Assembly (NCBI RefSeq): GCF_001625195.1
Contig: NC_054389.1
Location: 124,001 to 188,000, forward strand
Reading direction: 5' to 3'
Origin: Drechmeria coniospora
Taxonomy: Eukaryota; Ascomycota; Sordariomycetes; Hypocreales; Ophiocordycipitaceae
Length of the DNA: 64,000 bases
The translations under genes were made by a program, and so were the position numbers. Position 1 is the first letter of the stretch, and the number at the start of each line of letters is the position of its first letter. This document shows, in pieces, positions 1-64,000 of this stretch. Under the pieces are notes generated by a model. It did no database searches, was not told where the DNA came from, and worked only from the letters and a program-made list of their open reading frames with translations.

Positions 1-241
1 CGAAGAGCTGGAGGAGTCACGTTCGGCATTCATACATACACGCTCTCGTGCAGTCCGATATAGGTAGGTAATTTTCTCGCAACTGCCAGCACATTTTCCC
101 CATAAATTTCCGATTCTCGAGGGGAAAAGACAACGATAGGTACTCTGGGAATGAAACACATTGCCATGGTACGTAAAGGAGGGCACTGCAGAGTTTGTCG
201 GCTCCCTCGTAACTAACTGCACCGAGTGTCGAACGCTCCCC
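1..241. other. 5' flank of the terpene cyclase; no gene seen
   Basis: There is no recognisable coding sequence. An ATG at 151 followed by GTACGT at 169, a CTAAC-like site near 211 and an AG at 248 could form a short upstream exon and intron, but that splice enters the wrong frame for the cyclase, so I did not use it. Confidence 0.4.
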
Positions 242-1351
242 ATGCTAGGGTTCGAGCTTGGCAGCAATGGGTGGACATGGAACCCCCAATATCTCATGGG
301 GAGCACTGCGTTTGCCTTTGCTCTTTGCTTCGGTTGCATTTACCTCATCCTGCGCTCCTGTCCATCTGGCTCCCAGACAATGCTCTCCCCAAGGAGCGCG
401 GTGAAGCAGAGTGAGTACGAAGACATGGTCAACGGCTTCCTGGGGGACATATCATTCCGCCCCCCCGACCTCAGCTGCGATCCGGAGCTGGAAAGGCGTG
501 TCAAGCAACGGCTGCGGGTGCACGGCGTCCCTCCTGCGCTCATCGAACGAATCCAAGGGTGCATCGACGCAGCCGTCAGCGTGACGACGTTCACCTACCC
601 TTTTACGTCACCAAGCTGTCAGGAGGCCATCGCTCTCTACAGCGCATACACCATTGGCATCGACGACCTTGCGCCGGAAATGCTGAAAGAGGTGGGGGGA
701 TACACGATGCAGCTGACGCTCGGCCAGCCGCACCAGCACCCCCTGCTGCGCGGCCTCACGAGCTTTCTGGGCGAGCAGTCGGCCATATTCGGGCCATTCG
801 GCGGTGACATGATTGTCAAGGGGACCCTCGAGTCCGTCTCCTCCGTCAAGCTCGAGACAACCTCGGACCAAACCATGGACCTACCCCGGGCGGCGTCTAC
901 CTTTCTCCACTACTTTCGAATGAAGACTGGTTTCGCGGAAGCGTACGCGCTCTTCTGCTTCCCCGAGGATGCTCATCCGGAAGAAACTGAACTCGTCCGT
1001 TACATTTCTTCGGTCCCCAACATCATGACCTTTTTGTGCTCTGCCAACGACCTCCTTTCCTTCTACAAGGAGGAGACGAACGCCAAGGAGGCAGATGGCT
1101 ACGTAAAACATCACGCCAAGCTTCATCGGCAGAGCACGATTCGGTCGCTACGCCAAGTTACGAAGGATACCGTGCAGGTGGTACAGAACCTGCGGGCATC
1201 GTTTGCGCCGGATGAACCTCTCGGCAGGCACATGGAGCAGCTCATCCAAGGATACATCATGTACCACTTGTCGAGTCCACGTTACAAGTTGGCGTCCCTG
1301 CGCATCCCTGCAGCCATGGAAGTTGCCGCCCGCGAGCAAAGGGTCCGGTGA
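242..1351 (+). CDS. TRI5-family (trichodiene synthase-like) terpene cyclase
   Basis: Likely class I sesquiterpene cyclase acting on farnesyl diphosphate. From the first in-frame ATG (242) it is 369 aa, close to the usual size of the TRI5 family. The aspartate motif DDLAPE is at residues 141-146 (DDxxxE form, not the DDSKD form of trichodiene synthase). The NSE/DTE-type motif NDLLSFYKEE starts at residue 269, giving metal ligands N269, S273 and E277. A conserved FGPF segment lies between them, and the C-terminal block (GYIMYHLSSPRYKL) matches the end of trichodiene synthase in layout. Residues about 20-37 form a hydrophobic stretch that could anchor the protein or may be mis-annotated leader; ATGs at 296 and 380 are alternative starts. 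The product cannot be predicted. No other biosynthetic gene follows; the left side is outside the window. Confidence 0.85.
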   Translation: MLGFELGSNGWTWNPQYLMGSTAFAFALCFGCIYLILRSCPSGSQTMLSPRSAVKQSEYEDMVNGFLGDISFRPPDLSCDPELERRVKQRLRVHGVPPALIERIQGCIDAAVSVTTFTYPFTSPSCQEAIALYSAYTIGIDDLAPEMLKEVGGYTMQLTLGQPHQHPLLRGLTSFLGEQSAIFGPFGGDMIVKGTLESVSSVKLETTSDQTMDLPRAASTFLHYFRMKTGFAEAYALFCFPEDAHPEETELVRYISSVPNIMTFLCSANDLLSFYKEETNAKEADGYVKHHAKLHRQSTIRSLRQVTKDTVQVVQNLRASFAPDEPLGRHMEQLIQGYIMYHLSSPRYKLASLRIPAAMEVAAREQRVR

Positions 1352-2793
1352 AGAGGATGTGTTTCTTAACCCTTTTGTCTGCGCAGACTTGAGGAAGAAA
1401 GCAGATGCACTGCGGGGACGGATCACTGCTGATTGTGTTTGCGTGTCGTTGATTTTGCAGACGTGAACAAAAGAGGCACGGGAACGAATGACGAGGCGGA
1501 TCCCCCCAAGACTGGATATTCGATATCGCGAATAAACTGGCTGTTACCTGTCATTCCTTTCTGACTGTAGAAGAACGTGAGGACATGGCCGTTCACCGCT
1601 ATGGTCGCCATTGCGTGCTCCATTTGGGCACACGTCTCCGACATTCTGGACGAGTGACAGTGGCACTCTCTCGATGTGTTTCTCGTTTCATTTTTTTCTC
1701 CCGCGCAAACCTGGTTGGAGACAGAGACTAACCGGAACGCGACGTTCACAAACATCAAAAGCACCGTACAAGGACCATCGTACTATGAAATAATATCTAC
1801 GGCCCGATCGTACTTTCAAAAGAGGGGCTTCTCGCCGAGTGCATGATAACACTTGGAGATATGGCATTTCGAGGTGCGTGGCTATTTCCAGGCCTCAATG
1901 CAGGGAAAAGGAACATTGTCGACTTCTCGCAAGTCGAGATAGGAGGGTGACCAAGGTCTAATAACGATGCCTTTATGCCAGACAGGAGGGTTTCGATACG
2001 GAAGCACCTGTGCATGGCAACGATGCGATCTTGGCCGATCTCGGGGCTGACAACGATGGATCCATCGGTTGATGATAAGATAACGGCTTTATGCACCTGC
2101 CAGTGCTGTAGATGCTACAGATTTTTCACCATGAAATATGTAACATATTGATGTGGAGGCCTCTGACTAGCCCTCAAACATGTTGGCTATCAACGTAAAG
2201 AATCAAGGCAAGTCACTTCTCCATTCTTCCACGCTGCCTTGGTGATGTTTCAGCACGATGGCAGAGCATTCGGACATGCAAGCGATTCCTCAGCGCACGC
2301 TGGACTCGAACGCTCGTGGATGAGCCAAATATGGCAGTTGATGACTCTGTTGAGGGGCAGGAGGCAACAATATCATGGCAACTAAGAGTATGTGGCTATA
2401 AAATATGAATCATAGGCAAGATATTCAGCGGCCCCATCATGGCCAAGCCAAAGTTCGATATATTGAACTTCACTTGCAGGTATAGGTAGGTAGTCGGTGA
2501 GTCAGTTAGTCAAGTATTCCTTGTCTCGCAATTTCCCAATCCTAGTTTGACTAGTGCACGAAGTGGCATGAGACAATGCTGCTTCACTAGCTCGCATAGG
2601 TATCCTGGACCTGGAACGGGGAGTGGAGTTGAATAACTGCGCATGAAAGTTCCACGTAGATGGACTGTTACACATGTGATTCGCTGCCAGAAGCCAGAGG
2701 AGAGCCCCGTTCTCATCTTCGTCAACGACTTATTACTTAACTGCTAATGATATACACTCACTTATACTGGAGCAAGTTCGATAGCATCTGACG
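1352..2793. other. intergenic; nothing recognised
   Basis: About 1.4 kb with only short overlapping ORFs on both strands, none with a recognisable motif, signal peptide or consistent splice sites. Confidence 0.5.
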
Positions 2794-2815
2794 TATAAAA
2801 GGACACGTCGTGTCC
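2794..2815 (+). promoter_or_regulatory. TATA box and adjoining hairpin upstream of small secreted-protein gene
   Basis: TATAAAA at 2794-2800 lies about 86 nt before the ATG at 2886. It is followed at once by GGACAC-GTC-GTGTCC (2801-2815), a perfect 6-bp inverted repeat with a 3-nt loop. Its position fits a core promoter element, possibly with a regulator site. Confidence 0.5.
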
Positions 2816-2885
2816 TTGCCGTTCACCGTCGATAGTCTCCATTATATCTTCTACACTGTATAAATTATCATTAGCTGCTTCCAAC

Positions 2886-3342
2886 ATGAAGGTCTCTGCT
2901 TGCCTCACTACCCTCTTTGCCGCCATGGCCGCGGCCAGTCCGGTTATTCAAGCACGGGGAGGTCTTGATACGAGTGATCAATCACCGCTTATGAAGCTTA
3001 AGATGCGACTTTTCACTTGTTTCACTTCGAGCGTAAGTGGTCATAATCTAGCCAAATCAGCCGGATATGATAGTTGATAAAGCTTGCTGACATGTCGGCG
3101 CTGCAGCCCGTATATGACAAAATTGCCGATTTCGACCCATTTCTGGAAGTTTCCAAGGTCAAAGTTCGTACCCAAGCCCTCCTTTCTACGTTCACAGACT
3201 GGACGCTCATACTCATACGATTTCACGCCAGACTGAAGAGGCAGCGAAGAAAGCCGTGGACGATTGTGAGGATACGCTCCCGGTGCTGACGCCGAAGCAC
3301 AAGAGCAATCACCTGCCTACCGACGGCCAGCGAGGGAGATAG
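2886..3342 (+). CDS. small secreted protein, three exons (reconstructed)
   Basis: I do not recognise the family. Exon 1 (2886-3032, 49 codons) starts with a signal peptide: Met-Lys, then an Ala/Leu-rich core, with likely cleavage near Ala-Ser-Pro at residues 17-19. Intron 1 is 3033-3106 (GTAAGT donor, TTGCTGAC branch site, CTGCAG acceptor). Exon 2 is 3107-3157 (17 codons). Intron 2 is 3158-3231, ending in CCAG; its donor GTCAAA is weak, and GTTCGT at 3164 is an alternative in the same phase. Exon 3 (3232-3342) ends in TAG. All junctions are phase 0 and give about 102-104 aa. Without intron 2 the frame stays open to 3289, so a two-exon form is possible. A TATA box lies upstream. It could be an effector-like or cell-wall protein; nothing shows which. 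Confidence 0.5.
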
Positions 3343-6169
3343 GCCAGCCGGGCACATTCCCAAAAAACTTGCCTGCACGCATTGGGGAGGGACACTTACA
3401 TTGTCGAGTTAGTCAGCCGGATGGTTAGATACTCATCAGCTTTCAGGTCCAACATGGGGGGCTGCCATTCCTCAACATGCTCATACATTCCCTAGAATAT
3501 ACGAGGCAGAATAGAATGCACATGCAAAGATACCCCCTGATGGTTATAGGAGTACTCTACGTACACACAATAACGATGCTCGTACCAGGCACATGCAGAT
3601 TGGCGCAAGTCCAATGCAAAACCTGAACAGCATCGACGGTGTGAAACTTGACCTCCCCCGAATACGAATTGAAACTCCCGGAAAGGGGAGGGGGAAGTGA
3701 TAATTGCCGGATGTATTTACTCTTCCCGCAGTCCAGTATACGCTCCGCCACAGTGTAATCGCTAATAGGAGTAGTCCATACGGAACACACGTAGCCAAGC
3801 ATGTTTGCAGAGTCGTCGTTGAATATGAACGTCGTAAGGCGTTGCTGATGTCGATAATACATTCTACATACATTTAGATGCGAACGGAGAAACCACACTG
3901 ACCTGTAAAAGTAAACGTAAGTACTTGTACTCTGCATTTCCGGCCTACTTACGGAGTACTGTACACCTACATATAATAAGTCAGTACATATGCTTGCATC
4001 GGTTTGATTCGTACGAATTTAAACCGAAATCACCATTGAATACCCCCTTACTTACTCATACCCCTGCAAACGCTTCTCGTTTCTATAATACATTCCGAGC
4101 AATTAATGAGCTGAACCGTCCCTCCCCCCTTACTGGGGCGGACTGTGGAGTCGCGTTGAGAATAAATTACTAGACAAATTATTAGCCTCGAAAGGGGTTG
4201 ATAGTGTGCTCGCACCTGCACTCGTCTAGTAATAACTGGAATAGAAAGTAAATAGTAATCGAACAGTCAGATAAACTGAGCAGATCTGACAGGGGCAAGC
4301 TGAAGCTGTGACAAGTCAGGACTGATCGGACAGTCCATTAGTATTACATGGACCGATGACTACACTCCATCGTATAAGTAGATGTAACCGCTACCCAGTC
4401 GACGCAGCCATCTGTATTCGACGCGTACTTATTACCACCTATATAAAAGTGCTTCTCTAGTGTTAACGTAGATATTGCAGCAGGTAGTACCCTCAGCTGC
4501 ACTTGCGGTAGACGCTCTGCACGTACAATAAATTGGACCTGCAGCTGCCAACCTATGTAGCTCTCGTAGTTACCGTTGCCGGTTGAACAACCATCTCGTT
4601 CCTACTTTGCTTACCGTGCAGTGAAGATCGATTAGATCATCGTCCCAGTGGACAGTTTGCGGCAATTGCGAGAGGGAAAGCCGACCAGAGGGTTTGCGGA
4701 GCCAGAAAGCATGTCATGGACGTTCTGGCATGCGTGCTAAGAAGCAAGTCTCCGGCAAGGTATTGGAAACGGCACACTCATCGTCCTCCTACACCTTACC
4801 AATCTGCGCCGTATACATGTGCGAGCAGGCGAGTACGCTCCGTGCGGAAGGTGTATGGACAACGGGCTTGCCGGGGTCATCGATTCCATCGCCCGACCAC
4901 ATCCGCATCGTGTCCGCCACCGTACTGTGAGCGCAGCAAAGAGTAGACGCCTCCAAGTCAGCTCGGCCGAGTTGGCATGCTTGATTTTGGCAGCACGACA
5001 TTGGTAGCAACTGGATAGGATGTCATCACCACGATGCCAGCACCTGCGTCACGTCAGCAGTAGTGAAGGCGACCAGCAAAGGCATGAATACATTGTGCCC
5101 CCTCGTCGTAGGCTCTACGATTTGTCTGTCGAGGATACGCAAGACAACACTTTAGGGCACGGATCTGACCCCTTGTGGCAGCCGCATTGCCGATTCCTAC
5201 TGTCGTGTCCTCACCGGCGCCGATTCCATCCAGCACATGTCGCGAGCCAAGACGATGGGTCTTTCGTTGTGCTGACCGGCTGTGGGCGAGCGAGACATGG
5301 GCGAACGTACCCTGTCCAACCTTTGGGGTCGAGTCGACGGTTGTCAATCTCGCCTCGTCCATCACATCGTGGGCGGGTAGCACGTATCTGGGGGCTTGGT
5401 GTAAGTGAATGCGGACTGGCTTGCCCTTCTCGCAAGGTCGTTCGAAAAAGAAGAAGCCGGCATCAAGCAGGGTTGAGCAGGGTAGTTCTATGCGACTGGG
5501 TAATGCGAACGACTACATACAACGGGGGCGCGTCCGGTGCACTCTGCCATCAATGGTCGCCGATTCTTCCGGCCGAGCCTGCTTCGAATCACCGTCATCG
5601 TGGCCCAGGGAACGCGAGTCTTTTGAGGCAGTCATGAGTCATGTATTCTGCACGACATCATCGGCTTCTTGGCTTCATCGCCGCGACGGCCGTGGTGATG
5701 CGAAAGAGGGCGGGTGACGGGGTCATCGCACGCAAACATGGCTGCCCTTGGACCGCAGGCTGGCGGTGCAGTGGGCAGGATCAAGCCCTCGCTCTGCCGT
5801 ACATACAGCGGCACGGAGTTTCGAAAGGTCGTCGCCGCTTTGAACCAGCGATGCTGCAGCCTATGGGTGTGCATACGTCGAGAGGCGCGGACCGAAGGCG
5901 ACGAGAGCGGGCCTCGCTGCAGACGACAGTACAATGAACGGCCGAGGATGATGCTTGCGAGTACCGACGGTGGCCAACTCGTCTTGGAGTCGGGCTTTTT
6001 CTCTCGTCGCCTGGCCATGCTCGTTTCTGCCATGCCATCCAAGGCACGACGTCTTGCGAGAGCTCGACCTCTTGTTGAGGGTGGTCGTCACTCCTCCGCA
6101 TGCCTTGCTCCCTCTCCCCTGCTGGTGAGGCAAACGACGGCCAGTGCGAGTGCCGCGGAGAAGGGGACG
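3343..6169. other. intergenic; overlapping ORFs but no supported gene
   Basis: 3343-4690 is AT-neutral with scattered TACTCCGTA-type motifs. 4694-6120 is GC-richer and carries many overlapping ORFs up to about 200 aa in several frames, Arg/Ser/Pro-rich in the way random GC-rich frames are. None shows a domain, and starts and splice sites are inconsistent. It could be a decayed gene or long 3'-flanking DNA of ADE8. Confidence 0.4.
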
Positions 6170-6826
6170 CTAGGTCGATGTCATCTCGCGCGCGAGCTTG
6201 GCCGTCGCCTCGACAATCAGCTCGTGCTCATGCGAGTGTATCCTGGCCTCGAGCGTCGCCAGATCGTCGTCCGGGAGACACCCCACCTCCCTCACGAGGA
6301 TGGGCGCGCCGTGGTCGACCTGTCGGATGACGTTGTGGACCATGATGCCGGTCGTGTTGCGCTCGAGCTGGCCGGCCTTGAAGTCGGCAAAGGCCCTTTC
6401 GATGGCGTGGGCGCCGTCGTACTTGCCCGGCAGCGCTGGGTGCAGGTTGATGACGCGGATGCCCGCCGCGCTCACGGGGTCGAGGAAGCGCTGTCCAAAG
6501 ATGTACATCCAGCCGGCGAGCACGATGAGGTCCGGACGCGGCGAGCAGGCGAGCACCTTTTGCGCGAGCGCCGCGTCGTACTCCTCACGCGCCCGCTGCA
6601 GCCGCCCCGCGTCCCTTTCGCCCTTTTCCTGGAAGCCGTGGGAGATGAGGTTGAAGTACTCCCAGGGGATCCCGTGCTTGTCGGCCCGCGTCGTTGCGTA
6701 CGCCTTGGACCGGTTGACCATGAGCCGGCAGATGGACGAGTTGGGGATCCGACCGCTCTCGACGCCGTCGACGAGGGCCTGAAAGTTGGACCCTTGCCCG
6801 CTGGCCATGACGAGGATCTGGAACAT
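6170..6826 (-). CDS. ade8: phosphoribosylglycinamide formyltransferase (GAR transformylase)
   Basis: Transfers the formyl group of 10-formyl-tetrahydrofolate to glycinamide ribonucleotide, the third step of de novo purine synthesis, in the cytosol. The 218-aa product has the full PurN/ADE8 pattern: the phosphate loop GQGSN at residues 10-14, the LAGWMYIFG segment near 103-111, the catalytic segment VINLHPALPGKYDGAHA with N127 and H129, and D171 in the VDHGAPI motif. These match Asn106, His108 and Asp144 of E. coli PurN. I chose the ATG at 6826 because homologues begin directly with this beta strand; the open frame runs upstream to 6955 but that extension is unlike the family. It is a single-domain enzyme as in yeast. 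It is divergent from the esterase gene at 7476. Confidence 0.95.
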   Translation of the reverse strand: MFQILVMASGQGSNFQALVDGVESGRIPNSSICRLMVNRSKAYATTRADKHGIPWEYFNLISHGFQEKGERDAGRLQRAREEYDAALAQKVLACSPRPDLIVLAGWMYIFGQRFLDPVSAAGIRVINLHPALPGKYDGAHAIERAFADFKAGQLERNTTGIMVHNVIRQVDHGAPILVREVGCLPDDDLATLEARIHSHEHELIVEATAKLAREMTST

Positions 6827-7475
6827 GGTCGTGATGGTATCTTCGGGGTAGGGAAAGGTTTGATGTAGCTTTTGCGAGTCTGTCGTAGTGCCTGGAGAGC
6901 AGAGAAAGTTCTTGATCTTATCGTCGATGCTTGCCCCACTAGGGAGCATTTTCATTCATCTGATAACGAGGCTGCCTTGAAGTCATGAGTTGCGTCACGT
7001 GGCAGGCATGCTGTCGACATCAGTCAGCATGGGTACCAAAAATGATATCATTTCCGAAATTGTCTCTTTCTGATGCTTCGAACAAGGCGCAGATTTTGCC
7101 ATTTCTTTGCCATATCTTTGCCCAAATCTTTGCACAAAAATCTCGTTCAATTCCCATCACCTTTGCAAGTGTTTGCGCATGTAGCACGAGTGCAAGAGTG
7201 TGTAGGAACGCCAGCGCTCCAATCCGTGCACTAGTAGTTCGCTGTCTCCCCTCCAATGACGGTACCTGCTAGCGCTGCGGACAGTAATGTCAGCGCTGTA
7301 GATGGTGATGTCAGCGCTGTATCGGGCCAGAGTGAATATTGAATACAGGGTGCATCTTTGGAATACAGAGCGCAGAGCACCAAGATTCAGTCCCTGTTGG
7401 TGTCCATATGCTCGCTAAACTGTCCGTACCCCGCTATACGTCAGCTCGCCAACTTCACTCGTCACGTCGTCGCCG
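6827..7475. promoter_or_regulatory. shared divergent promoter with four AGCGCT palindromes
   Basis: This 649-bp gap separates the start codons of ade8 (-) and the PAF-AH-like gene (+). AGCGCT occurs at 7213-7218, 7271-7276, 7292-7297 and 7313-7318. The last two lie in a direct repeat containing TGTCAGCGCTGTA with 21-bp spacing, about two helical turns. This suggests a repeated regulator site nearer the + strand gene; the factor is unknown. Confidence 0.4.
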
Positions 7476-9080
7476 ATGTCGCTCAAACTCTTCTCCAACC
7501 GACCATGCATCCCCAACATGCCCCCCGAGCAGGACGTCGAACTTGAATCCCTCTCCGATCGCTCCGACGTCTCGGAAGCATCTGATCTCTCCGACCAACC
7601 CGACTCGCCCCTCGTCGCACCGGTCGTGACGCAACGACAATGGCCTCGACCGCGATGGCTGGCTCCCGTGAAGCCCAGCACCTTGCGAGCGTCAACGGCC
7701 CTCGTGGCTCGTCGTCCTGTTGCTTCCCTCCTCCTGCTCGTCGCCGCAGCCTACGTCCTCTCGTGCGTCCTCCGGCGCGTGCCCCTGCTTGCCTCGCCGT
7801 TGCCGCCTTACACGGGACCACACGCCGTCGGATCCGTCGATGTTGAGGTTCCCCTGCCGACGCCGAGACTCATCTCCCACACGACGTTCGACGCCACGGG
7901 GAAGCCCGCGTTTGAGCTCGAATCCGTCCTCTTCACCTTCTACTATCCCGTCGACGCCGCCGTCGGGCCATCGCTTCCTGCCCGTCCGTGGATGCCGAAG
8001 CCCATCAGCCTCACGGCCGAAGGCTACGCCAAGTTCGCCCACGCCAACATCTTCCTCATCCGCCAGCTGTTCACTCTTGCCCTGTGGCTCATCGTCGGCG
8101 GCATCACCGTTCCTTCGCGAGTTGACGCTCCGCTCCTCTCCTCCCCCGAGCCTCTTCCCGTCGTGGTCTTCTCGCACGGCATGGCGAGCTCGCGCACCGA
8201 CTACACGGCCTATCTCGGCGAGCTCGCGTCGCGAGGACACGTCGTCGCCGCCGTCGAGCACCGCGACGGGAGCTGCCCGGGCACCCTCGTCATCGTGCCG
8301 GGGAAGCAGGACCGCCGCCTCCTTCACTTCTCCGCGACCGAGCTGCGCTCCGTGCCGCCCATGGACGCGCAGCGGCTCAAGGCGGAGCAGCTCGCCTTCC
8401 GCGAAGCCGAGGTCTTTGAGGTCGTCCGCCTTCTCGACACCATCAACGCCGGCAACGCCAGCGACGTCGCCGCTTCCAACTCCCGCCCCGAAGGCCGCAC
8501 CCTTCACGCCTGGACCTCCCGCCTCGACCTGACCCGGCTCACCCTGGGCGGGCACTCGTACGGCGCGACGCTCGCCCTCCAGGCCCTCGCACGCGCCCCC
8601 TTCCCCGTCGCGGGTGGCATCGTCCTCGACCCGGGCAAGTCGTCCGGCCCGCTGAACCCAAACGCCTCGGTCCCCATCCTCGTCGTCCACTCGGACTCGT
8701 GGTCTCGCCAGCCCTCCCTCTTCTTCGGCCGCCCCCATTTCGATGTCGTGCGTCGGCTGGTCCGGGGCATCCTGAACCGCACCGGCGCCGCCTGGTTCGT
8801 CACGGCCCTCGGCACCTCGCATCCCAGTGTCTCGGACGCGCCGCTCATCGAACCCCTGCTGCTGCGCTGGGCCACCGGTGCGAGCATGGACGCGCGGGAG
8901 GCGCTGAAGGGGTACGTGGCCGTCTCCGTCGACTTCCTCCGCTTTCTACGCACCGGCAAGCCAGAGGGGTTGCTGGCAGAGCCGGTGACCCACGACACGT
9001 ATGCTTCGTGGGTGAGCGAGGAACGCATGCAATCCTTCCAACTCGCTCGTCTGTGGAAGATACACGTCAGCTCAGCCTGA
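7476..9080 (+). CDS. PAF-acetylhydrolase-like esterase, membrane-anchored
   Basis: An alpha/beta-hydrolase of the fungal platelet-activating-factor acetylhydrolase type, expected to hydrolyse short sn-2 acyl esters of phospholipids. 534 aa. Residues 1-45 are acidic and Ser-rich; a hydrophobic segment at about 82-99 is a likely signal anchor. VFSHGMASSR (231-240) fits the oxyanion-hole region. The nucleophile elbow GGHSYG puts Ser361 as nucleophile, with Asp385 (VLDPGK) and His449 (GTSHPS) completing the triad in the family's order and spacing. The start at 7476 is the first ATG; Met15 is an alternative. No intron is needed. Its 3' end faces the next gene at a distance of only 69 bp. True substrates cannot be told from the sequence. 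Confidence 0.85.
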   Translation: MSLKLFSNRPCIPNMPPEQDVELESLSDRSDVSEASDLSDQPDSPLVAPVVTQRQWPRPRWLAPVKPSTLRASTALVARRPVASLLLLVAAAYVLSCVLRRVPLLASPLPPYTGPHAVGSVDVEVPLPTPRLISHTTFDATGKPAFELESVLFTFYYPVDAAVGPSLPARPWMPKPISLTAEGYAKFAHANIFLIRQLFTLALWLIVGGITVPSRVDAPLLSSPEPLPVVVFSHGMASSRTDYTAYLGELASRGHVVAAVEHRDGSCPGTLVIVPGKQDRRLLHFSATELRSVPPMDAQRLKAEQLAFREAEVFEVVRLLDTINAGNASDVAASNSRPEGRTLHAWTSRLDLTRLTLGGHSYGATLALQALARAPFPVAGGIVLDPGKSSGPLNPNASVPILVVHSDSWSRQPSLFFGRPHFDVVRRLVRGILNRTGAAWFVTALGTSHPSVSDAPLIEPLLLRWATGASMDAREALKGYVAVSVDFLRFLRTGKPEGLLAEPVTHDTYASWVSEERMQSFQLARLWKIHVSSA

Positions 9081-9149
9081 TGCACATGATATCATATTTT
9101 GCGTAACCTAGACTAATCTCTTGCCATGCCGCCCCTCGCCCCTCGCCAC
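9081..9149. other. very short convergent intergenic spacer
   Basis: Only 69 bp lie between two stop codons on opposite strands, so the 3' UTRs of both genes must overlap. It is AT-rich around 9089-9105. Confidence 0.7.
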
Positions 9150-11696
9150 TCAGTTGCAGAAATGCGTCGAGATGCCGTCGCTCTCGGTCCCCGTGCTACC
9201 GTCGATCCGTCTCCGCCGACTGCTCAGGAACAGGTCCACCATTCGCTTGCTCCCCATCACCTGCGCTTTCCACTCTGCGTCCTCTTCCTGCTTGCAAGTT
9301 CGGGGCGTTGCGAAGTTTGCCCCTCGCAGAGACGCCTTTCTAAACTGCCTCTTCAGCGCCGTCGTGAGCCCGGGGCTCGACGTGACCGACTCGTTTCCTC
9401 GGCAGGCCACGACCCGCAGGTTGAGTTGCTGCTCGTCCCGACTGGGCCTGCCCTTGACGGGGTGAATAGCCGACGCATCCTTGGCCGCTCTCATGCCTGG
9501 AAGCGAAGGCGCCGTGCGGAGACCGTTTCGCGATGGGATGCGAGGTGCGACTTCCCGAGTCGACTTGTCGTCAACCAGTTGGCCGTCTGCTCCGAGCGCC
9601 GCCGGGACCGGACTCTCCCTAGGCCCGGTCCCTCGCATACTTTCGTCCTTGGTATCTGGCGACTCGATCTCGGCCTCCTCGCGGACATGGCCGAACGGCA
9701 GGGCGTAGAAGGCGTCGGAATGGTCACTGCCGCCACTTGTCGGAGTCTCCCAGTCGGATGCTTCGGTTCCGAGCCACGCCCTCCACCGAGCGGAACCATC
9801 TGCCGAACGGTCGCGGTTATGCATTGGCTCATGTAGCTGGGTGAAAATGGCACCGTCGCCACCGCCAGCGTCCGGAGAGTTTTCGCCCGACTTCTGCTCG
9901 TCGGAATACATACTGTCCGCGTACGCGGCGACGTCCCGCCCCGACCCGGCCGTGCTCGGCCGACGTGTGGGCAGGCTGAGGGCCGAGAGCGTGCTGAGGT
10001 AGCGGGTGTCAAGGGCGTGCGTGTAGTCGGACCCCTGTTCCATCGTCTCCTTGAGAGCGCGTCGGAAAGGACTCGCGGTGCGGAACAGGTGGCACGTTGG
10101 ACTCGCGAGGAAAGCCGCGTTGTGCGCGAGACCCCTCGGCTCCAGCTCGGGCCTTCTCGCCGGCGACAAGCCCACACTATCGCCTGCCATGGGGTTCGGG
10201 TAGGCCTTGTACCGTGGGCGCGCCTGTCTCGGCGTGTCCTGGAAGACGTCGTCATCCGGCACGCACCGGATCGTCGGCCAGTCTCCGGGCTCGATGGACG
10301 TCCGGCATGGCGGCGCGAGCCTGAACGATTCCGACGTGCCGCACTGCGATTGCTGCCACCTTTCGTCCAGCTTCCTGAACAGGGCCGAGTAAACGCGCTG
10401 GTTTTCCGCGGCCGGTGTGCTCCAGGCGGCCGATTGGGCGTGCGTCACGTTCTCGTCGATGACGGAGAGGCGCTGCCGCTCCGAGTCTTGACACTCGCTC
10501 ACCATTGTGTTGGTCGAGTTTGTCCAGCTCGTGACGCGAGACCTTTCGTCGCCGTCGACGCAGATGCTCTCGAGGCTACCCTTCCGGGAACGCAGCTGCT
10601 GGTGCGATGGCACCGCGTGGATCGACGGCACGTGGGACGGAACGCGAGACATGGAAGCCTCTTCCGGCTCCGGAGCCTCCACCTGGCAGCTTTCGGCGTC
10701 CGAGTCGAAAGGTGGAACGCTCACGCCGGCCACGTCGTCGGCGCTCCGAGGTCGGCCGAAGAGGCCCTTGAACCTGCTCCTCAAGGACCGTGACACCTTG
10801 CGAGCGGTGACGCGTATCCCCGACTGCTTCGGGCCGGCCATGGCATTGCCGGCGACGGCAGATGAAATCCCGCTGCTGTCGTTGCTGCTGTTCCGCAGGG
10901 ACTTGGCCATTCCACCCGAGCTGTTGCACCGCCGGTTTCTGGACCGAAAGAACAGTGACGGGTGGGATCTGAGCCTGCTGCGGGATGCGCTGTGGTGGAG
11001 GCTGACGGGGACGGCCTGCTGCTGTTCCTCGGCCTTGCTGCTGCTCGTTCGAGAGTGACCGCGAAGCAAGGTCATCGACTTTGGCGCTCGCAGCATGTAG
11101 CCTTCGTTCTCCATATCCTCGGAGCCGCGGGCGGTCAGCCACCTTTCGAGACGGTCTGCCGGATCGTCGTCCAGGCCAAACTGCGAGTGCAGAGAGAGAG
11201 GGTTCGCCGGCTCACATGCGGGTCGAGAGATGCACGGAGTGGTAACTGGAATCGAGGTCATCATGGATCTTGATTTGCGTAGTCGTCCTGCCGATGGCGC
11301 CAACTCCAGGCCATCGAAGAAGGCGGCCCTCTTCATGTTGTGGTCGTCGGACGAAGCCTGCGGATGCCCGTGGACGCAACCAGCTGGGCCTATCCGGTTT
11401 GCCCGAGCGGCCAGAAGTCGTCGGGGGCGTGCGTTGGGTCCGACGAAGCGGACGCTCTGCTCCTTGTGAAGTGCACAAGACCCGTCGACGCTTGGGCTCG
11501 GTGGAATGGAGCTCGTGACGCTGTTGCTCCTGCCCAGGGCCGTCGACGGCATGTCGCAACTCCTGCCTTGGGCCCGATGGTACGACCTCTTCGCGGCGAT
11601 GTAGGCCTCTCGCTCGACGTGGGAAGATACGATGGAGCTCGTGGACTTGCTTCGGCTGAGGGCAAGTCTCCTTGAAGGGGAATGTCGGTGGAGCAT
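9150..11696 (-). CDS. large Ser/Arg-rich protein of unknown function
   Basis: A single 848-codon frame starting with ATG at 11696. I recognise no catalytic domain. The N-terminus is basic and Ser-rich, followed by AYIAAKRSY at residues 31-39, a short Ala/aromatic helix of a kind I have seen in fungal hypothetical proteins. The middle is low-complexity and mostly disordered, with many S/T-P and R-x-x-S sites that suit kinase substrates. The C-terminal 70 residues are more ordered (KRQFRKASLRGANF, then a segment ending in SSRRRR), which may be a short conserved domain or a nuclear targeting signal. Intact length and strand-consistent codon use argue that it is real. It is convergent with the esterase and upstream of nothing obviously related. 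Confidence 0.65.
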   Translation of the reverse strand: MLHRHSPSRRLALSRSKSTSSIVSSHVEREAYIAAKRSYHRAQGRSCDMPSTALGRSNSVTSSIPPSPSVDGSCALHKEQSVRFVGPNARPRRLLAARANRIGPAGCVHGHPQASSDDHNMKRAAFFDGLELAPSAGRLRKSRSMMTSIPVTTPCISRPACEPANPLSLHSQFGLDDDPADRLERWLTARGSEDMENEGYMLRAPKSMTLLRGHSRTSSSKAEEQQQAVPVSLHHSASRSRLRSHPSLFFRSRNRRCNSSGGMAKSLRNSSNDSSGISSAVAGNAMAGPKQSGIRVTARKVSRSLRSRFKGLFGRPRSADDVAGVSVPPFDSDAESCQVEAPEPEEASMSRVPSHVPSIHAVPSHQQLRSRKGSLESICVDGDERSRVTSWTNSTNTMVSECQDSERQRLSVIDENVTHAQSAAWSTPAAENQRVYSALFRKLDERWQQSQCGTSESFRLAPPCRTSIEPGDWPTIRCVPDDDVFQDTPRQARPRYKAYPNPMAGDSVGLSPARRPELEPRGLAHNAAFLASPTCHLFRTASPFRRALKETMEQGSDYTHALDTRYLSTLSALSLPTRRPSTAGSGRDVAAYADSMYSDEQKSGENSPDAGGGDGAIFTQLHEPMHNRDRSADGSARWRAWLGTEASDWETPTSGGSDHSDAFYALPFGHVREEAEIESPDTKDESMRGTGPRESPVPAALGADGQLVDDKSTREVAPRIPSRNGLRTAPSLPGMRAAKDASAIHPVKGRPSRDEQQLNLRVVACRGNESVTSSPGLTTALKRQFRKASLRGANFATPRTCKQEEDAEWKAQVMGSKRMVDLFLSSRRRRIDGSTGTESDGISTHFCN

Positions 11697-12128
11697 CCCA
11701 ACGGTGGCGATGTGAGGGATGTCGACTTTTATCGGAAACGTAATCGTGCTCGCTAGTTGGTGAAGTGCAAAACGTAGATAGTGTTGTGATGTTGTCGGCT
11801 GGCCATCAGAGGGAAGAGACGAGGTTTTCGAGGCAGAGCAAGTCCAGTGTCTGCCTGCTCCTGCTTCGCGACGGCAGCACCAACCGAATCGTCCGATCCT
11901 GCCACATGGGCAACGGACCTGCGACGGAGGTCACGCAGAAAGCGGAAATGGGACAAGAGGGAAAGAAAGCATCGCTCGAAACCCTAGGAGAGAGGCAAGG
12001 GAGTGATGGGTTATAACGAATGCAATGCATTAATCGTACGCAAGGAAATATTGAGCTATCAATCACACACATGTGTCCGTCTGTCTAAACCAACAAAAAA
12101 AATACTACTCATACTTCTCCCCACTCAG
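11697..12128. other. intergenic between two - strand genes
   Basis: 432 bp holding the 3' flank of the subtilase and the promoter of the Ser-rich gene. No distinct element was seen. Confidence 0.5.
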
Positions 12129-13820
12129 TCAGTCACGCAGCTCCGACACGAACTGCTGCACCTCCTCCTCGACGAGATCGTGAATCTTCTTGGCAAATAT
12201 CTCGGCTCTGTCGCCAAACGACTTGGCACCCTTGACAATCTTGCCCCTGACGGTGACGAGGTCCTCGACGGCGGCTTCCTCCAACTTCTTCAGCGTCGTG
12301 GCCTTCTTGGGCGCGGCCGTCGCCTTGTAGCCGCCGGCGTCGACAATCTTGGAAAAGTCGCTGCAGCCGCCGCCGTTCCAGGCCAGCTTGTTGGGCGTCT
12401 CGTCGGGCAGGTCGCTGAGGATGCCCTCGGTAGAGATGGAGATGAGCGTGTCCTTGAGCTTCTTGGGCGTGATGTCGGCCAGGGCAAACTCGGAATCCTT
12501 GGCGGGCTGCAGGGACAGGTAGTAGGCGAGGAGGCCGCAGATGTGGGGCGAGGCCATCGAGGTGCCGGAGATGGTGTTGGTCGCGTACTTGGAGCCGATC
12601 CAGGTGGAGAGGATGCTCAGGCCGGGGGCGAAGATGTCGGTGCACTTGCCGTAGTTGGAAAAGTAGGCACGGCTGTCGTCGAGGGCGCTCGCGCCGACGG
12701 TGAGAGGGGCGTCGGCGGCGGCGGGGGAGTAGTTGCAGGCGTCGGCGTTGTCGTTGCCGGCGGCGACGGCGAAGTGGACGCCCGTCTTGACGGCCGCGTT
12801 GACGGCCGCGTCGAGAGCCTGCGTCTTGCCGCCGCCGAGGGACATGTTGGCGACGGAGCCCTTGAAGCCCTTGCGCTTGCCGGCCTTGGCCGCCTTGACC
12901 TGCTCCAGGTGGCTGATGGCGGCGTACTCGACGCCGCGGACCACGTCCGACATGCTGCCGGAGCCGTTGGAGCGCAGAACCTTGACGGCGCGGATGTTGG
13001 CCTTCTTGGCCACGCCGTACTTTTTGCCGGCGATGGTGCCGGAGCAGTGGGTGCCGTGGCCGTTGCCGTCCTCGTCCTCGTCGCCGTCGGGGATCGTCTT
13101 GCCCCACTTGGCACGGCCCTCGAAATCGACGTGTTGGATGTTGCAGCCGGTGTCGATGACGTAGGCGTCGACTCCCTCACCGCCACTGGCGGCGTACAGG
13201 TACTTGTTGAAGGTGCCAAAGTTGAGCGTCTTGCGGTGCGAGAGGCGGGCGAGGCCCCAAGGCGCCTGCTTCTCCGTCTCGCCGTTGCAGGCATCCTCCG
13301 TCACGGCGCCCTCCGTCGAGTCCACGGGAAGCATGGTGTGGACGACCGAGTCCCGCTCGATGTACTCGACCTGGGGTCACGTCAGCACGGGCTCGGGGGG
13401 TTGGAGAAGGGTTAGAGGGGGGTTGGAGGGAGGGGGGGGGCAATCCGTCGAGCGACTCACATCCGGGTGGTTGCGGAGCTTCTCGATGATGCTCTCGTGG
13501 AAGTGGCCCGAGTAGCCGCGGAATGAGTCGCCAATCTTGTACGTGTGCTTGATGCCGCTGTAGAGGGCGTCCGAGATGGAGCCACGCTTGCGGAGCTCGA
13601 GACGTTCGTCCTCATCCTCGCCGTGGATCGACTTGACCCACGAGTGATGATCCGAGGCGGCCGAGTCATCTACGTGGTCCTTGAACGTGATTATGTAGGC
13701 ATCGGGGATGACCTCGGCGTGGATGGAGCCGAGGACGGGCGCCGACTTGTCGTTGACGGTGCCGACCTTGAACGAGGCCTGAGCGACGGCGGCGACGGAG
13801 AGGGCGGCGACGGTTCGCAT
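12129..13820 (-). CDS. prb1: subtilisin-like serine protease, cerevisin/PepC (vacuolar protease B) type
   Basis: Two exons: 13461-13820 (120 codons) and 12129-13370, joined in phase 0 across a 90-nt intron (13371-13460; GTGAGT donor, GCTGAC branch site, CCCCAG acceptor), giving 533 aa. A signal peptide covers residues 1-15. An I9 inhibitor propeptide runs from about 44 to 131 (YIITFKDHV near its start, a VEYIERD motif at its end). The S8 domain carries D193 (VIDTG), H225 (GHGTH), oxyanion N326 (AAGND) and S391 (GTSMASPH). The acidic loop before His225 is typical of the cerevisin group. These vacuolar proteases mature others and work in autophagy and sporulation. I chose the ATG at 13820, which gives a clean signal peptide; an upstream in-frame extension to 13856 is less likely. 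Confidence 0.93.
13371..13460 (-). other. prb1 intron with C-rich transcript / G-rich template
   Basis: On the + strand, which is the template, 13395-13440 holds repeated runs of three to nine G (GGGTTAGAGGGGGGTTGGAG and similar), enough for a G-quadruplex in the template strand. Splice signals remain intact at both ends. Confidence 0.7.
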
Positions 13821-15480
13821 CGTGAGCAGATCTCGGCGGCTGTGCGGGAGAGGCAAAGGAGAGAGGGGAAGAAGAAAACGAAGCGACGACGACGTCCGAC
13901 ACGATGGAAGAGACGCGGGAGATGGATGCTGAAGGGAGGGGTGGTGGGAGGATGGGAGGATGGGAGGATGGGAGGAGGAGAGGAGGAGAGGAGGAGAGGA
14001 GGAAGAGGGATGACGAAGCGTTGGGGGAGGGCAATATTAGGGACGTGCCTTGGGTTGCCGTGCAGGGGCCGAGTGCGGTGCTGCCTGTTCAGTGCTTCGG
14101 TGACCAGCAAACGACGCATCCAGCGAGGCCAGGTCCAGTAGTCGCGGCGAAACCATTCCCGAAAGGGGCTAGCGCGGGCGACTGGACCACTCTTGGCTCG
14201 CCGAACGTGCTCATGTACTCCGTATGAGTAACTCGTACCTCGACTAAATCCTCCGTTCTCGCACCGGTACGGGCCAGGGTGCGGATAGGTATGTGCCAAT
14301 CCATCGACTCTGGTACCTAGCCGTCACCGATGCAAGTCGAGGCGGACAAGGGCGACAAGGGCCTCTTCGCACGAGAGATTTGATGGCATTGCAGACGGCT
14401 GGGACTCGACGGAAGGACGTCGCTTCGGATGCCCGTCAATCCTCGCGTTTGAAGCCACTACCGCGGCGACGACGCCACGACACACACTGTGCATGTGCCT
14501 GCGCTACCGCGCCGCGCATGTACCGTCCGGCCTGTTTACTGGTAGACTGTACTTGCACGCACTGGCAGAGGGTACCTATAGGAGAATGGGTGCCCTGCTG
14601 AGTGCCGACTGACAGCTGTCGACTGCCCGTCCACCACTACCGTCCCACGAACTGCCTAGTACTCTCCGACCAAGTACGGACCACTCCGTGCTTGTGCTCT
14701 CGTTATTGATGCCAGTAGATTGAATGTGCACTCTAGCCGTTGGTCACCGGAATGAGGCTGCCATGGGAGGCTTGCTGCGGCTGGCACACTGGTCAGCTGG
14801 TCCAGGGGACTGTGACAGATCGGTGGGCTCAGCTCCGAGCCGTGGGAAGGGAGGGGCAGCTCGGCTTGTCACAGTGACCCGAACCTCCAGTCCCACAGTT
14901 GCGATCGAATTGCACCGCCAGCTCCGTGGGTCGGTATTAGGTACTAGGTACTAGGTATTCCGTACTCCGTACTCCGTACTATAAGTACATATTCATAGGT
15001 ACATGGCCATTCACCAACTTGGTACCCCGCACGGATTACTTGTACTTGTACCTAGCACCACTCCAAGGACGCCGCACCATGCGGGGTACCTGTACATCCC
15101 GTAAGCAGTACTGGGTACAGCGCTTGCTCGTACTGTACTCCGTGGTGCTAAAACGATCGTCTTCACGCGCTTAGCTGCGGGGAAGTGGTCCGCCTCCCTG
15201 TCGAGAGCATCGCATGATCACCCGTCACAAGCATGTGCACGTGCCGGAGAGGAAAGTCAAGCAATCAATAGTTTCTTGGTAGCAGGAAACGATGTCGTTT
15301 CTGTGGCGGCGTGCGCTAGAGTCGGCACCACATCAGAGCTCTAGAAGCTCGTACAGTAACACGTTGGCGAACAAGGCAAGTTCCCTGCAGCAGTCCTGAA
15401 CTCACCGGTACACCGACGAGTGCCGCTGTACTTTGCAGGGTTGACATGTACACCTACTTACTTAAGTATGCTCTGGCTGC
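13821..15480. other. prb1 promoter and intergenic DNA with purine tract and TACTCCGTA microsatellite
   Basis: 13931-14010 is an almost pure purine tract on the + strand, built of GGGAGGAT and then GGAGGAGA repeats, 110-190 bp before the prb1 start. 14937-14995 is a run of degenerate TACTAGG/TACTCCG units. Short ORFs up to 198 aa overlap these tracts and are low-complexity. No gene is supported. Confidence 0.5.
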
Positions 15481-15489
15481 TTAGGCTCC

Positions 15490-16012
15490 GAACTGAACCA
15501 GTCAATCTCTTCGTCATTACATAGCTCCAAAGTGAGCTTTACAGCATCCTGTCAGCACTTCTCCATCTGCAACGGAAATAAGAATCAAGCAAAGAAACAT
15601 AATGGCCAATGCTTACAAACCTTCTTGTCGCTATCGTCAAGAGCTTTAAGAAGTTTGGCCACAAAAGGCTCCATAGGGGAAGGCCTATAACAAGCACAAA
15701 TACAACGTTAGCTAAGCTCATCAAGCACAGGCTATACACTTACAAAGGGTAACATTCATAGCCACTAGCACAACAGGCAACACAACGTCGGCTGCGCCTA
15801 GCGCTCTCGCAACAGCGTTCGAAAGCTCCCTTACCCGAGATTGCAGGGAGGATCAAGGGGAGCGCCCAACACAACCTCAGACTGCTTACTAGGAGCAGTT
15901 ACAGCCTCTATCTTCTGCTTCTTCAGGAGTAGAGGAGGCAGAGTGGGCGGGGCAGGCACAAGATAAGGCATAGGATAAGCACAGCCAAAAGGAATTTCGT
16001 CAGGTTCGGATT
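15490..16012 (-). pseudogene. possible remnant of a spliced gene, family unknown
   Basis: Two well-formed introns can be read: 15685-15743 (GTAAGT donor, AGCTAAC branch site, TTATAG acceptor) and 15567-15620 (GTTTGT donor, TTGCAG acceptor). The exon between them encodes a charged segment (FVAKLLKALDDSDKK); the segment before them is Pro-rich. A TGA comes five codons after the second junction, but the same frame then stays open for about 30 codons ending in acidic residues. It may be a gene ending at that TGA, or a decayed gene or transposon gag. No family was recognised. Confidence 0.3.
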
Positions 16013-16230
16013 AATAGTCGTAAATTGCAAACTATAATAAGTTGGAGCATACAATAAGGCAACAGACAGCTGGAAAGAGCGGTATATACGCTAGCTATAA
16101 GCGCCTAAGTATTGCTAGCTAGGGCCTTAATCGAAGGCGTCTCTCTCTCTCGGCGTCTAATAAAGAAGGCAGTATAATAATAAAGATCAAAAGGAACAAA
16201 GGCTCAAAAGAGCAAAGTAATAGCCTTCCC

Positions 16231-16427
16231 TGTTATGATATTAGGCTTTGCCTAATACAGCTATGTCCTAGGATAGAGTCACGTGCTATTGCACGTAACT
16301 CGCACTCTATAACTAAGCAGGCATTGGAGTATAAGTACTCCAATGCCTTGTAGAGGTAGAGTTCTGTAGATTTCTTAACAACTATTTCCGACCACTAGAT
16401 ACTGGTAGTACTAGTGACTCCATAACA
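16231..16427 (-). mobile_element. solo LTR, 197 bp, family V, TSD TTCCC
   Basis: Bounded by TGTTATG and CATAACA and flanked on both sides by TTCCC (16226-16230 and 16428-16432), a perfect 5-bp target duplication. It is the inverted counterpart of 32657-32853, of equal length and near-identical sequence, and has no internal domain. Confidence 0.9.
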
Positions 16428-17047
16428 TTCCCTCTTATATTCTAAGATCCTGGAACAACAATAGGCTGCTTAACGCATTTACTCAAGGCAGCAGGATCTA
16501 TTGAATTCACTATTTAATTGAATCGGAACGAATTCACGCGACAAATCGGTCGATTTAGTTACGTTAATACATCGGATAAAACATTGCGCATACAATATGA
16601 GTAGGCTAACTTATTCAAGCGTTTATACAATAGGTATTGAACGCACCATTAAATGAACGGGTCAAAACACTACAAATTCACTGAGTTAGTATTATTACTG
16701 ACTTCATCTATAGTTATAATAGGGGGTGTATTGCACTAATTACACGATTAGATGCATAAGAGCTCGGAATAGGTTTAGTCCGAGCAGACCAACTAGGGCC
16801 CCAAGCCTTTTGCTAAAGGCTACTGTATCTAAGCAGGAAGAATACTGTGTCCAAGCAGGCCTACAGTAAGGAAAACGCTTATTAGAAAAAGGCTACTATG
16901 GCCGGAATCTCTTTTGTAGAAATCAAGGCTATTATATTTGTTGAGACGTATGCTCCTATTCAATGAAGAAACATATAGTGTGAAATAAGTTTAAGTTCAT
17001 ATTAATTAAACTTTATAGGAATATACTAAAAGTAGTCTGGCGGATCT
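16428..17047. other. AT-rich decayed DNA; start of family X repeat
   Basis: No gene. From about 16960 it aligns with 58600 and 60580 (family X), and it is interrupted at 17047 by the next solo LTR. Confidence 0.5.
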
Positions 17048-17840
17048 TGTTAAAATACTAGTATTTATACTAGTAAGACTACCCAAATAGGATACTATCT
17101 TATTGTTACTGGTAGTACTACTACTAATAAGATACTATACTATACTGCAAGTATTAATAAGCATATAGAGTTAATTAATAGTATACAATATACTACTTCT
17201 CCGAACTACGACTCGGAGCAACTACTACTTCCAACCAACTCACTACTACAATACGACTCGTACACGTAGTAGCCAGTCGACTACTGGAGCCAATTGATCG
17301 GAACGACAATTGCCGCTCTTCTAATCGCTACTAGCTATTACTAGCCCATAATACGATGCTTTCCTAATCGCTACTAAGTATTACTAGCTCATAGTACTAC
17401 AATAGGCTATCCCAATGCAATAGAATCAGCCAACTATCGTATAACTAAAACAGCCATTTAACTGTATAATGGCCTTAGCCAAACTATCGTACAACTAAAA
17501 CAGCCATTCAACTATATATTAGATTCAGCCACCCAGCCATAGTACGATAGTATTTCCGATTAGTACGATGGACTTCCGATCAAGCCGTTGAGCAATGGAA
17601 ACAGCAATCTGTCAAGATCTACAAGGTCCTACTCTGTAGACATAAATAGCCGCTCTTTTCCTGCACTTTAGCTAGAAGAAATAATCGCATTCATTTGTAT
17701 AAATTGGTACTACTAATTGTGTACTCTTGCCTAGTTACTAACTAGTATCCCTTTTTACTATTACTAATAATGTGATTGATTCTATGGTTTGTGCAATATA
17801 CTTCTACTATCCCCTCCTCTTATGCATATAAATTTCAAGA
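17048..17840 (+). mobile_element. solo LTR, 793 bp, family Y
   Basis: Starts TGTTAAAATACTAG and ends TTTCAAGA, as in the copies at 33-35 kb. It is flanked by GATCT (17043-17047) and GATAT (17841-17845), a 5-bp duplication with one mismatch. The family X copies at 58.6 and 60.6 kb show the unoccupied site (GGATATAATG and a related form), which supports insertion here. It contains a CATAAATAG box and a short downstream tract typical of LTR promoters. Confidence 0.8.
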
Positions 17841-18062
17841 GATATAATACCCGCTACTGTGGACTACAATACGTCTACAGTCAGTTGATAAACCTGTTTA
17901 TGGGTCTGTTTGGAAGATGGACAGTCTCTATATGTAAACTAGAATAATAAGATGTACCCTACCTGACCTAACTAAGATTAGAAGGCAGTGAAAATCAAAG
18001 AATATGAATTATTATTCAATACATACATTCGTATCTCTAATCCGGTCAATAGTTGAAGAAGT
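17841..18062. repeat. family X dispersed repeat, right part
   Basis: Continues 16960-17047 after the inserted LTR. It aligns with 58650-58893 and 60640-60870 (shared GCTACAGTGGACTA-like and CTACCTGACC-like blocks). In the 58.6-kb copy the end of this repeat is the 3' end of a small ORF. Confidence 0.6.
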
Positions 18063-18137
18063 ATTTATTTTTTCATCTTATACTTCTAACAGAACCAGTC
18101 TTTGGAGTAGGAGTAGTATTTCAATATTTCTTAAGAC

Positions 18138-18308
18138 AGGTAGTTCATATTCGGATCCACAAACACCATACAGAAAACATAACTTTGAGTTTTAGTTCAA
18201 AAACTCTAATTACACAATATGCAGTCCAGTACCGTTTTAATTGCGATGCGTACTTATACGAGAACTTTAAAATTAACTTTAACCTTCAAAGAGCCCTATT
18301 AGATCAAA
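18138..18308 (+). repeat. 171-bp direct repeat, copy 1
   Basis: Near-identical to 18893-19063 (AGGTAGTTCA at the start, ATTAGATCAAA at the end), with few substitutions. Both copies are open for much of one frame, but neither shows a known domain. Confidence 0.75.
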
Positions 18309-18527
18309 GATAGTTACTTAATTGTAAGGTTTTTGGAATTTAATAAATAAAACCCCGAACGTTACGGCCACCTAAATAGCCATGTAGTACTTCTAGTTGT
18401 ACACTTTATTTCTAAACTGTTGAGTAATAGAATAGAGCTTTAAAACGTAATTGAAGTAAGCTATCAGTAATAGAAAGTTGTAGGTACATTTAGGGTTGAT
18501 AACAAAAAGTTTAAAAAACAGGCCAGA

Positions 18528-18600
18528 TGTTAGTTCGTTTATAAGGGAAACTAGTAACAAGAGATCTCATTCAATAATTCAACTTGGTACGAAGGGAGGA
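18528..18600 (-). mobile_element. truncated Copia LTR end (family Z)
   Basis: Matches, in reverse orientation, the last ~70 bp of the LTRs at 44868 and 46483 (TAACAAGAGATCTC core, GGTACGAA). It is truncated and has no target duplication. Confidence 0.6.
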
Positions 18601-18892
18601 AAGGCAGGTTGCGCGACCTACAAGAGGCGCAAAGCTTCTTGTAGGTCTGCTCGGACTAATCCCAATCCGAGCGCTTTTGCATGTAATCGTATGACTGGTG
18701 TGACATCATATCTTGCTGTAGCAATCAAAATCTAGGTTATCTGAATCTAGGCATCTGACACGTCAGAACGAACGGATACCTTGGAAATTAACTCTTTTAG
18801 TCGCGGTACTGCCAACTGGATCTCTGGTGGGAACCGAGTAATCGTGCCACGCCCCATTTTTCTAGCCCTCGGATTCCTCGCACCACCACCTT

Positions 18893-19063
18893 AGGTAGTT
18901 CACGTTCGGATCCACAAACAGCATACACAAAACATAACTTTGAGTTTTAGTTCAAAAACTCTAATTACACTATATACAGTCCAGTACCGTTTTAATCGCG
19001 ATGCGTACTTATACGAGAACTTTAAAATTAACTTTAACCTTCAAAGAGCCCTATTAGATCAAA
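18893..19063 (+). repeat. 171-bp direct repeat, copy 2
   Basis: Partner of 18138-18308. It is preceded at 18845-18890 by a short sequence that recurs inverted at about 43968-44012 (CCTCGGATTCCTCGCACCAC). Confidence 0.75.
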
Positions 19064-19275
19064 TAAAGACTAGTATTTCTAATAAAACGCTACTCTCTAG
19101 ACTTGGTAACGCTTGCTCGATATTGCTAGCCAGACCAATGGATTAAGTAGGGGCAAGGAGGCGGCGCATACTAATAGGTTCGGTCGATCGGAAGATCCTA
19201 CTAGAAGGGGGGACAAATTGTAACTATTATTCGCTAAAAAATGACAAACTTAAATTCTCGAGCGTATTTATATAG

Positions 19276-19475
19276 TCTTGCAATTTTGTACGCAAGAAGT
19301 AAGGGTAGTAGAAGTATATCGTACGGACTAAAGAATCAATCACACTGTTAATAACAGCAAAATGGGTACCAGTTAGTAACTTGGCAAGAGTGCAAATTTG
19401 GGAGTACCAAATCATACAAACGAATGTAATTGTTTTATTAAGTAAAGACAGGAGGAAAGCACAGCTATTTATACA
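19276..19475 (-). mobile_element. partial family Y LTR
   Basis: Reverse complement of the last ~200 bp of family Y LTRs: it begins TCTTGCAATT and contains the inverted CCAGTTAGTAACTTGG block and TATTTATA. The other end is missing. Confidence 0.6.
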
Positions 19476-20346
19476 TAATAGTTCCTTATTATAAATAGGT
19501 GCCAGACTTCTTGCCAGAGGCCATTGTGTCCTGGTGGGAAGGATACCGTGTTCGTATTTAGGCGGATCATATTAGTCTTTTGCCTAATTTAAGGTTTTAT
19601 AATTGATCGACTGTATTGCACGATAAGTCAGATTGATATATCAACTTTTGTGGCTGTTCGATAATACCATACTGTAGATCGGATGTTCGATAGTACAATA
19701 GATTGATTGATCGATCGTACTGTATATAGATTGCCATAGATCGGCTGATTTATAGTTTGAGTTCCCAGCAGTAGTACTGTTGGCTGATAACGGCTAGTAG
19801 CAGTTGAGTGAGCGACAATCGGTATTCCGACCAATTGACTCAAGCAGTTGACTGGATACTACTCATACTAGTCATGTAGTAGTAGATTGGCTAGCAGTAG
19901 TACTGTGCCAATTGCTCTAAGTACTAGCATATATACTGGTATTTTAACATATAGTGGCTAGTTGATTATTGGCAATTACCAATACCTTGCGCGGAGATAC
20001 CATGACTTGTCATTTCGGCGGGTTATTGTAGACATCGTAATGAAAAACGGAATGAGGATAGCAAGGACAAAACAAGGATGCTAATGAAGATACATAGTTG
20101 GGCTTGTCCAATTCATCTCACATACATGTTTGGTACGTATACTCTATATATACTATATAATATATATGTAGTTAGAAAGTACTACCAAATTATACCATCT
20201 AGTATGCAATAGACAGGTACGCGCCACAACTTTTGCAAAACAAATACTAGCATCTATCATATTGTGGCTGAAGTTAAGTTGCTTTCGTGGCTGACAATGT
20301 GTTTTGCTATCGTACGTATTACTGATTACTCATTCAGTCTATCCAA
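19476..20346. other. AT-rich upstream region of adhesin 1; no gene
   Basis: Decayed AT-rich sequence with no supported ORF. It is the 5' flank of the giant adhesin. Confidence 0.5.
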
Positions 20347-20362
20347 TATATATATATATATA
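20347..20362 (+). promoter_or_regulatory. (TA)n run, candidate TATA region of adhesin 1
   Basis: An uninterrupted alternating TA tract about 160 bp before the ATG at 20520, followed by AAGTGCG. It could serve as the TATA element; no experimental support. Confidence 0.35.
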
Positions 20363-20519
20363 AGTGCGTAGACATCACAGGAGCAATATTGCTTTAAATC
20401 ATTAACATACGATTAGCAGTTAAATAGCTCAGGTACTACTCGGTCGTTGCGTTACAACCTCCACAGCCATATATAATTGCTACTTACGAGTCCAACGACT
20501 CTGCTTATAATCCGGTATT

Positions 20520-23500
20520 ATGCATCTAGCACTATTTCTCATACTTATGTTCGATTTGTTTCTTTACTCTACTGCTTATAAAGACAACCCTGAATGCACA
20601 GACGGGATTGTTTATGTTGAAGTTCAACCACTCGACCTTGTGTGCTCCGGCAACGCTGCTCAAGGCAGTATTATTCGGTATCCTTTCATCTGTACAGGTT
20701 TTATCAAGAATATGCTAACAGTAGCTCTATAGATCATATACTAGTTGCCCCAACAACGTAAAAGTTACTACAATTACAATTCCAGGGCCGAAAGCGGGCA
20801 CAGCCACAATACCGCCCCCATTTGGATGCACAACTGATTGCACATCACGAATAATCATTACAACGAAAACTATTGGCGTTATAACAAGAACAACTACAGG
20901 CCCAAAAGTTGGAACTAGTTCTATTCTGCCAGAGGCAGGATGCACGGAGGATTGCTATTCATATATCATAATTACCATTACTGGAAGTGCAATAACAGAA
21001 ACAACTTTAGGGCCAGCAGCTGGGACATCAACTATTCTCCCCCCAGTAGGCTGCACTAAACATTGTGTTACGAGAATTATTATTACTATTACAGCTAGTG
21101 TTATTACAAGAACAACTTTAGGCCCTGTCTCTGGAACATCAACTATTGAACTACAACCAGGATGCACTCATTGCATTAAAACGATTGTCGTAACAATCAC
21201 AGGGAGTGCTACAACAGAAACGACATTGGGCCTAGTTCCTGGCACATCTACAATTCTCCCGCCACCAGGTTGCACTACAAACTGCATTACAAGAATTATT
21301 GTTACTACTACAGCTAGTGCTACGACGGAAACGACATTGGGTCCAGTTATTGGCACGTCGACGATTCTCCCCCCACCAGATTGTACTACAAACTGTATTA
21401 CAAGGATTATTATTACAGCTACAGGAGGTACTACGACGGAAACGACATTGGGCCCAATTCCTGGCACGTCCACAATTCTTCCTCCACCAGGTTGCACTAC
21501 AAATTGTATTACGAAAGTCATTGTTACTGTTACTAGAGGTGCTACAACGGAAACGACATTAGGTCCAGTTCCTGGCACGTCTACAATTCTCCCACTACTA
21601 GATTGCACTACAAACTGCATTACAAGAATTATTGTTACGACTACAGGAAGTGCTACGACGGAAACGACACTAGGCCCAGTTCCTGGCACATCTACAATTC
21701 TCCCGCCACCGGGTTGCACTACAAACTGCATTACAAGAATTATTGTTACGGCTACAGGAAGTGCCACAACGGAAACGACATTAGGTCCAGTTCCTGGCAC
21801 GTCTACAATACTCCCACTACTAGATTGCACTACAAATTGCATTACAAGAATTATTGTTACGACTACAGGAAGTGCTACGACGGAAACGACACTAGGCCCA
21901 GTTCCTGGCACATCTACAATTCTCCCGCCATCGGGTTGCACTACAAACTGCATTACAAGAATTATTGTTACAGCTACAGGAAGTGCCACAACGGAAACGA
22001 TATTAGGTCCAGTTCCTGGCACGTCAATAATTCTCCCCCTACCAGGTTGTACTACAAACTGTATTACAAGAATTATTGTTACAGCTACAGGAAGTGCTAT
22101 AACGGAAACGACATTGGGCCCAATTCCTGGCACGTCTACAATTCTTCCCCCACCAGGATGCACTACAGATTGTGTTACTAAAGTTATTATTACTGAATCA
22201 GGCCATCGTGAAACAATTAGAACTCCTGGTCCTGTACCTGGAACAAGCACAATCTTACCACTATCTGGGTGTATTACGGGATGCACGATAAAAGTAATCA
22301 TTACTGTTACCGGTGGAATCATTACCGACACAACAATCGGCCCAATTCCGGGTACAGTTACCATTCAACCATCAGCTGAATGTACAATAGGATGCATTAC
22401 TAGAGTGATTATTACCAGAACCGCTGGTATTCTTACTATTTTTACTCCGGGCCCGGCTGCTGGTACAACAACAATCCCGCCTGATGTTGGATGTATTGAA
22501 GATTGTACTACAAGGATAATTATTACACTTACAGGTAATTATATTACAGAATCAGCAATAGGATCTATTCCAGGAACTTCGACAATTTTTCCACCTCCCG
22601 GGTGTCTAACAGACTGTACTACAAGGGTTATTATAACGGAAACTGGTATTGTTGAAACAATCTCAACAATAGGGCCAATACCAGGCACATCAACTATTTT
22701 CCCTTCAAATGGATGCATTGTAAGCTGCACTACACGAATTATTGTTACTATAACAGGGAATGTAGTTACCGAAACTACACTTGGCCCTAAAGTAGGATCC
22801 TCGACTATATTGCCCCCCCTTGGATGTACGAGAAGTTGCGTTACAAGGATAGTTATTACTGAAACAGGCATTATGTCAACTAGTCTTACCCAAGGACCAG
22901 TACCTGGTACTATCACTATTCCTCCACCAGCTGGATGTACTACTCGCTGTACGACAATAGTTGTTATTACAGTTACGGGTGAGTTCATTACGACAACAAC
23001 CCTTGGTCCCACTCCAGGAACATCTACAATTTTACCACCACCAGGTTGCACAAGTAATTGTGTTACTAGCATTATTATTACTGTAACCGGGGGCATTATG
23101 ACAGTATTTTCCCCCGGCCCTACAGCAGGCACAACAACAATTCAGCCGCCAGCAGAGTGTATCTCTAGCTGCATAACCAGTATAGTTATTACTGTACCTG
23201 GAGGTTTCATTACCGAATCAACTCTAGGCCCTAGTCCGGGTACATCCATAATATTGCCACCTCCGGGATGTTCAAGTAACTGTATTACGAGGATTGTTGT
23301 TACTAAAACTAGTGATATTACTACAGTATTTACTACTGGTCCTACGCCTGGTATAACGACAATTCTGCCACCGCCTGGATGCATTACCTTGTGCACTGCA
23401 ACTGTTGTTATTACGGTGACTGGAGGTGTTGTTACGGAAACTACACTTGGTCCGAGTGCAGGAGCGTCGACCATCTTCCCCCCAGTCGGGTGTGTTACTG

Positions 23501-26500
23501 GTTGCACAACTAGAGTAATTATTACTGAATTAGGCGTGGTTACAACAGTAACTACTCTAGGGCCCACAGCAGGTACAAGTACAATTCCGCCACTACCTGG
23601 TTGTGTTATTAGCTGTACTGCAACAGTTATTATTACAATTACTGGAGGCATTGTTACAGAAACAACACTTGGTCCAAGTGCGGGAATTTCAACCATTTTA
23701 CCTCCCGCTGGATGTACTAGTAACTGCCTTACTACTATTGTTGTTACCGAAACGGGTGCTATTACTACTATTGTAACTCCGGGGCCTATAGCAGGTACAA
23801 CAACAGTTCTTCCATTGCCTGGATGCACGATAAGTTGTACGACTAGTGTTATAGTTACGGTTCCCGGTCAAATACTGACTGAAACCACCACTGGCCCTAC
23901 TCCTGGGACCTCAACTCTATTACTGCCGACTGGCTGTATATCCAGCTGTACAACAGTTATTATCATTACTATTACCGGAGGAGTAATTACTGAGACAACT
24001 GTAGGTCCAAGTCTAGGAATTTCAACTTTATTGCCACCTTCAGGATGTATTACCGGCTGTACTACTAGGGTTATCGTAACTATAACAGGGTTCATTGCAA
24101 CACGCACAACTCTAGGTCCAACTGCAGGTAGTACAACAATACACCCGCTACCGGGATGCGTTACTAGTTGTACAGCAACTGTTATTATTACAGTTACCGG
24201 AGGGTTCGCAACTGAAACAACCCTTGGTCCGAGTCCAGGAACTTCCACAATCCTACCACCTACAGATTGTATTTCTAATTGTATTACTACTATTGTTATT
24301 ACTGAGACTGAGACTGGTGGTATTACAACTATCTTTACTAATGGGCCTACAGCGGGTACAACTACAATTCTGCCGTCATCTGGTTGTCTGATAAGCTGTA
24401 CTACGAGTATTTTCATAACTATTACTGGTAGTGTTATTACTAGGAAAACATTAGGCCCTAGTCCTGGTACTTCATCTATCTTTCCATCATCGGGATGCAT
24501 TAGCAACTGTATTACTACTATTATTGTTACGGAAACTGGCGGTGTTACTACAATTTCTACTCCAGGTTTGATAGCTGGTACAACGACTATTTCGCCGCCA
24601 CTAGGGTGCGTAACAAACTGTACAGCTAGTGTTATTATTACAGTTACTGGTGATGTTATTACTAGAACTACATTTGGCCCAAGTGCTGGCACCTCAACAA
24701 TCCCGCCATCATCCGGGTGCATTTCTGGCTGTATTACAACAATCGTTGTTACTGAAATCGGGGGCCTCACTACCATTACTACTCATGGCTCAGTGGCTGG
24801 AACTACAACAATCTCGCCACCGCCGGGATGTGTTACGGGATGCACAACTAGCGTTATAGTAACAGTTACCGGAGAAATTGTAACAAGAACTACACTGGGT
24901 CCAAGTCTTGGTATGACAACAATAACGCCACCTCCAGGTTGCATTACTAGCTGTATCACTACTATTATTGTAACTGAAACTGGCGGAATTACTACAATTA
25001 CTACTCCTGGTTCGGTGGCTGGTACTTCTACAATTTCGCCATCACCAGGATGTGTTTCAAGTTGCATGACAAGTATTATTATTACGATTACTGGCAATAT
25101 TATTACAAGAACTACATTGGGTCCGAGCGCTGGCACGTCGACAATCCTGCCCTCTCCTGGATGCATTACAAATTGCGTTACGAGCATTATTGTTACCGTT
25201 ACCGGCGGTGTTGTAACCCAGATAACCACTGGTCCGGTGCTCGGCACATCGACCGTACCGCCGCCACCTGGATGCACTACGAATTGCATTACGAGCATTA
25301 TTGTTACCGTTACTGGCGGGGTTTCCACCCAGATAACTACTGGGCCGGTACCTGGCACGTCGACCGTGCCGCCGCCATCTGGATGCACGACGAACTGTAC
25401 TACGAATATTATCGTCACTGTTACCGGTGGCGTTACAACTATTTTCACACCAGGACCGACGCCTGGTACGTCGACCGTTCCGCCGCCGCCTGGATGCACG
25501 ACGAACTGCGTTACGAGTCTTATCGTTACTGTTACCGGAGGTGTTACGACTGTTTTTACACCCGGACCTGCGCCGGGCACATCAACTCTCCCGCCGCCTG
25601 CCGGATGCACTACTAATTGCGTTACGAGTATTATTGTTACTGTTACTGGTGGTAATATAACCAAGATAACTAATGGTCCGGTGCCCGGCACGACAACCGT
25701 TCCACCACCACCCGGATGCACGACAGACTGCATTACTAGGGTTATTATTACCGTCACCGGCGGGTTTACAACCATTACCACACCCGGACCCACGCCAGGA
25801 ACGTCGACCGTCCCGCCGCCGCCCGGATGCACTACAAACTGCGTTACGAGTATTATTGTTACCGTTCCTGGCGAAATTGTTACCCAAACGACTCTAGGTC
25901 CTATACCTGGGACGACGATAGTTCCGCCACCCCCTGGGTGCGCTTCAAACTGCGTCACGAGCATTATTGTTACCATTACTGGCGGTCTTACAACCATAAC
26001 TACGCCCGGACCGACGGCTGGCACATTGATTATCATCCCCACCACCGGGTGTACTACTGGATGTACAACGACAGTAGTAATCACAGTGCCTGGCGGCATT
26101 ACAACTGTTTTTACACCAGGGCCCACGCCGGGCACGACAACTGTCCCGCCGCCTCCGGGATGTACTGCGAATTGCATTACGAGTCTTATAGTTACAATTA
26201 CTGGTAGTATTATTACAGAAACAACTCTAGGGCCATTGCCTGGTACGACAACAATCCCGCCAGCCCCTGGGTGCGTTATAAACTGCGTTACGAGCGTAAT
26301 TGTAACTCTTACCGGCGGTCTTACTACCGTGACTACACCCGGACCGTCCGCTGGCACGTCAACAGTTCTGCCGCCCCCTGGATGCGTTACAAACTGCGTT
26401 ACGAGCGTAATTGTAACTATTACCGGCGGTCTTACTACCGTGACTACACTTGGGCCGTCGGCTGGTACATTAATAGTCCCGCCGCCCCCTGCATGCGTTA

Positions 26501-29500
26501 CAAACTGCGTTACGAGCGTAATTGTAACCATTACCGGCGGTCTTACTACCGTAACTACACTTGGGCCGTCGGCTGGCACGTCAACAGTTCCGCCGCCCCC
26601 TGGATGCGTTACAAACTGCATTACGAGCGTTATTGTTACAGTGCCTGGCGGTGCGACAACAGTTCTTACAGCCGGGCCTACACCAGGTACATCGACTGTC
26701 CCGCCAACTCCCGGATGCACTACGAATTGCGTCACGAGTATTATCGTTACTATTACTGGTAGTATTATTACGAAAACAACACTAGGGCCATTGCCCGGTA
26801 CGAGAACAATCCCGCCGGCTCCTGGATGTACTACAAATTGCGTTACGAGTATTATAGTTACAATTACTGGCAGTATTATTACAGAAACAACACTAGGGCC
26901 ATTGCCTGGCACGACAACAATCCCGCCAGCCCCTGGGTGCGTTATAAACTGCGTTACGAGCGTGATTGTAACTATTACCGGCGGTCTTACTACCGTGACT
27001 ACACCCGGACCGTCGGCCGGCACGTCAACAGTTCCGCCGCCCCCTGGATGCGTTACAAACTGCGTTACGAGCGTAATTGTAACTATTACCGGCGGTCTTA
27101 CTACCGTAACTACACCCGGGCCGTCGGCTGGCACGTCAACAGTTCCGCCGCCCCCTGGATGCGTTACAAACTGCATTACGAGCGTTATTGTTACAGTGCC
27201 TGGCGGTGCGACAACAGTTCTTACAGCCGGGCCTACACCAGGCACATCGACTGTCCCGCCAACTCCTGGATGCACTACGAATTGCGTTACGAGTATTATC
27301 GTTACTATTACTGGTAGTATTATTACAAAAACAACACTAGGGCCATTGCCCGGTACGACAACAATCCCGCCAGCCCCTGGGTGCGTTACAAACTGCGTTA
27401 CGAGCGTGATTGTAACTATTACCGGCGGTCTTACTACCGTGATAACACCCGGACCGTCGGCCGGCACGTCAACAGTTCCGCCGCCCCCTGGATGCGTTAC
27501 AAACTGCATTACGAGCGTTATTGTTACAGTGCCTGGCGGTGCGACAACAGTTCTTACAACCGGGCCTACACCAGGCACATCGACTGTCCTACCAACTCCC
27601 GGATGCACTACGAATTGCGTTACAAGTATTATCGTTACTAATACTGGTAGTATTATTACGAAAACAACGCTAGGGCCACTGCCCGGTACGATAACAATCC
27701 CGCCAGCTCCCGAATGCACTACGAATTGCGTTACGAGTATTATCGTCACTATTACTGGTGGTATTATTACGAAAACAACGATAGGGTCATTACCCGGTAC
27801 GACAACAATCCCGCCAGCTCCTGGATGCACTACGAATTGCGTTACGAGTATTATGGTTACCATTACTGGTGGTATTATTACCGAAACAATGCTAGGGCCA
27901 TTGCCTGGCACGACAACAATCCTGCCAGCCCCTGGGTGCGTTACAAACTGCGTTACGAGCGTAATTGTAACTATAACTGCCGGTCTTACTACCTTCACTA
28001 CACCCGGGCCGTCGGCTGGCACGTCAACAGTCCCGCCCCCCCCTGGATGCGTTACAAACTGCATTACGAGCGTCATCGTTACAGTGCCTGGCAGTGCAAC
28101 AACAGTTCTTACAGCCGGGCCTACACCAGGCACATCGACTGTCCCGCCAACTCCCGGATGCACTACGAATTGCGTTACAAGTATTATCGTCACGATTACT
28201 GGTAGCATTATTACGGAAACAACGCTAGGGCCATTGCCCGGTACGACAACAATTCCGCCAGCTCCTGGATGCACTACGAATTGCGTTACGAGTATTATCG
28301 TTACTATTACTGGTGATATTATTACGAAAACAACGCTAGGGCCATTGCCCGGTACGACAACAATCCCGCCAGCTCCTGAATGCACTACGAATTGCGTTAC
28401 GAGTATTATTGTTACCATTACTGGTAGTGTTATTACGAAAACAACGATAGGATCATTGCCTGGCACGACAACAATCCCGCCAGCCCCTGGGTGCGTTACA
28501 AACTGCGTTACGAGCGTAATTGTAACTATTACCGGCGGTCTTACTACCGTAACTACACTTGGGCCGTCGGCTGGCACATCAATAGTTCCGCCGCCCCCTG
28601 GATGCGTGACAAACTGCGTTACGAGTATTATCGTTACTATTACTGGTGGTATTATTACGAAAACAACGCTAGGGCCATTGCCCGGTACGACAACAATTCC
28701 GCCAGCTCCTGGATGCACTACGAATTGCGTTACGAGTATTATCGTTACTACTACTGGTGGTATTATTACGGAAACAACGCTAGGGCCATTGCCTGGCACG
28801 ACAACAATCCCGCCAGCTCCTGAATGCACTACGAATTGCGTTACGAGTATCATCGTTACTATTACTGGTGGTATTATTACGAAAACAACGATAGGGTCAT
28901 TGCCCGGTACGACAACAATTCCGCCAGCTCCTGGATGCACTACGAATTGCGTTACGAGTATTATGGTTACCATTACTGGTAGTATTATTACGAAAACAAC
29001 GATAGGGTCATTGCCTGGCACGACAACAATCCCGCCAGCCCCTGGGTGCGCTACAAACTGCGTTACGAGCGTAATTGTAACTATTACCGGCGGTCTTACT
29101 ACTGTTACTACACTTGGGCCGTCGGCTGGTACGTCAACAGTTCCGCCGCCCCCTGGATGCGTTACAAACTGCGTTACGAGTATTATCGTTACTATTACTG
29201 GTGGTATTATTACAAAAACAACGCTAGGGCCATTGCCCGGTACGACAACAATTCCGCCAGCTCCTGGATGCACTACGAATTGCGTTACGAGTATTATCAT
29301 TACTATTACTGGTGGTATTATTACAAAAACAACGCTGGGGCCATTGCCTGGCACGATAACAACCCCGCCAGCTCCCGAATGCACTACGAATTGCGTTACG
29401 AGTATTATCGTCACTATTACTGGTGGTATTATTACGAAAACAACGATAGGGTCATTGCCCGGTACGACAACAATCCCGCCAGCTCCTGGATGCACTACGA

Positions 29501-32500
29501 GTTGCGTTACGAGTATTATCATTACTATTACTGGTGGTATTATTACGAAAACAACGCTAGGGCCATTGCCTGGCACGACAACAATCCCGCCAGCTCCTGA
29601 ATGTACTACGAATTGCGTTACGAGTATTATAGTTACTATTACTGGTGGCATTATTACCGAAACAATGCTAGGGCCATTGCCTGGCACGACAACAATCCTG
29701 CCAGCCCCTGGGTGCGTTACAAACTGCGTTACGAGCGTAATTGTAACTATTACCGGCGGTCTTACTACCGTAACTACACTTGGGCCGTCGGCTGGCACAT
29801 CAATAGTCCCGCCGCCCCCTGGATGCGTTACAAACTGCGTTACGAGCGTAATTGTAACTATTACCGGCGGTCTTACTACCGTAACTACACCCGGGCCGTT
29901 GGCTGGTACGTCAACAGTTCCGCCGCCCCCTGGATGCGTTACAAACTGCGTTACGAGCGTAATTGTAACTATTACCGGCGGTCTTACTACCGTAACTACA
30001 CCCGGGCCGTTGGCTGGTACGTCAACAGTTCCGCCGCCCCCTGGATGCGTTACAAACTGCGTTACGAGCGTAATTGTAACTATTACCGGCGGTCTTACTA
30101 CCGTAACTACACCCGGGCCGTTGGCTGGTACGTCAACAGTTCCGCCGCCCCCTGGATGCGTTACAAACTGCATTACGAGCGTTATTGTTACAGTGCCTGG
30201 CGGTGCGACAACAGTTCTTACAGCCGGGCCTACACCAGGCACATCGACTGTCCTGCCAACTCCCGGATGCACTACGAATTGCGTTACGAGTATTATCGTT
30301 ACTATTACTGGTAGTATTATTACGAAAACAACGCTAGGGCCACTGCCCGGTACGACAACAATCCCGCCAGCTCCTGGATGCACTACGAATTGCGTTACGA
30401 GCGTTATTGTTACTATCACCGGCGGTCTCACAACCGTAACTACACCCGGACCGCTCGCTGGCACATCAACGGTCCTGCCACCCCCTGGATGCGTTACAAA
30501 CTGCGTTACGAGTATTATGGTTACGACTCCGTTCTCGGACATCCTCGTAATCGGGACGGTCACAGGCCCAGTTCCCGGCACCAAAACGATTCCACCACCA
30601 GCCGACTGCACCCACCCCTGCACGATCAGTATTGTCATTACTGTCACGTCGACGCAACCTCCGAATACGGTCGTCACTACAACTATTACCGGGGGGACAG
30701 TGGCCGGTACGAGTTCCATTACGCCGCCGGCGGATTGCACGCGCCCTTGCACGACAACCGTCGTTGTTACGCAGCCTGCCCATGCCGTCGTTACTTCGAC
30801 GTTCACCGGGGGTACGGTACCCGGAACGTCGACTATCACGCCACCGGTAGATTGCACACACCCTTGCACAATAAGTATTATTATTACGCAGCCCGTAGAT
30901 GCAGTCGTAACAACAACAGTTACTAGCGGAACGGTGCCCGGAACGTTGACTATTACACCGCCAGTAGATTGCACCCACCCCTGCACTACGACCGTTATAG
31001 TAATGCAGCCTCCCGATATTGTTGAAACGACGACAATTACTACCGGCACTGTTCCCGGAACATCGACGATCTCGCCACCGGCCGACTGCACACACCCCTG
31101 CACTACGAGCGTAATCGTAACGCTACCTCCTGATGTAGCCGTAACTACTACTGTAACTTCTGGAACTGTTCCCGGAACATCAACCATCCTGCCACCTACC
31201 GACTGTATACACCCCTGCACTACGAGCGTTGTAGTAATGCAGCCTCCCGATATTGTCGAAACGACGACAATCACTGCCGGTACCGTTCCCGGAACATCGA
31301 CGATCTCGCCACCGGCCGACTGCACGCACCCCTGCACTACGAGCATCATCGTAACCCAACCGCCCGATGTAGCCGTAACTACTACTATAACTTCTGGGAC
31401 TGTTCCCGGAACATCAACCATCCTACCACCCATCGACTGTACACACCCCTGCACCACGAGCGTTGTAGTAATGCAGCCTCCCGATATTGTCGAAACGACG
31501 ACAATAACTACCGGCACCGTTCCCGGAACATCGACGATCCTCCCGTCCGCTGACTGCACGCACCCCTGTACTACGACCGTTATCGTAACCCAGCCGCCCG
31601 ATATCGTCATAACAACAACAGTTACTACCGGCACCGTTCCCGGAACATTAACGATCCCGCCGTCCGCCGGCTGTATCCACCCCTGCACTACGAGAGTAGT
31701 CGTAACCCTGCCTCCTAACACAGTCGTAACTATAACGGTAACTTCTGGGACTGTTGCTAGGACTACCACCGTTTCTCCGGCTTCTGACTGTACGCACCCC
31801 TGTACGACAAGTGTTATCGTTTCACAACCCCAGGACACCGACGTCACTACGACTGTTTATGGGACTAAGGTAGGGACTACTACTATTCCCCCGGCCGCTG
31901 GTTGTACGCATCCTTGCACTACGAGCATTATTGTTACTTCGTCTGTATCACCTGCGCCTTGCCAATTCACAACCGCTACCGCACCTGCGTGTGCACCGTT
32001 GGGACTTAATGTAGACTACTATAGGAACACCTTTGTCCATGGATATGGCTGTAATAACGGGGACCCCGCTCCCCCTTGTTACGATGGACCAAATTATTAC
32101 ATCACCAAAGGTCTTACGCCTCTTGCCTCCGGTCAAACAGATACTATATTTATCCCCCAAGATGGCTATATTGGCCAGGGAAGCGCCGCCTGCGTTAAAG
32201 GGGTAGACTCGTTATATTATGGCGCCGATTACTGCCCTGGGTATGTCCGGACCGTAAATGGAAACATTATTGTAAACGGCAACAACTATACCTTGGTCTA
32301 CCGGGGGTATTATCGAGCGCCGACTACTGGACAATATTCCATCTGTGCAAGCGGCGATGCCGGACTCGCCGTCTTTTTCGGCGATGGGAATGGCGTTAAC
32401 TGCGGCCCCAATAGCGTCATCTCCAATACTTCGATGCCACTAATAGTTTCGGTAAACGGTGCAAACTTTGTTAACCCCGTTTCGTGTTCCACTGTTCGTT

Positions 32501-32646
32501 TGTTTGCAAACCAGTATTATCCTATCCGGGTTGTCTTCGGCAACAATTTTCATCAGAGCAGTGTTAGCGTTACTATTACAAGACCAGGCGGCCAGCCGAT
32601 GAACTCCAACCCTGGACTTTATTATCCTGTTGTTTGCGGATCGTAA
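20520..32646 (+). CDS. giant secreted GLEYA-type adhesin 1 (4019 aa, two exons)
   Basis: Predicted cell-surface or secreted adhesin. Exon 1 (20520-20677) encodes a signal peptide (first ~19 residues, very hydrophobic) and a Cys-containing segment with LVCSGNAAQ. A 67-nt intron follows (20678-20744; GTATCC donor, GCTAAC branch site, CTAG acceptor). Exon 2 (20745-32646) continues in the only frame open from there to the TAA. Residues ~59-3318 are about 88 repeats of 37 aa (core GPxPGTSTIxPPPGCTTNC, a CxxxC pair per unit). Residues ~3319-3788 are about 12 repeats of 39 aa with CTHPC. Residues ~3790-4019 are a GLEYA/PA14-like domain (YTLVYRGYYRAPTTGQYSIC, then FFGDGN, then a YPIRVVFGN strand). 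There is no hydrophobic C-terminal tail, so no GPI anchor is visible. A solo LTR begins 11 bp after the stop. Ligand unknown; the intron rests on sequence signals only. Confidence 0.85.
20761..30540 (+). repeat. 111-bp tandem repeat array coding for adhesin 1
   Basis: About 88 in-frame units of 37 codons. Units before ~25100 are diverged; those from ~26200 to 30500 are far more alike and fall into subtypes (a GGLTTVTTPGPSAGT type, a GSIITKTTLGPLPGT type and a PGGATTVLTAGPTPGT type) recurring in blocks, the mark of recent unequal exchange. Three consecutive units at about 29830-30160 are nearly identical. Confidence 0.9.
30541..31950 (+). repeat. 117-bp tandem repeats (CTHPC type) of adhesin 1
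   Basis: About 12 units of 39 aa with core GTVPGTSTIxPPxDCTHPC and a PPD-V-TTT linker. They differ from the preceding array but resemble the single linker units found in front of the GLEYA domains of the other two adhesins. Confidence 0.85.
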
Positions 32647-32656
32647 AGTGAAGAAG

Positions 32657-32853
32657 TGTTATGGAGTCACTAGTACTACCAGTATCTAGTGGTCGGAAAT
32701 AGTTGTTAAGAAATCTGCAGAACTCTAACTCTACAAGGCATTGGAGTACTTATACTCCAATGCCTGCTTAGTCATAGGGTGCGAGTCACGTGCGATAGCA
32801 CGTGACTCTATCCTAGGACGTAGCTCTATTAGGCAAAGCCTACTATCATAACA
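32657..32853 (+). mobile_element. solo LTR, 197 bp, family V, TSD AGAAG
   Basis: TGTTATG to CATAACA, flanked by AGAAG at 32652-32656 and 32854-32858. Inverted counterpart at 16231-16427. It starts 11 bp after the adhesin 1 stop codon and so must provide or replace the 3' UTR and polyadenylation region. Confidence 0.92.
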
Positions 32854-33357
32854 AGAAGAAGGTTTAGTAATAAATAGCTACGTAGTGGCTACTTACAAGC
32901 AACAGTATGTATGAGAGTATATGTATGGTATGATTGAATTACTGATACCTAGGTATATAAGGTTGTTAAGGTACTACTTGTTAAAATACTAGTATTTATA
33001 CTAGTAAGACTACCCAAATAGGATACTATCCTATTATTACTAGTAGCTAGTACTACTAGTAAGATGCTATACTATACTGCGAGTATTAGTAAGTATATAG
33101 AGTTAACCAATAGTATACAACATACTACTTCTCCAAACTATAACTCGGAGCGACTAGCGGCAGTACTCCTTCTGACCAAGTCACTACTACAATACGACTC
33201 ATATACGTAGTAGCCAGTCGACTACTGGAGCCAATTGGTCGGAACAACAATTGCCGCTCTCCTGATCGCTACTAGTTATTGCCAGCCCACAATACGATAC
33301 TTCTCCAGTCGCTACTAGGTATTGCCAGCCTACAGTACTACTATGGGCTATCCCAAT

Positions 33358-34152
33358 TGTTAAAAATACTAGTATTTATACTAGTAAGACTACCCAAATA
33401 GGATACTATCCTATTGCTACTACTACTAGTAGTAACTGCTAGGAGTACTACTACTAGCAAATATGCTATACTATACTGCGAGTATTAGTATGCATATAGA
33501 GTTGACTGATAGTATACAACATACTACTTCTCCGAACTACGACTCGGAGCGACTGCCGGCAGTACTACTGCCAGCCAACCCACTACTACAACCTGACCTA
33601 CATATGTAGTAGTCAGTCGACTACTGGAGTCAATTGATCGGAACACCAATTGACATTCTCCCAACGGATACCAGCCGTTGCCAGCCAAGAGTACTACTCT
33701 TGGCAATTTGAACTATAGTACAGGGACAACCAAGCCGGTGACTCACCGTGCGAATACGACCAAGCAGGTGACCTACTGCGCGGTATAATGGACTGGCCAC
33801 CTGACTTCACAGGCTCGTATATGCGCACATTAGTATGGCAGTTATGGTCTCGACTTAGGCACACTGAGTTGTCGCAGATCGTATATGCGCACATTAGTAT
33901 GGCAGTTATGGTCTCGACCCAGGAACCTAAGGTTGTCGAGGTACTACCTCCAAGACATAAATAGTCCTATTTCTCCTGTACTGTACTTGATAGAAGAATC
34001 GCCTTCGTTTGTATAATTTGGTACTACCAAGTTTGCACTCTTACCCAGTTACTAACTGGCACCCATTTTGCTGTTACCAACAGCGTGATTGATTCCCTAG
34101 TCCGTGCGATATACTTCCACTACCCCTCCTCTTGCGCACCCAAATTGCAAGA
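33358..34152 (+). mobile_element. nested family Y solo LTR, 795 bp, TSD CCAAT
   Basis: Starts TGTTAAAAATACTAG and ends AATTGCAAGA. Perfect 5-bp duplication CCAAT at 33353-33357 and 34153-34157. The outer LTR resumes directly after it with the sequence expected from the 17-kb copy (ATAGAATCAGCCAACTATCG). Confidence 0.88.
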
Positions 34153-34396
34153 CCAATGCGATAGAATCAGCCAACTATCGTATAACTAAAACAGCCATCC
34201 AACTGTATAATGGCCTTAGCCAAACTATCGTTTAAGTAAAACAGCCATTTAACTGTATATTGAATTCAGCCACCCAGCTATAGTACAATAGTATCTCAGA
34301 TCAGTACAATAGTATCTCTGATCAGTACGATAGAATCTCCGGTCAAGCCGTTGAGCAATAGAAATAGCGATCTGTCCAGACCTATAAGGTGCTACT

Positions 34397-35066
34397 TGTT
34401 AAAATACTGGTATTTATACTAGTAAGACTACCCAAATAGGATACTATCCTATTGTTACTAGTAGTACTACTACTAGTAAAGATGCTATACTATACTGCGA
34501 GTATTAGTAAGCATATCGAGTTGACTAATAGTATATAACATACTACTTCTCCGAACTACAACTCGGAACGACTGACGGCAGTACTACTGCCGGCCAACTC
34601 ACTACTACAATACAACTTGTACATGTAGTAGCCAGTCAACTACAGGAGCCAATTGATCGGAATGACAATTGCCGCTCTCCCAGTCGCTACTAGCTACTGC
34701 CAGCCCACAGTACTACTGCGGGCAATCAAACCATTGTGCGACCGAAACGGCGATCAAACCATTGTGCGACTAAACGGGCAATCAAACCACTGTGCAATCA
34801 AACGGGCGATCAAACCATAGTGTAACTGCGCAGCCACAATCTGGACCTACAAGGTACTACTCTGTAGGCATAAATAGCCGCACTTCCCTCGTACTTTAGT
34901 TAGAAGAATAATCGCATTCGTTTGTATAATCCGGTACTACCAATTGTGCACTCTTGCCCAGTTACTAACTGGCACCCCTTATGCTGTTACTAACAGCTTG
35001 ATTGATTCCCTGGTCCGTGCGATTTACTTCCACTACCCCCTCCTCTTGCGCATACAAATTGCAAGA
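34397..35066 (+). mobile_element. nested family Y solo LTR, 670 bp, TSD CTACT
   Basis: TGTTAAAATACTGG to ATTGCAAGA, flanked by CTACT at 34392-34396 and 35067-35071. The outer LTR resumes with CTGTAGACATAAATAG as in the uninterrupted copy at 17.6 kb. Confidence 0.88.
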
Positions 35067-35288
35067 CTACTCTGTAGACATAAATAGCCGCTCTTTTCCT
35101 GCACTTTAGCTAGAAGAAATAATCGCATTCGTTTGTATAAATTGGTACTACTAATTGTGTACTCTTGCTCAATTACTAACTGGCATCCCTTTTTTACTGT
35201 TACTAAAAGTGTAATTGATTCTATAGTCTGTGCGATATACTTCTACTATTCCTTCCTCTTGCGTACATATATTGCAAGAAGTTATAAG

Positions 35289-35459
35289 TGTTATGGTATC
35301 GGGCTTAGCCTGATATAAGAGAACGGAGGGAACCGAGGGACCCACTAGGAAGAACGCACACAACTAGAAGCCCTAGTTGCCAAGTAGTTTTCCCTCCTTC
35401 AAGTCTTTTAATAAACATCATTGAGAGTCCTAGAGCAGCCGCCTAGTGACTCCGTAACA
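35289..35459 (-). mobile_element. LTR-like element, 171 bp, family W
   Basis: Begins TGTTATGG and ends CCGTAACA. It is the reverse of 59802-59977 and 62127-62303 (shared AAGTCTTTTAATAAAC and CTAGAGCAGC blocks). No target duplication is visible (ATAAG left, TCCAT right). Confidence 0.65.
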
Positions 35460-35574
35460 TCCATTTTGGATAGTCCGTGCAACTGTACTTCTACTGTGCA
35501 CCCTTCCCATTTTACCCCTTTATTCCAAAAGGTATTTACCCTTTTTATTTTTAAGATATATATATTAACAAGTT

Positions 35575-36121
35575 TGTTAGTTCGGTTCTGGGGGAAACTG
35601 GAACAAGAGATCTCTTTTAATGGATTCAATTTGGTACGAAAGGAGAGAAAAGAGACTGCCCCTGAGCGGCTACTTTTATCCTCTCTGCAATCGTGCCCCA
35701 TACAATTACGTAATCCTAGTCTACTATTGGCCACTATATACATATAACACACACAGGCGGCTCTTTAAAAAGTGCCAAAAATTGTACTTACCTATTTACC
35801 CCCTATCGACCCAATCTTCGATGCGTATATTTATCTGATTTGTAGATACTAGCCGTTCCAGTACCTTATTAGGCTGGGCCTTTATTATTGCATCGGCTAG
35901 GTTATCGCTACCGTTAATCCAACGGATTTCAGATATCTCCTGTCGCTCGTAGCTCTGTCGTATTGCCATAGTAAATTATTAACCTTTTTTTGGTAGTTGA
36001 TCCTAGTTTAACTAGGCATTCGTATAGCGAATACGAGTCCGTACACATAATAAAGGGGATAATGGGTATCTGTAATCGGCTGGCAATTGTATTTACTGTT
36101 TGGGTTAATACATAGCCCATA
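35575..36121 (-). mobile_element. truncated Copia element: LTR plus end of pol
   Basis: 35575-35749 is a reversed family Z LTR (TGTTAGTTCGG to CATATAACA). Directly adjoining it, 35760-36120 encodes on the - strand the last part of a Copia RNase H, matching the end of the ORF at 44865-46436 (MGYVLTQTV, DSYSLYECLVKLGS), with a frameshift after about 50 residues. It ends abruptly at 36121, where a different repeat begins. Confidence 0.75.
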
Positions 36122-36281
36122 TGTAAGGCGCGCCATAGGCGTGTAGGCCTTATAAGCGAATGTGGGGTGCAGTACCCGCACTAAGTGCGGATACTGGCGG
36201 ATCTTTTGACAGTTTGGCTATATGGTCGAACGGTTAACTGGTCTATTGTCCATATGGGCACACCTCCCCATATGTGTTACA
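36122..36281. repeat. 160-bp dispersed repeat R, copy 1
   Basis: TGTAAGGCGCGCC to GTGTTACA, with TGTAA/TTACA at the ends, as in a small solo LTR. Near-identical copy at 42842-43001. Flanks CCATA and ATTAA do not match. It abuts the truncated Copia fragment and ends 70 bp from the adhesin 2 stop. Confidence 0.7.
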
Positions 36282-36350
36282 ATTAACACACAATAGTACG
36301 GTCAGCGCATTGCCAAGCATGCCAGACTAGCAGCCAGCCTAGAAACCCAA

Positions 36351-38728
36351 TCAACATGACTTGGGATAATAGTTTCCAGGCCACGCATTTGCCGCCGCTT
36401 GCCCCGGAGGCTGGATGGTAAAACCAAAAGCGGATGCCCAGCCGTAGTTACCCATAACGATCCGGAGCGGGTAAAACTGGTTTGCAATCAAGTTGACGTT
36501 TCCGCACGCTTTAGGGTTGACGTAGTTGCCTCCCGTTGCGCTGACTTTCAGCGATGGGGCCCCAGGGGCGGGCTGCTGGTCGCTGCAGGCAAAAGCGTTT
36601 CCGTCTCCAAAGTAGACGTTGGAGATATTGTCGGCATCCGTGCAGAGCTGGTACGATCCGGTAACGGGGGCGCGATAGTAACCTTCGTAAACGAGCGTGA
36701 AGTTGTTGCCGTCCACCATCAATCCTCCGTTCACCGTCCTTTGGTAGCCGATCGCGTACTTCCAGCCGTTATAGCCCACGTTAGAGATGGCGTGTCCAGC
36801 AAAGTTGACGTCGGTATCCTGAACAAAGTAGGTAAGGTTTGTTTGACCGGAAGCAAGTGGCTTGAGTTGATTTATATAGTACGAAGGTCCAGGGTCATTG
36901 CATGCCGCACCCTCGCCGACGGAGCAGCCATATCCGTTGCCGAGCTTGTTGGCGTAATAGTGGACATCGAGACCCCCCGGCGGACATGGGCTTGATGGGT
37001 TTGATGAGTCGGCAAGGTAGCATGGCGCCGGCGTCCCGGAGGGCAGCGGTATCGTAACGATGACTCTCGTCGTGCACGGTCGGGTGCAGCCGGCGGGTGG
37101 TGTGATGGTCGTCGTGCCGGCCCTGATCCCGGGCACCGTTGTGGTGACGACAACGTTAGGGGGTTGAGATGCGGCATTTGTAACGACAATAGTTGTTAAG
37201 CAGCCGCCGTTACAATTGCCCGATGGAAGAAGCGTAAAGGTGCCCGGTGTAGGTCCAGTCGTTGTTATAGTCGTAAACTGCATTCCGCTTGTTACTGTAA
37301 CGATAACGCTAGTTATGCAGCCCTTGGTACAGGTGCTTGGGGGTGCAATGGTTGTCGTTCCAGCCGTCGGCCCGGTTACCGTTGAAGTAACTACTCCTCT
37401 ACTGCTATCGGTTACGGTAACGATAATGCTGGTTATGCAGCCCTTGGTACAGGTGCTTGGGGGTGCAATAGTTGTCGTTCCAGCCGTCGGCCCGGTTACA
37501 GTTGAAGAAACTACCCCTCCACCGACATCGGTTACGGTAACAATAATGCTAGTAACGCAGCCTTTGGTACAGGTGTCTGGTGGGAGAATAGTGGACGTTC
37601 CTGCTATCGGCCCGGTTACCGTCGAGGAAACTATTCCGCTTGCCGGCACTCCAATATCGCTAGCCACGGTGACGATAACGTTGGTAACGCATCCCTTGGT
37701 ACAGGTGTCTGGTGGGAGAATAGTGGACGTTCCTGCTGTCGGCCCGGTTACCGTTGAGGAAATTATTCCGCTTGCCGGCACTTCAATATCGCTAGCTACC
37801 GTAACGATAACGTTGGTAACGCATCCCTTGGTACAGGTGTCTGGTGGGAGAATAGTAGACGTTCCTGCTGTCGGCCCGGTTACTGTTGAGGAAACTATTC
37901 CGCTTGCCGGTACTCCAATATTGCTAGCTACGGTAACGATAACGCTAGTAACGCATCCCTTGGTACAGGTATCTGGTGGGAGAATGGTAGACGTTCCTAC
38001 CGTCGGTCCGGTTACCGTCGAAGAAACTATTCCGCTTGCCGGCACTCCAATATTGCTAGCTACGGTAACGATAACGCTAGTAACGCATCCCTTGGTACAG
38101 GTATCTGGTGGGAGAACGGTAGATGTTCCTACCGTCGGTCCGGTTACCGTCGAGGAAACTATTCCGCTAGCCTGATTTCCATCGCTATCGGCTACGGTAA
38201 TGATGACACTGGTGACGCAGCTCTTAATGCAGGTGTTTGGCGGTAGAATAGTGGAAGTTCCTGCCGTCGGTCCCGTAACCGTTAAAGTAACTATTCCGCT
38301 TGCCGCATCTCCGTTATCATCGGCTGCAGTAACGGTACCGCCGGTAGGGCCGACTGTAATAATTACGGTTGTTACGCAAAGCTCACCACAACCGGGCGAT
38401 GGCAGGATGGTGGTGGTTCCTGGTGTCGGCCCTGTCGTCGTTGCCGTTACAACGCCATAAGTACTACCTTCCTGGTCGGGTTTTACACCCGTGTACGTCC
38501 TGTCGACGGCATGTTAGTCCGTGCAACGCCAATAGGGAAGATGGGAACGTACTTAGTAAGGGCGCTTTCCGACGGACCGGTAAGGCTCATCCCATCACAG
38601 CTGAACTTAAACAAGTGTTCTTCGATAACGACGACAGATCCGAATGCCGGCTTTGCAGGATTTTCACCTCGGGCAAGGCTAAGGAACCCAAGGAGGAAGG
38701 CGACAGGACGAAAGGTTAGAAGCTGCAT
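36351..38728 (-). CDS. GLEYA-type adhesin 2 (774 aa, two exons)
   Basis: Smaller member of the adhesin family. Exon 1 (38553-38728) gives a signal peptide (first ~21 residues, Leu/Phe-rich, ending Ala-Arg-Gly) and a segment with VVVIEEH and a CDG motif comparable to the other two first exons. The 53-nt intron (38500-38552; GTACGT donor, GGACTAAC branch site, GACAG acceptor) is in phase 2, and exon 2 (36351-38499) restores the only long open frame. Residues ~76-545 are 11 repeats of mostly 44 aa (GPTAGTSTILPPDTCTKGC core, CxxxC). The last unit is of the CTRPC type. Residues ~551-774 are the GLEYA-like domain (FTLVYEGYYRAPVTGSYQLC, VYFGDGNAF, FYPLRIVMGN). There is no GPI-type tail. It is transcribed away from adhesin 3 and towards adhesin 1. 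Confidence 0.85.
37220..38330 (-). repeat. 132-bp tandem repeats of adhesin 2
   Basis: Core units are 44 codons, recurring every 132 bp (for example ATTCCGCTTGCCGGCACT near 37633 and 37765). The outer units are shorter or diverged. The four central units are nearly identical. Confidence 0.85.
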
Positions 38729-39701
38729 GGTAGGGGACAATATGAATAGTTCGATATTGAGGTTACTTTGAAGCCACTCAAGATGTTGTTGTAGTTGAAG
38801 AGCCTTACTTTAGTTTGGCAAAGGTGGTGCTTGTGTCTATGAGATTTCGGTTGCGGATGAGGCTGATTTGGATTTGTGCAAGGTGTCCTTCGGGTTTCTT
38901 CGGTATCTCCGGTGTTGGTAATGCATGAACTTGGGCAGCCGGACCTTTTCATCCTTTAATGAACAAAAGCTACACTGAATTTAAGATTTCGAATTCTTGT
39001 TCAAACGGGAATAGACTTGTCGATACGAGTCCCTAGCAGGGCCGATTGGGTCGTGGCTCCAAGCTAGGCTAGACGCAAGGCATGGATAGCCAGGAAGCAG
39101 TTTCGTCATCGTGCAGCCAAGCCGAAGCAGGTGGTGTTGATAGAACAAACCTTAGGATCCACCTGTATGCCCTTCCACCTGGAAGATGATGGAAATCTAG
39201 CAGTCAAGTTACTAGGCTGCGTGGCGAATAGCGAACAGCCGCTTGCCTAGGGCAATGATGTAAAGTGTGTCGAGCTCTGTATTATTACTGGTAGACTATG
39301 TGTACTTAGTGTTAAGTATTTTCGGAGAAAAGCAACCGAGTATGGAGAAGAAGGTTAAAACAGATCCGACCCAACTAAGGGTGGATCATTAGCATTACGA
39401 CTTGCCTATTCTAAGCAAAGGATGTGAACTGGTACGAGCAAAAAATATACTTTGTGCACTATAATGCTCCTTAGCTAACCTTGTACCTACTTATACAGCC
39501 TTTAGAACGGTACCTTACTAAAGACTCGGTACCGTTGGGTGTATATCAGAAGATACGAGTATTGGTTCGGTTCTGGGGGAAGCTAGTAACAAGAGATCTC
39601 TTTCAATAAATCAATTTGGTACGAAGTACTCTGTACTCCGTAGCTGTTATGTAGCGCGCCTTCGTGAGTCAAAGCGTGTTAGTGCGGGCGGAGCGGGGCA
39701 G
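38729..39701. other. 5' flank of adhesin 2; no gene
   Basis: About 970 bp without a supported ORF. A truncated family Z LTR end lies at about 39562-39627 (TAACAAGAGATCTC, GGTACGAA), followed by a TACTCTGTACTCCGTA run. No clear TATA box was found. Confidence 0.5.
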
Positions 39702-40221
39702 TGTTACGAACCAATACGCATGCAGGCTATGACTAAGGACGACAGGGCTAAGACCGAGCTTTAAGTACCAAGCACAAAGACAAGTAGAGTCTGGTACATA
39801 CAGTAGAGGTACGGAGCCAGGTACGAACACAAGAGGCGGTACGTACACAAAGGGGTCACGTGATCGTTAACCGCAGATCACGCCGCTCACCGTGATCCAA
39901 GTGATCCAGCATTAAGGAAGGTCACGTGATCGTTAACCGTGGATCACGCCGCTCACCGTAATCCAAGTGAGCCTGGCTCACGCGGCTCACGGTGATCCAA
40001 GTGATCCAGCAATAAGCAATGAGGGAACGAATACATATATAGGACAGTCCTTACCCATAGATAGTTAGTTCCTCATTGATCAATCTAAGAAATCAGTTCG
40101 CTATTGATTGAGGAGTCCTCAAAGCTCCTTAACGGAACCCTTAGTAGACATACTGTTCACGGCAAGCCTGACTCACTACCTAAGTGACAGAACCCTTAGG
40201 ACGCTTTAAGCATCCGTTACA
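39702..40221 (+). mobile_element. solo LTR, 520 bp, TSD GGCAG
   Basis: Starts TGTTACGAACC and ends CATCCGTTACA. It is flanked by GGCAG at 39697-39701 and 40222-40226. Inside are a 66-bp tandem duplication (39855 and 39921, each starting GTCACGTGATCGTTAACC) and a CATATATAGG promoter-like box near 40033. It is a different family from V, Y, W and Z, with the size and structure of a Gypsy or Copia LTR. Confidence 0.88.
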
Positions 40222-40887
40222 GGCAGGTACCGTTTGGCGGGGCGCGTGCGCGAAAAGGTACTTGTGGTCGGGATCGTTAAGTCAAAAGGGTGCAGTGAAA
40301 AAGATCCACTAATATGCGGCCGGGCGGGTCGGGAAAAATACAAGCGTACGGGCGGAAAATATCGTTAGACGAATATAACGTTACATTGGCCGTAGAGGAG
40401 CCCAGAGCGCTGGTAAATAATCCCCAACAGTAAAACATTTCTTGTCGGGAATTTTGGTATAACAATAGTTGGGTGGGTAGTAAGTGAGGGTGGGGGGGGG
40501 GTTAGTGGTATGTGTATTGGTAGGTATTTTGTATGTATTGGTAGGTTTGGGGGTGGGGCTTAAACAAGAACATATCCATTAAGGTAGCTTAGGCCAGACC
40601 AATAGTAGACTAGAGTAAGTACAGTAGTATTTCTTGGAATAAAGGGGTAAAATAGGAAGGGTGCGCAATGGAAGTTCAGTTGCACGGACTATCCAAAATG
40701 GATATCAATTAAGGCTGTTAGTAACAGCAGGAAGTGCACCAGTCAGTAACTGGGCAAGAAATACAGATTTGAACAAGTCAAATAGTAGTGCCAAGGGACA
40801 ATTCAAAAAGGAAAGACTTGTGTTTCTTGTGCTTGCTTGTGCGCGTGCGTCTTGCGTGCTTGTATATCTAACTATCTAAGAGTGTAG
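40222..40887. other. intergenic with G-rich tract
   Basis: 40487-40560 holds a run of ten G and several GGTAGGT/GGGGGTGGGG blocks. 40660-40790 matches in reverse the short block at 43083-43180 (CAGTTACTGG, CGGATAGTC-like). No gene. Confidence 0.5.
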
Positions 40888-41487
40888 GAAAGGGAGGACC
40901 ATTTTATACCTGAGAGGTATCTGAAAGGGACTATAGACCTGGCTATTCGCTATTGGTCTAAGTCCTCAGCACCCAGTCTATCTGGATTTTCAGACAGCGA
41001 CTTTACAGGTGACTTAGATTCCTCGAAGTCTACCTATGGGTACCTCTTTACCCTAGCAGGTGGACCAATCTGCTGGAAGTCAAAAAGGGCAAGTACAATT
41101 GCTCTTTCAACTGTAGAAGCAGAATCCGATGCCCTACTGGAAGCAATTCGGGAACTCAAATGGCTGGATAGTCTGTTTACAGAAATAGGTAAAAGTCTTC
41201 AAAAACCCATTCCACTTCTGTGCGATAACAATAGATCCATCTCTAACGCCAACGACCCAAATCAGCACTCTCGCACCAAGTACACCTTACTGAAGTTTCG
41301 GTACATTCGGCAAGAAGCAACAAGCGGCTTGGCTAAAATCAGCTATCTGGATACCAAGTCAATGCCTGCCGACGGTCTTACTAAGGCCCTTACTGCTGAT
41401 CTCTTCCAACGATACCTTAGCTTCTCCCATTCCCACACTTATCGTTCTCTTCCCCTTTTCTTCCTCCTTTACTCGAAAATTCTATAG
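40888..41487 (+). pseudogene. Copia retrotransposon pol fragment (RNase H)
   Basis: An open frame of about 199 codons without a start ATG, ending in TAG. It reads RYLKGTIDLAIRY, then the RNase H landmarks SDSDFTGD, SKSTYGYLFTLAGGPICWKS, STVEAESDALLEAIRE, CDNNRS, QHSRTKYT and MPADGLTKAL, in the Ty1/copia order. Reverse transcriptase, integrase and gag are absent and no LTR adjoins. Its downstream sequence (TTCTATAGTCTTTGCA) recurs inverted near 63270, so a second decayed copy existed. It belongs to a different Copia lineage from the element at 44868. Confidence 0.85.
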
Positions 41488-41816
41488 TCTTTGCATATAG
41501 TGCCTTCCTGCTAGTCCGTATCGTAACACCCTTATCTTATTGATTGTCGTTATCCTAGCGTTATGTCTAACCGTACTTTCCCATACAGTTAATAGTTTGT
41601 CCTTACACGTACTAATACCTATGTTTCCTGGCGCGGCGAGGGGGTTGGGCTCTGGCCTAGCCGGAGCCCAGGACCCGTTATGGGCTAGTAGTCCTTGATG
41701 TACGCGAGAGGCCTGTTAATAGCCTCCCTAACCTTTGCGTTACTAACTAGAGGGTCACTTGCAGGAAACTGGCCGTCCAGAGGGTAACAGCCAGCTTCGC
41801 CGTAGGCAGGAATACA
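41488..41816. other. 3' flank of Copia fragment; no gene
   Basis: Retroelement 3' sequence followed by about 200 bp of unassigned DNA; no ORF of note. Confidence 0.5.
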
Positions 41817-42345
41817 TCAGACCAGGATAAATCTCATCTTTGTTAGTGCTTCCCGGACTGCATTATGCAGTAAGTAGAGAGCGAGATTACGTTCCCACTC
41901 CCAGGCGTGCATCTCAGGCCCGTCCGTATATTCGAGGCGGACACGCATGTTATCGGCGAACTGGTTGGTCGAAACAACCTGGCTCCTGTCTATAAAGTTT
42001 GCGAAAACGCTATCGTTAAGATGATTACGGTAGTCGTACATACCAGCCAATGCGAGCCGATAAGCCGTTTCTACAGGAACATAGCCACAGATTAAGTGCC
42101 GGGATCCATACATTATTGTAGAGAGAGGCATTGGACGCAACTCCGTTAATAATTATGTCCAGATAAATCTTCTATTGGGGCGTATGGAGAGGCATAGCCT
42201 TACAGAATTTGACCGGGTCCCCGCGAGTCCTATCGAATCAGTGCTTCTCCGCATACTTTGGAGGCCAACGTTCCGGTTGTAAGGCCGTAGGCATAGCAAG
42301 GACTGCAGTAACAGCTATGCCGGCAACAAGAGTAGTAAGGTACAT
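41817..42345 (-). pseudogene. broken gene for a small secreted protein
   Basis: An ATG at 42345 opens a clear signal peptide (MYLTTLVAGIAVTAVLAMP), then a frame with a TGA at codon 36 and a TAG about 24 codons later. Between and after the stops the frame still reads like protein (FDRTRGDPVKFCKAMPL; LDIIINGVASNASLYNN). A frameshift near 42110 then leads into the 107-codon frame at 41817-42140, rich in charged and aromatic residues. An intron covering the stops is possible (GTAAGG at about 42190), but the TGA precedes it. I recognise no domain. Two stops plus a frameshift suggest decay, possibly through C-to-T changes. Confidence 0.45.
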
Positions 42346-42841
42346 CTTAAGGAGTGTAACGCTATTAGCCCCGCCTTCTGGTTCTGTTGTAAAGAATGTT
42401 GTGTGTTTGCTTGTTCTTTCTTGTCTCGAATAAGAGTAACGGAGTGGCCGGTTTGAATAATAGAGCAATTGTTAATTCTTCGACTTGTTATCGTTTGGCT
42501 GGAAGAAAGGCCGTCTTTTTATATTTCGGTTTGTATTTATTAGTTATTTGCGCCGATAATGTTGTTGTAGAAGTAACTGGCAGCGGGTTAACCCTGGAGT
42601 AGGTCTAAGTATTTCCTTTATGGTCAGTAACCCTTAAATTTATAAGATATTCCTGCTTTTGACTATTTGATCTTACTGTACTCTGTACGGAGTAAGTCAA
42701 TGACCCGTTCTACTTTGTATTCTATTTCCTTTTCTGTTTCGATTTCGTAATGTAGTTTTGGGTTCCTTAGTGTTAGTTGTAATAGTACTCCGTAAGAAGG
42801 TAGGAAATTAGGTGGATTCGCATAACTTTACGTAACGAAAG
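42346..42841. other. intergenic; no gene
   Basis: AT-rich, with TACTCTGTACGGAGTA near 42677 and another TACTCCGTA at 42786. Nothing else was seen. Confidence 0.5.
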
Positions 42842-43001
42842 TATAAGGCGCGCCATAGGCGTGTAGGCCTTATAAGCGAATATGAGGTGCAGTACCCGCA
42901 CAAAGTGCGGATACTGGCGGATCTTTTGACAGTTTGGCCATTTGGTCGAACGGTTAACTGGTCTATTGTCTATATGGGCATACCTCCCCATATGTGTTAC
43001 A
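42842..43001. repeat. 160-bp dispersed repeat R, copy 2
   Basis: Same orientation as 36122-36281, with few substitutions including a G-to-A at the second base. Flanks GAAAG and CCTTT do not match. Confidence 0.7.
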
Positions 43002-43382
43002 CCTTTCCTATACTCCTAGATAGGAGCAATAAGAACAAGAACAAGTAAGTCTTTCTTTCTGAATCGCATCTGGGCACTACTATTTGACTTGTTCAAATCT
43101 GTATTCCCTGCCCAGTTACTGGTGTGTTACTAACAGCATCGATTGATATCCATTTCGGATAGTCTGTGCAACTATACTTCTATTCAGTTACAACCGTAGA
43201 CGGACGATAAGGTGTTGCATGCATCGTGCGCATATTACAAATGCAACCTTTCCGATTCTTCTTCCCCCCCCAATTTTAAAGACTTCTACACGCGCCAATT
43301 ATTATGGCAGTTATAGTCTCGACCCAGGTGCACAAGGCCATTAAAGTATTACATTACAAGCATATAGTCCCATTTCCCTTGT

Positions 43383-43649
43383 ACTTTACTTAATAGAACA
43401 ATGGCATTTATTTGTATAATTTGGCACGCCCAAGTTTGCACATTACGGTTACTTTTACCCAGTTACTAACTGGTGCCCATTTTGCTGTTACTAACAGCGT
43501 AATTGATTCCCTGGTCCGTGCAATAAACTTCCACTGCCCCTACTTCTTGTGCACACAGATTGCAAGAATAAGTAGTCTTTTTCCCCTTCCAAGTCTTTTA
43601 ACAAACTTTATTGAGATTTCTAGAGCAGCTGCCTAGTAACTCTACAACA
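43383..43649. mobile_element. partial family Y LTR joined to partial family W LTR
   Basis: 43383-43567 matches the last part of family Y LTRs (TTTGTATAATTTGG to ATTGCAAGA). 43573-43649 matches the reversed inner part of family W (CCAAGTCTTTTAACAAAC to CTACAACA). The same Y-then-inverted-W order occurs at 35.07-35.46 kb, so this is a decayed copy of that composite. Confidence 0.6.
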
Positions 43650-44867
43650 CCACTGTGCGCTTTTTAATGTCTACTACAATTTAGCAGGAGAAATCAGCTC
43701 GGATGTAGCGGAAGCACTGTGTTGGCCGTTGTGGTAGGCGGTAAGCGCGCTTGCAAGAATCCACCGTAGCGCTGGGCTTAATTGGGCAAGCGGTGGACTT
43801 TGCCGAGACTTGATACTTGAAATCGCGAGGCGGGCCGTAAGCAAATGCCGCAGGATGTCGCGGGAGTCACCTACCAAAAGTGGCGGCATTTAGATAGTAG
43901 TAGCCGTTATAGTTGTGAAGATGTTTGCAATTGAAGATGATGGAATAAAATTGTGTACGTTACAAAGGTGGTGCGAGGAATCCGAGGGCCTATAAAGGTG
44001 GTGCGTGGCACGGTTATGTAAGTACTGTACTCCGTACATGTCAATACTCCATACCCTGTAGCAATGTCAGCCGAAGCATGGCCCTGTAATAACTCCGTAC
44101 TATTAACAGGTACCTACTTAGGTAGGATTGTGATGTAATTACTCGTAACAGTACTCCGTAGGAAGGCAGCAATACATATACATGTACTCCGTACCCTTGG
44201 TTGTAATTGTACTGTACAGTAATACTTACTTGCAGTATTAATACTTGCAGTATTACTCGCAGTAAGTACTTACCATTACGTAGTTGTAGATCATGTTGCA
44301 ACACCTGCTCAAAACACCTACCTTGGTATCCAGTCCATCCCGACGAAAGATGTCGTGAATAAAACAATAACTACGGAGTATTGTCCGACAGAATATAGCA
44401 ACGGAATATAGTCATGTTTTTTTTACTTCCACGCATGCCCGGAGAAAGTGCGGAATACTTGCCTCGTATTGTACCGTGTACAGTCAAGTACAATGTGCTG
44501 CGTATGACGCTGCGGGACCTGGTGCTCCAATTGCCAGGCCTGAGCACTAAAATTGGCATGACGCATTCTTCATGATTCAGCACGGCGAGGCAGCGCTTAT
44601 AATATATCTAGACTGGGAAGACTCTGAGAATAATCGTCTTGATGCGCAGTAAGTCAAGGAGATTATAGTACAACTCTTTTTAAGTAGATAAGGAATGGGC
44701 GATACTAAGAAGCAGTAGGCATTTTATTCGGCTTAACAGCTATCGAACAGATGTATTTATCTTTACATTGTATATATAGTTATTGTACGGAGTAATGGTA
44801 ATGCTAACATTGTATTAGCAATGCATACTATTGTTGTGCGCGCAATGCGTTAATAGCGCCTATTGTG
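43650..44867. other. intergenic with many TACTCCGTA motifs
   Basis: No gene. 44020-44240 carries repeated GTACTCCGTAC-like palindromes and AGTATTACTTGCAG runs. 43674-43889 holds a short - strand ORF without a recognisable domain. Confidence 0.45.
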
Positions 44868-46658
44868 TATTATATGTATATAGTGACCAATAGTAGACTA
44901 GGATCACGTAATTGTGTGGAGCACGATTACGGAGAGGATAAAAGTGGCCGATCAGGGGCAGCCTCTTTTCCCTCATCTCGTACCAAATTGAATCCATTGA
45001 AAGAGATCTCTTGTTACCAGTTTCCCCCAGAACCGAACCAACATATACTATTTGAGAAATTCCGACTAGTAGTACAGGGCCAAAGTGAATACGATAAACG
45101 GTTTATTTTAAAAAAAATCCCCAACAATCCTACGCTGCAGCCAACGCCTTATACTAGCTATAGCACCAATGCTACAGCAACAGTACGGATTCCAACTAGC
45201 ACTACGGGATATTACACAGGCATATACCCAGTCGGCTACCCATTGTACCGCGAAATCCTTGCAAGACCGCCTCGGAAAATTAAAAATAGGTACCCGGATA
45301 TATTCCGCGTTATGCGACCATTATATGGTATCCCAGAGGCAGGAGCACATTGGTTCCTTATGTATCAGAACCACTACAGGGAACAGTTAGAAATGGATCA
45401 AAGTAGCTACAATCCATGCCTAATGGTATCACGTTCCAATAGTACAGCTATTGGTATTATAGGAATGCAGACTGACGATACAATCCAACTGGGTAATAAT
45501 GTATTTATGGAAAGGGAAGACCAAAGTCTACAACAACACAATATTACTGCAAAGCCAAAGACGGTACTAACTGATAGATCCGTTAAAGACTTTAACGGTC
45601 TACAAATTAGTATTAATAAGGGTATTATTAACACACGCCAGAAAGGTCAAGCAAATAACCTTCAACTAGTCGACGCAAATAATCCCGACCGCAACCAGCA
45701 ATATATCCAACAACGGGCACGTAGAGCATACTTAGCCTCAATTTGTCAACCAGAGGCAGCAATGGATTATTCGGTAGCAGCACAAGCACAGTTACCTACG
45801 GATAACGATCTTATTGCACTTAACCGACGAATACAATGGCAATTGGGCTATAAGGACCGTGGACTACGATTTTTACCATTGTCTATTACGGACCTAAAGA
45901 TATTTATCTTTGCGGATGGGTCATTTGCTAATAACAAGGACTCGACCTCCCAGATTGGCTATATTATTGTACTGGCCAATGAAACAGAACACACAGATGA
46001 GCAGTTCGAAATACAGGGTAACAATATGCATTGGTCATCCACTAAGTGTAAACCAGTTAACAGAAGTGTACTTGCTTCCGAGATATATGGTACTATATCT
46101 GCCTTGGATATGGGCTATGTATTAACCCAAACAGTTAGCACAATTGCCAGCCGACTACAGATACCTAATATCCCCCTTATTATGTGTGCGGACTCGTATT
46201 CGCTATACGAATGCCTAGTTAAACTAGGATCAACAACCGAAAAAAGGTTAATAATTGACATTATGGCAATACGACAGAGTTATGAGCGACGAGAAATATC
46301 TGAAATCTGTTGGATAAATAGTAGTAATAACCCAGCCGATGCAATGACAAAGGTACAGTCCAATAAGGTACTGGAACGACTAGTATCTACGAATCAGATT
46401 GATATACGCATTGAAGGTTGGGTCGATAGGGAGTAGAGGAGCAAGATGGATTTTTAGCACTTTTTAAAGAGCTGCTTGTATCTGTTATATGTATATAGTA
46501 GCCAATAGTAGACTAGGATCACGTAATCGTGTAGAGCATGATTCTGGAGAGGATAAAAGTGGCCGCTCAGGGGCAGCCTCTTTCCCCTCCTTTCGTACCA
46601 AATTGAATCCATTGAAAGAGATCTCTTGTTACCAGTTTCCCCCAGAACCGAACTAACA
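44868..46658 (+). mobile_element. Copia element with two LTRs and large internal deletion (family Z)
   Basis: Left LTR 44868-45043 and right LTR 46483-46658 (176 bp each, about 90% alike by eye; TGTTATATG to CTAACA, the left copy starting TA through a G-to-A change). The internal region is only 1.44 kb instead of the usual 4-5 kb. Flanks TTGTG and GTATC do not match. Further LTR ends of this family lie at 18528, 35575, 39562 and 46873. Confidence 0.85.
45047..46436 (+). pseudogene. Copia pol remnant: end of reverse transcriptase and RNase H
   Basis: The reading frame is uninterrupted to TAG, but it begins inside the 5' LTR and has lost gag, protease, integrase and the first part of reverse transcriptase. 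It shows the RT segment LYGIPEAGAHWF (LYGLKQAPRAWY in intact Copia) and a degenerate active site QTDDT in place of YVDD. RNase H follows, with FADGSFANNKDSTSQIGYI, SEIYGTISALDMGYV, CADSYSLYECLVK and NNPADAMTK. The element is non-autonomous. The open frame suggests that the deletion is recent or that the remnant was copied by a helper. Confidence 0.85.
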
Positions 46659-46672
46659 GTATCGACCCTACA

Positions 46673-46734
46673 AGATAGCTTCTTATGCTATGCGTTCTTA
46701 TACTATACGGAACGCATAGCATAAGAAGCTATCT
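46673..46734. repeat. perfect 25-bp inverted repeat, 12-nt loop
   Basis: Arms 46673-46697 and 46710-46734 are exact reverse complements (AGATAGCTTCTTATGCTATG ...), with loop TTATACTATACG. It lies between the Copia right LTR and the 3' end of adhesin 3. It could be a miniature transposon end-pair, a replication-slippage product or a transcript hairpin. Confidence 0.9.
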
Positions 46735-46872
46735 ACTGTAATGCGTAGAATTACTCTCGTATGTATCTTTTTGTACTGCATAGGCACTAAATTGTTATAG
46801 CGAGGCGATATAGGGCGCTAGGCGAAAAATCGTGTGCATAGAGGAAACGGTTCGTATAATTATGAGTACTCC

Positions 46873-46935
46873 ATACCAAATTTGAATTATTCAAGGAGGT
46901 CTCTTGTTACCAGTTTCCCCCAGATCCGAACCAAT
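46873..46935 (+). mobile_element. truncated family Z LTR end beside adhesin 3
   Basis: Matches the last ~60 bp of the Copia LTRs (GTCTCTTGTTACCAGTTTCC, CGAACCAA). It ends about 17 bp from the adhesin 3 stop codon at 46953. Confidence 0.7.
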
Positions 46936-46952
46936 ACCCTTTGGATACTAAA

Positions 46953-48965
46953 TCAACTACAAAGGAGCGGATAAGCGCGGCCAGTAAAATCATCAGGGTT
47001 AGAGGCACTAGGTACAATAACAGCTTGGCCTGGTAGTGAAACGGTAAACCAGTTGGCAAACGGTCCGCCCCATTGGCCGTAAACGAAGCGGAAGGGGTAG
47101 GCAAAGCCGGCCGCTAAGTACTTGGAAACACATTTATTCGGGTCGAAAGCGTAAGCTGATATGAGTGGTATCGAAACCGAATCGATAAAACCTGTATCAC
47201 AATCGAACGCATTTCCATCGCCAAGGAAAAAGAATCCCCCGTTATCAGCCTGATTACAGAACGTATATATTCCAGTTGTCGGTGGTACATAATAGCCTTG
47301 ATTAACTAATGAAAAGTTATTTGTAGTTACTGCAGGGTTAAATAATGGTGCCACCATATGAAACGACATTGTGTTAGTAACCCTTTCTGCTATTGGAATT
47401 TGATTAAGATAGGTATTAGGACCGCGTCCAGTAATCGAACCAAGACCAGAAGAATTAGGTTCATTTGGATAGTAGTATGACTTGAATCCAGATGGTGAGC
47501 TAGGTGCACAAGAAGGCTGCAAGGTAGCCAGTACACACGCCCCTGTAGGAAATTCCGTAACAATAACACTAGTAGTACAGGGGTGGGTGCAGCCTGTTGC
47601 TGGTGTGACTGTTTGTGTACCGACTATGCTTCCAGGTACTGTTGTTGTAACTATTTTATCGGGAATACAGAGGAGCGGATAAGCACGGCCAGTAAAATCA
47701 TCAGGGTTAGAGGCACTAGGTGCAATAACAGCTTGGCCTGGTAGTGAAACGGTAAACCAGTTAGCAAACTGTGCTCCCCACTGGCCGTAAACGAAGCGGA
47801 AGGGGTAGGCAAAGCCGGCCGCTAAGTACTTGGAAACACATTTATTCGGGTCGAAAGCGTAAGCTGATATGAGTGGTATCGAAACCGAATCGATAAAACC
47901 TGTATCACAATCGAACGCATTTCCATCGCCAAGGAAAAAGAATCCCCCGTTATCAGCCTGATTACAGAACGTATATATTCCAGTTGTTGGTGGTACATAA
48001 TAGCCTTGATTAACCAATGAAAAGTTATTTATATTTACTGCAGGATTGAATGATGGAGCCACCATATGAAACGACATCGTAAAAGTAAGCCTTTCTGCTA
48101 TTGGAGTTTGATTAAGATACGTATTAGGACCGCGTCCAGTAATCGAACCAAGACCAGAAGAATTAGGTTCATTTGGATAGTAGTATGACTTGAATCCAGA
48201 TGGTGAGATAGGTGCACAAGAAGGCTGCAAGGTAGCAAGCACACAAGCCCCCGTAGGAAATTCAGTAACAATAACACTAGTAGTACAGGGGTGAGTACAG
48301 CCTGTTGTTGGTGGGACTGTTTGTGTACCAACTATGCTTCCAGGTACTGTTGTTGTAACTATCTTATCGGGAATACAGAGCAGCGGATAAGCACGGCCAG
48401 TAAAATCATCAGGATTAGATGCAGCAGGTACAATAACAGCTTGGCCTGGTAGTGAAACGGTAAACCAGTTGGCAAACGGTCCGCCCCATTGGCCGTAAAC
48501 GAAGCGGAAGGGGTAGGCGAAGCCGGCCTCCAAGTACTTAGAAATACATTTATTCGGGTCGAAAGCGTAAGCTGATATAAGTGGTATCGAAACCGAATCG
48601 ATAAAACCTGTATCACAATCGAACGCATTTCCATCGCCAAGGAAAAAGAATCCCCCGTTATCAGCCTGATTACAGAACGTATATATTCCAGTTGTCGGTG
48701 GTACATAATAGCCTTGATTAACTAATGAAAAGTTATTTGTAGTTACTGCAGGGTTAAATAATGGTGCCACCATATGAAACGACATTGTGTTAGTAAGCCT
48801 GTCTGCTATTGGAGTTTGATTAAGATAGCTATTAGGACCACGTCCAGTAATCGAACCGAGACCAGAAGCATTGGGTTCATTTGGATAGTAGTATGACTTG
48901 AATCCAGATGGTAAGATAGGTGCACAAGAAGGCTGCAAGGTAGCAAGTATACAAGCCCCCGTAGG
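46953..48965 (-). repeat. 708-bp tandem triplication of GLEYA domain plus linker
   Basis: CTTGAATCCAGATGGT recurs at 47481, 48189 and 48897, exactly 708 bp (236 codons) apart. Substitutions are few, so the duplications are young or kept alike by conversion. Confidence 0.92.
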
Positions 48966-51900
48966 AACGTAAATACTAGTAGTTGATGGAACGACGATAA
49001 CAACAGTACCAGTAGAGGCAGTACCGATCGGTGGTAGAGTCGTAATTGATGTTTGAGTGCCTGTACCGGTACTGGTCAATGTAGTGTATGGTCCAGTAAA
49101 TTTGGATGATGGAATAACGATAATGACAGTACCAGTAGAGTCAGTACCGCTTGGTAGTAGAGTTGTAATTAATGTTTGGGTTCCTGTACCGGTACTAGTG
49201 ATTGTAGTATATGGTGTTGTGAATGCGGATGATGGAATTGCAATAATGACAGTACCGATAGTATCAGTACCTCCTGGTGGTAGGGTCGTAATTGAAGTTT
49301 GTGTACCTGTGCCGGTACTAGTCAATGTAGTGTATGGTCCAGTAAATATGGATGATGGAATAACGATAATAACAGTACCAGTAGAGTCAGTACCGCTTGG
49401 TAGTAGGGTCGTAATTGACGTCTGGGTACCTGTACCGGTACTAGTTATTGTAGTGTATGGTCCTGTATATCTGGATGATGGAATGACAATAATAACAGTA
49501 CCAGTAGAGTCAGTACCGCTCGGTGGCAGAGTCGTAATAGACGTTTGGGTACCTGTACCAGTACTTGTAGTAGTAGTATATGGTCCAGTAAATATAATAG
49601 GACCAACGGTAACAATAATTCTCGTAGGACAGTTACCAATACATCCAGCGGATGGTAAAATAGTACTAATTCCCGATATCGGTCCCGTAGTAGATTCTGT
49701 AATAACACCTGTTGTGCTAATGGTTATAATAAGCCTTGTAGGACAGTTACCTATACATCCAGCTGAAGGCGGTACCGTACTTGTACCAGCTATTGGTCCG
49801 TAGGTGGTTTCAAGAATAAGACCGCTAGTACCGACGGTTATAATAATTCTTGTAGGGCAGTTACCGATACACCCAGAAGATGGTGGAATTGTACTGCTAC
49901 CAAGCGTTGGTCCATACGTATATTCTGTAATTGCATCTGTCGTACCGATAGTAACTAGTACTCTAGTAGGACAAAAGCCAATGCATCCGAGAGAAGGAAG
50001 TATTGTACTAGTCCCAGCCGTCGGCCCATAAGTTGATTCGGTAGTTATACCGCCAGAAGGACCAACAGTAACAATAATTCTAGTAGGACAGTTGCCAATA
50101 CATCCAGCGGATGGTAAAATAGTACTAATTCCTGATATTGGTCCTACAGTGGATTCTGTAATAACACCTGTTGTACTGATAGTTATAATAAGCCTTGTCG
50201 GACAGTTACCAGTACATCCAGCTAAAGGTGGTACAGTACTTGTACCAGCTGTTGGTCCGTAGGTGGTTTCAAGAATAACACCGCTAGTACCGACGGTTAC
50301 AATAATTCTTGTAGGGCAGTTGCCGATACACCCAGAAGATGGTGGAATTGTACTGCTACCGGGCGTTGGTCCATATGTGGATTCTGTAATTGCATCTGTC
50401 GTAACGACGGTAATTTGTATCCTAGTAGGACAAAAGCCAATACATCCTAGAGAAGGGAGTATTGTACTAGTCCCAGCCGTTGGTCCATAGGTTGATTCGG
50501 TAGTTATACCGCCAGAAGGACCGACAGTAACGATAATCCTTGTAGGGCAGTTACCAATACATCCAGCGGATGGTAAAATAGTACTAATTCCCGATGTCGG
50601 TCCTATAGTAGATTCTGTAATAACACCTGTTGTACTGATAGTTATAATAAGCCTTGTAGGACAGTTACCTGTACAACCAGCTGAAGGCGGTACCGTACTT
50701 GTACCAGCTGTTGGTCCGTAGGTGGTTTCAAGAATAAGACCACTAGTTCCGACAGTTACAATAATTTTTGTAGGGCAGTTGCCGATACACCCAGAAGATG
50801 GTGGAATTGTACTGCTACCGGGCGTTGGTCCATATGTGGATTCTGTAATTGCATCTGTCGTAACGACGGTAATTTGTATCCTAGTAGGACAAAAGCCAAT
50901 ACATCCTAGAGAAGGGAGTATTGTACTAGTCCCAGCCGTTGGTCCATAGGTTGATTCGGTAGTTATACCGCCAGAAGGACCGACAGTAACAATAATCCTT
51001 GTAGGGCAGTTACCAATACATCCAGCGGATGGTAAAATAGTACTAATTCCCGATGTCGGTCCTATAGTAGATTCTGTAATAACACCTGTTGTACTGATAG
51101 TTATAATAAGCCTTGTAGGACAGTTACCTGTACATCCAGCTGAAGGCGGTACCGTACTTGTACCAGCTGTTGGTCCGTAGGTGGTTTCAAGAATAAGACC
51201 ACTAGTTCCGACAGTTACAATAATTTTTGTAGGGCAGTTGCCAATACATCCAGAAGATGGTAGAATTGTACTAATCCCGGGCGTTGGTCCATACGTAGAT
51301 TCTGTAATTGCATCTATAGTACCGACGGTAACTAGTACCCTAGTGGGACAAAAGCCAATACATCCTAGAGAAGGGAGTATTGTACTAGTCCCAGCCGTTG
51401 GTCCATAGGTTGATTCGGTAGCTATACCGCCAGAAGGACCGACAGTAACGATAATCCTTGTAGGGCAGTTACCAATACATCCAGCGGATGGTAAAATAGT
51501 ACTAATTCCCGATGTCGGTCCTATAGTAGATTCTGTAATAACACCTGTTGTACTGATAGTTATAATAAGCCTTGTAGGACAGTTACCTGTACATCCAGCT
51601 GAAGGCGGTACCGTACTTGTACCAGCTGTTGGTCCGTAGGTGGTTTCAAGAATAAGACCACTAGTTCCGACAGTTACAATAATTTTTGTAGGGCAGTTGC
51701 CAATACATCCAGAAGATGGTAGAATTGTACTAATCCCGGGCGTTGGTCCATACGTAGATTCTGTAATTGCATCTATAGTACCGACGGTAACTAGTACCCT
51801 AGTGGGACAAAAGCCAATACATCCTAGAGAAGGGAGTATTGTACTAGTCCCAGCCGTTGGTCCATAGGTTGATTCGGTAGTTATACCGCCAGAAGGACCA

Positions 51901-54900
51901 ACAGTAACAATAATCCTCGTAGGACAGTTACCAATACATCCAGCGGATGGTAAAATAGTACTAATTCCTGGTGTCGGTCCTATAGTGGATTCTGTAATAA
52001 CACCTGTTGTACTAATAGTTATAATAAGCCTTGTCGGACAATTACCTGTACATCCAGCTGAAGGTGGTACCGTACTTGTACCAGCTGTTGGTCCATAGGT
52101 GGTTTCAAGAATAAGACCACTAGTACCGACAGTTACAATAATTCTTGTAGGGCAGTTGCCGATACATCCAGAAGATGGTGGAATTGTACTGCTGCCGGAC
52201 GTTGGTCCATATGTGGATTCTGTAATCGCATCTGTCGTACCGATAGTAACTAGTACCCTAGTAGGACAAAAGCCAATGCATCCTAGAGAAGGGAGTATTG
52301 TACTAGTCCCAGCAGTCGGGCCATAAGTTGATTCGGTAGTTATACCGCCAGAAGGACCAACAGTAACAATAATTCTCGTGGGACAATTACCAATACATCC
52401 AGTAGATGGTAAAATAGTACTAGTTCCTGATATTGGTCCTACAGTGGATTCTGTAATAACACCTATCGTACTGATAGTTATAATAAGCCTTGTAGGACAG
52501 TTACCTGTACATCCAGCTAATGGTGGTACCGTACTTGTACCAGCTGTTGGTCCGTAGGTGGTTTCAAGAATAAGACCACTAGTACCGACAGTTACAATAA
52601 TTTTTGTAGGGCAATTGCCGATACATCCAGAAGATGGTAGAATTGTACTAATCCCGGGCGTTGGTCCATACGTAGATTCTGTAATTGCATCTGTCGTACC
52701 GACGGTAACTAGTACCCTAGTAGGACAAAAGCCAATACATCCTAGAGAAGGGGGTATTGTACTAGTCCCAGCCGTTGGTCCATAGGTTGATTCGGTAGTT
52801 ATACCGCCAGAAGGACCAACAGTAACGATAATTCTCGTAGGGCAGTTACCAATACATCCAGCGAATGGTAAAATAGTACTAATTCCTGATGTCGGTCCTA
52901 TAGTAGATTCTGTAATAACACCTGTTGTACTAATAGTTATAATAAGCCTTGTAGGACAGTTACCTGTACATCCAGCTGAAGGTGGTACCGTACTGGTGCC
53001 AGCTATTGGTCCGTAGGTGGTTTCAAGAATAAGACCACTAGTTCCGATAGTTACAATAATTTTTGTAGGGCAATTGCCGATACATCCAGAAGATGGTTGA
53101 ATTGTACTGCTACCGGGCGTTGGTCCATACGTAGATTCTGTAATCGCATCTGTAGTACCGACGGTAACTAGTACTCTAGTAGGACAATAGCCAATGCATC
53201 CTAGAGAAGGGAGTATTGTACTAGTCCCAGATGTCGGTCCATAGGTTGATTCGGTAGTTATACCGCCACTTGTGATATATGGTCCAGTAAATGTAGATGA
53301 TGGAACAACCATAATGATAGTACCAGTAGAGTCAGTGCCACTCGGTGGCAGGGTCGTAATTGACGTCCGTGTACCTGTACCGGTACTAGTTATTGTAGAA
53401 TATGGTCCAGTAAATGTAGATGATGGAATAACCATAATGACAGTACCAGTAGAGTCAGTGCCAGTCGGTGGCAGGGTTGTAATTAACGTCTCTAAACCTG
53501 TACCGGTACTGATGATTGTAGTATATGGTCCAGTAAATGTAGATGATGGAATAACCATAATGACAGTACCAGTAGAGTCAGTGCCACTTGGTGGCAGGGT
53601 CGTAATTGACGTCCGTGAACCTGTACTGGTACTAGTCATTGTAGTATATGGTCCAGTAAATGTAGACGATGGAATAACCATAATAACAGTTCCAGTAGGG
53701 TCAGTGCCACTCGGTGGCATGGTTGTAATTAACGTCTCGAAACCTGTACCGGTGCTGGTCATTGTAGTATATGGTCCTGTAAATGTAGATGATGGAATAA
53801 CCATAATGACAGTACCAGTAGAGTCAGTGCCACTCGGTGGCAGGGTCGTAATTGACGTCCGTGTACCTGTACCGGTGCTAGTCATTATAGTATATGGTCC
53901 AGTAAATGTAGATGATGGAATAACAATAATGACAGTACCAGTAGAGTCAGTGCCACTCGGTAGCAGGGTCGTAATTGACGTCCGTGAACCTGTACCGGTG
54001 CTGGTCATTGTAGTATATGGTCCAGTAAATGTAGATGATGGAATAACCATAATGACAGTACCAGTAGAGTCAGTGCCACTCGGTGGCGGGGTCGTAATTG
54101 ACGTCCGTGTACCTGTACCGGTGCTGGTCATTGTAGTATATGGTCCTGTAAATGTAGATGATGGAATAACCATAATGACAGTACCAGTAGAGTCAGTGCC
54201 ACTCGGTGGCAGGGTCGTAATTGACGTCCGTGTACCTGTACCGGTGCTAGTCATTATAGTATATGGTCCAGTAAATGTAGATGATGGAATAACCATAATG
54301 ACAGTACCAGTAGAGTCAGTGCCACTCGGTGGCAGGGTCGTAATTGACGTCCGTGTACCTGTACCGGTACTTGTCACTGTAGTATATGGTCCAGTAAATG
54401 TAGACGATGGAATAACCATAATAACAGTACCAGTAGGGTCAGTGCCACTCGGTGGCAGGGTTGTAATTAACGTCTCGAAACTTGTACCGGTACTGATGAT
54501 TGTAGTATACGGTCCAGTAAATGTGGATGATGGAATAACCATAATGACAGTACCAGTAGAGTCAGTGCCACTTGGTGGCAGGGTCGTAATTGACGTCCTT
54601 GTACCTGTACCGGTACTAGTTATTGTAATATATAGTCCAGTAAAAGTAGACGATGGAATGACCACAATGACAGTACCAATAGAGTCAGTGCCACTCGGTC
54701 GTATGGTTGTAATTGACGTATCGAAACCTGTACCAGTACTGATAATTGTAGTATATGGTCCAGTAAATATAGATGATGGAATAACCATAATGACAGTACC
54801 AGTAGAGTCAGTGCCAGTCGGTACTAGGGTCGTAATTGACGTCCTTGTACCTGTACCGGTACTGGTCATTGTAGTATATGGTCCAGTAAATGTAGATGAT

Positions 54901-57900
54901 GGAACAACCATAATGATAGTACCAGTAGAGTCAGTGCCACTCGGTGGCAGGGTCGTAATTGACGTCCGTGTACCTGTACCGGTACTAGTTATTGTAGTAT
55001 ATGGTCCAGTAAATGTAGATGATGGAATAACCATAATAACAGTACCAGTAGAGTCAGTGCCACTTGGTGGTAGGGTTGTAATTAACGTCTCGAAACCTGT
55101 ACCGGTACTAATGATTGTAGTATATGGTCCAGTAAATGTGGATGATGGAATAACCATAATGACAGTACCAGTAGAGTTAGTGCCACTCGGTGGCAGGGTC
55201 GTAATTGACGTCCGTGTACCTGTACCGGTACTAGTTATTGTACTATATGGTCCAGTAAATGTAGACGATGGAATAACCATAATAACAGTTCCAGTAGGGT
55301 CAGTGCCACTCGGTGGCATGGTTGTAATTAACGTCTCGAAACCTGTACCAGTACTAATAATTGTAGTATATGGTCCAGTAAATGTAGATAATGGAATAAC
55401 CATAATGATAGTACCAGTAGAGTCAATGCCACGCGGTGGCAGGGTCGTAATTGACGTCCGTGTACCTGTACCGGTACTAGTTATTGTAGTATATGGTCCA
55501 GTAAATGTAGATGATGGAATAACCATAATAACAGTACCAGTAGGGTCAGTGCCACTCGGTGGCATGGTTGTAATTAACGTCTCGAAACCTGTACCAGTAC
55601 TGATGATTGTAGTATATGGTCCAGTAAATGTGGATGATGGTATAACCATAATAACAGTACCAGTAGAGTCAGTTCCACTCGGGGGCAGGGTCGTAATTGA
55701 CGTCCGTATACCTGTACCGGTACTAGTTATTGTAGTATATGGTCCAGTAAATGTAGATGAGGGAATAACCATAATGACAGTACCAGTAGAGTCAGTGCCA
55801 CTCGGTGGCAGGGTTGTAATTGACGTCCTTGTACCTGTACCGGTACTAATCATTGTAGTATATGGTCCAGTAAATGTAGATGAGGGAATAACCATAATAA
55901 CAGTACCAGTAGACCCAGTGCCACTCGGTGGCAGGGTCGTAATTAACGTCCGTGTACCTGTACCGGTACTAGTTATTGTAGTATATGGTCCAGTAAATGT
56001 GGATAATGGAATAACCATAATGACAGTACCAGTAGGGTCAGTGCCAATTGGTGGCAGGGTTGTAATCAACGTCTCGAAACCTGTACCAGTACTGATGATT
56101 GTAGTATATGGTCCAGTGAATGTGTATGATGGAATTACCATAATGATTGTACCAGTAGAGTCAGTGCCACTCGGTGGCAGGGTCGTAATTGACGTCCGTA
56201 AACCTGTACCGGTACTGGTTATTGTAGTATATGGTCCAGTAGATCTAGATGATGGAATAACCATAATGACAGTACCAGTAGAGTCAGTGCCACTTGGTGG
56301 CAGGGTTGTAATTAACGTCTCGAAACCTGTACCAGTACTGATGATTGTAGTATATGGTCCTGTAAATATAGATAAAGGAATAATAACAATAATAGTACCA
56401 GTAGAGTCAGTACCGCTTGGTAGTAGGGTCGTAATTGACGTCTGGGAACCTGCGCCGGTACTGGTCATTGTAGTGTACGGTCCTGTAAATGTGGATGATG
56501 GAATAAAAATAATGATTGTACCACTAGGATCAGTACCGCTCGGTGGTAGGGTCGTACTTGACGTTTGTGTCCCTGTGCCAGTACTTGTAGTAGTAGTATA
56601 TGGTCCTGTAAATGTAGATAATGGAATAATAACAATAACAGTACCACTAGGGTCAGTACCGCTTGGTGGCAGGGTCTTAATTGACGTTTGGACACCTTTA
56701 GCGGTACTAGTTATTGTAGTGTATGGTCCAGTAAATTTGGATGATGGAATAACAACAATAACAGTACCACTGGGATCAGTACCTCTCGGTGGCAGGGTCG
56801 TAATTGACGTTTGGGTTCCTGTGCCGGTACTTGTAGTTGTAGTATATGGTCCAGTAAATGTGGATGATGGAATAACGATAATGACAGTACCAGTAGAGTC
56901 AGTACCGCTTGGTGGTAGGGTTGTAAATGACGTCTGGGTACCTATGCCGGTACTGGTAATTGTGGTGTATGGTCCTGTAAATGTAGATAAAGGAATAACG
57001 AGGATTACAGTACCGATTGTACTGGTTCCACTTGGTAGTAAAGTGGCAAGTGAGGTTTGCCATCCCGTGCCGGTACTGGTTGTTGTGGTATACGGACCTG
57101 TAAATGCTAATGAAGGCAGAATTACAATTACTGTACCGGTAGAGTTAGTACCGCTTGGTGGTAGAGTAGTATATAATGTTTGCAATCCCGTGCCGGTACT
57201 AGTTATTGTGGTATATGGTCCCGTAAATGATGTCGATGGGACGATGACAATCGCTGTTCCTGTCAGGTCCGTCCCACTTGGTATTATGAACTGGGTAGAA
57301 GTTTGATAATCTGTGCCAGTACTCGTAGTAGTTGCATATGGTCCAGTAAATAATGGCTTAATAATGATAATGGTACCGGTAGGGTCACCTGCAATGGGCG
57401 GCTGGGTTATGGTCAATGTCTTGGGGCCTGTTCCTGTTGTTGTAATTGTCGTAAACGGGCCTGTAAAGCTCGGGCCGGGTATTACGATAACAACTGTCCC
57501 TGTTAGATCAGTGCCATCAGGGGCGATAGAGATGGTAGAAGTAGCTGATCCAGTCCCGAAGCTGGTCATTGTCGTAAATGGTCCTGTAAAGGTCGGACTA
57601 GGTACCACGACAATGATTGTTCCCGAGACATCTGTTGCCGGAGGAGGAACTGATATGGTATAGATTCGAGACCCCAACCCAGTACTCGTAATTGTAACGA
57701 ATCGCCCGGCAAATGTCGTTCTAGGTCGAATGATAATGACCGTCCCGGTTAGGTCGGTACCAGAAGGACGAAGTGATATTGTTGAGGTCCCTAATGCCGT
57801 GCCGAAACTAGTAATTGTTGTGTAGGGACCCGTAAAAGTCGGACTAGGCCTCACGATGATAATCGTGCCGATTAAATCTGTGCCGGATGGTGGCAGCGAT

Positions 57901-58479
57901 ACGGTAGAGGTACCTTCTCCTGTGCCGAAGCTAGTGATTGTTGTAAAGGGTCCGGTAAATATCGTACTTGGTCTGACGATAATGACCGTGCCAGTCAAGT
58001 CCGTTCCAGATGGTGGCAAGGATATCGTCGATGTGGTGCCTAATGCTGTGCCGAAACTTGTTATTGTCGTAAATGGACCGGTAAACGTTGGACTTGGTTG
58101 AACTATAATTATCGTTCCTGTCAAATCCGTACCAGATGGGGGTAGCGAAATGGTAGAGGTGCCTGTTGCTGTGCCGAACCTGGTTATTGTTGTAAAGGGC
58201 CCTGTAAAGCCTGCATCACTATTTCCTGAACTTTTTGGCTCGATTTCTAAGCACGATTTATATGTTCTAATAACATATCGTTATCAAGTCTGCTCATAAT
58301 TGTTTTGGTATTGCATCTTACCGAACTTGTCTTGTCTGAGCTACAGTTCCAGAGCATACCATTTCAGTCGGTGCATGTTCCACAACTACTATCCAATCTT
58401 GACAGTCACCATTTGCATGTTCAAATATGCCTAAAAACGCAATAAAGATTGCAAAGTGCCATAATGTTATGAGGTTCAT
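46953..58479 (-). CDS. giant secreted GLEYA-type adhesin 3 (3823 aa, two exons)
   Basis: Exon 1 (58322-58479, 158 nt) encodes a signal peptide (about 24 residues) and a segment VVVEHAP...MVCSGTVAQ that aligns with exon 1 of adhesin 1, which has the same length and phase. A 55-nt intron follows (58267-58321; GTAAGA donor, TGATAAC branch site, ATTAG acceptor). Exon 2 runs to the stop at 46953. Residues ~65-1717 are about 40 repeats of 41 aa (FTGPYTTITSTGTG core, similar to yeast flocculin repeats). Residues 1718-2943 are 32 Cys-bearing units (GPTAGTSTILPS.GCIGNCP) in eight 153-aa cycles. Residues 2943-3153 are five more 41-aa units. Three GLEYA-like domains follow (~3154-3355, 3394-3591, 3629-3823), separated by CTHPCTT linkers; each has FSLVNQGYYVPPTTGIYTFC and FFLGDGNAFDC. 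No GPI tail is visible. TATA at 58593-58600. Confidence 0.87.
48966..49596 (-). repeat. 123-bp (41-codon) repeats, distal block of adhesin 3
   Basis: Five units of the flocculin-like FTGPYTT type between the 459-bp array and the GLEYA domains. Confidence 0.85.
49597..53275 (-). repeat. 459-bp higher-order repeat array, eight cycles
   Basis: Equivalent sites fall at 49804, 50263, 50722, 51181, 51640, 52099 and 52558, each exactly 459 bp apart. One cycle is four unlike units (38, 38, 38 and 39 codons) that keep their order throughout. The block is 3679 bp, eight cycles. Confidence 0.93.
53276..58230 (-). repeat. 123-bp (41-codon) repeats, proximal block of adhesin 3
   Basis: About 40 units. 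Units near 53.3-56.4 kb are nearly identical and alternate between subtypes (TRTSITTLPPSG and FETLITT), while those near the N-terminus are diverged, as in adhesin 1. Confidence 0.9.
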
Positions 58480-58592
58480 ATTGTAACTGATGTTCTTTTT
58501 AATATGTGGGTGTAAAAGTTTAGAAGTTTTGTATTTGCCTGGAAAGGATAAAAAATTGGAACTTCAACGTAGATGCAAAGATGAAGATCGGC

Positions 58593-58600
58593 TTTTATAA
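58593..58600 (-). promoter_or_regulatory. TATA box of adhesin 3
   Basis: TTATAAAA on the - strand, about 115 bp before the ATG at 58479, in the right place and orientation for a core promoter. Confidence 0.5.
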
Positions 58601-58893
58601 AAATAATACGTATGAGTTCATACTATTTACACTGTATAGGAATAAACCAAAAGTAGTGTGGTGGATATAATGCCTGCTACAGTGGACTAATGCAAGTCTA
58701 AATCATAGAACTCGGTTGACAAGTCTGTTTACGAGTCTGTTTGCAATAAGGACACAGTGTCTATATGTAAATTAGAAATATAGGGTATACCCCACCTGAC
58801 CCAATCAAGATTGGGAGGTAGAGATAATCAATCAATACAATTAAGCATTCAACCGATACATTCGTATCTCCAATCCGCTCGACAGAAACAGAA
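58601..58893. repeat. family X dispersed repeat; contains 3' end of a disrupted small ORF
   Basis: Aligns with 16960-17047 plus 17841-18062 and with 60580-60870. On the - strand its right end encodes the last 14 codons of the ORF described at 58849-59663. Confidence 0.6.
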
Positions 58894-59663
58894 CGTATTG
58901 TTACGGACTGACTCCAGTGGGGCATAAGCAGTGGCCATGCTACTAACCGTTGCGCCATACGGCGCCCCCTTAATGCATCCAGCAAAAGGGTACGTATTGA
59001 CAAAGCTGACGCTTTATCACTTAGCCACGCCTTATAAGGGCTGTTGCTGCTCTTCTTAACGATTGTAGTTGGGCAAAGCCCAAGACCATAACATAGCTCC
59101 CTCCTTCCGGAGCCCTTCCTTATAAGCCGTATCCCCCTAGGCGTCTTACTCTACGCCTATAAGGCCGAGTCCTACACCTATAGTCTTGGCCCCGCGCCTT
59201 GTGCTCTTTTAGCTGCGCTTCCTCATATATAGTTCGAACTCGCGACCTTGGGTAAGCTTTGTCAAATGTTACGGACTGTCCCCAGTGGGGCATAAGCAGT
59301 GGCCATGCTACTAGTCGTTGCGCCATGCGGCGCCCCCTTAATGCATCCAGCAAAAGGGTACGTATTGACAAAGCTGACGCTTTATCAATTAACCACGCTA
59401 TAAGGGCCGTTGCTGCTCTTCTTAACGATTGTACTTGGGCAAAGCCCAAGACCATAACACGTATTGTATTTTCTATTCCAAACTTCAAATAGATATTCCC
59501 CGCAAAACGCCAAATAAAGCTTAAACTCGGCATGAGTAGTCATCCAATGACTATCTTTATCTGCAAGGTTGTAGAGTTGGTCTGTTGGTACCATTGAAAC
59601 TTTAAATCCAACTAGTACAACGTTATAAAGTATACCAATAGGAACTTCAACCACAAAAATCAT
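58849..59663 (-). pseudogene. small ORF split by a miniature LTR element
   Basis: An ATG at 59663 opens 68 codons with a hydrophobic N-terminus (MIFVVEVPIGILYNVVLVGF) and then a polar part, ending at 59460 where the LTR element begins. Past the element the same frame resumes at 58893 for 14 codons to TGA at 58849-58851, so the pre-insertion ORF would have had 82 codons. A TATATAG box lies about 20-30 bp upstream of the ATG. The 14-codon end is inside a repeat present twice elsewhere in decayed form. Family unknown; it may itself be repeat-derived. Confidence 0.45.
58899..59459 (-). mobile_element. TRIM-like miniature LTR retroelement, 561 bp, TSD CGTAT
   Basis: Two LTRs of 195 and 193 bp (58899-59093 and 59267-59459; TGTTACGGACTG to GACCATAACA on the + strand) enclose only 173 bp. 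CGTAT lies at 58894-58898 and 59460-59464. On the - strand a purine tract (GGAAGGAGGGAG) directly precedes the LTR at 58899-59093, which sets the element's direction as -. No coding capacity. Confidence 0.9.
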
Positions 59664-59801
59664 AGTACAAAGCTTAAAGCACTATATATTGCACACATGC
59701 AAATAAAGTTAGAGTTGAGACTATAATAAACAGACCTTGCTAAACGACAACCAATTGAGCTTATAATAAGACCACTTCCTACATCTTTAAAGAGGGCGCA
59801 G

Positions 59802-59977
59802 TATTACGGAGTCACTAGGCAGCTGCTCTAGGAATCTCAATGAAGTTTATTAAAAGACTTGAACAGGGAAAGGACTGCTTGTCCGTTAGGACTTCCTTTC
59901 TGTATGTGCCTTTTTGGTGGGTCTGTTGTCCCCCTTGTCTTATGTCATCCAGTCGGGTTTAGCCCGATACTATAACA
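59802..59977 (+). mobile_element. solo LTR, 176 bp, family W
   Basis: Starts TATTACGGAGTCACTAGGC (TGTTACGG in other copies) and ends CCCGATACTATAACA. Flanked by CGCAG (59797-59801) and CGTAG (59978-59982), a 5-bp duplication with one C/T difference. Confidence 0.8.
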
Positions 59978-60579
59978 CGTAGTTATAATAGCAGTCATTT
60001 TAAATACAACCCCAATCCGTCGACCAATACGTACAAATAACACAGCCATTCCAGAAGAATATATTACTCTCCTATCATCGATCTCGAAAACCAATACTAT
60101 ATATCGTTTAAACCTTATCTCACTAGCCGCCCCCTATTAAATAAACTTATCCATAGCTATATACACAATACTGATAATAAGGTTACAGTCATATTAGAGC
60201 TACAAATTTAAAGTTCAATAATGCAGCAGATAATAGGGGATCACTTCTAGCTGTAGCACTAGCGAATTCAATATCGTAAGATCAACAAGATATTACTTTC
60301 AGGAGTATAGATAATACTAGTTTTAAATCCTTGTCTTGTTAAGTGGGTAGGAACCGTATCCCTTACATCTTCTTCCTAGTTACTGGATGCTAGGCTCTAC
60401 GACCTTACTCTATAGGTACGATTGTACAAGGCAGGTCAAGTTCACTCCTGATTAGTTGAACCTATATTGGTAGATTTACTACGGCTGTAACTGTTGCGAA
60501 CTAACCGCAGCTGGAGCAGCCGGGCTACTTGAAGGCTAGAGCGGTAGGTGTCAGAAGATCGGCTGATCGGCTGTTATTC
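59978..60579. other. AT-rich decayed DNA; no gene
   Basis: Stop-rich in all frames; no recognisable element. Confidence 0.5.
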
Positions 60580-60870
60580 AGTATGAGAAGTGTGATTTCA
60601 TACTAGTTACACTGCATATAAATATACTTAAAGTAGTGTGACATATATAATACCAGCCACAGTGGATTACGATAAGTCAAAATCATACAAGTCAGTTGAC
60701 AGGTCTATTTACGAGTCTAACAGGAATACGGACACAGTCTCTGTAATATAAATCCAAACAATAGGACATACCCTACCTAACACAACAAAGACTAGGAGAC
60801 AGAGATAATCAATACAATTAATCATTCAATCTATACATTCGTATATCAAATTTATTGGACAGTAATAGAA
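60580..60870. repeat. family X dispersed repeat, third copy
   Basis: Aligns with 58601-58893, more diverged and AT-shifted. It keeps the sequence that shows the unoccupied site of the Y LTR at 17048. Confidence 0.6.
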
Positions 60871-62126
60871 GTTATTGTATTATTTGTACTATATTTGTAA
60901 CAATTAAGAGTTTCAGTAACGTTTATTTATTTACTATCTAGTATACCTGTACTGCAACGGAAAAGGATTTCAGAACAATAATGTCTACATCAACTTTCTA
61001 CAATAATATCTACATCAACTTTCTACAATAATATCAGACATAACAGACCAAATAACTAATCTAGAACGATGCAATTATATCGATAGCTGTAAAACCCACC
61101 TGGCCTATTAGAAGACCGAAATTGGCCGACCTTGGAAGACTATACCCAGAATACAGGAGCGCCTACCCCAAATAATTTAGGAATTCAGAAATTAAATAAT
61201 GGATAACATCAGGGTAGAAACCTCCTAAGTTACAGGAGATAATTTAAAGCTATACCAAGTTGCCATACAATAATATAACGACTATAAAAAACAATACGAA
61301 GAACAACAACGAGCAATACATATAGTAACGAATTGAGTCCGAATAACAATAACACAATATTATGCAGCCTGTTGCGATGCAAATAAATCGTTAAGGATTT
61401 GGTATAATAAGTTAAGCAACTTGGCAAAGGGTACGTCGTACAAAATACAGACCTATATACAAAGCAAATAAAGGTTGAAATAGGGGCATTTCCAATATTA
61501 TACAACTGGGAAGCTGAACCTATAAATACCAGGAAACAAAAAATAAGCTACAATTCGAGAACCCGACCCGGTAAATCTAGCCGTATAAATAATTGTAATA
61601 ATAACAGTAAACAGTAACGTTAATGGTAACAGTAAATGGTAACAGTAACATTAATAATAATAGAAATAGTAACAGTAATAGTAACCAAGTCTGTAAGCTA
61701 TTTGAATTACCTAAACACGACCTTCCTAACTGATATTCTATAAATATAGATAATGCTCCAGACTGGAAAAAACCAAGAGAACAGACAAAACAGACTATAC
61801 AACGGACTTCAAAAATATAGTAGTACAGGAAGAGGTTATATTAGTTAAGAAGCGTTTATCTAAAAGTACAAATCATAATCTTGGACGAGAAGTTGGTAAA
61901 CAAGTCAATGTATTGTATTACGTTAACCAGAGCCATAGCTATATATATCGAAAAGAGATATCATAGTATCCACCGTAAAGCTCTGCAATTTTAGAATATA
62001 GGATCGATACTACATATCTTTAACCAGAGACCTTGATTTATTTATTTTAACGCTGCCTATTTTAGAGACTTTATTTGAATAGGAAAAACAAAAGTTCTTA
62101 TTAACAAATCCTGTACCGTTAATATA
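60871..62126. other. decayed AT-rich DNA with AACAGT-type simple repeats
   Basis: 61590-61690 is a run of degenerate GTAACAGTAA units. The surrounding + frames show Asn/Ser-rich pieces broken by stops that may be an old retroelement gag. Nothing certain. Confidence 0.4.
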
Positions 62127-62303
62127 TGTTACGGAGTCGCTAAGCAGCTGCTCTAGGAATCTCAATAGAGTTTATTAAAAGACTTAATGGAAAAGGACTA
62201 CTTGTCCATTAGGGCTTGCTTTCCTATATATGCTTTTTTAATAGGTCTATCGTTTCCCTTCGTCTTATATTATACAATCGGGCTTAGCCCGGTACTATAT
62301 TAT
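62127..62303 (+). mobile_element. LTR-like element, family W, decayed 3' end
   Basis: TGTTACGGAGTCGCTAAGC start, with the body as in 59802-59977. The end after GGTACTATA is altered and no target duplication is clear. Confidence 0.6.
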
Positions 62304-64000
62304 ACCACCTAGCTCCCTCTATTCTATTAAAATATTGTAAGGTAACCGTTCTCCTATATAGGTTGAATACCCGTTCCTCCCAGAATTTGGTTTTAAATTA
62401 GTTAATTGCTTAAGGTGCTCGTTTGTCTCCGTCTCGCCCTCTTGTTAGGTGTATTCCGGATGCCTAGGGCATTCGTTCGTTCTCTCTCCCTACCCTTTAT
62501 TCTAGTTATCCGGGCGCCCGTTTATTACCATTTCGTATTTATTATGGGTACTTAGAGCATCCGTCCCTACCCTACCTTTTGCACTTACTGTCTCCATTCC
62601 GTTAGCTTTTACTTTCTGACTACTTTATTGCAATTGTTTCTTTTCTTCTTCCTTCTATCTTATTGTACCTACCTATTTTCGAATTATCCGCCGTACGATT
62701 TTAACCTCCCTATTGCCTATACTATACCTATCTCTATCTTATTATTGTTTCTCTCTCTTAGGATATCTTATTGCTCCCTTGTTGGGTCCGTATTGTAGGT
62801 TCTCTGAGTATAGTACTAACAAGCCAGTTTATAGTAGGAATTGTTTTCCCCCTTGTCTACTGTTGTTTCTCCTTTATAAGGTAGGTTACTGTTTCCTTAC
62901 TATACCTTCCTTGGATACTACTACTCCTTTGCTAGGCGCTATACTAATTATTGCTTCTAATATAAATTGTTTACTACTCTCCTACCATTACTATTATATC
63001 TAATGCCGCAGGCGCTTAACCCCCCCCCTCTGACGTAGATCTCGTCTTAGCTCCGGCCATTACGGCAATAAATTGGACCGCTACTATGCCGTAGGCGAAT
63101 TTGTATTGGAGGGTAACTCCTCCAATAAGGAGTACGCTCCTCCAGAGGAGGTATAGGAAACATGCCTTCCTTGTATTAATTTTCTTATTGTTAGTAGCTG
63201 GAGTAACTATATGCCCGGCCGTAGTACTAGTTGTGTCACGATGCGGACTAACAGGAAGGCAGTATGTGCAAAGACTATAGAATTTTCGAACTAAGGAGTA
63301 AGAAAAGAGAAAAGAAACAGTGAGTACGGGGAAGGAAGAGGCTATATACATAGGGTGGTCCGTGCATCACGTGATGCAGAGTGTAGGGTAGGCCAGAAAA
63401 AGAGCACGATATACGATAACGTCACAGTAGTACCTAGAGTTAGGGCAGACCCCACTAGTCTGGGCCCACTCTACTGTCCGGCTTTAGCCGAGCTTTACCC
63501 TTGCACCTAGCCTTAAATTATCCCCCCTCCTACAGGGACCGTCTTGGTACCGTTTCAGGAGTTTCCCGGCTGGCATTATTTAAATCTAATTCGAATCGAC
63601 TTACCTCCTCTATTGTATCTGCTTGCCTTGTTGTCCTTGATTGGCCTTCTGGTGCCTTCTAGGTACTGACCGTTCCCAGTTGCTAGTCGGCTGCCGCTAG
63701 TCGTATTGTATTGTTATAGCGGCCGCCCTCTGCCTAAGGCTGTCAATCTAGTTGCTGTTGCGTCTCTTGCGTTTGCCTTTATTATTGTGCTGCATTCGCC
63801 TGTTGGGTTCTGCCTTAGGCCGTTAATCGGTTACTGTTGCGCTCGTTGTATTCAATACCGTTGCTATGCCGCAACTATATTGCAGGGTGGCTTTAGGTTT
63901 CGACACCCTAAGGATTCTACCCTAAGGCTATCGCTCCGATATATATCCTCCATTGCATATCTATTAATTTCCTTCTTCTTTTCTTTTCTTCTTTAAAACT
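62304..64000. other. pyrimidine-rich decayed DNA; no gene supported
   Basis: The + strand is rich in C and T. Short ORFs (62713-63003 +, 63016-63351 -, 63706-63996 +) are hydrophobic because of this composition, not because of a domain. 63230-63330 is an inverted match to the 3' flank of the Copia fragment at 41450-41520. Confidence 0.45.

Follow-up and report, generated by a model that had tools for sequence, protein, structure and literature searches.

Flo flocculins and Epa adhesins of yeasts have a subtelomeric location. As redefined, Flo flocculins combine an N-terminal PA14/GLEYA domain with Flocculin repeats PF00624 or PF13928 (PMC8621652), and the fission yeast GLEYA/DIPSY adhesins are described, in the sections available to us, as having a C-terminal head and no GPI signal (PMC13147542, PMC6308950). 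The subtelomeric Msg surface-protein genes of Pneumocystis jirovecii are presented in part of another report as mosaics made by ectopic recombination (PMC5676039). For the nematode endoparasite Drechmeria coniospora, a model pathogen of Caenorhabditis elegans, the consulted sections of the 2016 genome paper count nine GLEYA proteins in the annotation, DCS_00041 among them, and report one GLEYA protein up-regulated in infection (PMC4792172).

We analyzed a 64,000-nucleotide stretch of the D. coniospora genome (the window) in which three genes, A, B, and C, resemble the fission yeast adhesins in having a signal peptide, repeats, a C-terminal GLEYA head, and no GPI signal. Unlike that system, Drechmeria is a filamentous ascomycete with 39 GLEYA loci, 20 of which have frames of at least 3000 aa, and its genes have a shared intron-split N-terminal module (N-module), Cys-rich stalk repeats, a second type of head (DUF6923), and 5′/3′ reassortment. 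Like Flo (PA14) and Epa (GLEYA) proteins, they combine a repeat stalk with a head of the same fold and Pfam family, but this head lies at the opposite end and has mostly lost the calcium/sugar signature. The comparison with yeast flocculins made in the initial annotation was apt for the subtelomeric, adhesin-like design and inexact for the architecture, since the yeast head is N-terminal with a GPI anchor whereas the heads of A, B, and C are C-terminal with no GPI-like tail. Neither PF00624 nor PF13928 was found in the three exon-2 proteins at E 0.1; a genome search with PF00624 gave zero matches, as did its controls. Gene C shares the ALS repeat (PF05792) with Candida Als proteins, and this is the sole Als match; the Drechmeria head is instead a C-terminal GLEYA domain, and at E 0.1 none of the three exon-2 proteins matched the Als N-terminal Ig-like domain PF11766. 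What the 2016 paper counts as "ten ALS genes" may correspond to the ALS-like repeat. Msg proteins are unrelated, and their mosaics lie within each family, whereas in Drechmeria unrelated heads occur on one N-module family.

We consider A, B, and C to be members of a mosaic family in subtelomeric DNA whose products are giant, secreted, and adhesin-like, with a probability of about 0.73.

Three genes of one design

Gene A runs from an ATG at 20520 to 32646 on the + strand, and genes B (38728-36351) and C (58479-46953) lie on the - strand. Each opens with an exon coding for a signal peptide, followed by a predicted phase-2 intron, tandem arrays rich in Thr, and a C-terminal GLEYA region. Exon 1 spans 158 (A), 176 (B), and 158 nt (C), codes for 52-58 residues, and ends in phase 2 in every case. 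The spliced proteins, stop not counted, have 4023, 774, and 3823 aa, bearing out with exact coordinates an earlier description of three genes of one design, two of them encoding about 4000 aa. The features are as follows.

20520..20677, + strand: gene A exon 1, signal peptide and N-module (GIVYVEVQPLDLVCSGN...R)
20678..20732, + strand: gene A predicted phase-2 intron, 55 nt
20733..32646, + strand: gene A exon 2, open until the stop codon; spliced protein 4023 aa
20972..30524, + strand: gene A 37-aa Cys-Thr repeat array (CxxxC type)
30721..31820, + strand: gene A 39-aa C(T/I)HPCTT repeat array, dN/dS 0.15
31945..32643, + strand: gene A C-terminal GLEYA/PA14 head; PF10528 match 32287-32580; Ca-loop D-A
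38553..38728, - strand: gene B exon 1, signal peptide and type III N-module
38500..38552, - strand: gene B predicted phase-2 intron, 53 nt
36351..38499, - strand: gene B exon 2; spliced protein 774 aa
37291..38305, - strand: gene B arrays, 40- and 44-aa units
36354..37040, - strand: gene B GLEYA head; PF10528 match 36411-36701; Ca-loop D-N, CBL2 Asn kept
58322..58479, - strand: gene C exon 1, signal peptide and type IV N-module
58267..58321, - strand: gene C predicted phase-2 intron, 55 nt
46953..58266, - strand: gene C exon 2; spliced protein 3823 aa
53276..58208, - strand: gene C first stalk block, 41-aa ALS-like repeats (PF05792)
53266..53269, - strand: gene C probable mosaic junction, in frame, within a repeat unit
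49599..53268, - strand: gene C second stalk block, 8 copies of a 153-aa super-unit in a Cys-repeat array with 94% matches
48984..49595, - strand: gene C third stalk block, 41-aa ALS-like repeats once more
48375..48962, - strand: gene C GLEYA head copy 1; match 48456-48731; D-N/Q Ca-loop
47667..48254, - strand: gene C GLEYA head copy 2; match 47751-48023
46959..47546, - strand: gene C GLEYA head copy 3; match 47040-47315

Peak 12-residue hydropathy was 2.2-2.7 at the N-termini and 0.3-1.5 in the C-tails, and by this measure no GPI-like C-terminal tail was found in A, B, or C, which points to attachment through the N-terminal or stalk part.

Constraint on stalks and heads

In the main arrays of A, B, and C every period is divisible by three: units measure 111, 114, 117, 120, 123, or 132 bp, and super-units 459 bp. 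Between adjacent units, dN/dS per site was 0.15-0.43 in all eight stretches compared, counting unit pairs only if at least 50-55% identical; the Cys-Thr array of gene A gave 0.28 for 73 unit pairs, from 21200 on. These values argue that the open repeat frames are not due to chance. A "CT(H/R)PCTT linker" had been proposed for all three genes: the motif is present, but in gene A it forms a 39-aa repeat class of 12 copies rather than a linker, with one copy in B and two in C, both between GLEYA domains. Gene C has 24 stretches matching PF05792. An AlphaFold model of five gene A repeats was discarded (pLDDT 37.6).

Profile comparison placed PF10528 (GLEYA) at 49.7 bits in A (one copy), 58.3 in B (one), and 141.7 in C (three), with a cut-off of 26.2, and PF07691 (PA14) above its Pfam cut-off in all three, confirming the predicted C-terminal GLEYA/PA14 domains. 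The heads are under purifying selection and keep their fold; the nearest solved structures to a model of the gene B head, used for fold rank alone (pLDDT 57, pTM 0.62), were Cea1, KpFlo2, Flo1/Flo5, and Epa. Calcium letters could be read in 45 of 64 GLEYA matches. They are D-A-N in A, D-N-N in B, and D-N-Q in all three copies of C, and the complete DD-N signature occurs in none of the five window domains and in 7 of 41 readable family domains. None of the 41 readable heads has the arginine that comes next in the Epa "W-R" signature. Glycan binding as originally put forward, by analogy with Epa, is not supported by this signature, and it is the fold that still points to such binding. The heads of B and C had no match at 1e-3 among 5.8 billion protein sequences; the window's own proteins were likewise missing, so this collection seems to be without such fungal genes and says nothing on relatives.

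The loss of signature letters would also suit proteins acting mainly as a self-assembling matrix or amyloid-like glue, with a structural GLEYA head that no longer binds sugar, as would the excess of beta-prone runs, which number 59 in A and 38 in C against at most 23 and 17 in shuffled sequences. We regard this as unlikely: gene B has no such excess (5 against at most 5), the heads retain their fold under purifying selection, and a pure glue would not need diverse heads in varied combinations.

A family concentrated near chromosome ends

Instead of the nine proteins of the published set, our own grouping of 64 PF10528 matches gave 39 GLEYA loci in the genome, three of which are A, B, and C. 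Taking contig ends as chromosome ends, 30 of 38 GLEYA loci lie less than 650 kb from an end (binomial 4e-21), as expected of the subtelomeric family suggested at the outset, and so do 44 of 55 N-module loci. The telomere repeat (TTAGGG)4 had no match in a search that skips simple repeats. Pieces of retroelements occur near family members.

The N-module, which is short and has no Pfam entry, was located at 56 loci by search (one on an unplaced contig; five, gene A among them, at E 0.001-0.01) and at two by direct reading, about 58 in total; the GLEYA loci C3:7333k and C3:7348k were missed by the search and their modules found by reading. Downstream of the 56 modules we found GLEYA at 29, DUF6923 at 7, both at 2, and no head at 18, pairing heads by distance (less than 24 kb, same strand, nearest module) with genes not each read through and contig C7, with two GLEYA matches, excluded. 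Equal frame lengths confirmed the pairing at C1:12254k (5508 aa) and C3:311k (4284 aa). The searches gave no module match for 15 head loci (7 GLEYA, 8 DUF6923).

Some members are broken or fragments (C2:40k, C2:437k, C2:9692k, C1:12148k), and low expression is reported for most: in the sections of the 2016 genome paper at hand, one of nine GLEYA and none of ten ALS genes are highly expressed, most species-specific proteins are low in expression, and a Mad1 orthologue, DCS_00989, is another adhesin candidate with high expression (PMC4792172). Much of the GLEYA family may accordingly be silent or not the main adhesin. That the family consists largely of silent or decaying subtelomeric repeats with little function today is nevertheless improbable, even with broken copies and retroelement pieces close by, since frames of at least 3000 aa remain open at 20 of 39 GLEYA loci and dN/dS is below 1. 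The TpA/ApT index is high in this compartment (1.34-1.44 in A, B, and C and 1.25-1.52 in four AT-rich flanks; 0.62 at 1-14 kb), but Thr-rich codons bias it, and as a RIP index it supports no conclusion.

Discordant histories of gene parts

N-terminal type and GLEYA type were uncorrelated (Mantel r 0.043; 19 genes, 171 pairs). The paired set covers 19 of 39 GLEYA loci: the 5′ end could be read at 20, from which C1:582507 was removed for its different N-terminus. The N-termini of C3:9640k and C3:9683k, missed by the intron rule (one seems to have a GC donor), were joined by eye, and the heads of C1:8188 and C3:600k are the stretch around the match, not extended to the stop codon. The heads of loci C3:9640k and C3:9661k match at 93% and their N-modules at 20%; for C3:9661k and C1:7805k the figures are 89% in the N-module and 38% in the head.

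Ordinary expansion of a GLEYA family, by descent after duplication with changes in array length and no systematic 5′/3′ exchange, would account for concordant pairs such as C3:7333k/7348k (N-module 87%, GLEYA 88%) and C1:2560k/C2:403k (mutual best GLEYA match at 54%, N-module 76%), and N-type I as a single GLEYA clade was only weakly rejected (AU test, p 0.028). Rejections by the AU test count towards incongruent histories of the gene parts. The groups for that test were picked after seeing the correlation, the program flagged long branches, and for three constrained trees the score fell by about 490-505 log units, suggesting poor constrained searches, so its p-values are qualitative. We find this explanation hard to sustain given the lack of correlation, the discordant pairs above, and the fact that the unrelated DUF6923 head, too, occurs behind N-types I, II, and III.

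Homology also switches inside the repeat arrays in DNA alignments of paralogues. The first stalk block of gene C is about 71% identical to locus C3:9396k in an alignment that begins 620 bp upstream of the exon-2 frame and ends at frame position +5011, and the alignment to C2:168k begins at +5014. On these alignments gene C reads like a probable fusion near 53,269, although its switch of repeat class is less telling, since C2:168k and others also begin with a few ALS-like units before the Cys repeats. Together with the uncorrelated N-terminal and GLEYA types, the array switches suggest a mosaic family of subtelomeric genes whose heads can be swapped, in which concentration at contig ends is joined by incongruent histories of gene parts; mosaicism between paralogues gives indirect support for diversification.

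Four short N-type III genes (exon-2 frames 791-1048 aa, about 3 kb) bear different heads (36-38% identity in the three pairs listed), and their alignable DNA is just 70-82% identical or so, a level at which sequences are normally not merged by assemblers. Assembly chimeras, with one gene's 5′ end joined to another's 3′ end across similar arrays, are therefore very improbable, for all that the arrays are long and alike (up to 94% matches), small contigs C7 and C10 duplicate portions of the family, and tandem repeats are noted as hard in D. coniospora in the part of a strain comparison seen here (PMC7500977).

A proposed recombination model and its possible bearing on adhesion

In our reading of the mosaic family, each gene combines three parts, differently among members: a 5′ cassette of upstream DNA, signal peptide, and the conserved N-module split by one intron; a stalk of tandem Thr-rich units of the Cys, C(T/I)HPCTT, or ALS-like type; and a C-terminal head consisting of GLEYA/PA14 domains (one to four), DUF6923 repeats, a combination of the two, or something else. 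Recombination within the arrays has probably joined 5′ cassettes to different heads, and it would alter stalk length too. The likely product would be a very long O-glycosylated wall fibre holding a beta-sandwich head far from the cell, with putative roles in adhesion, ligand binding, and the host. More tentatively, at somewhat under even odds, array recombination could join any 5′ cassette to any head (GLEYA with a re-made pocket, DUF6923, or unnamed), giving new ligand specificities and letting a head move under an active promoter, with part of the head repertoire hidden because chromosome ends are filed as species-specific repeats. Arrays were dropped as a cause of the Dan1/Dan2 chromosome-end exchanges, where the strain comparison found no repeat signature (PMC7500977), a result that also counts against the recombination model.

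As to how D. coniospora conidia adhere to nematodes, lectins are described in the genome paper as few and weakly expressed, with several surface-protein candidates for sticking (PMC4792172). About 58 N-module and 39 GLEYA loci now stand against nine annotated proteins, in a species in which cassettes, stalks, and unrelated heads can be traced in sequence, and the recombination model is directly testable with the existing strain set (Swe, Dan). From gene numbering, we considered DCS_00041 as a candidate identity for gene B.

Gene structure and coding constraint

Three GLEYA adhesin-like genes, designated A, B and C, are encoded in the window:

20520-32646, + strand: gene A, exon 1 of 158 nt, spliced protein of 4023 aa with 26% threonine
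38728-36351, - strand: gene B, exon 1 of 176 nt, spliced protein of 774 aa with 17% threonine
58479-46953, - strand: gene C, exon 1 of 158 nt, spliced protein of 3823 aa with 23% threonine

All three follow a common plan, with a signal-peptide exon closing in phase 2, a predicted intron of 53-55 nt, and a single long exon. The initial annotation had proposed GLEYA-like domains at the C-termini, and HMM searches bore this out, with PF10528 (GLEYA) and PF07691 (PA14) both above cut-off. By sequence comparison, the C-terminal domains (heads) of B and C match solved Epa1, Epa6, Epa9 and flocculin domains, and that of B also matches Cea1; when the gene B head was modelled, at low confidence (pLDDT 57, pTM 0.62), and compared by fold, Cea1A, KpFlo2, Flo1/Flo5 and Epa were among the best matches. 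The proteins stop directly after the head, and no strongly hydrophobic tail was found past it in any of the three C-termini; yeast-type GPI anchoring is therefore not indicated.

Judged by their substitution patterns, A, B and C are real coding genes. Of the three codon positions, the third collects the most differences between adjacent repeat units, and dN/dS, computed without unit pairs less than 50-55% identical, was 0.28 (73 unit pairs) and 0.15 (39-aa units) for gene A, 0.21 (4 pairs) and 0.31 (1 pair) for gene B, and, for gene C, 0.43 and 0.18 in the main arrays and 0.16 (2 pairs) and 0.22 (3 pairs) in short arrays. For GLEYA domains, dN/dS was below 1 in all 13 computable pairs (range 0.12-0.78) out of 15 across the family. 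Antisense open frames are long too, up to 2357 aa, probably as a by-product of repeat composition.

Family size and chromosomal location

The window corresponds to C1:124001-188000 of a 32.83-Mb assembly (28 contigs, three of them large at 12.54, 10.20 and 9.75 Mb). Three PCR primers from PMC7500977 have one exact match apiece in it, with P3F and P1R convergent over 316 bp on C1 and P1F on C3, which makes the species assignment firm. A profile search of the assembly returned at least 64 GLEYA matches, which we grouped into 39 loci; among 14 control genomes, one gave a match and none a match above cut-off. Open frames of at least 3000 aa occur at 20 of the 39 loci, the longest reaching 6916 aa. 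The three chromosomes carry 38 of the loci; 30 of these are no farther than 650 kb from an end, as against 12% expected (binomial probability 4e-21, serving only as a guide because clustered loci are not independent), and 27 no farther than 500 kb. PMC4792172 describes about 0.5 Mb of species-specific repeats flanking each D. coniospora chromosome and puts GLEYA proteins at nine and ALS genes at ten. Since open frames at the GLEYA loci sum to roughly 0.31 Mb, the family would account for about a tenth, not most, of these repeats.

Several loci are irregular. The small, unplaced contigs C7 (L045) and C10 repeat parts of C3:7348k (contig C3, about 7348 kb; other loci likewise) and other members, the GLEYA letters of C7 being identical to those of C3:7348k, and represent duplicated or unassembled copies. 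Two truncated GLEYA genes (L017 and L021) adjoin an LTR-like sequence common to both, possibly as retroelement damage. At C3:9354k (L037) and C3:9738k (L044), repeat coding continues in a different frame 5′ of long GLEYA frames, a frame break caused by either decay or assembly error.

A conserved N-terminal module with more than one type of head

The 5′ end was readable in 20 genes, and in 18 of them a fixed rule yielded at least one reading of exon and intron; the reading at C1:582507 was judged spurious, as its N-terminus differs. The remaining 17 share a signal peptide, a loose V-x-V-E ... C-S-G-T ... R pattern, a phase-2 intron and an R-T-Y-T-like entry motif. One Cys is conserved in all 17 peptides and one Glu in nearly all. 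None of the 17 exon-1 peptides of this N-module matched Pfam at E 0.1. The module was also seen by eye in C3:9640k and C3:9683k. At E 0.01, genome queries with four N-module types gave 31, 12, 9 and 7 hits, together 56 unique loci, and 44 of the 55 on chromosomes are no farther than 650 kb from an end; C3:7333k and C3:7348k possess the module by reading, yet were missed by all four queries. Two equal-score matches in opposite orientation lie 3.3 kb apart in mid-chromosome (C2:5143994 and C2:5147285, labelled G000), perhaps an inverted duplication.

On the criteria of distance and strand, 29 of the 56 loci were paired with a GLEYA head, 7 with DUF6923 (PF21959) and 2 with both; for the other 18 no head was found. 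Reading the C-terminal ends of three GLEYA-less module genes identified DUF6923 in two (1.9e-24 and 8.9e-9); the last ~250 residues of the third, C2:6968k (L048), had no Pfam match at E 0.1 and possibly form a further head type. Genome-wide there are 37 DUF6923 matches, three of them below cut-off, while two of 14 control genomes gave a match, one above cut-off. At C1:12254k, the N-module and five DUF6923 copies share one open frame of 5508 aa, as judged by equal reported length, and DUF6923 occurs together with ALS-like repeats in frames of 4215, 3512 and 2788 aa. DUF6923 was not named in the literature searched.

Probable mosaic relationships among family members

N-module identity does not predict head identity (r 0.043; 19 genes, 171 pairs), the observed r being reached in 1268 of 5000 permutations. 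Discordant pairs are C3:9661k and C1:7805k (N-module 89%, head 38%), C3:9661k and C3:9640k (head 93%, N-module 20%), and C3:9683k and C2:193k (head 77%, N-module 31%); concordant pairs occur too, as in C3:7333k and C3:7348k. N-module and head trees disagree, and AU tests gave strong rejection of six of the seven groupings and weak rejection of the seventh (p 0.028), with p-values that are qualitative, groups having been picked after the N-module/head comparison and long branches having been flagged; three constrained trees were ~490-505 log units worse, suggesting poor constrained searches.

At the DNA level, the alignment of C3:9661k to C1:7805k begins 612 bp ahead of the exon-2 frame start and extends 1727 bp past it; that to C3:9640k runs from +64 (bp from that start) to 112 bp beyond the frame end, so that the 5′ unit includes upstream DNA and the 3′ unit some 3′ flank. 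These alignments place the switches between paralogue histories inside repeat arrays. Gene C aligns to C3:9396k, an almost pure ALS-like stalk (the Thr-rich array region), until +5011, and from +5014 to C2:168k, which has mostly Cys repeats and four GLEYA copies. This junction, at window position ~53,269, is in frame and within a repeat unit. It is also the boundary of two repeat classes, and C2:168k has a small number of ALS-like units at its own start, which means that gene C by itself is not proof of exchange. Assembly chimeras are unlikely as a general cause, given five short genes of the type III N-module class with readable ends.

Head chemistry

Calcium-site positions were transferred from the alignments of the gene B and C heads to solved domains and from Epa1 numbering. 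In Epa lectins, as described in PMC6308950, calcium is held by paired Asp residues (DD) together with an Asn, the pocket being completed by a W-R signature. The DD-pair position, tabulated in 45 of 64 domains, reads DN in 31, DD in 9, DA in 3, NN in 1 and EY in 1. The DD pair and the Asn place could both be read in 41 domains; DD with Asn is complete in 7 of them, and the signature Arg at the next place is present in none. Gene A has D-A with Asn, gene B D-N with Asn, and the gene C copies D-N with Gln. With the calcium letters mostly lost, most heads read have probably left the known calcium chemistry, with fold and constraint kept, and would either bind different ligands or serve structurally. 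A GLEYA gene distant from chromosome ends, C2:4249k, has canonical calcium letters; its N-module match is weak (0.0097), and it may resemble the family founder.

Proposed mechanism and expression

The best overall explanation, to which we give a confidence of 0.73, is a subtelomeric mosaic family of giant adhesin-like proteins in which array recombination joins cassettes (upstream DNA, signal peptide and N-module) to heads. Directly established elements are the secretion-type N-terminus, stalk, head, family, constraint, and incongruent parts. D. coniospora infects nematodes once its conidia adhere to the cuticle. The stalks would be very long and O-glycosylated, with wall attachment via the N-terminal side and the head held out at a distance; beta-prone segments, which exceed expectation in A and C but not B, could cluster heads, and recombination in the arrays would drive new combinations. 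This mechanism is weakest on expression: PMC4792172 describes one highly expressed GLEYA gene, DCS_00041, and an adhesin candidate outside the family, DCS_00989. PMC4255773 reports a contraction of GLEYA proteins in Hirsutella minnesotensis, a related endoparasite, compared with adhesive trapping fungi, so GLEYA expansion is not general among endoparasites. Adhesins with a C-terminal GLEYA domain, adhesin families at subtelomeres and surface genes of mosaic structure are already known singly; what appears new is their combination with a Pfam-unknown N-module, two or more unrelated heads on one family of cassettes, and a calcium signature lost in most heads, a combination not found described in the mostly non-subscription literature searched.

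Neighbouring sequences in the window

Other features of the window are:

161-1351, + strand: terpene-cyclase-like gene within a GC-rich island, its frame matching TRI5, the trichodiene-synthase family (PF06330, 3.6e-23)
7476-9080, + strand: PAF acetylhydrolase isoform II-like protein (PF03403, 1.5e-36)
9150-11696, - strand: GC-rich 848-aa open frame with no Pfam match at E 0.01
12129-13334, - strand: Subtilase S8 (PF00082, 1.2e-39), a class often associated with cuticle breakdown
17046-17416, 32977-33698 and 34385-35287: AT-rich dispersed repeats, 80-89% alike
35575-36129, - strand: 87-88% copy of the Copia-like frame below, downstream of gene B
44808-46436, + strand: Copia-like frame for reverse transcriptase/RNase H, identified by eye, without a Pfam match

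Fragments of the Copia-like frame (54-392 bp) also occur in 9 of 24 other adhesin stretches examined. The AT-rich repeats flank gene A on both sides and are possible recombination substrates.
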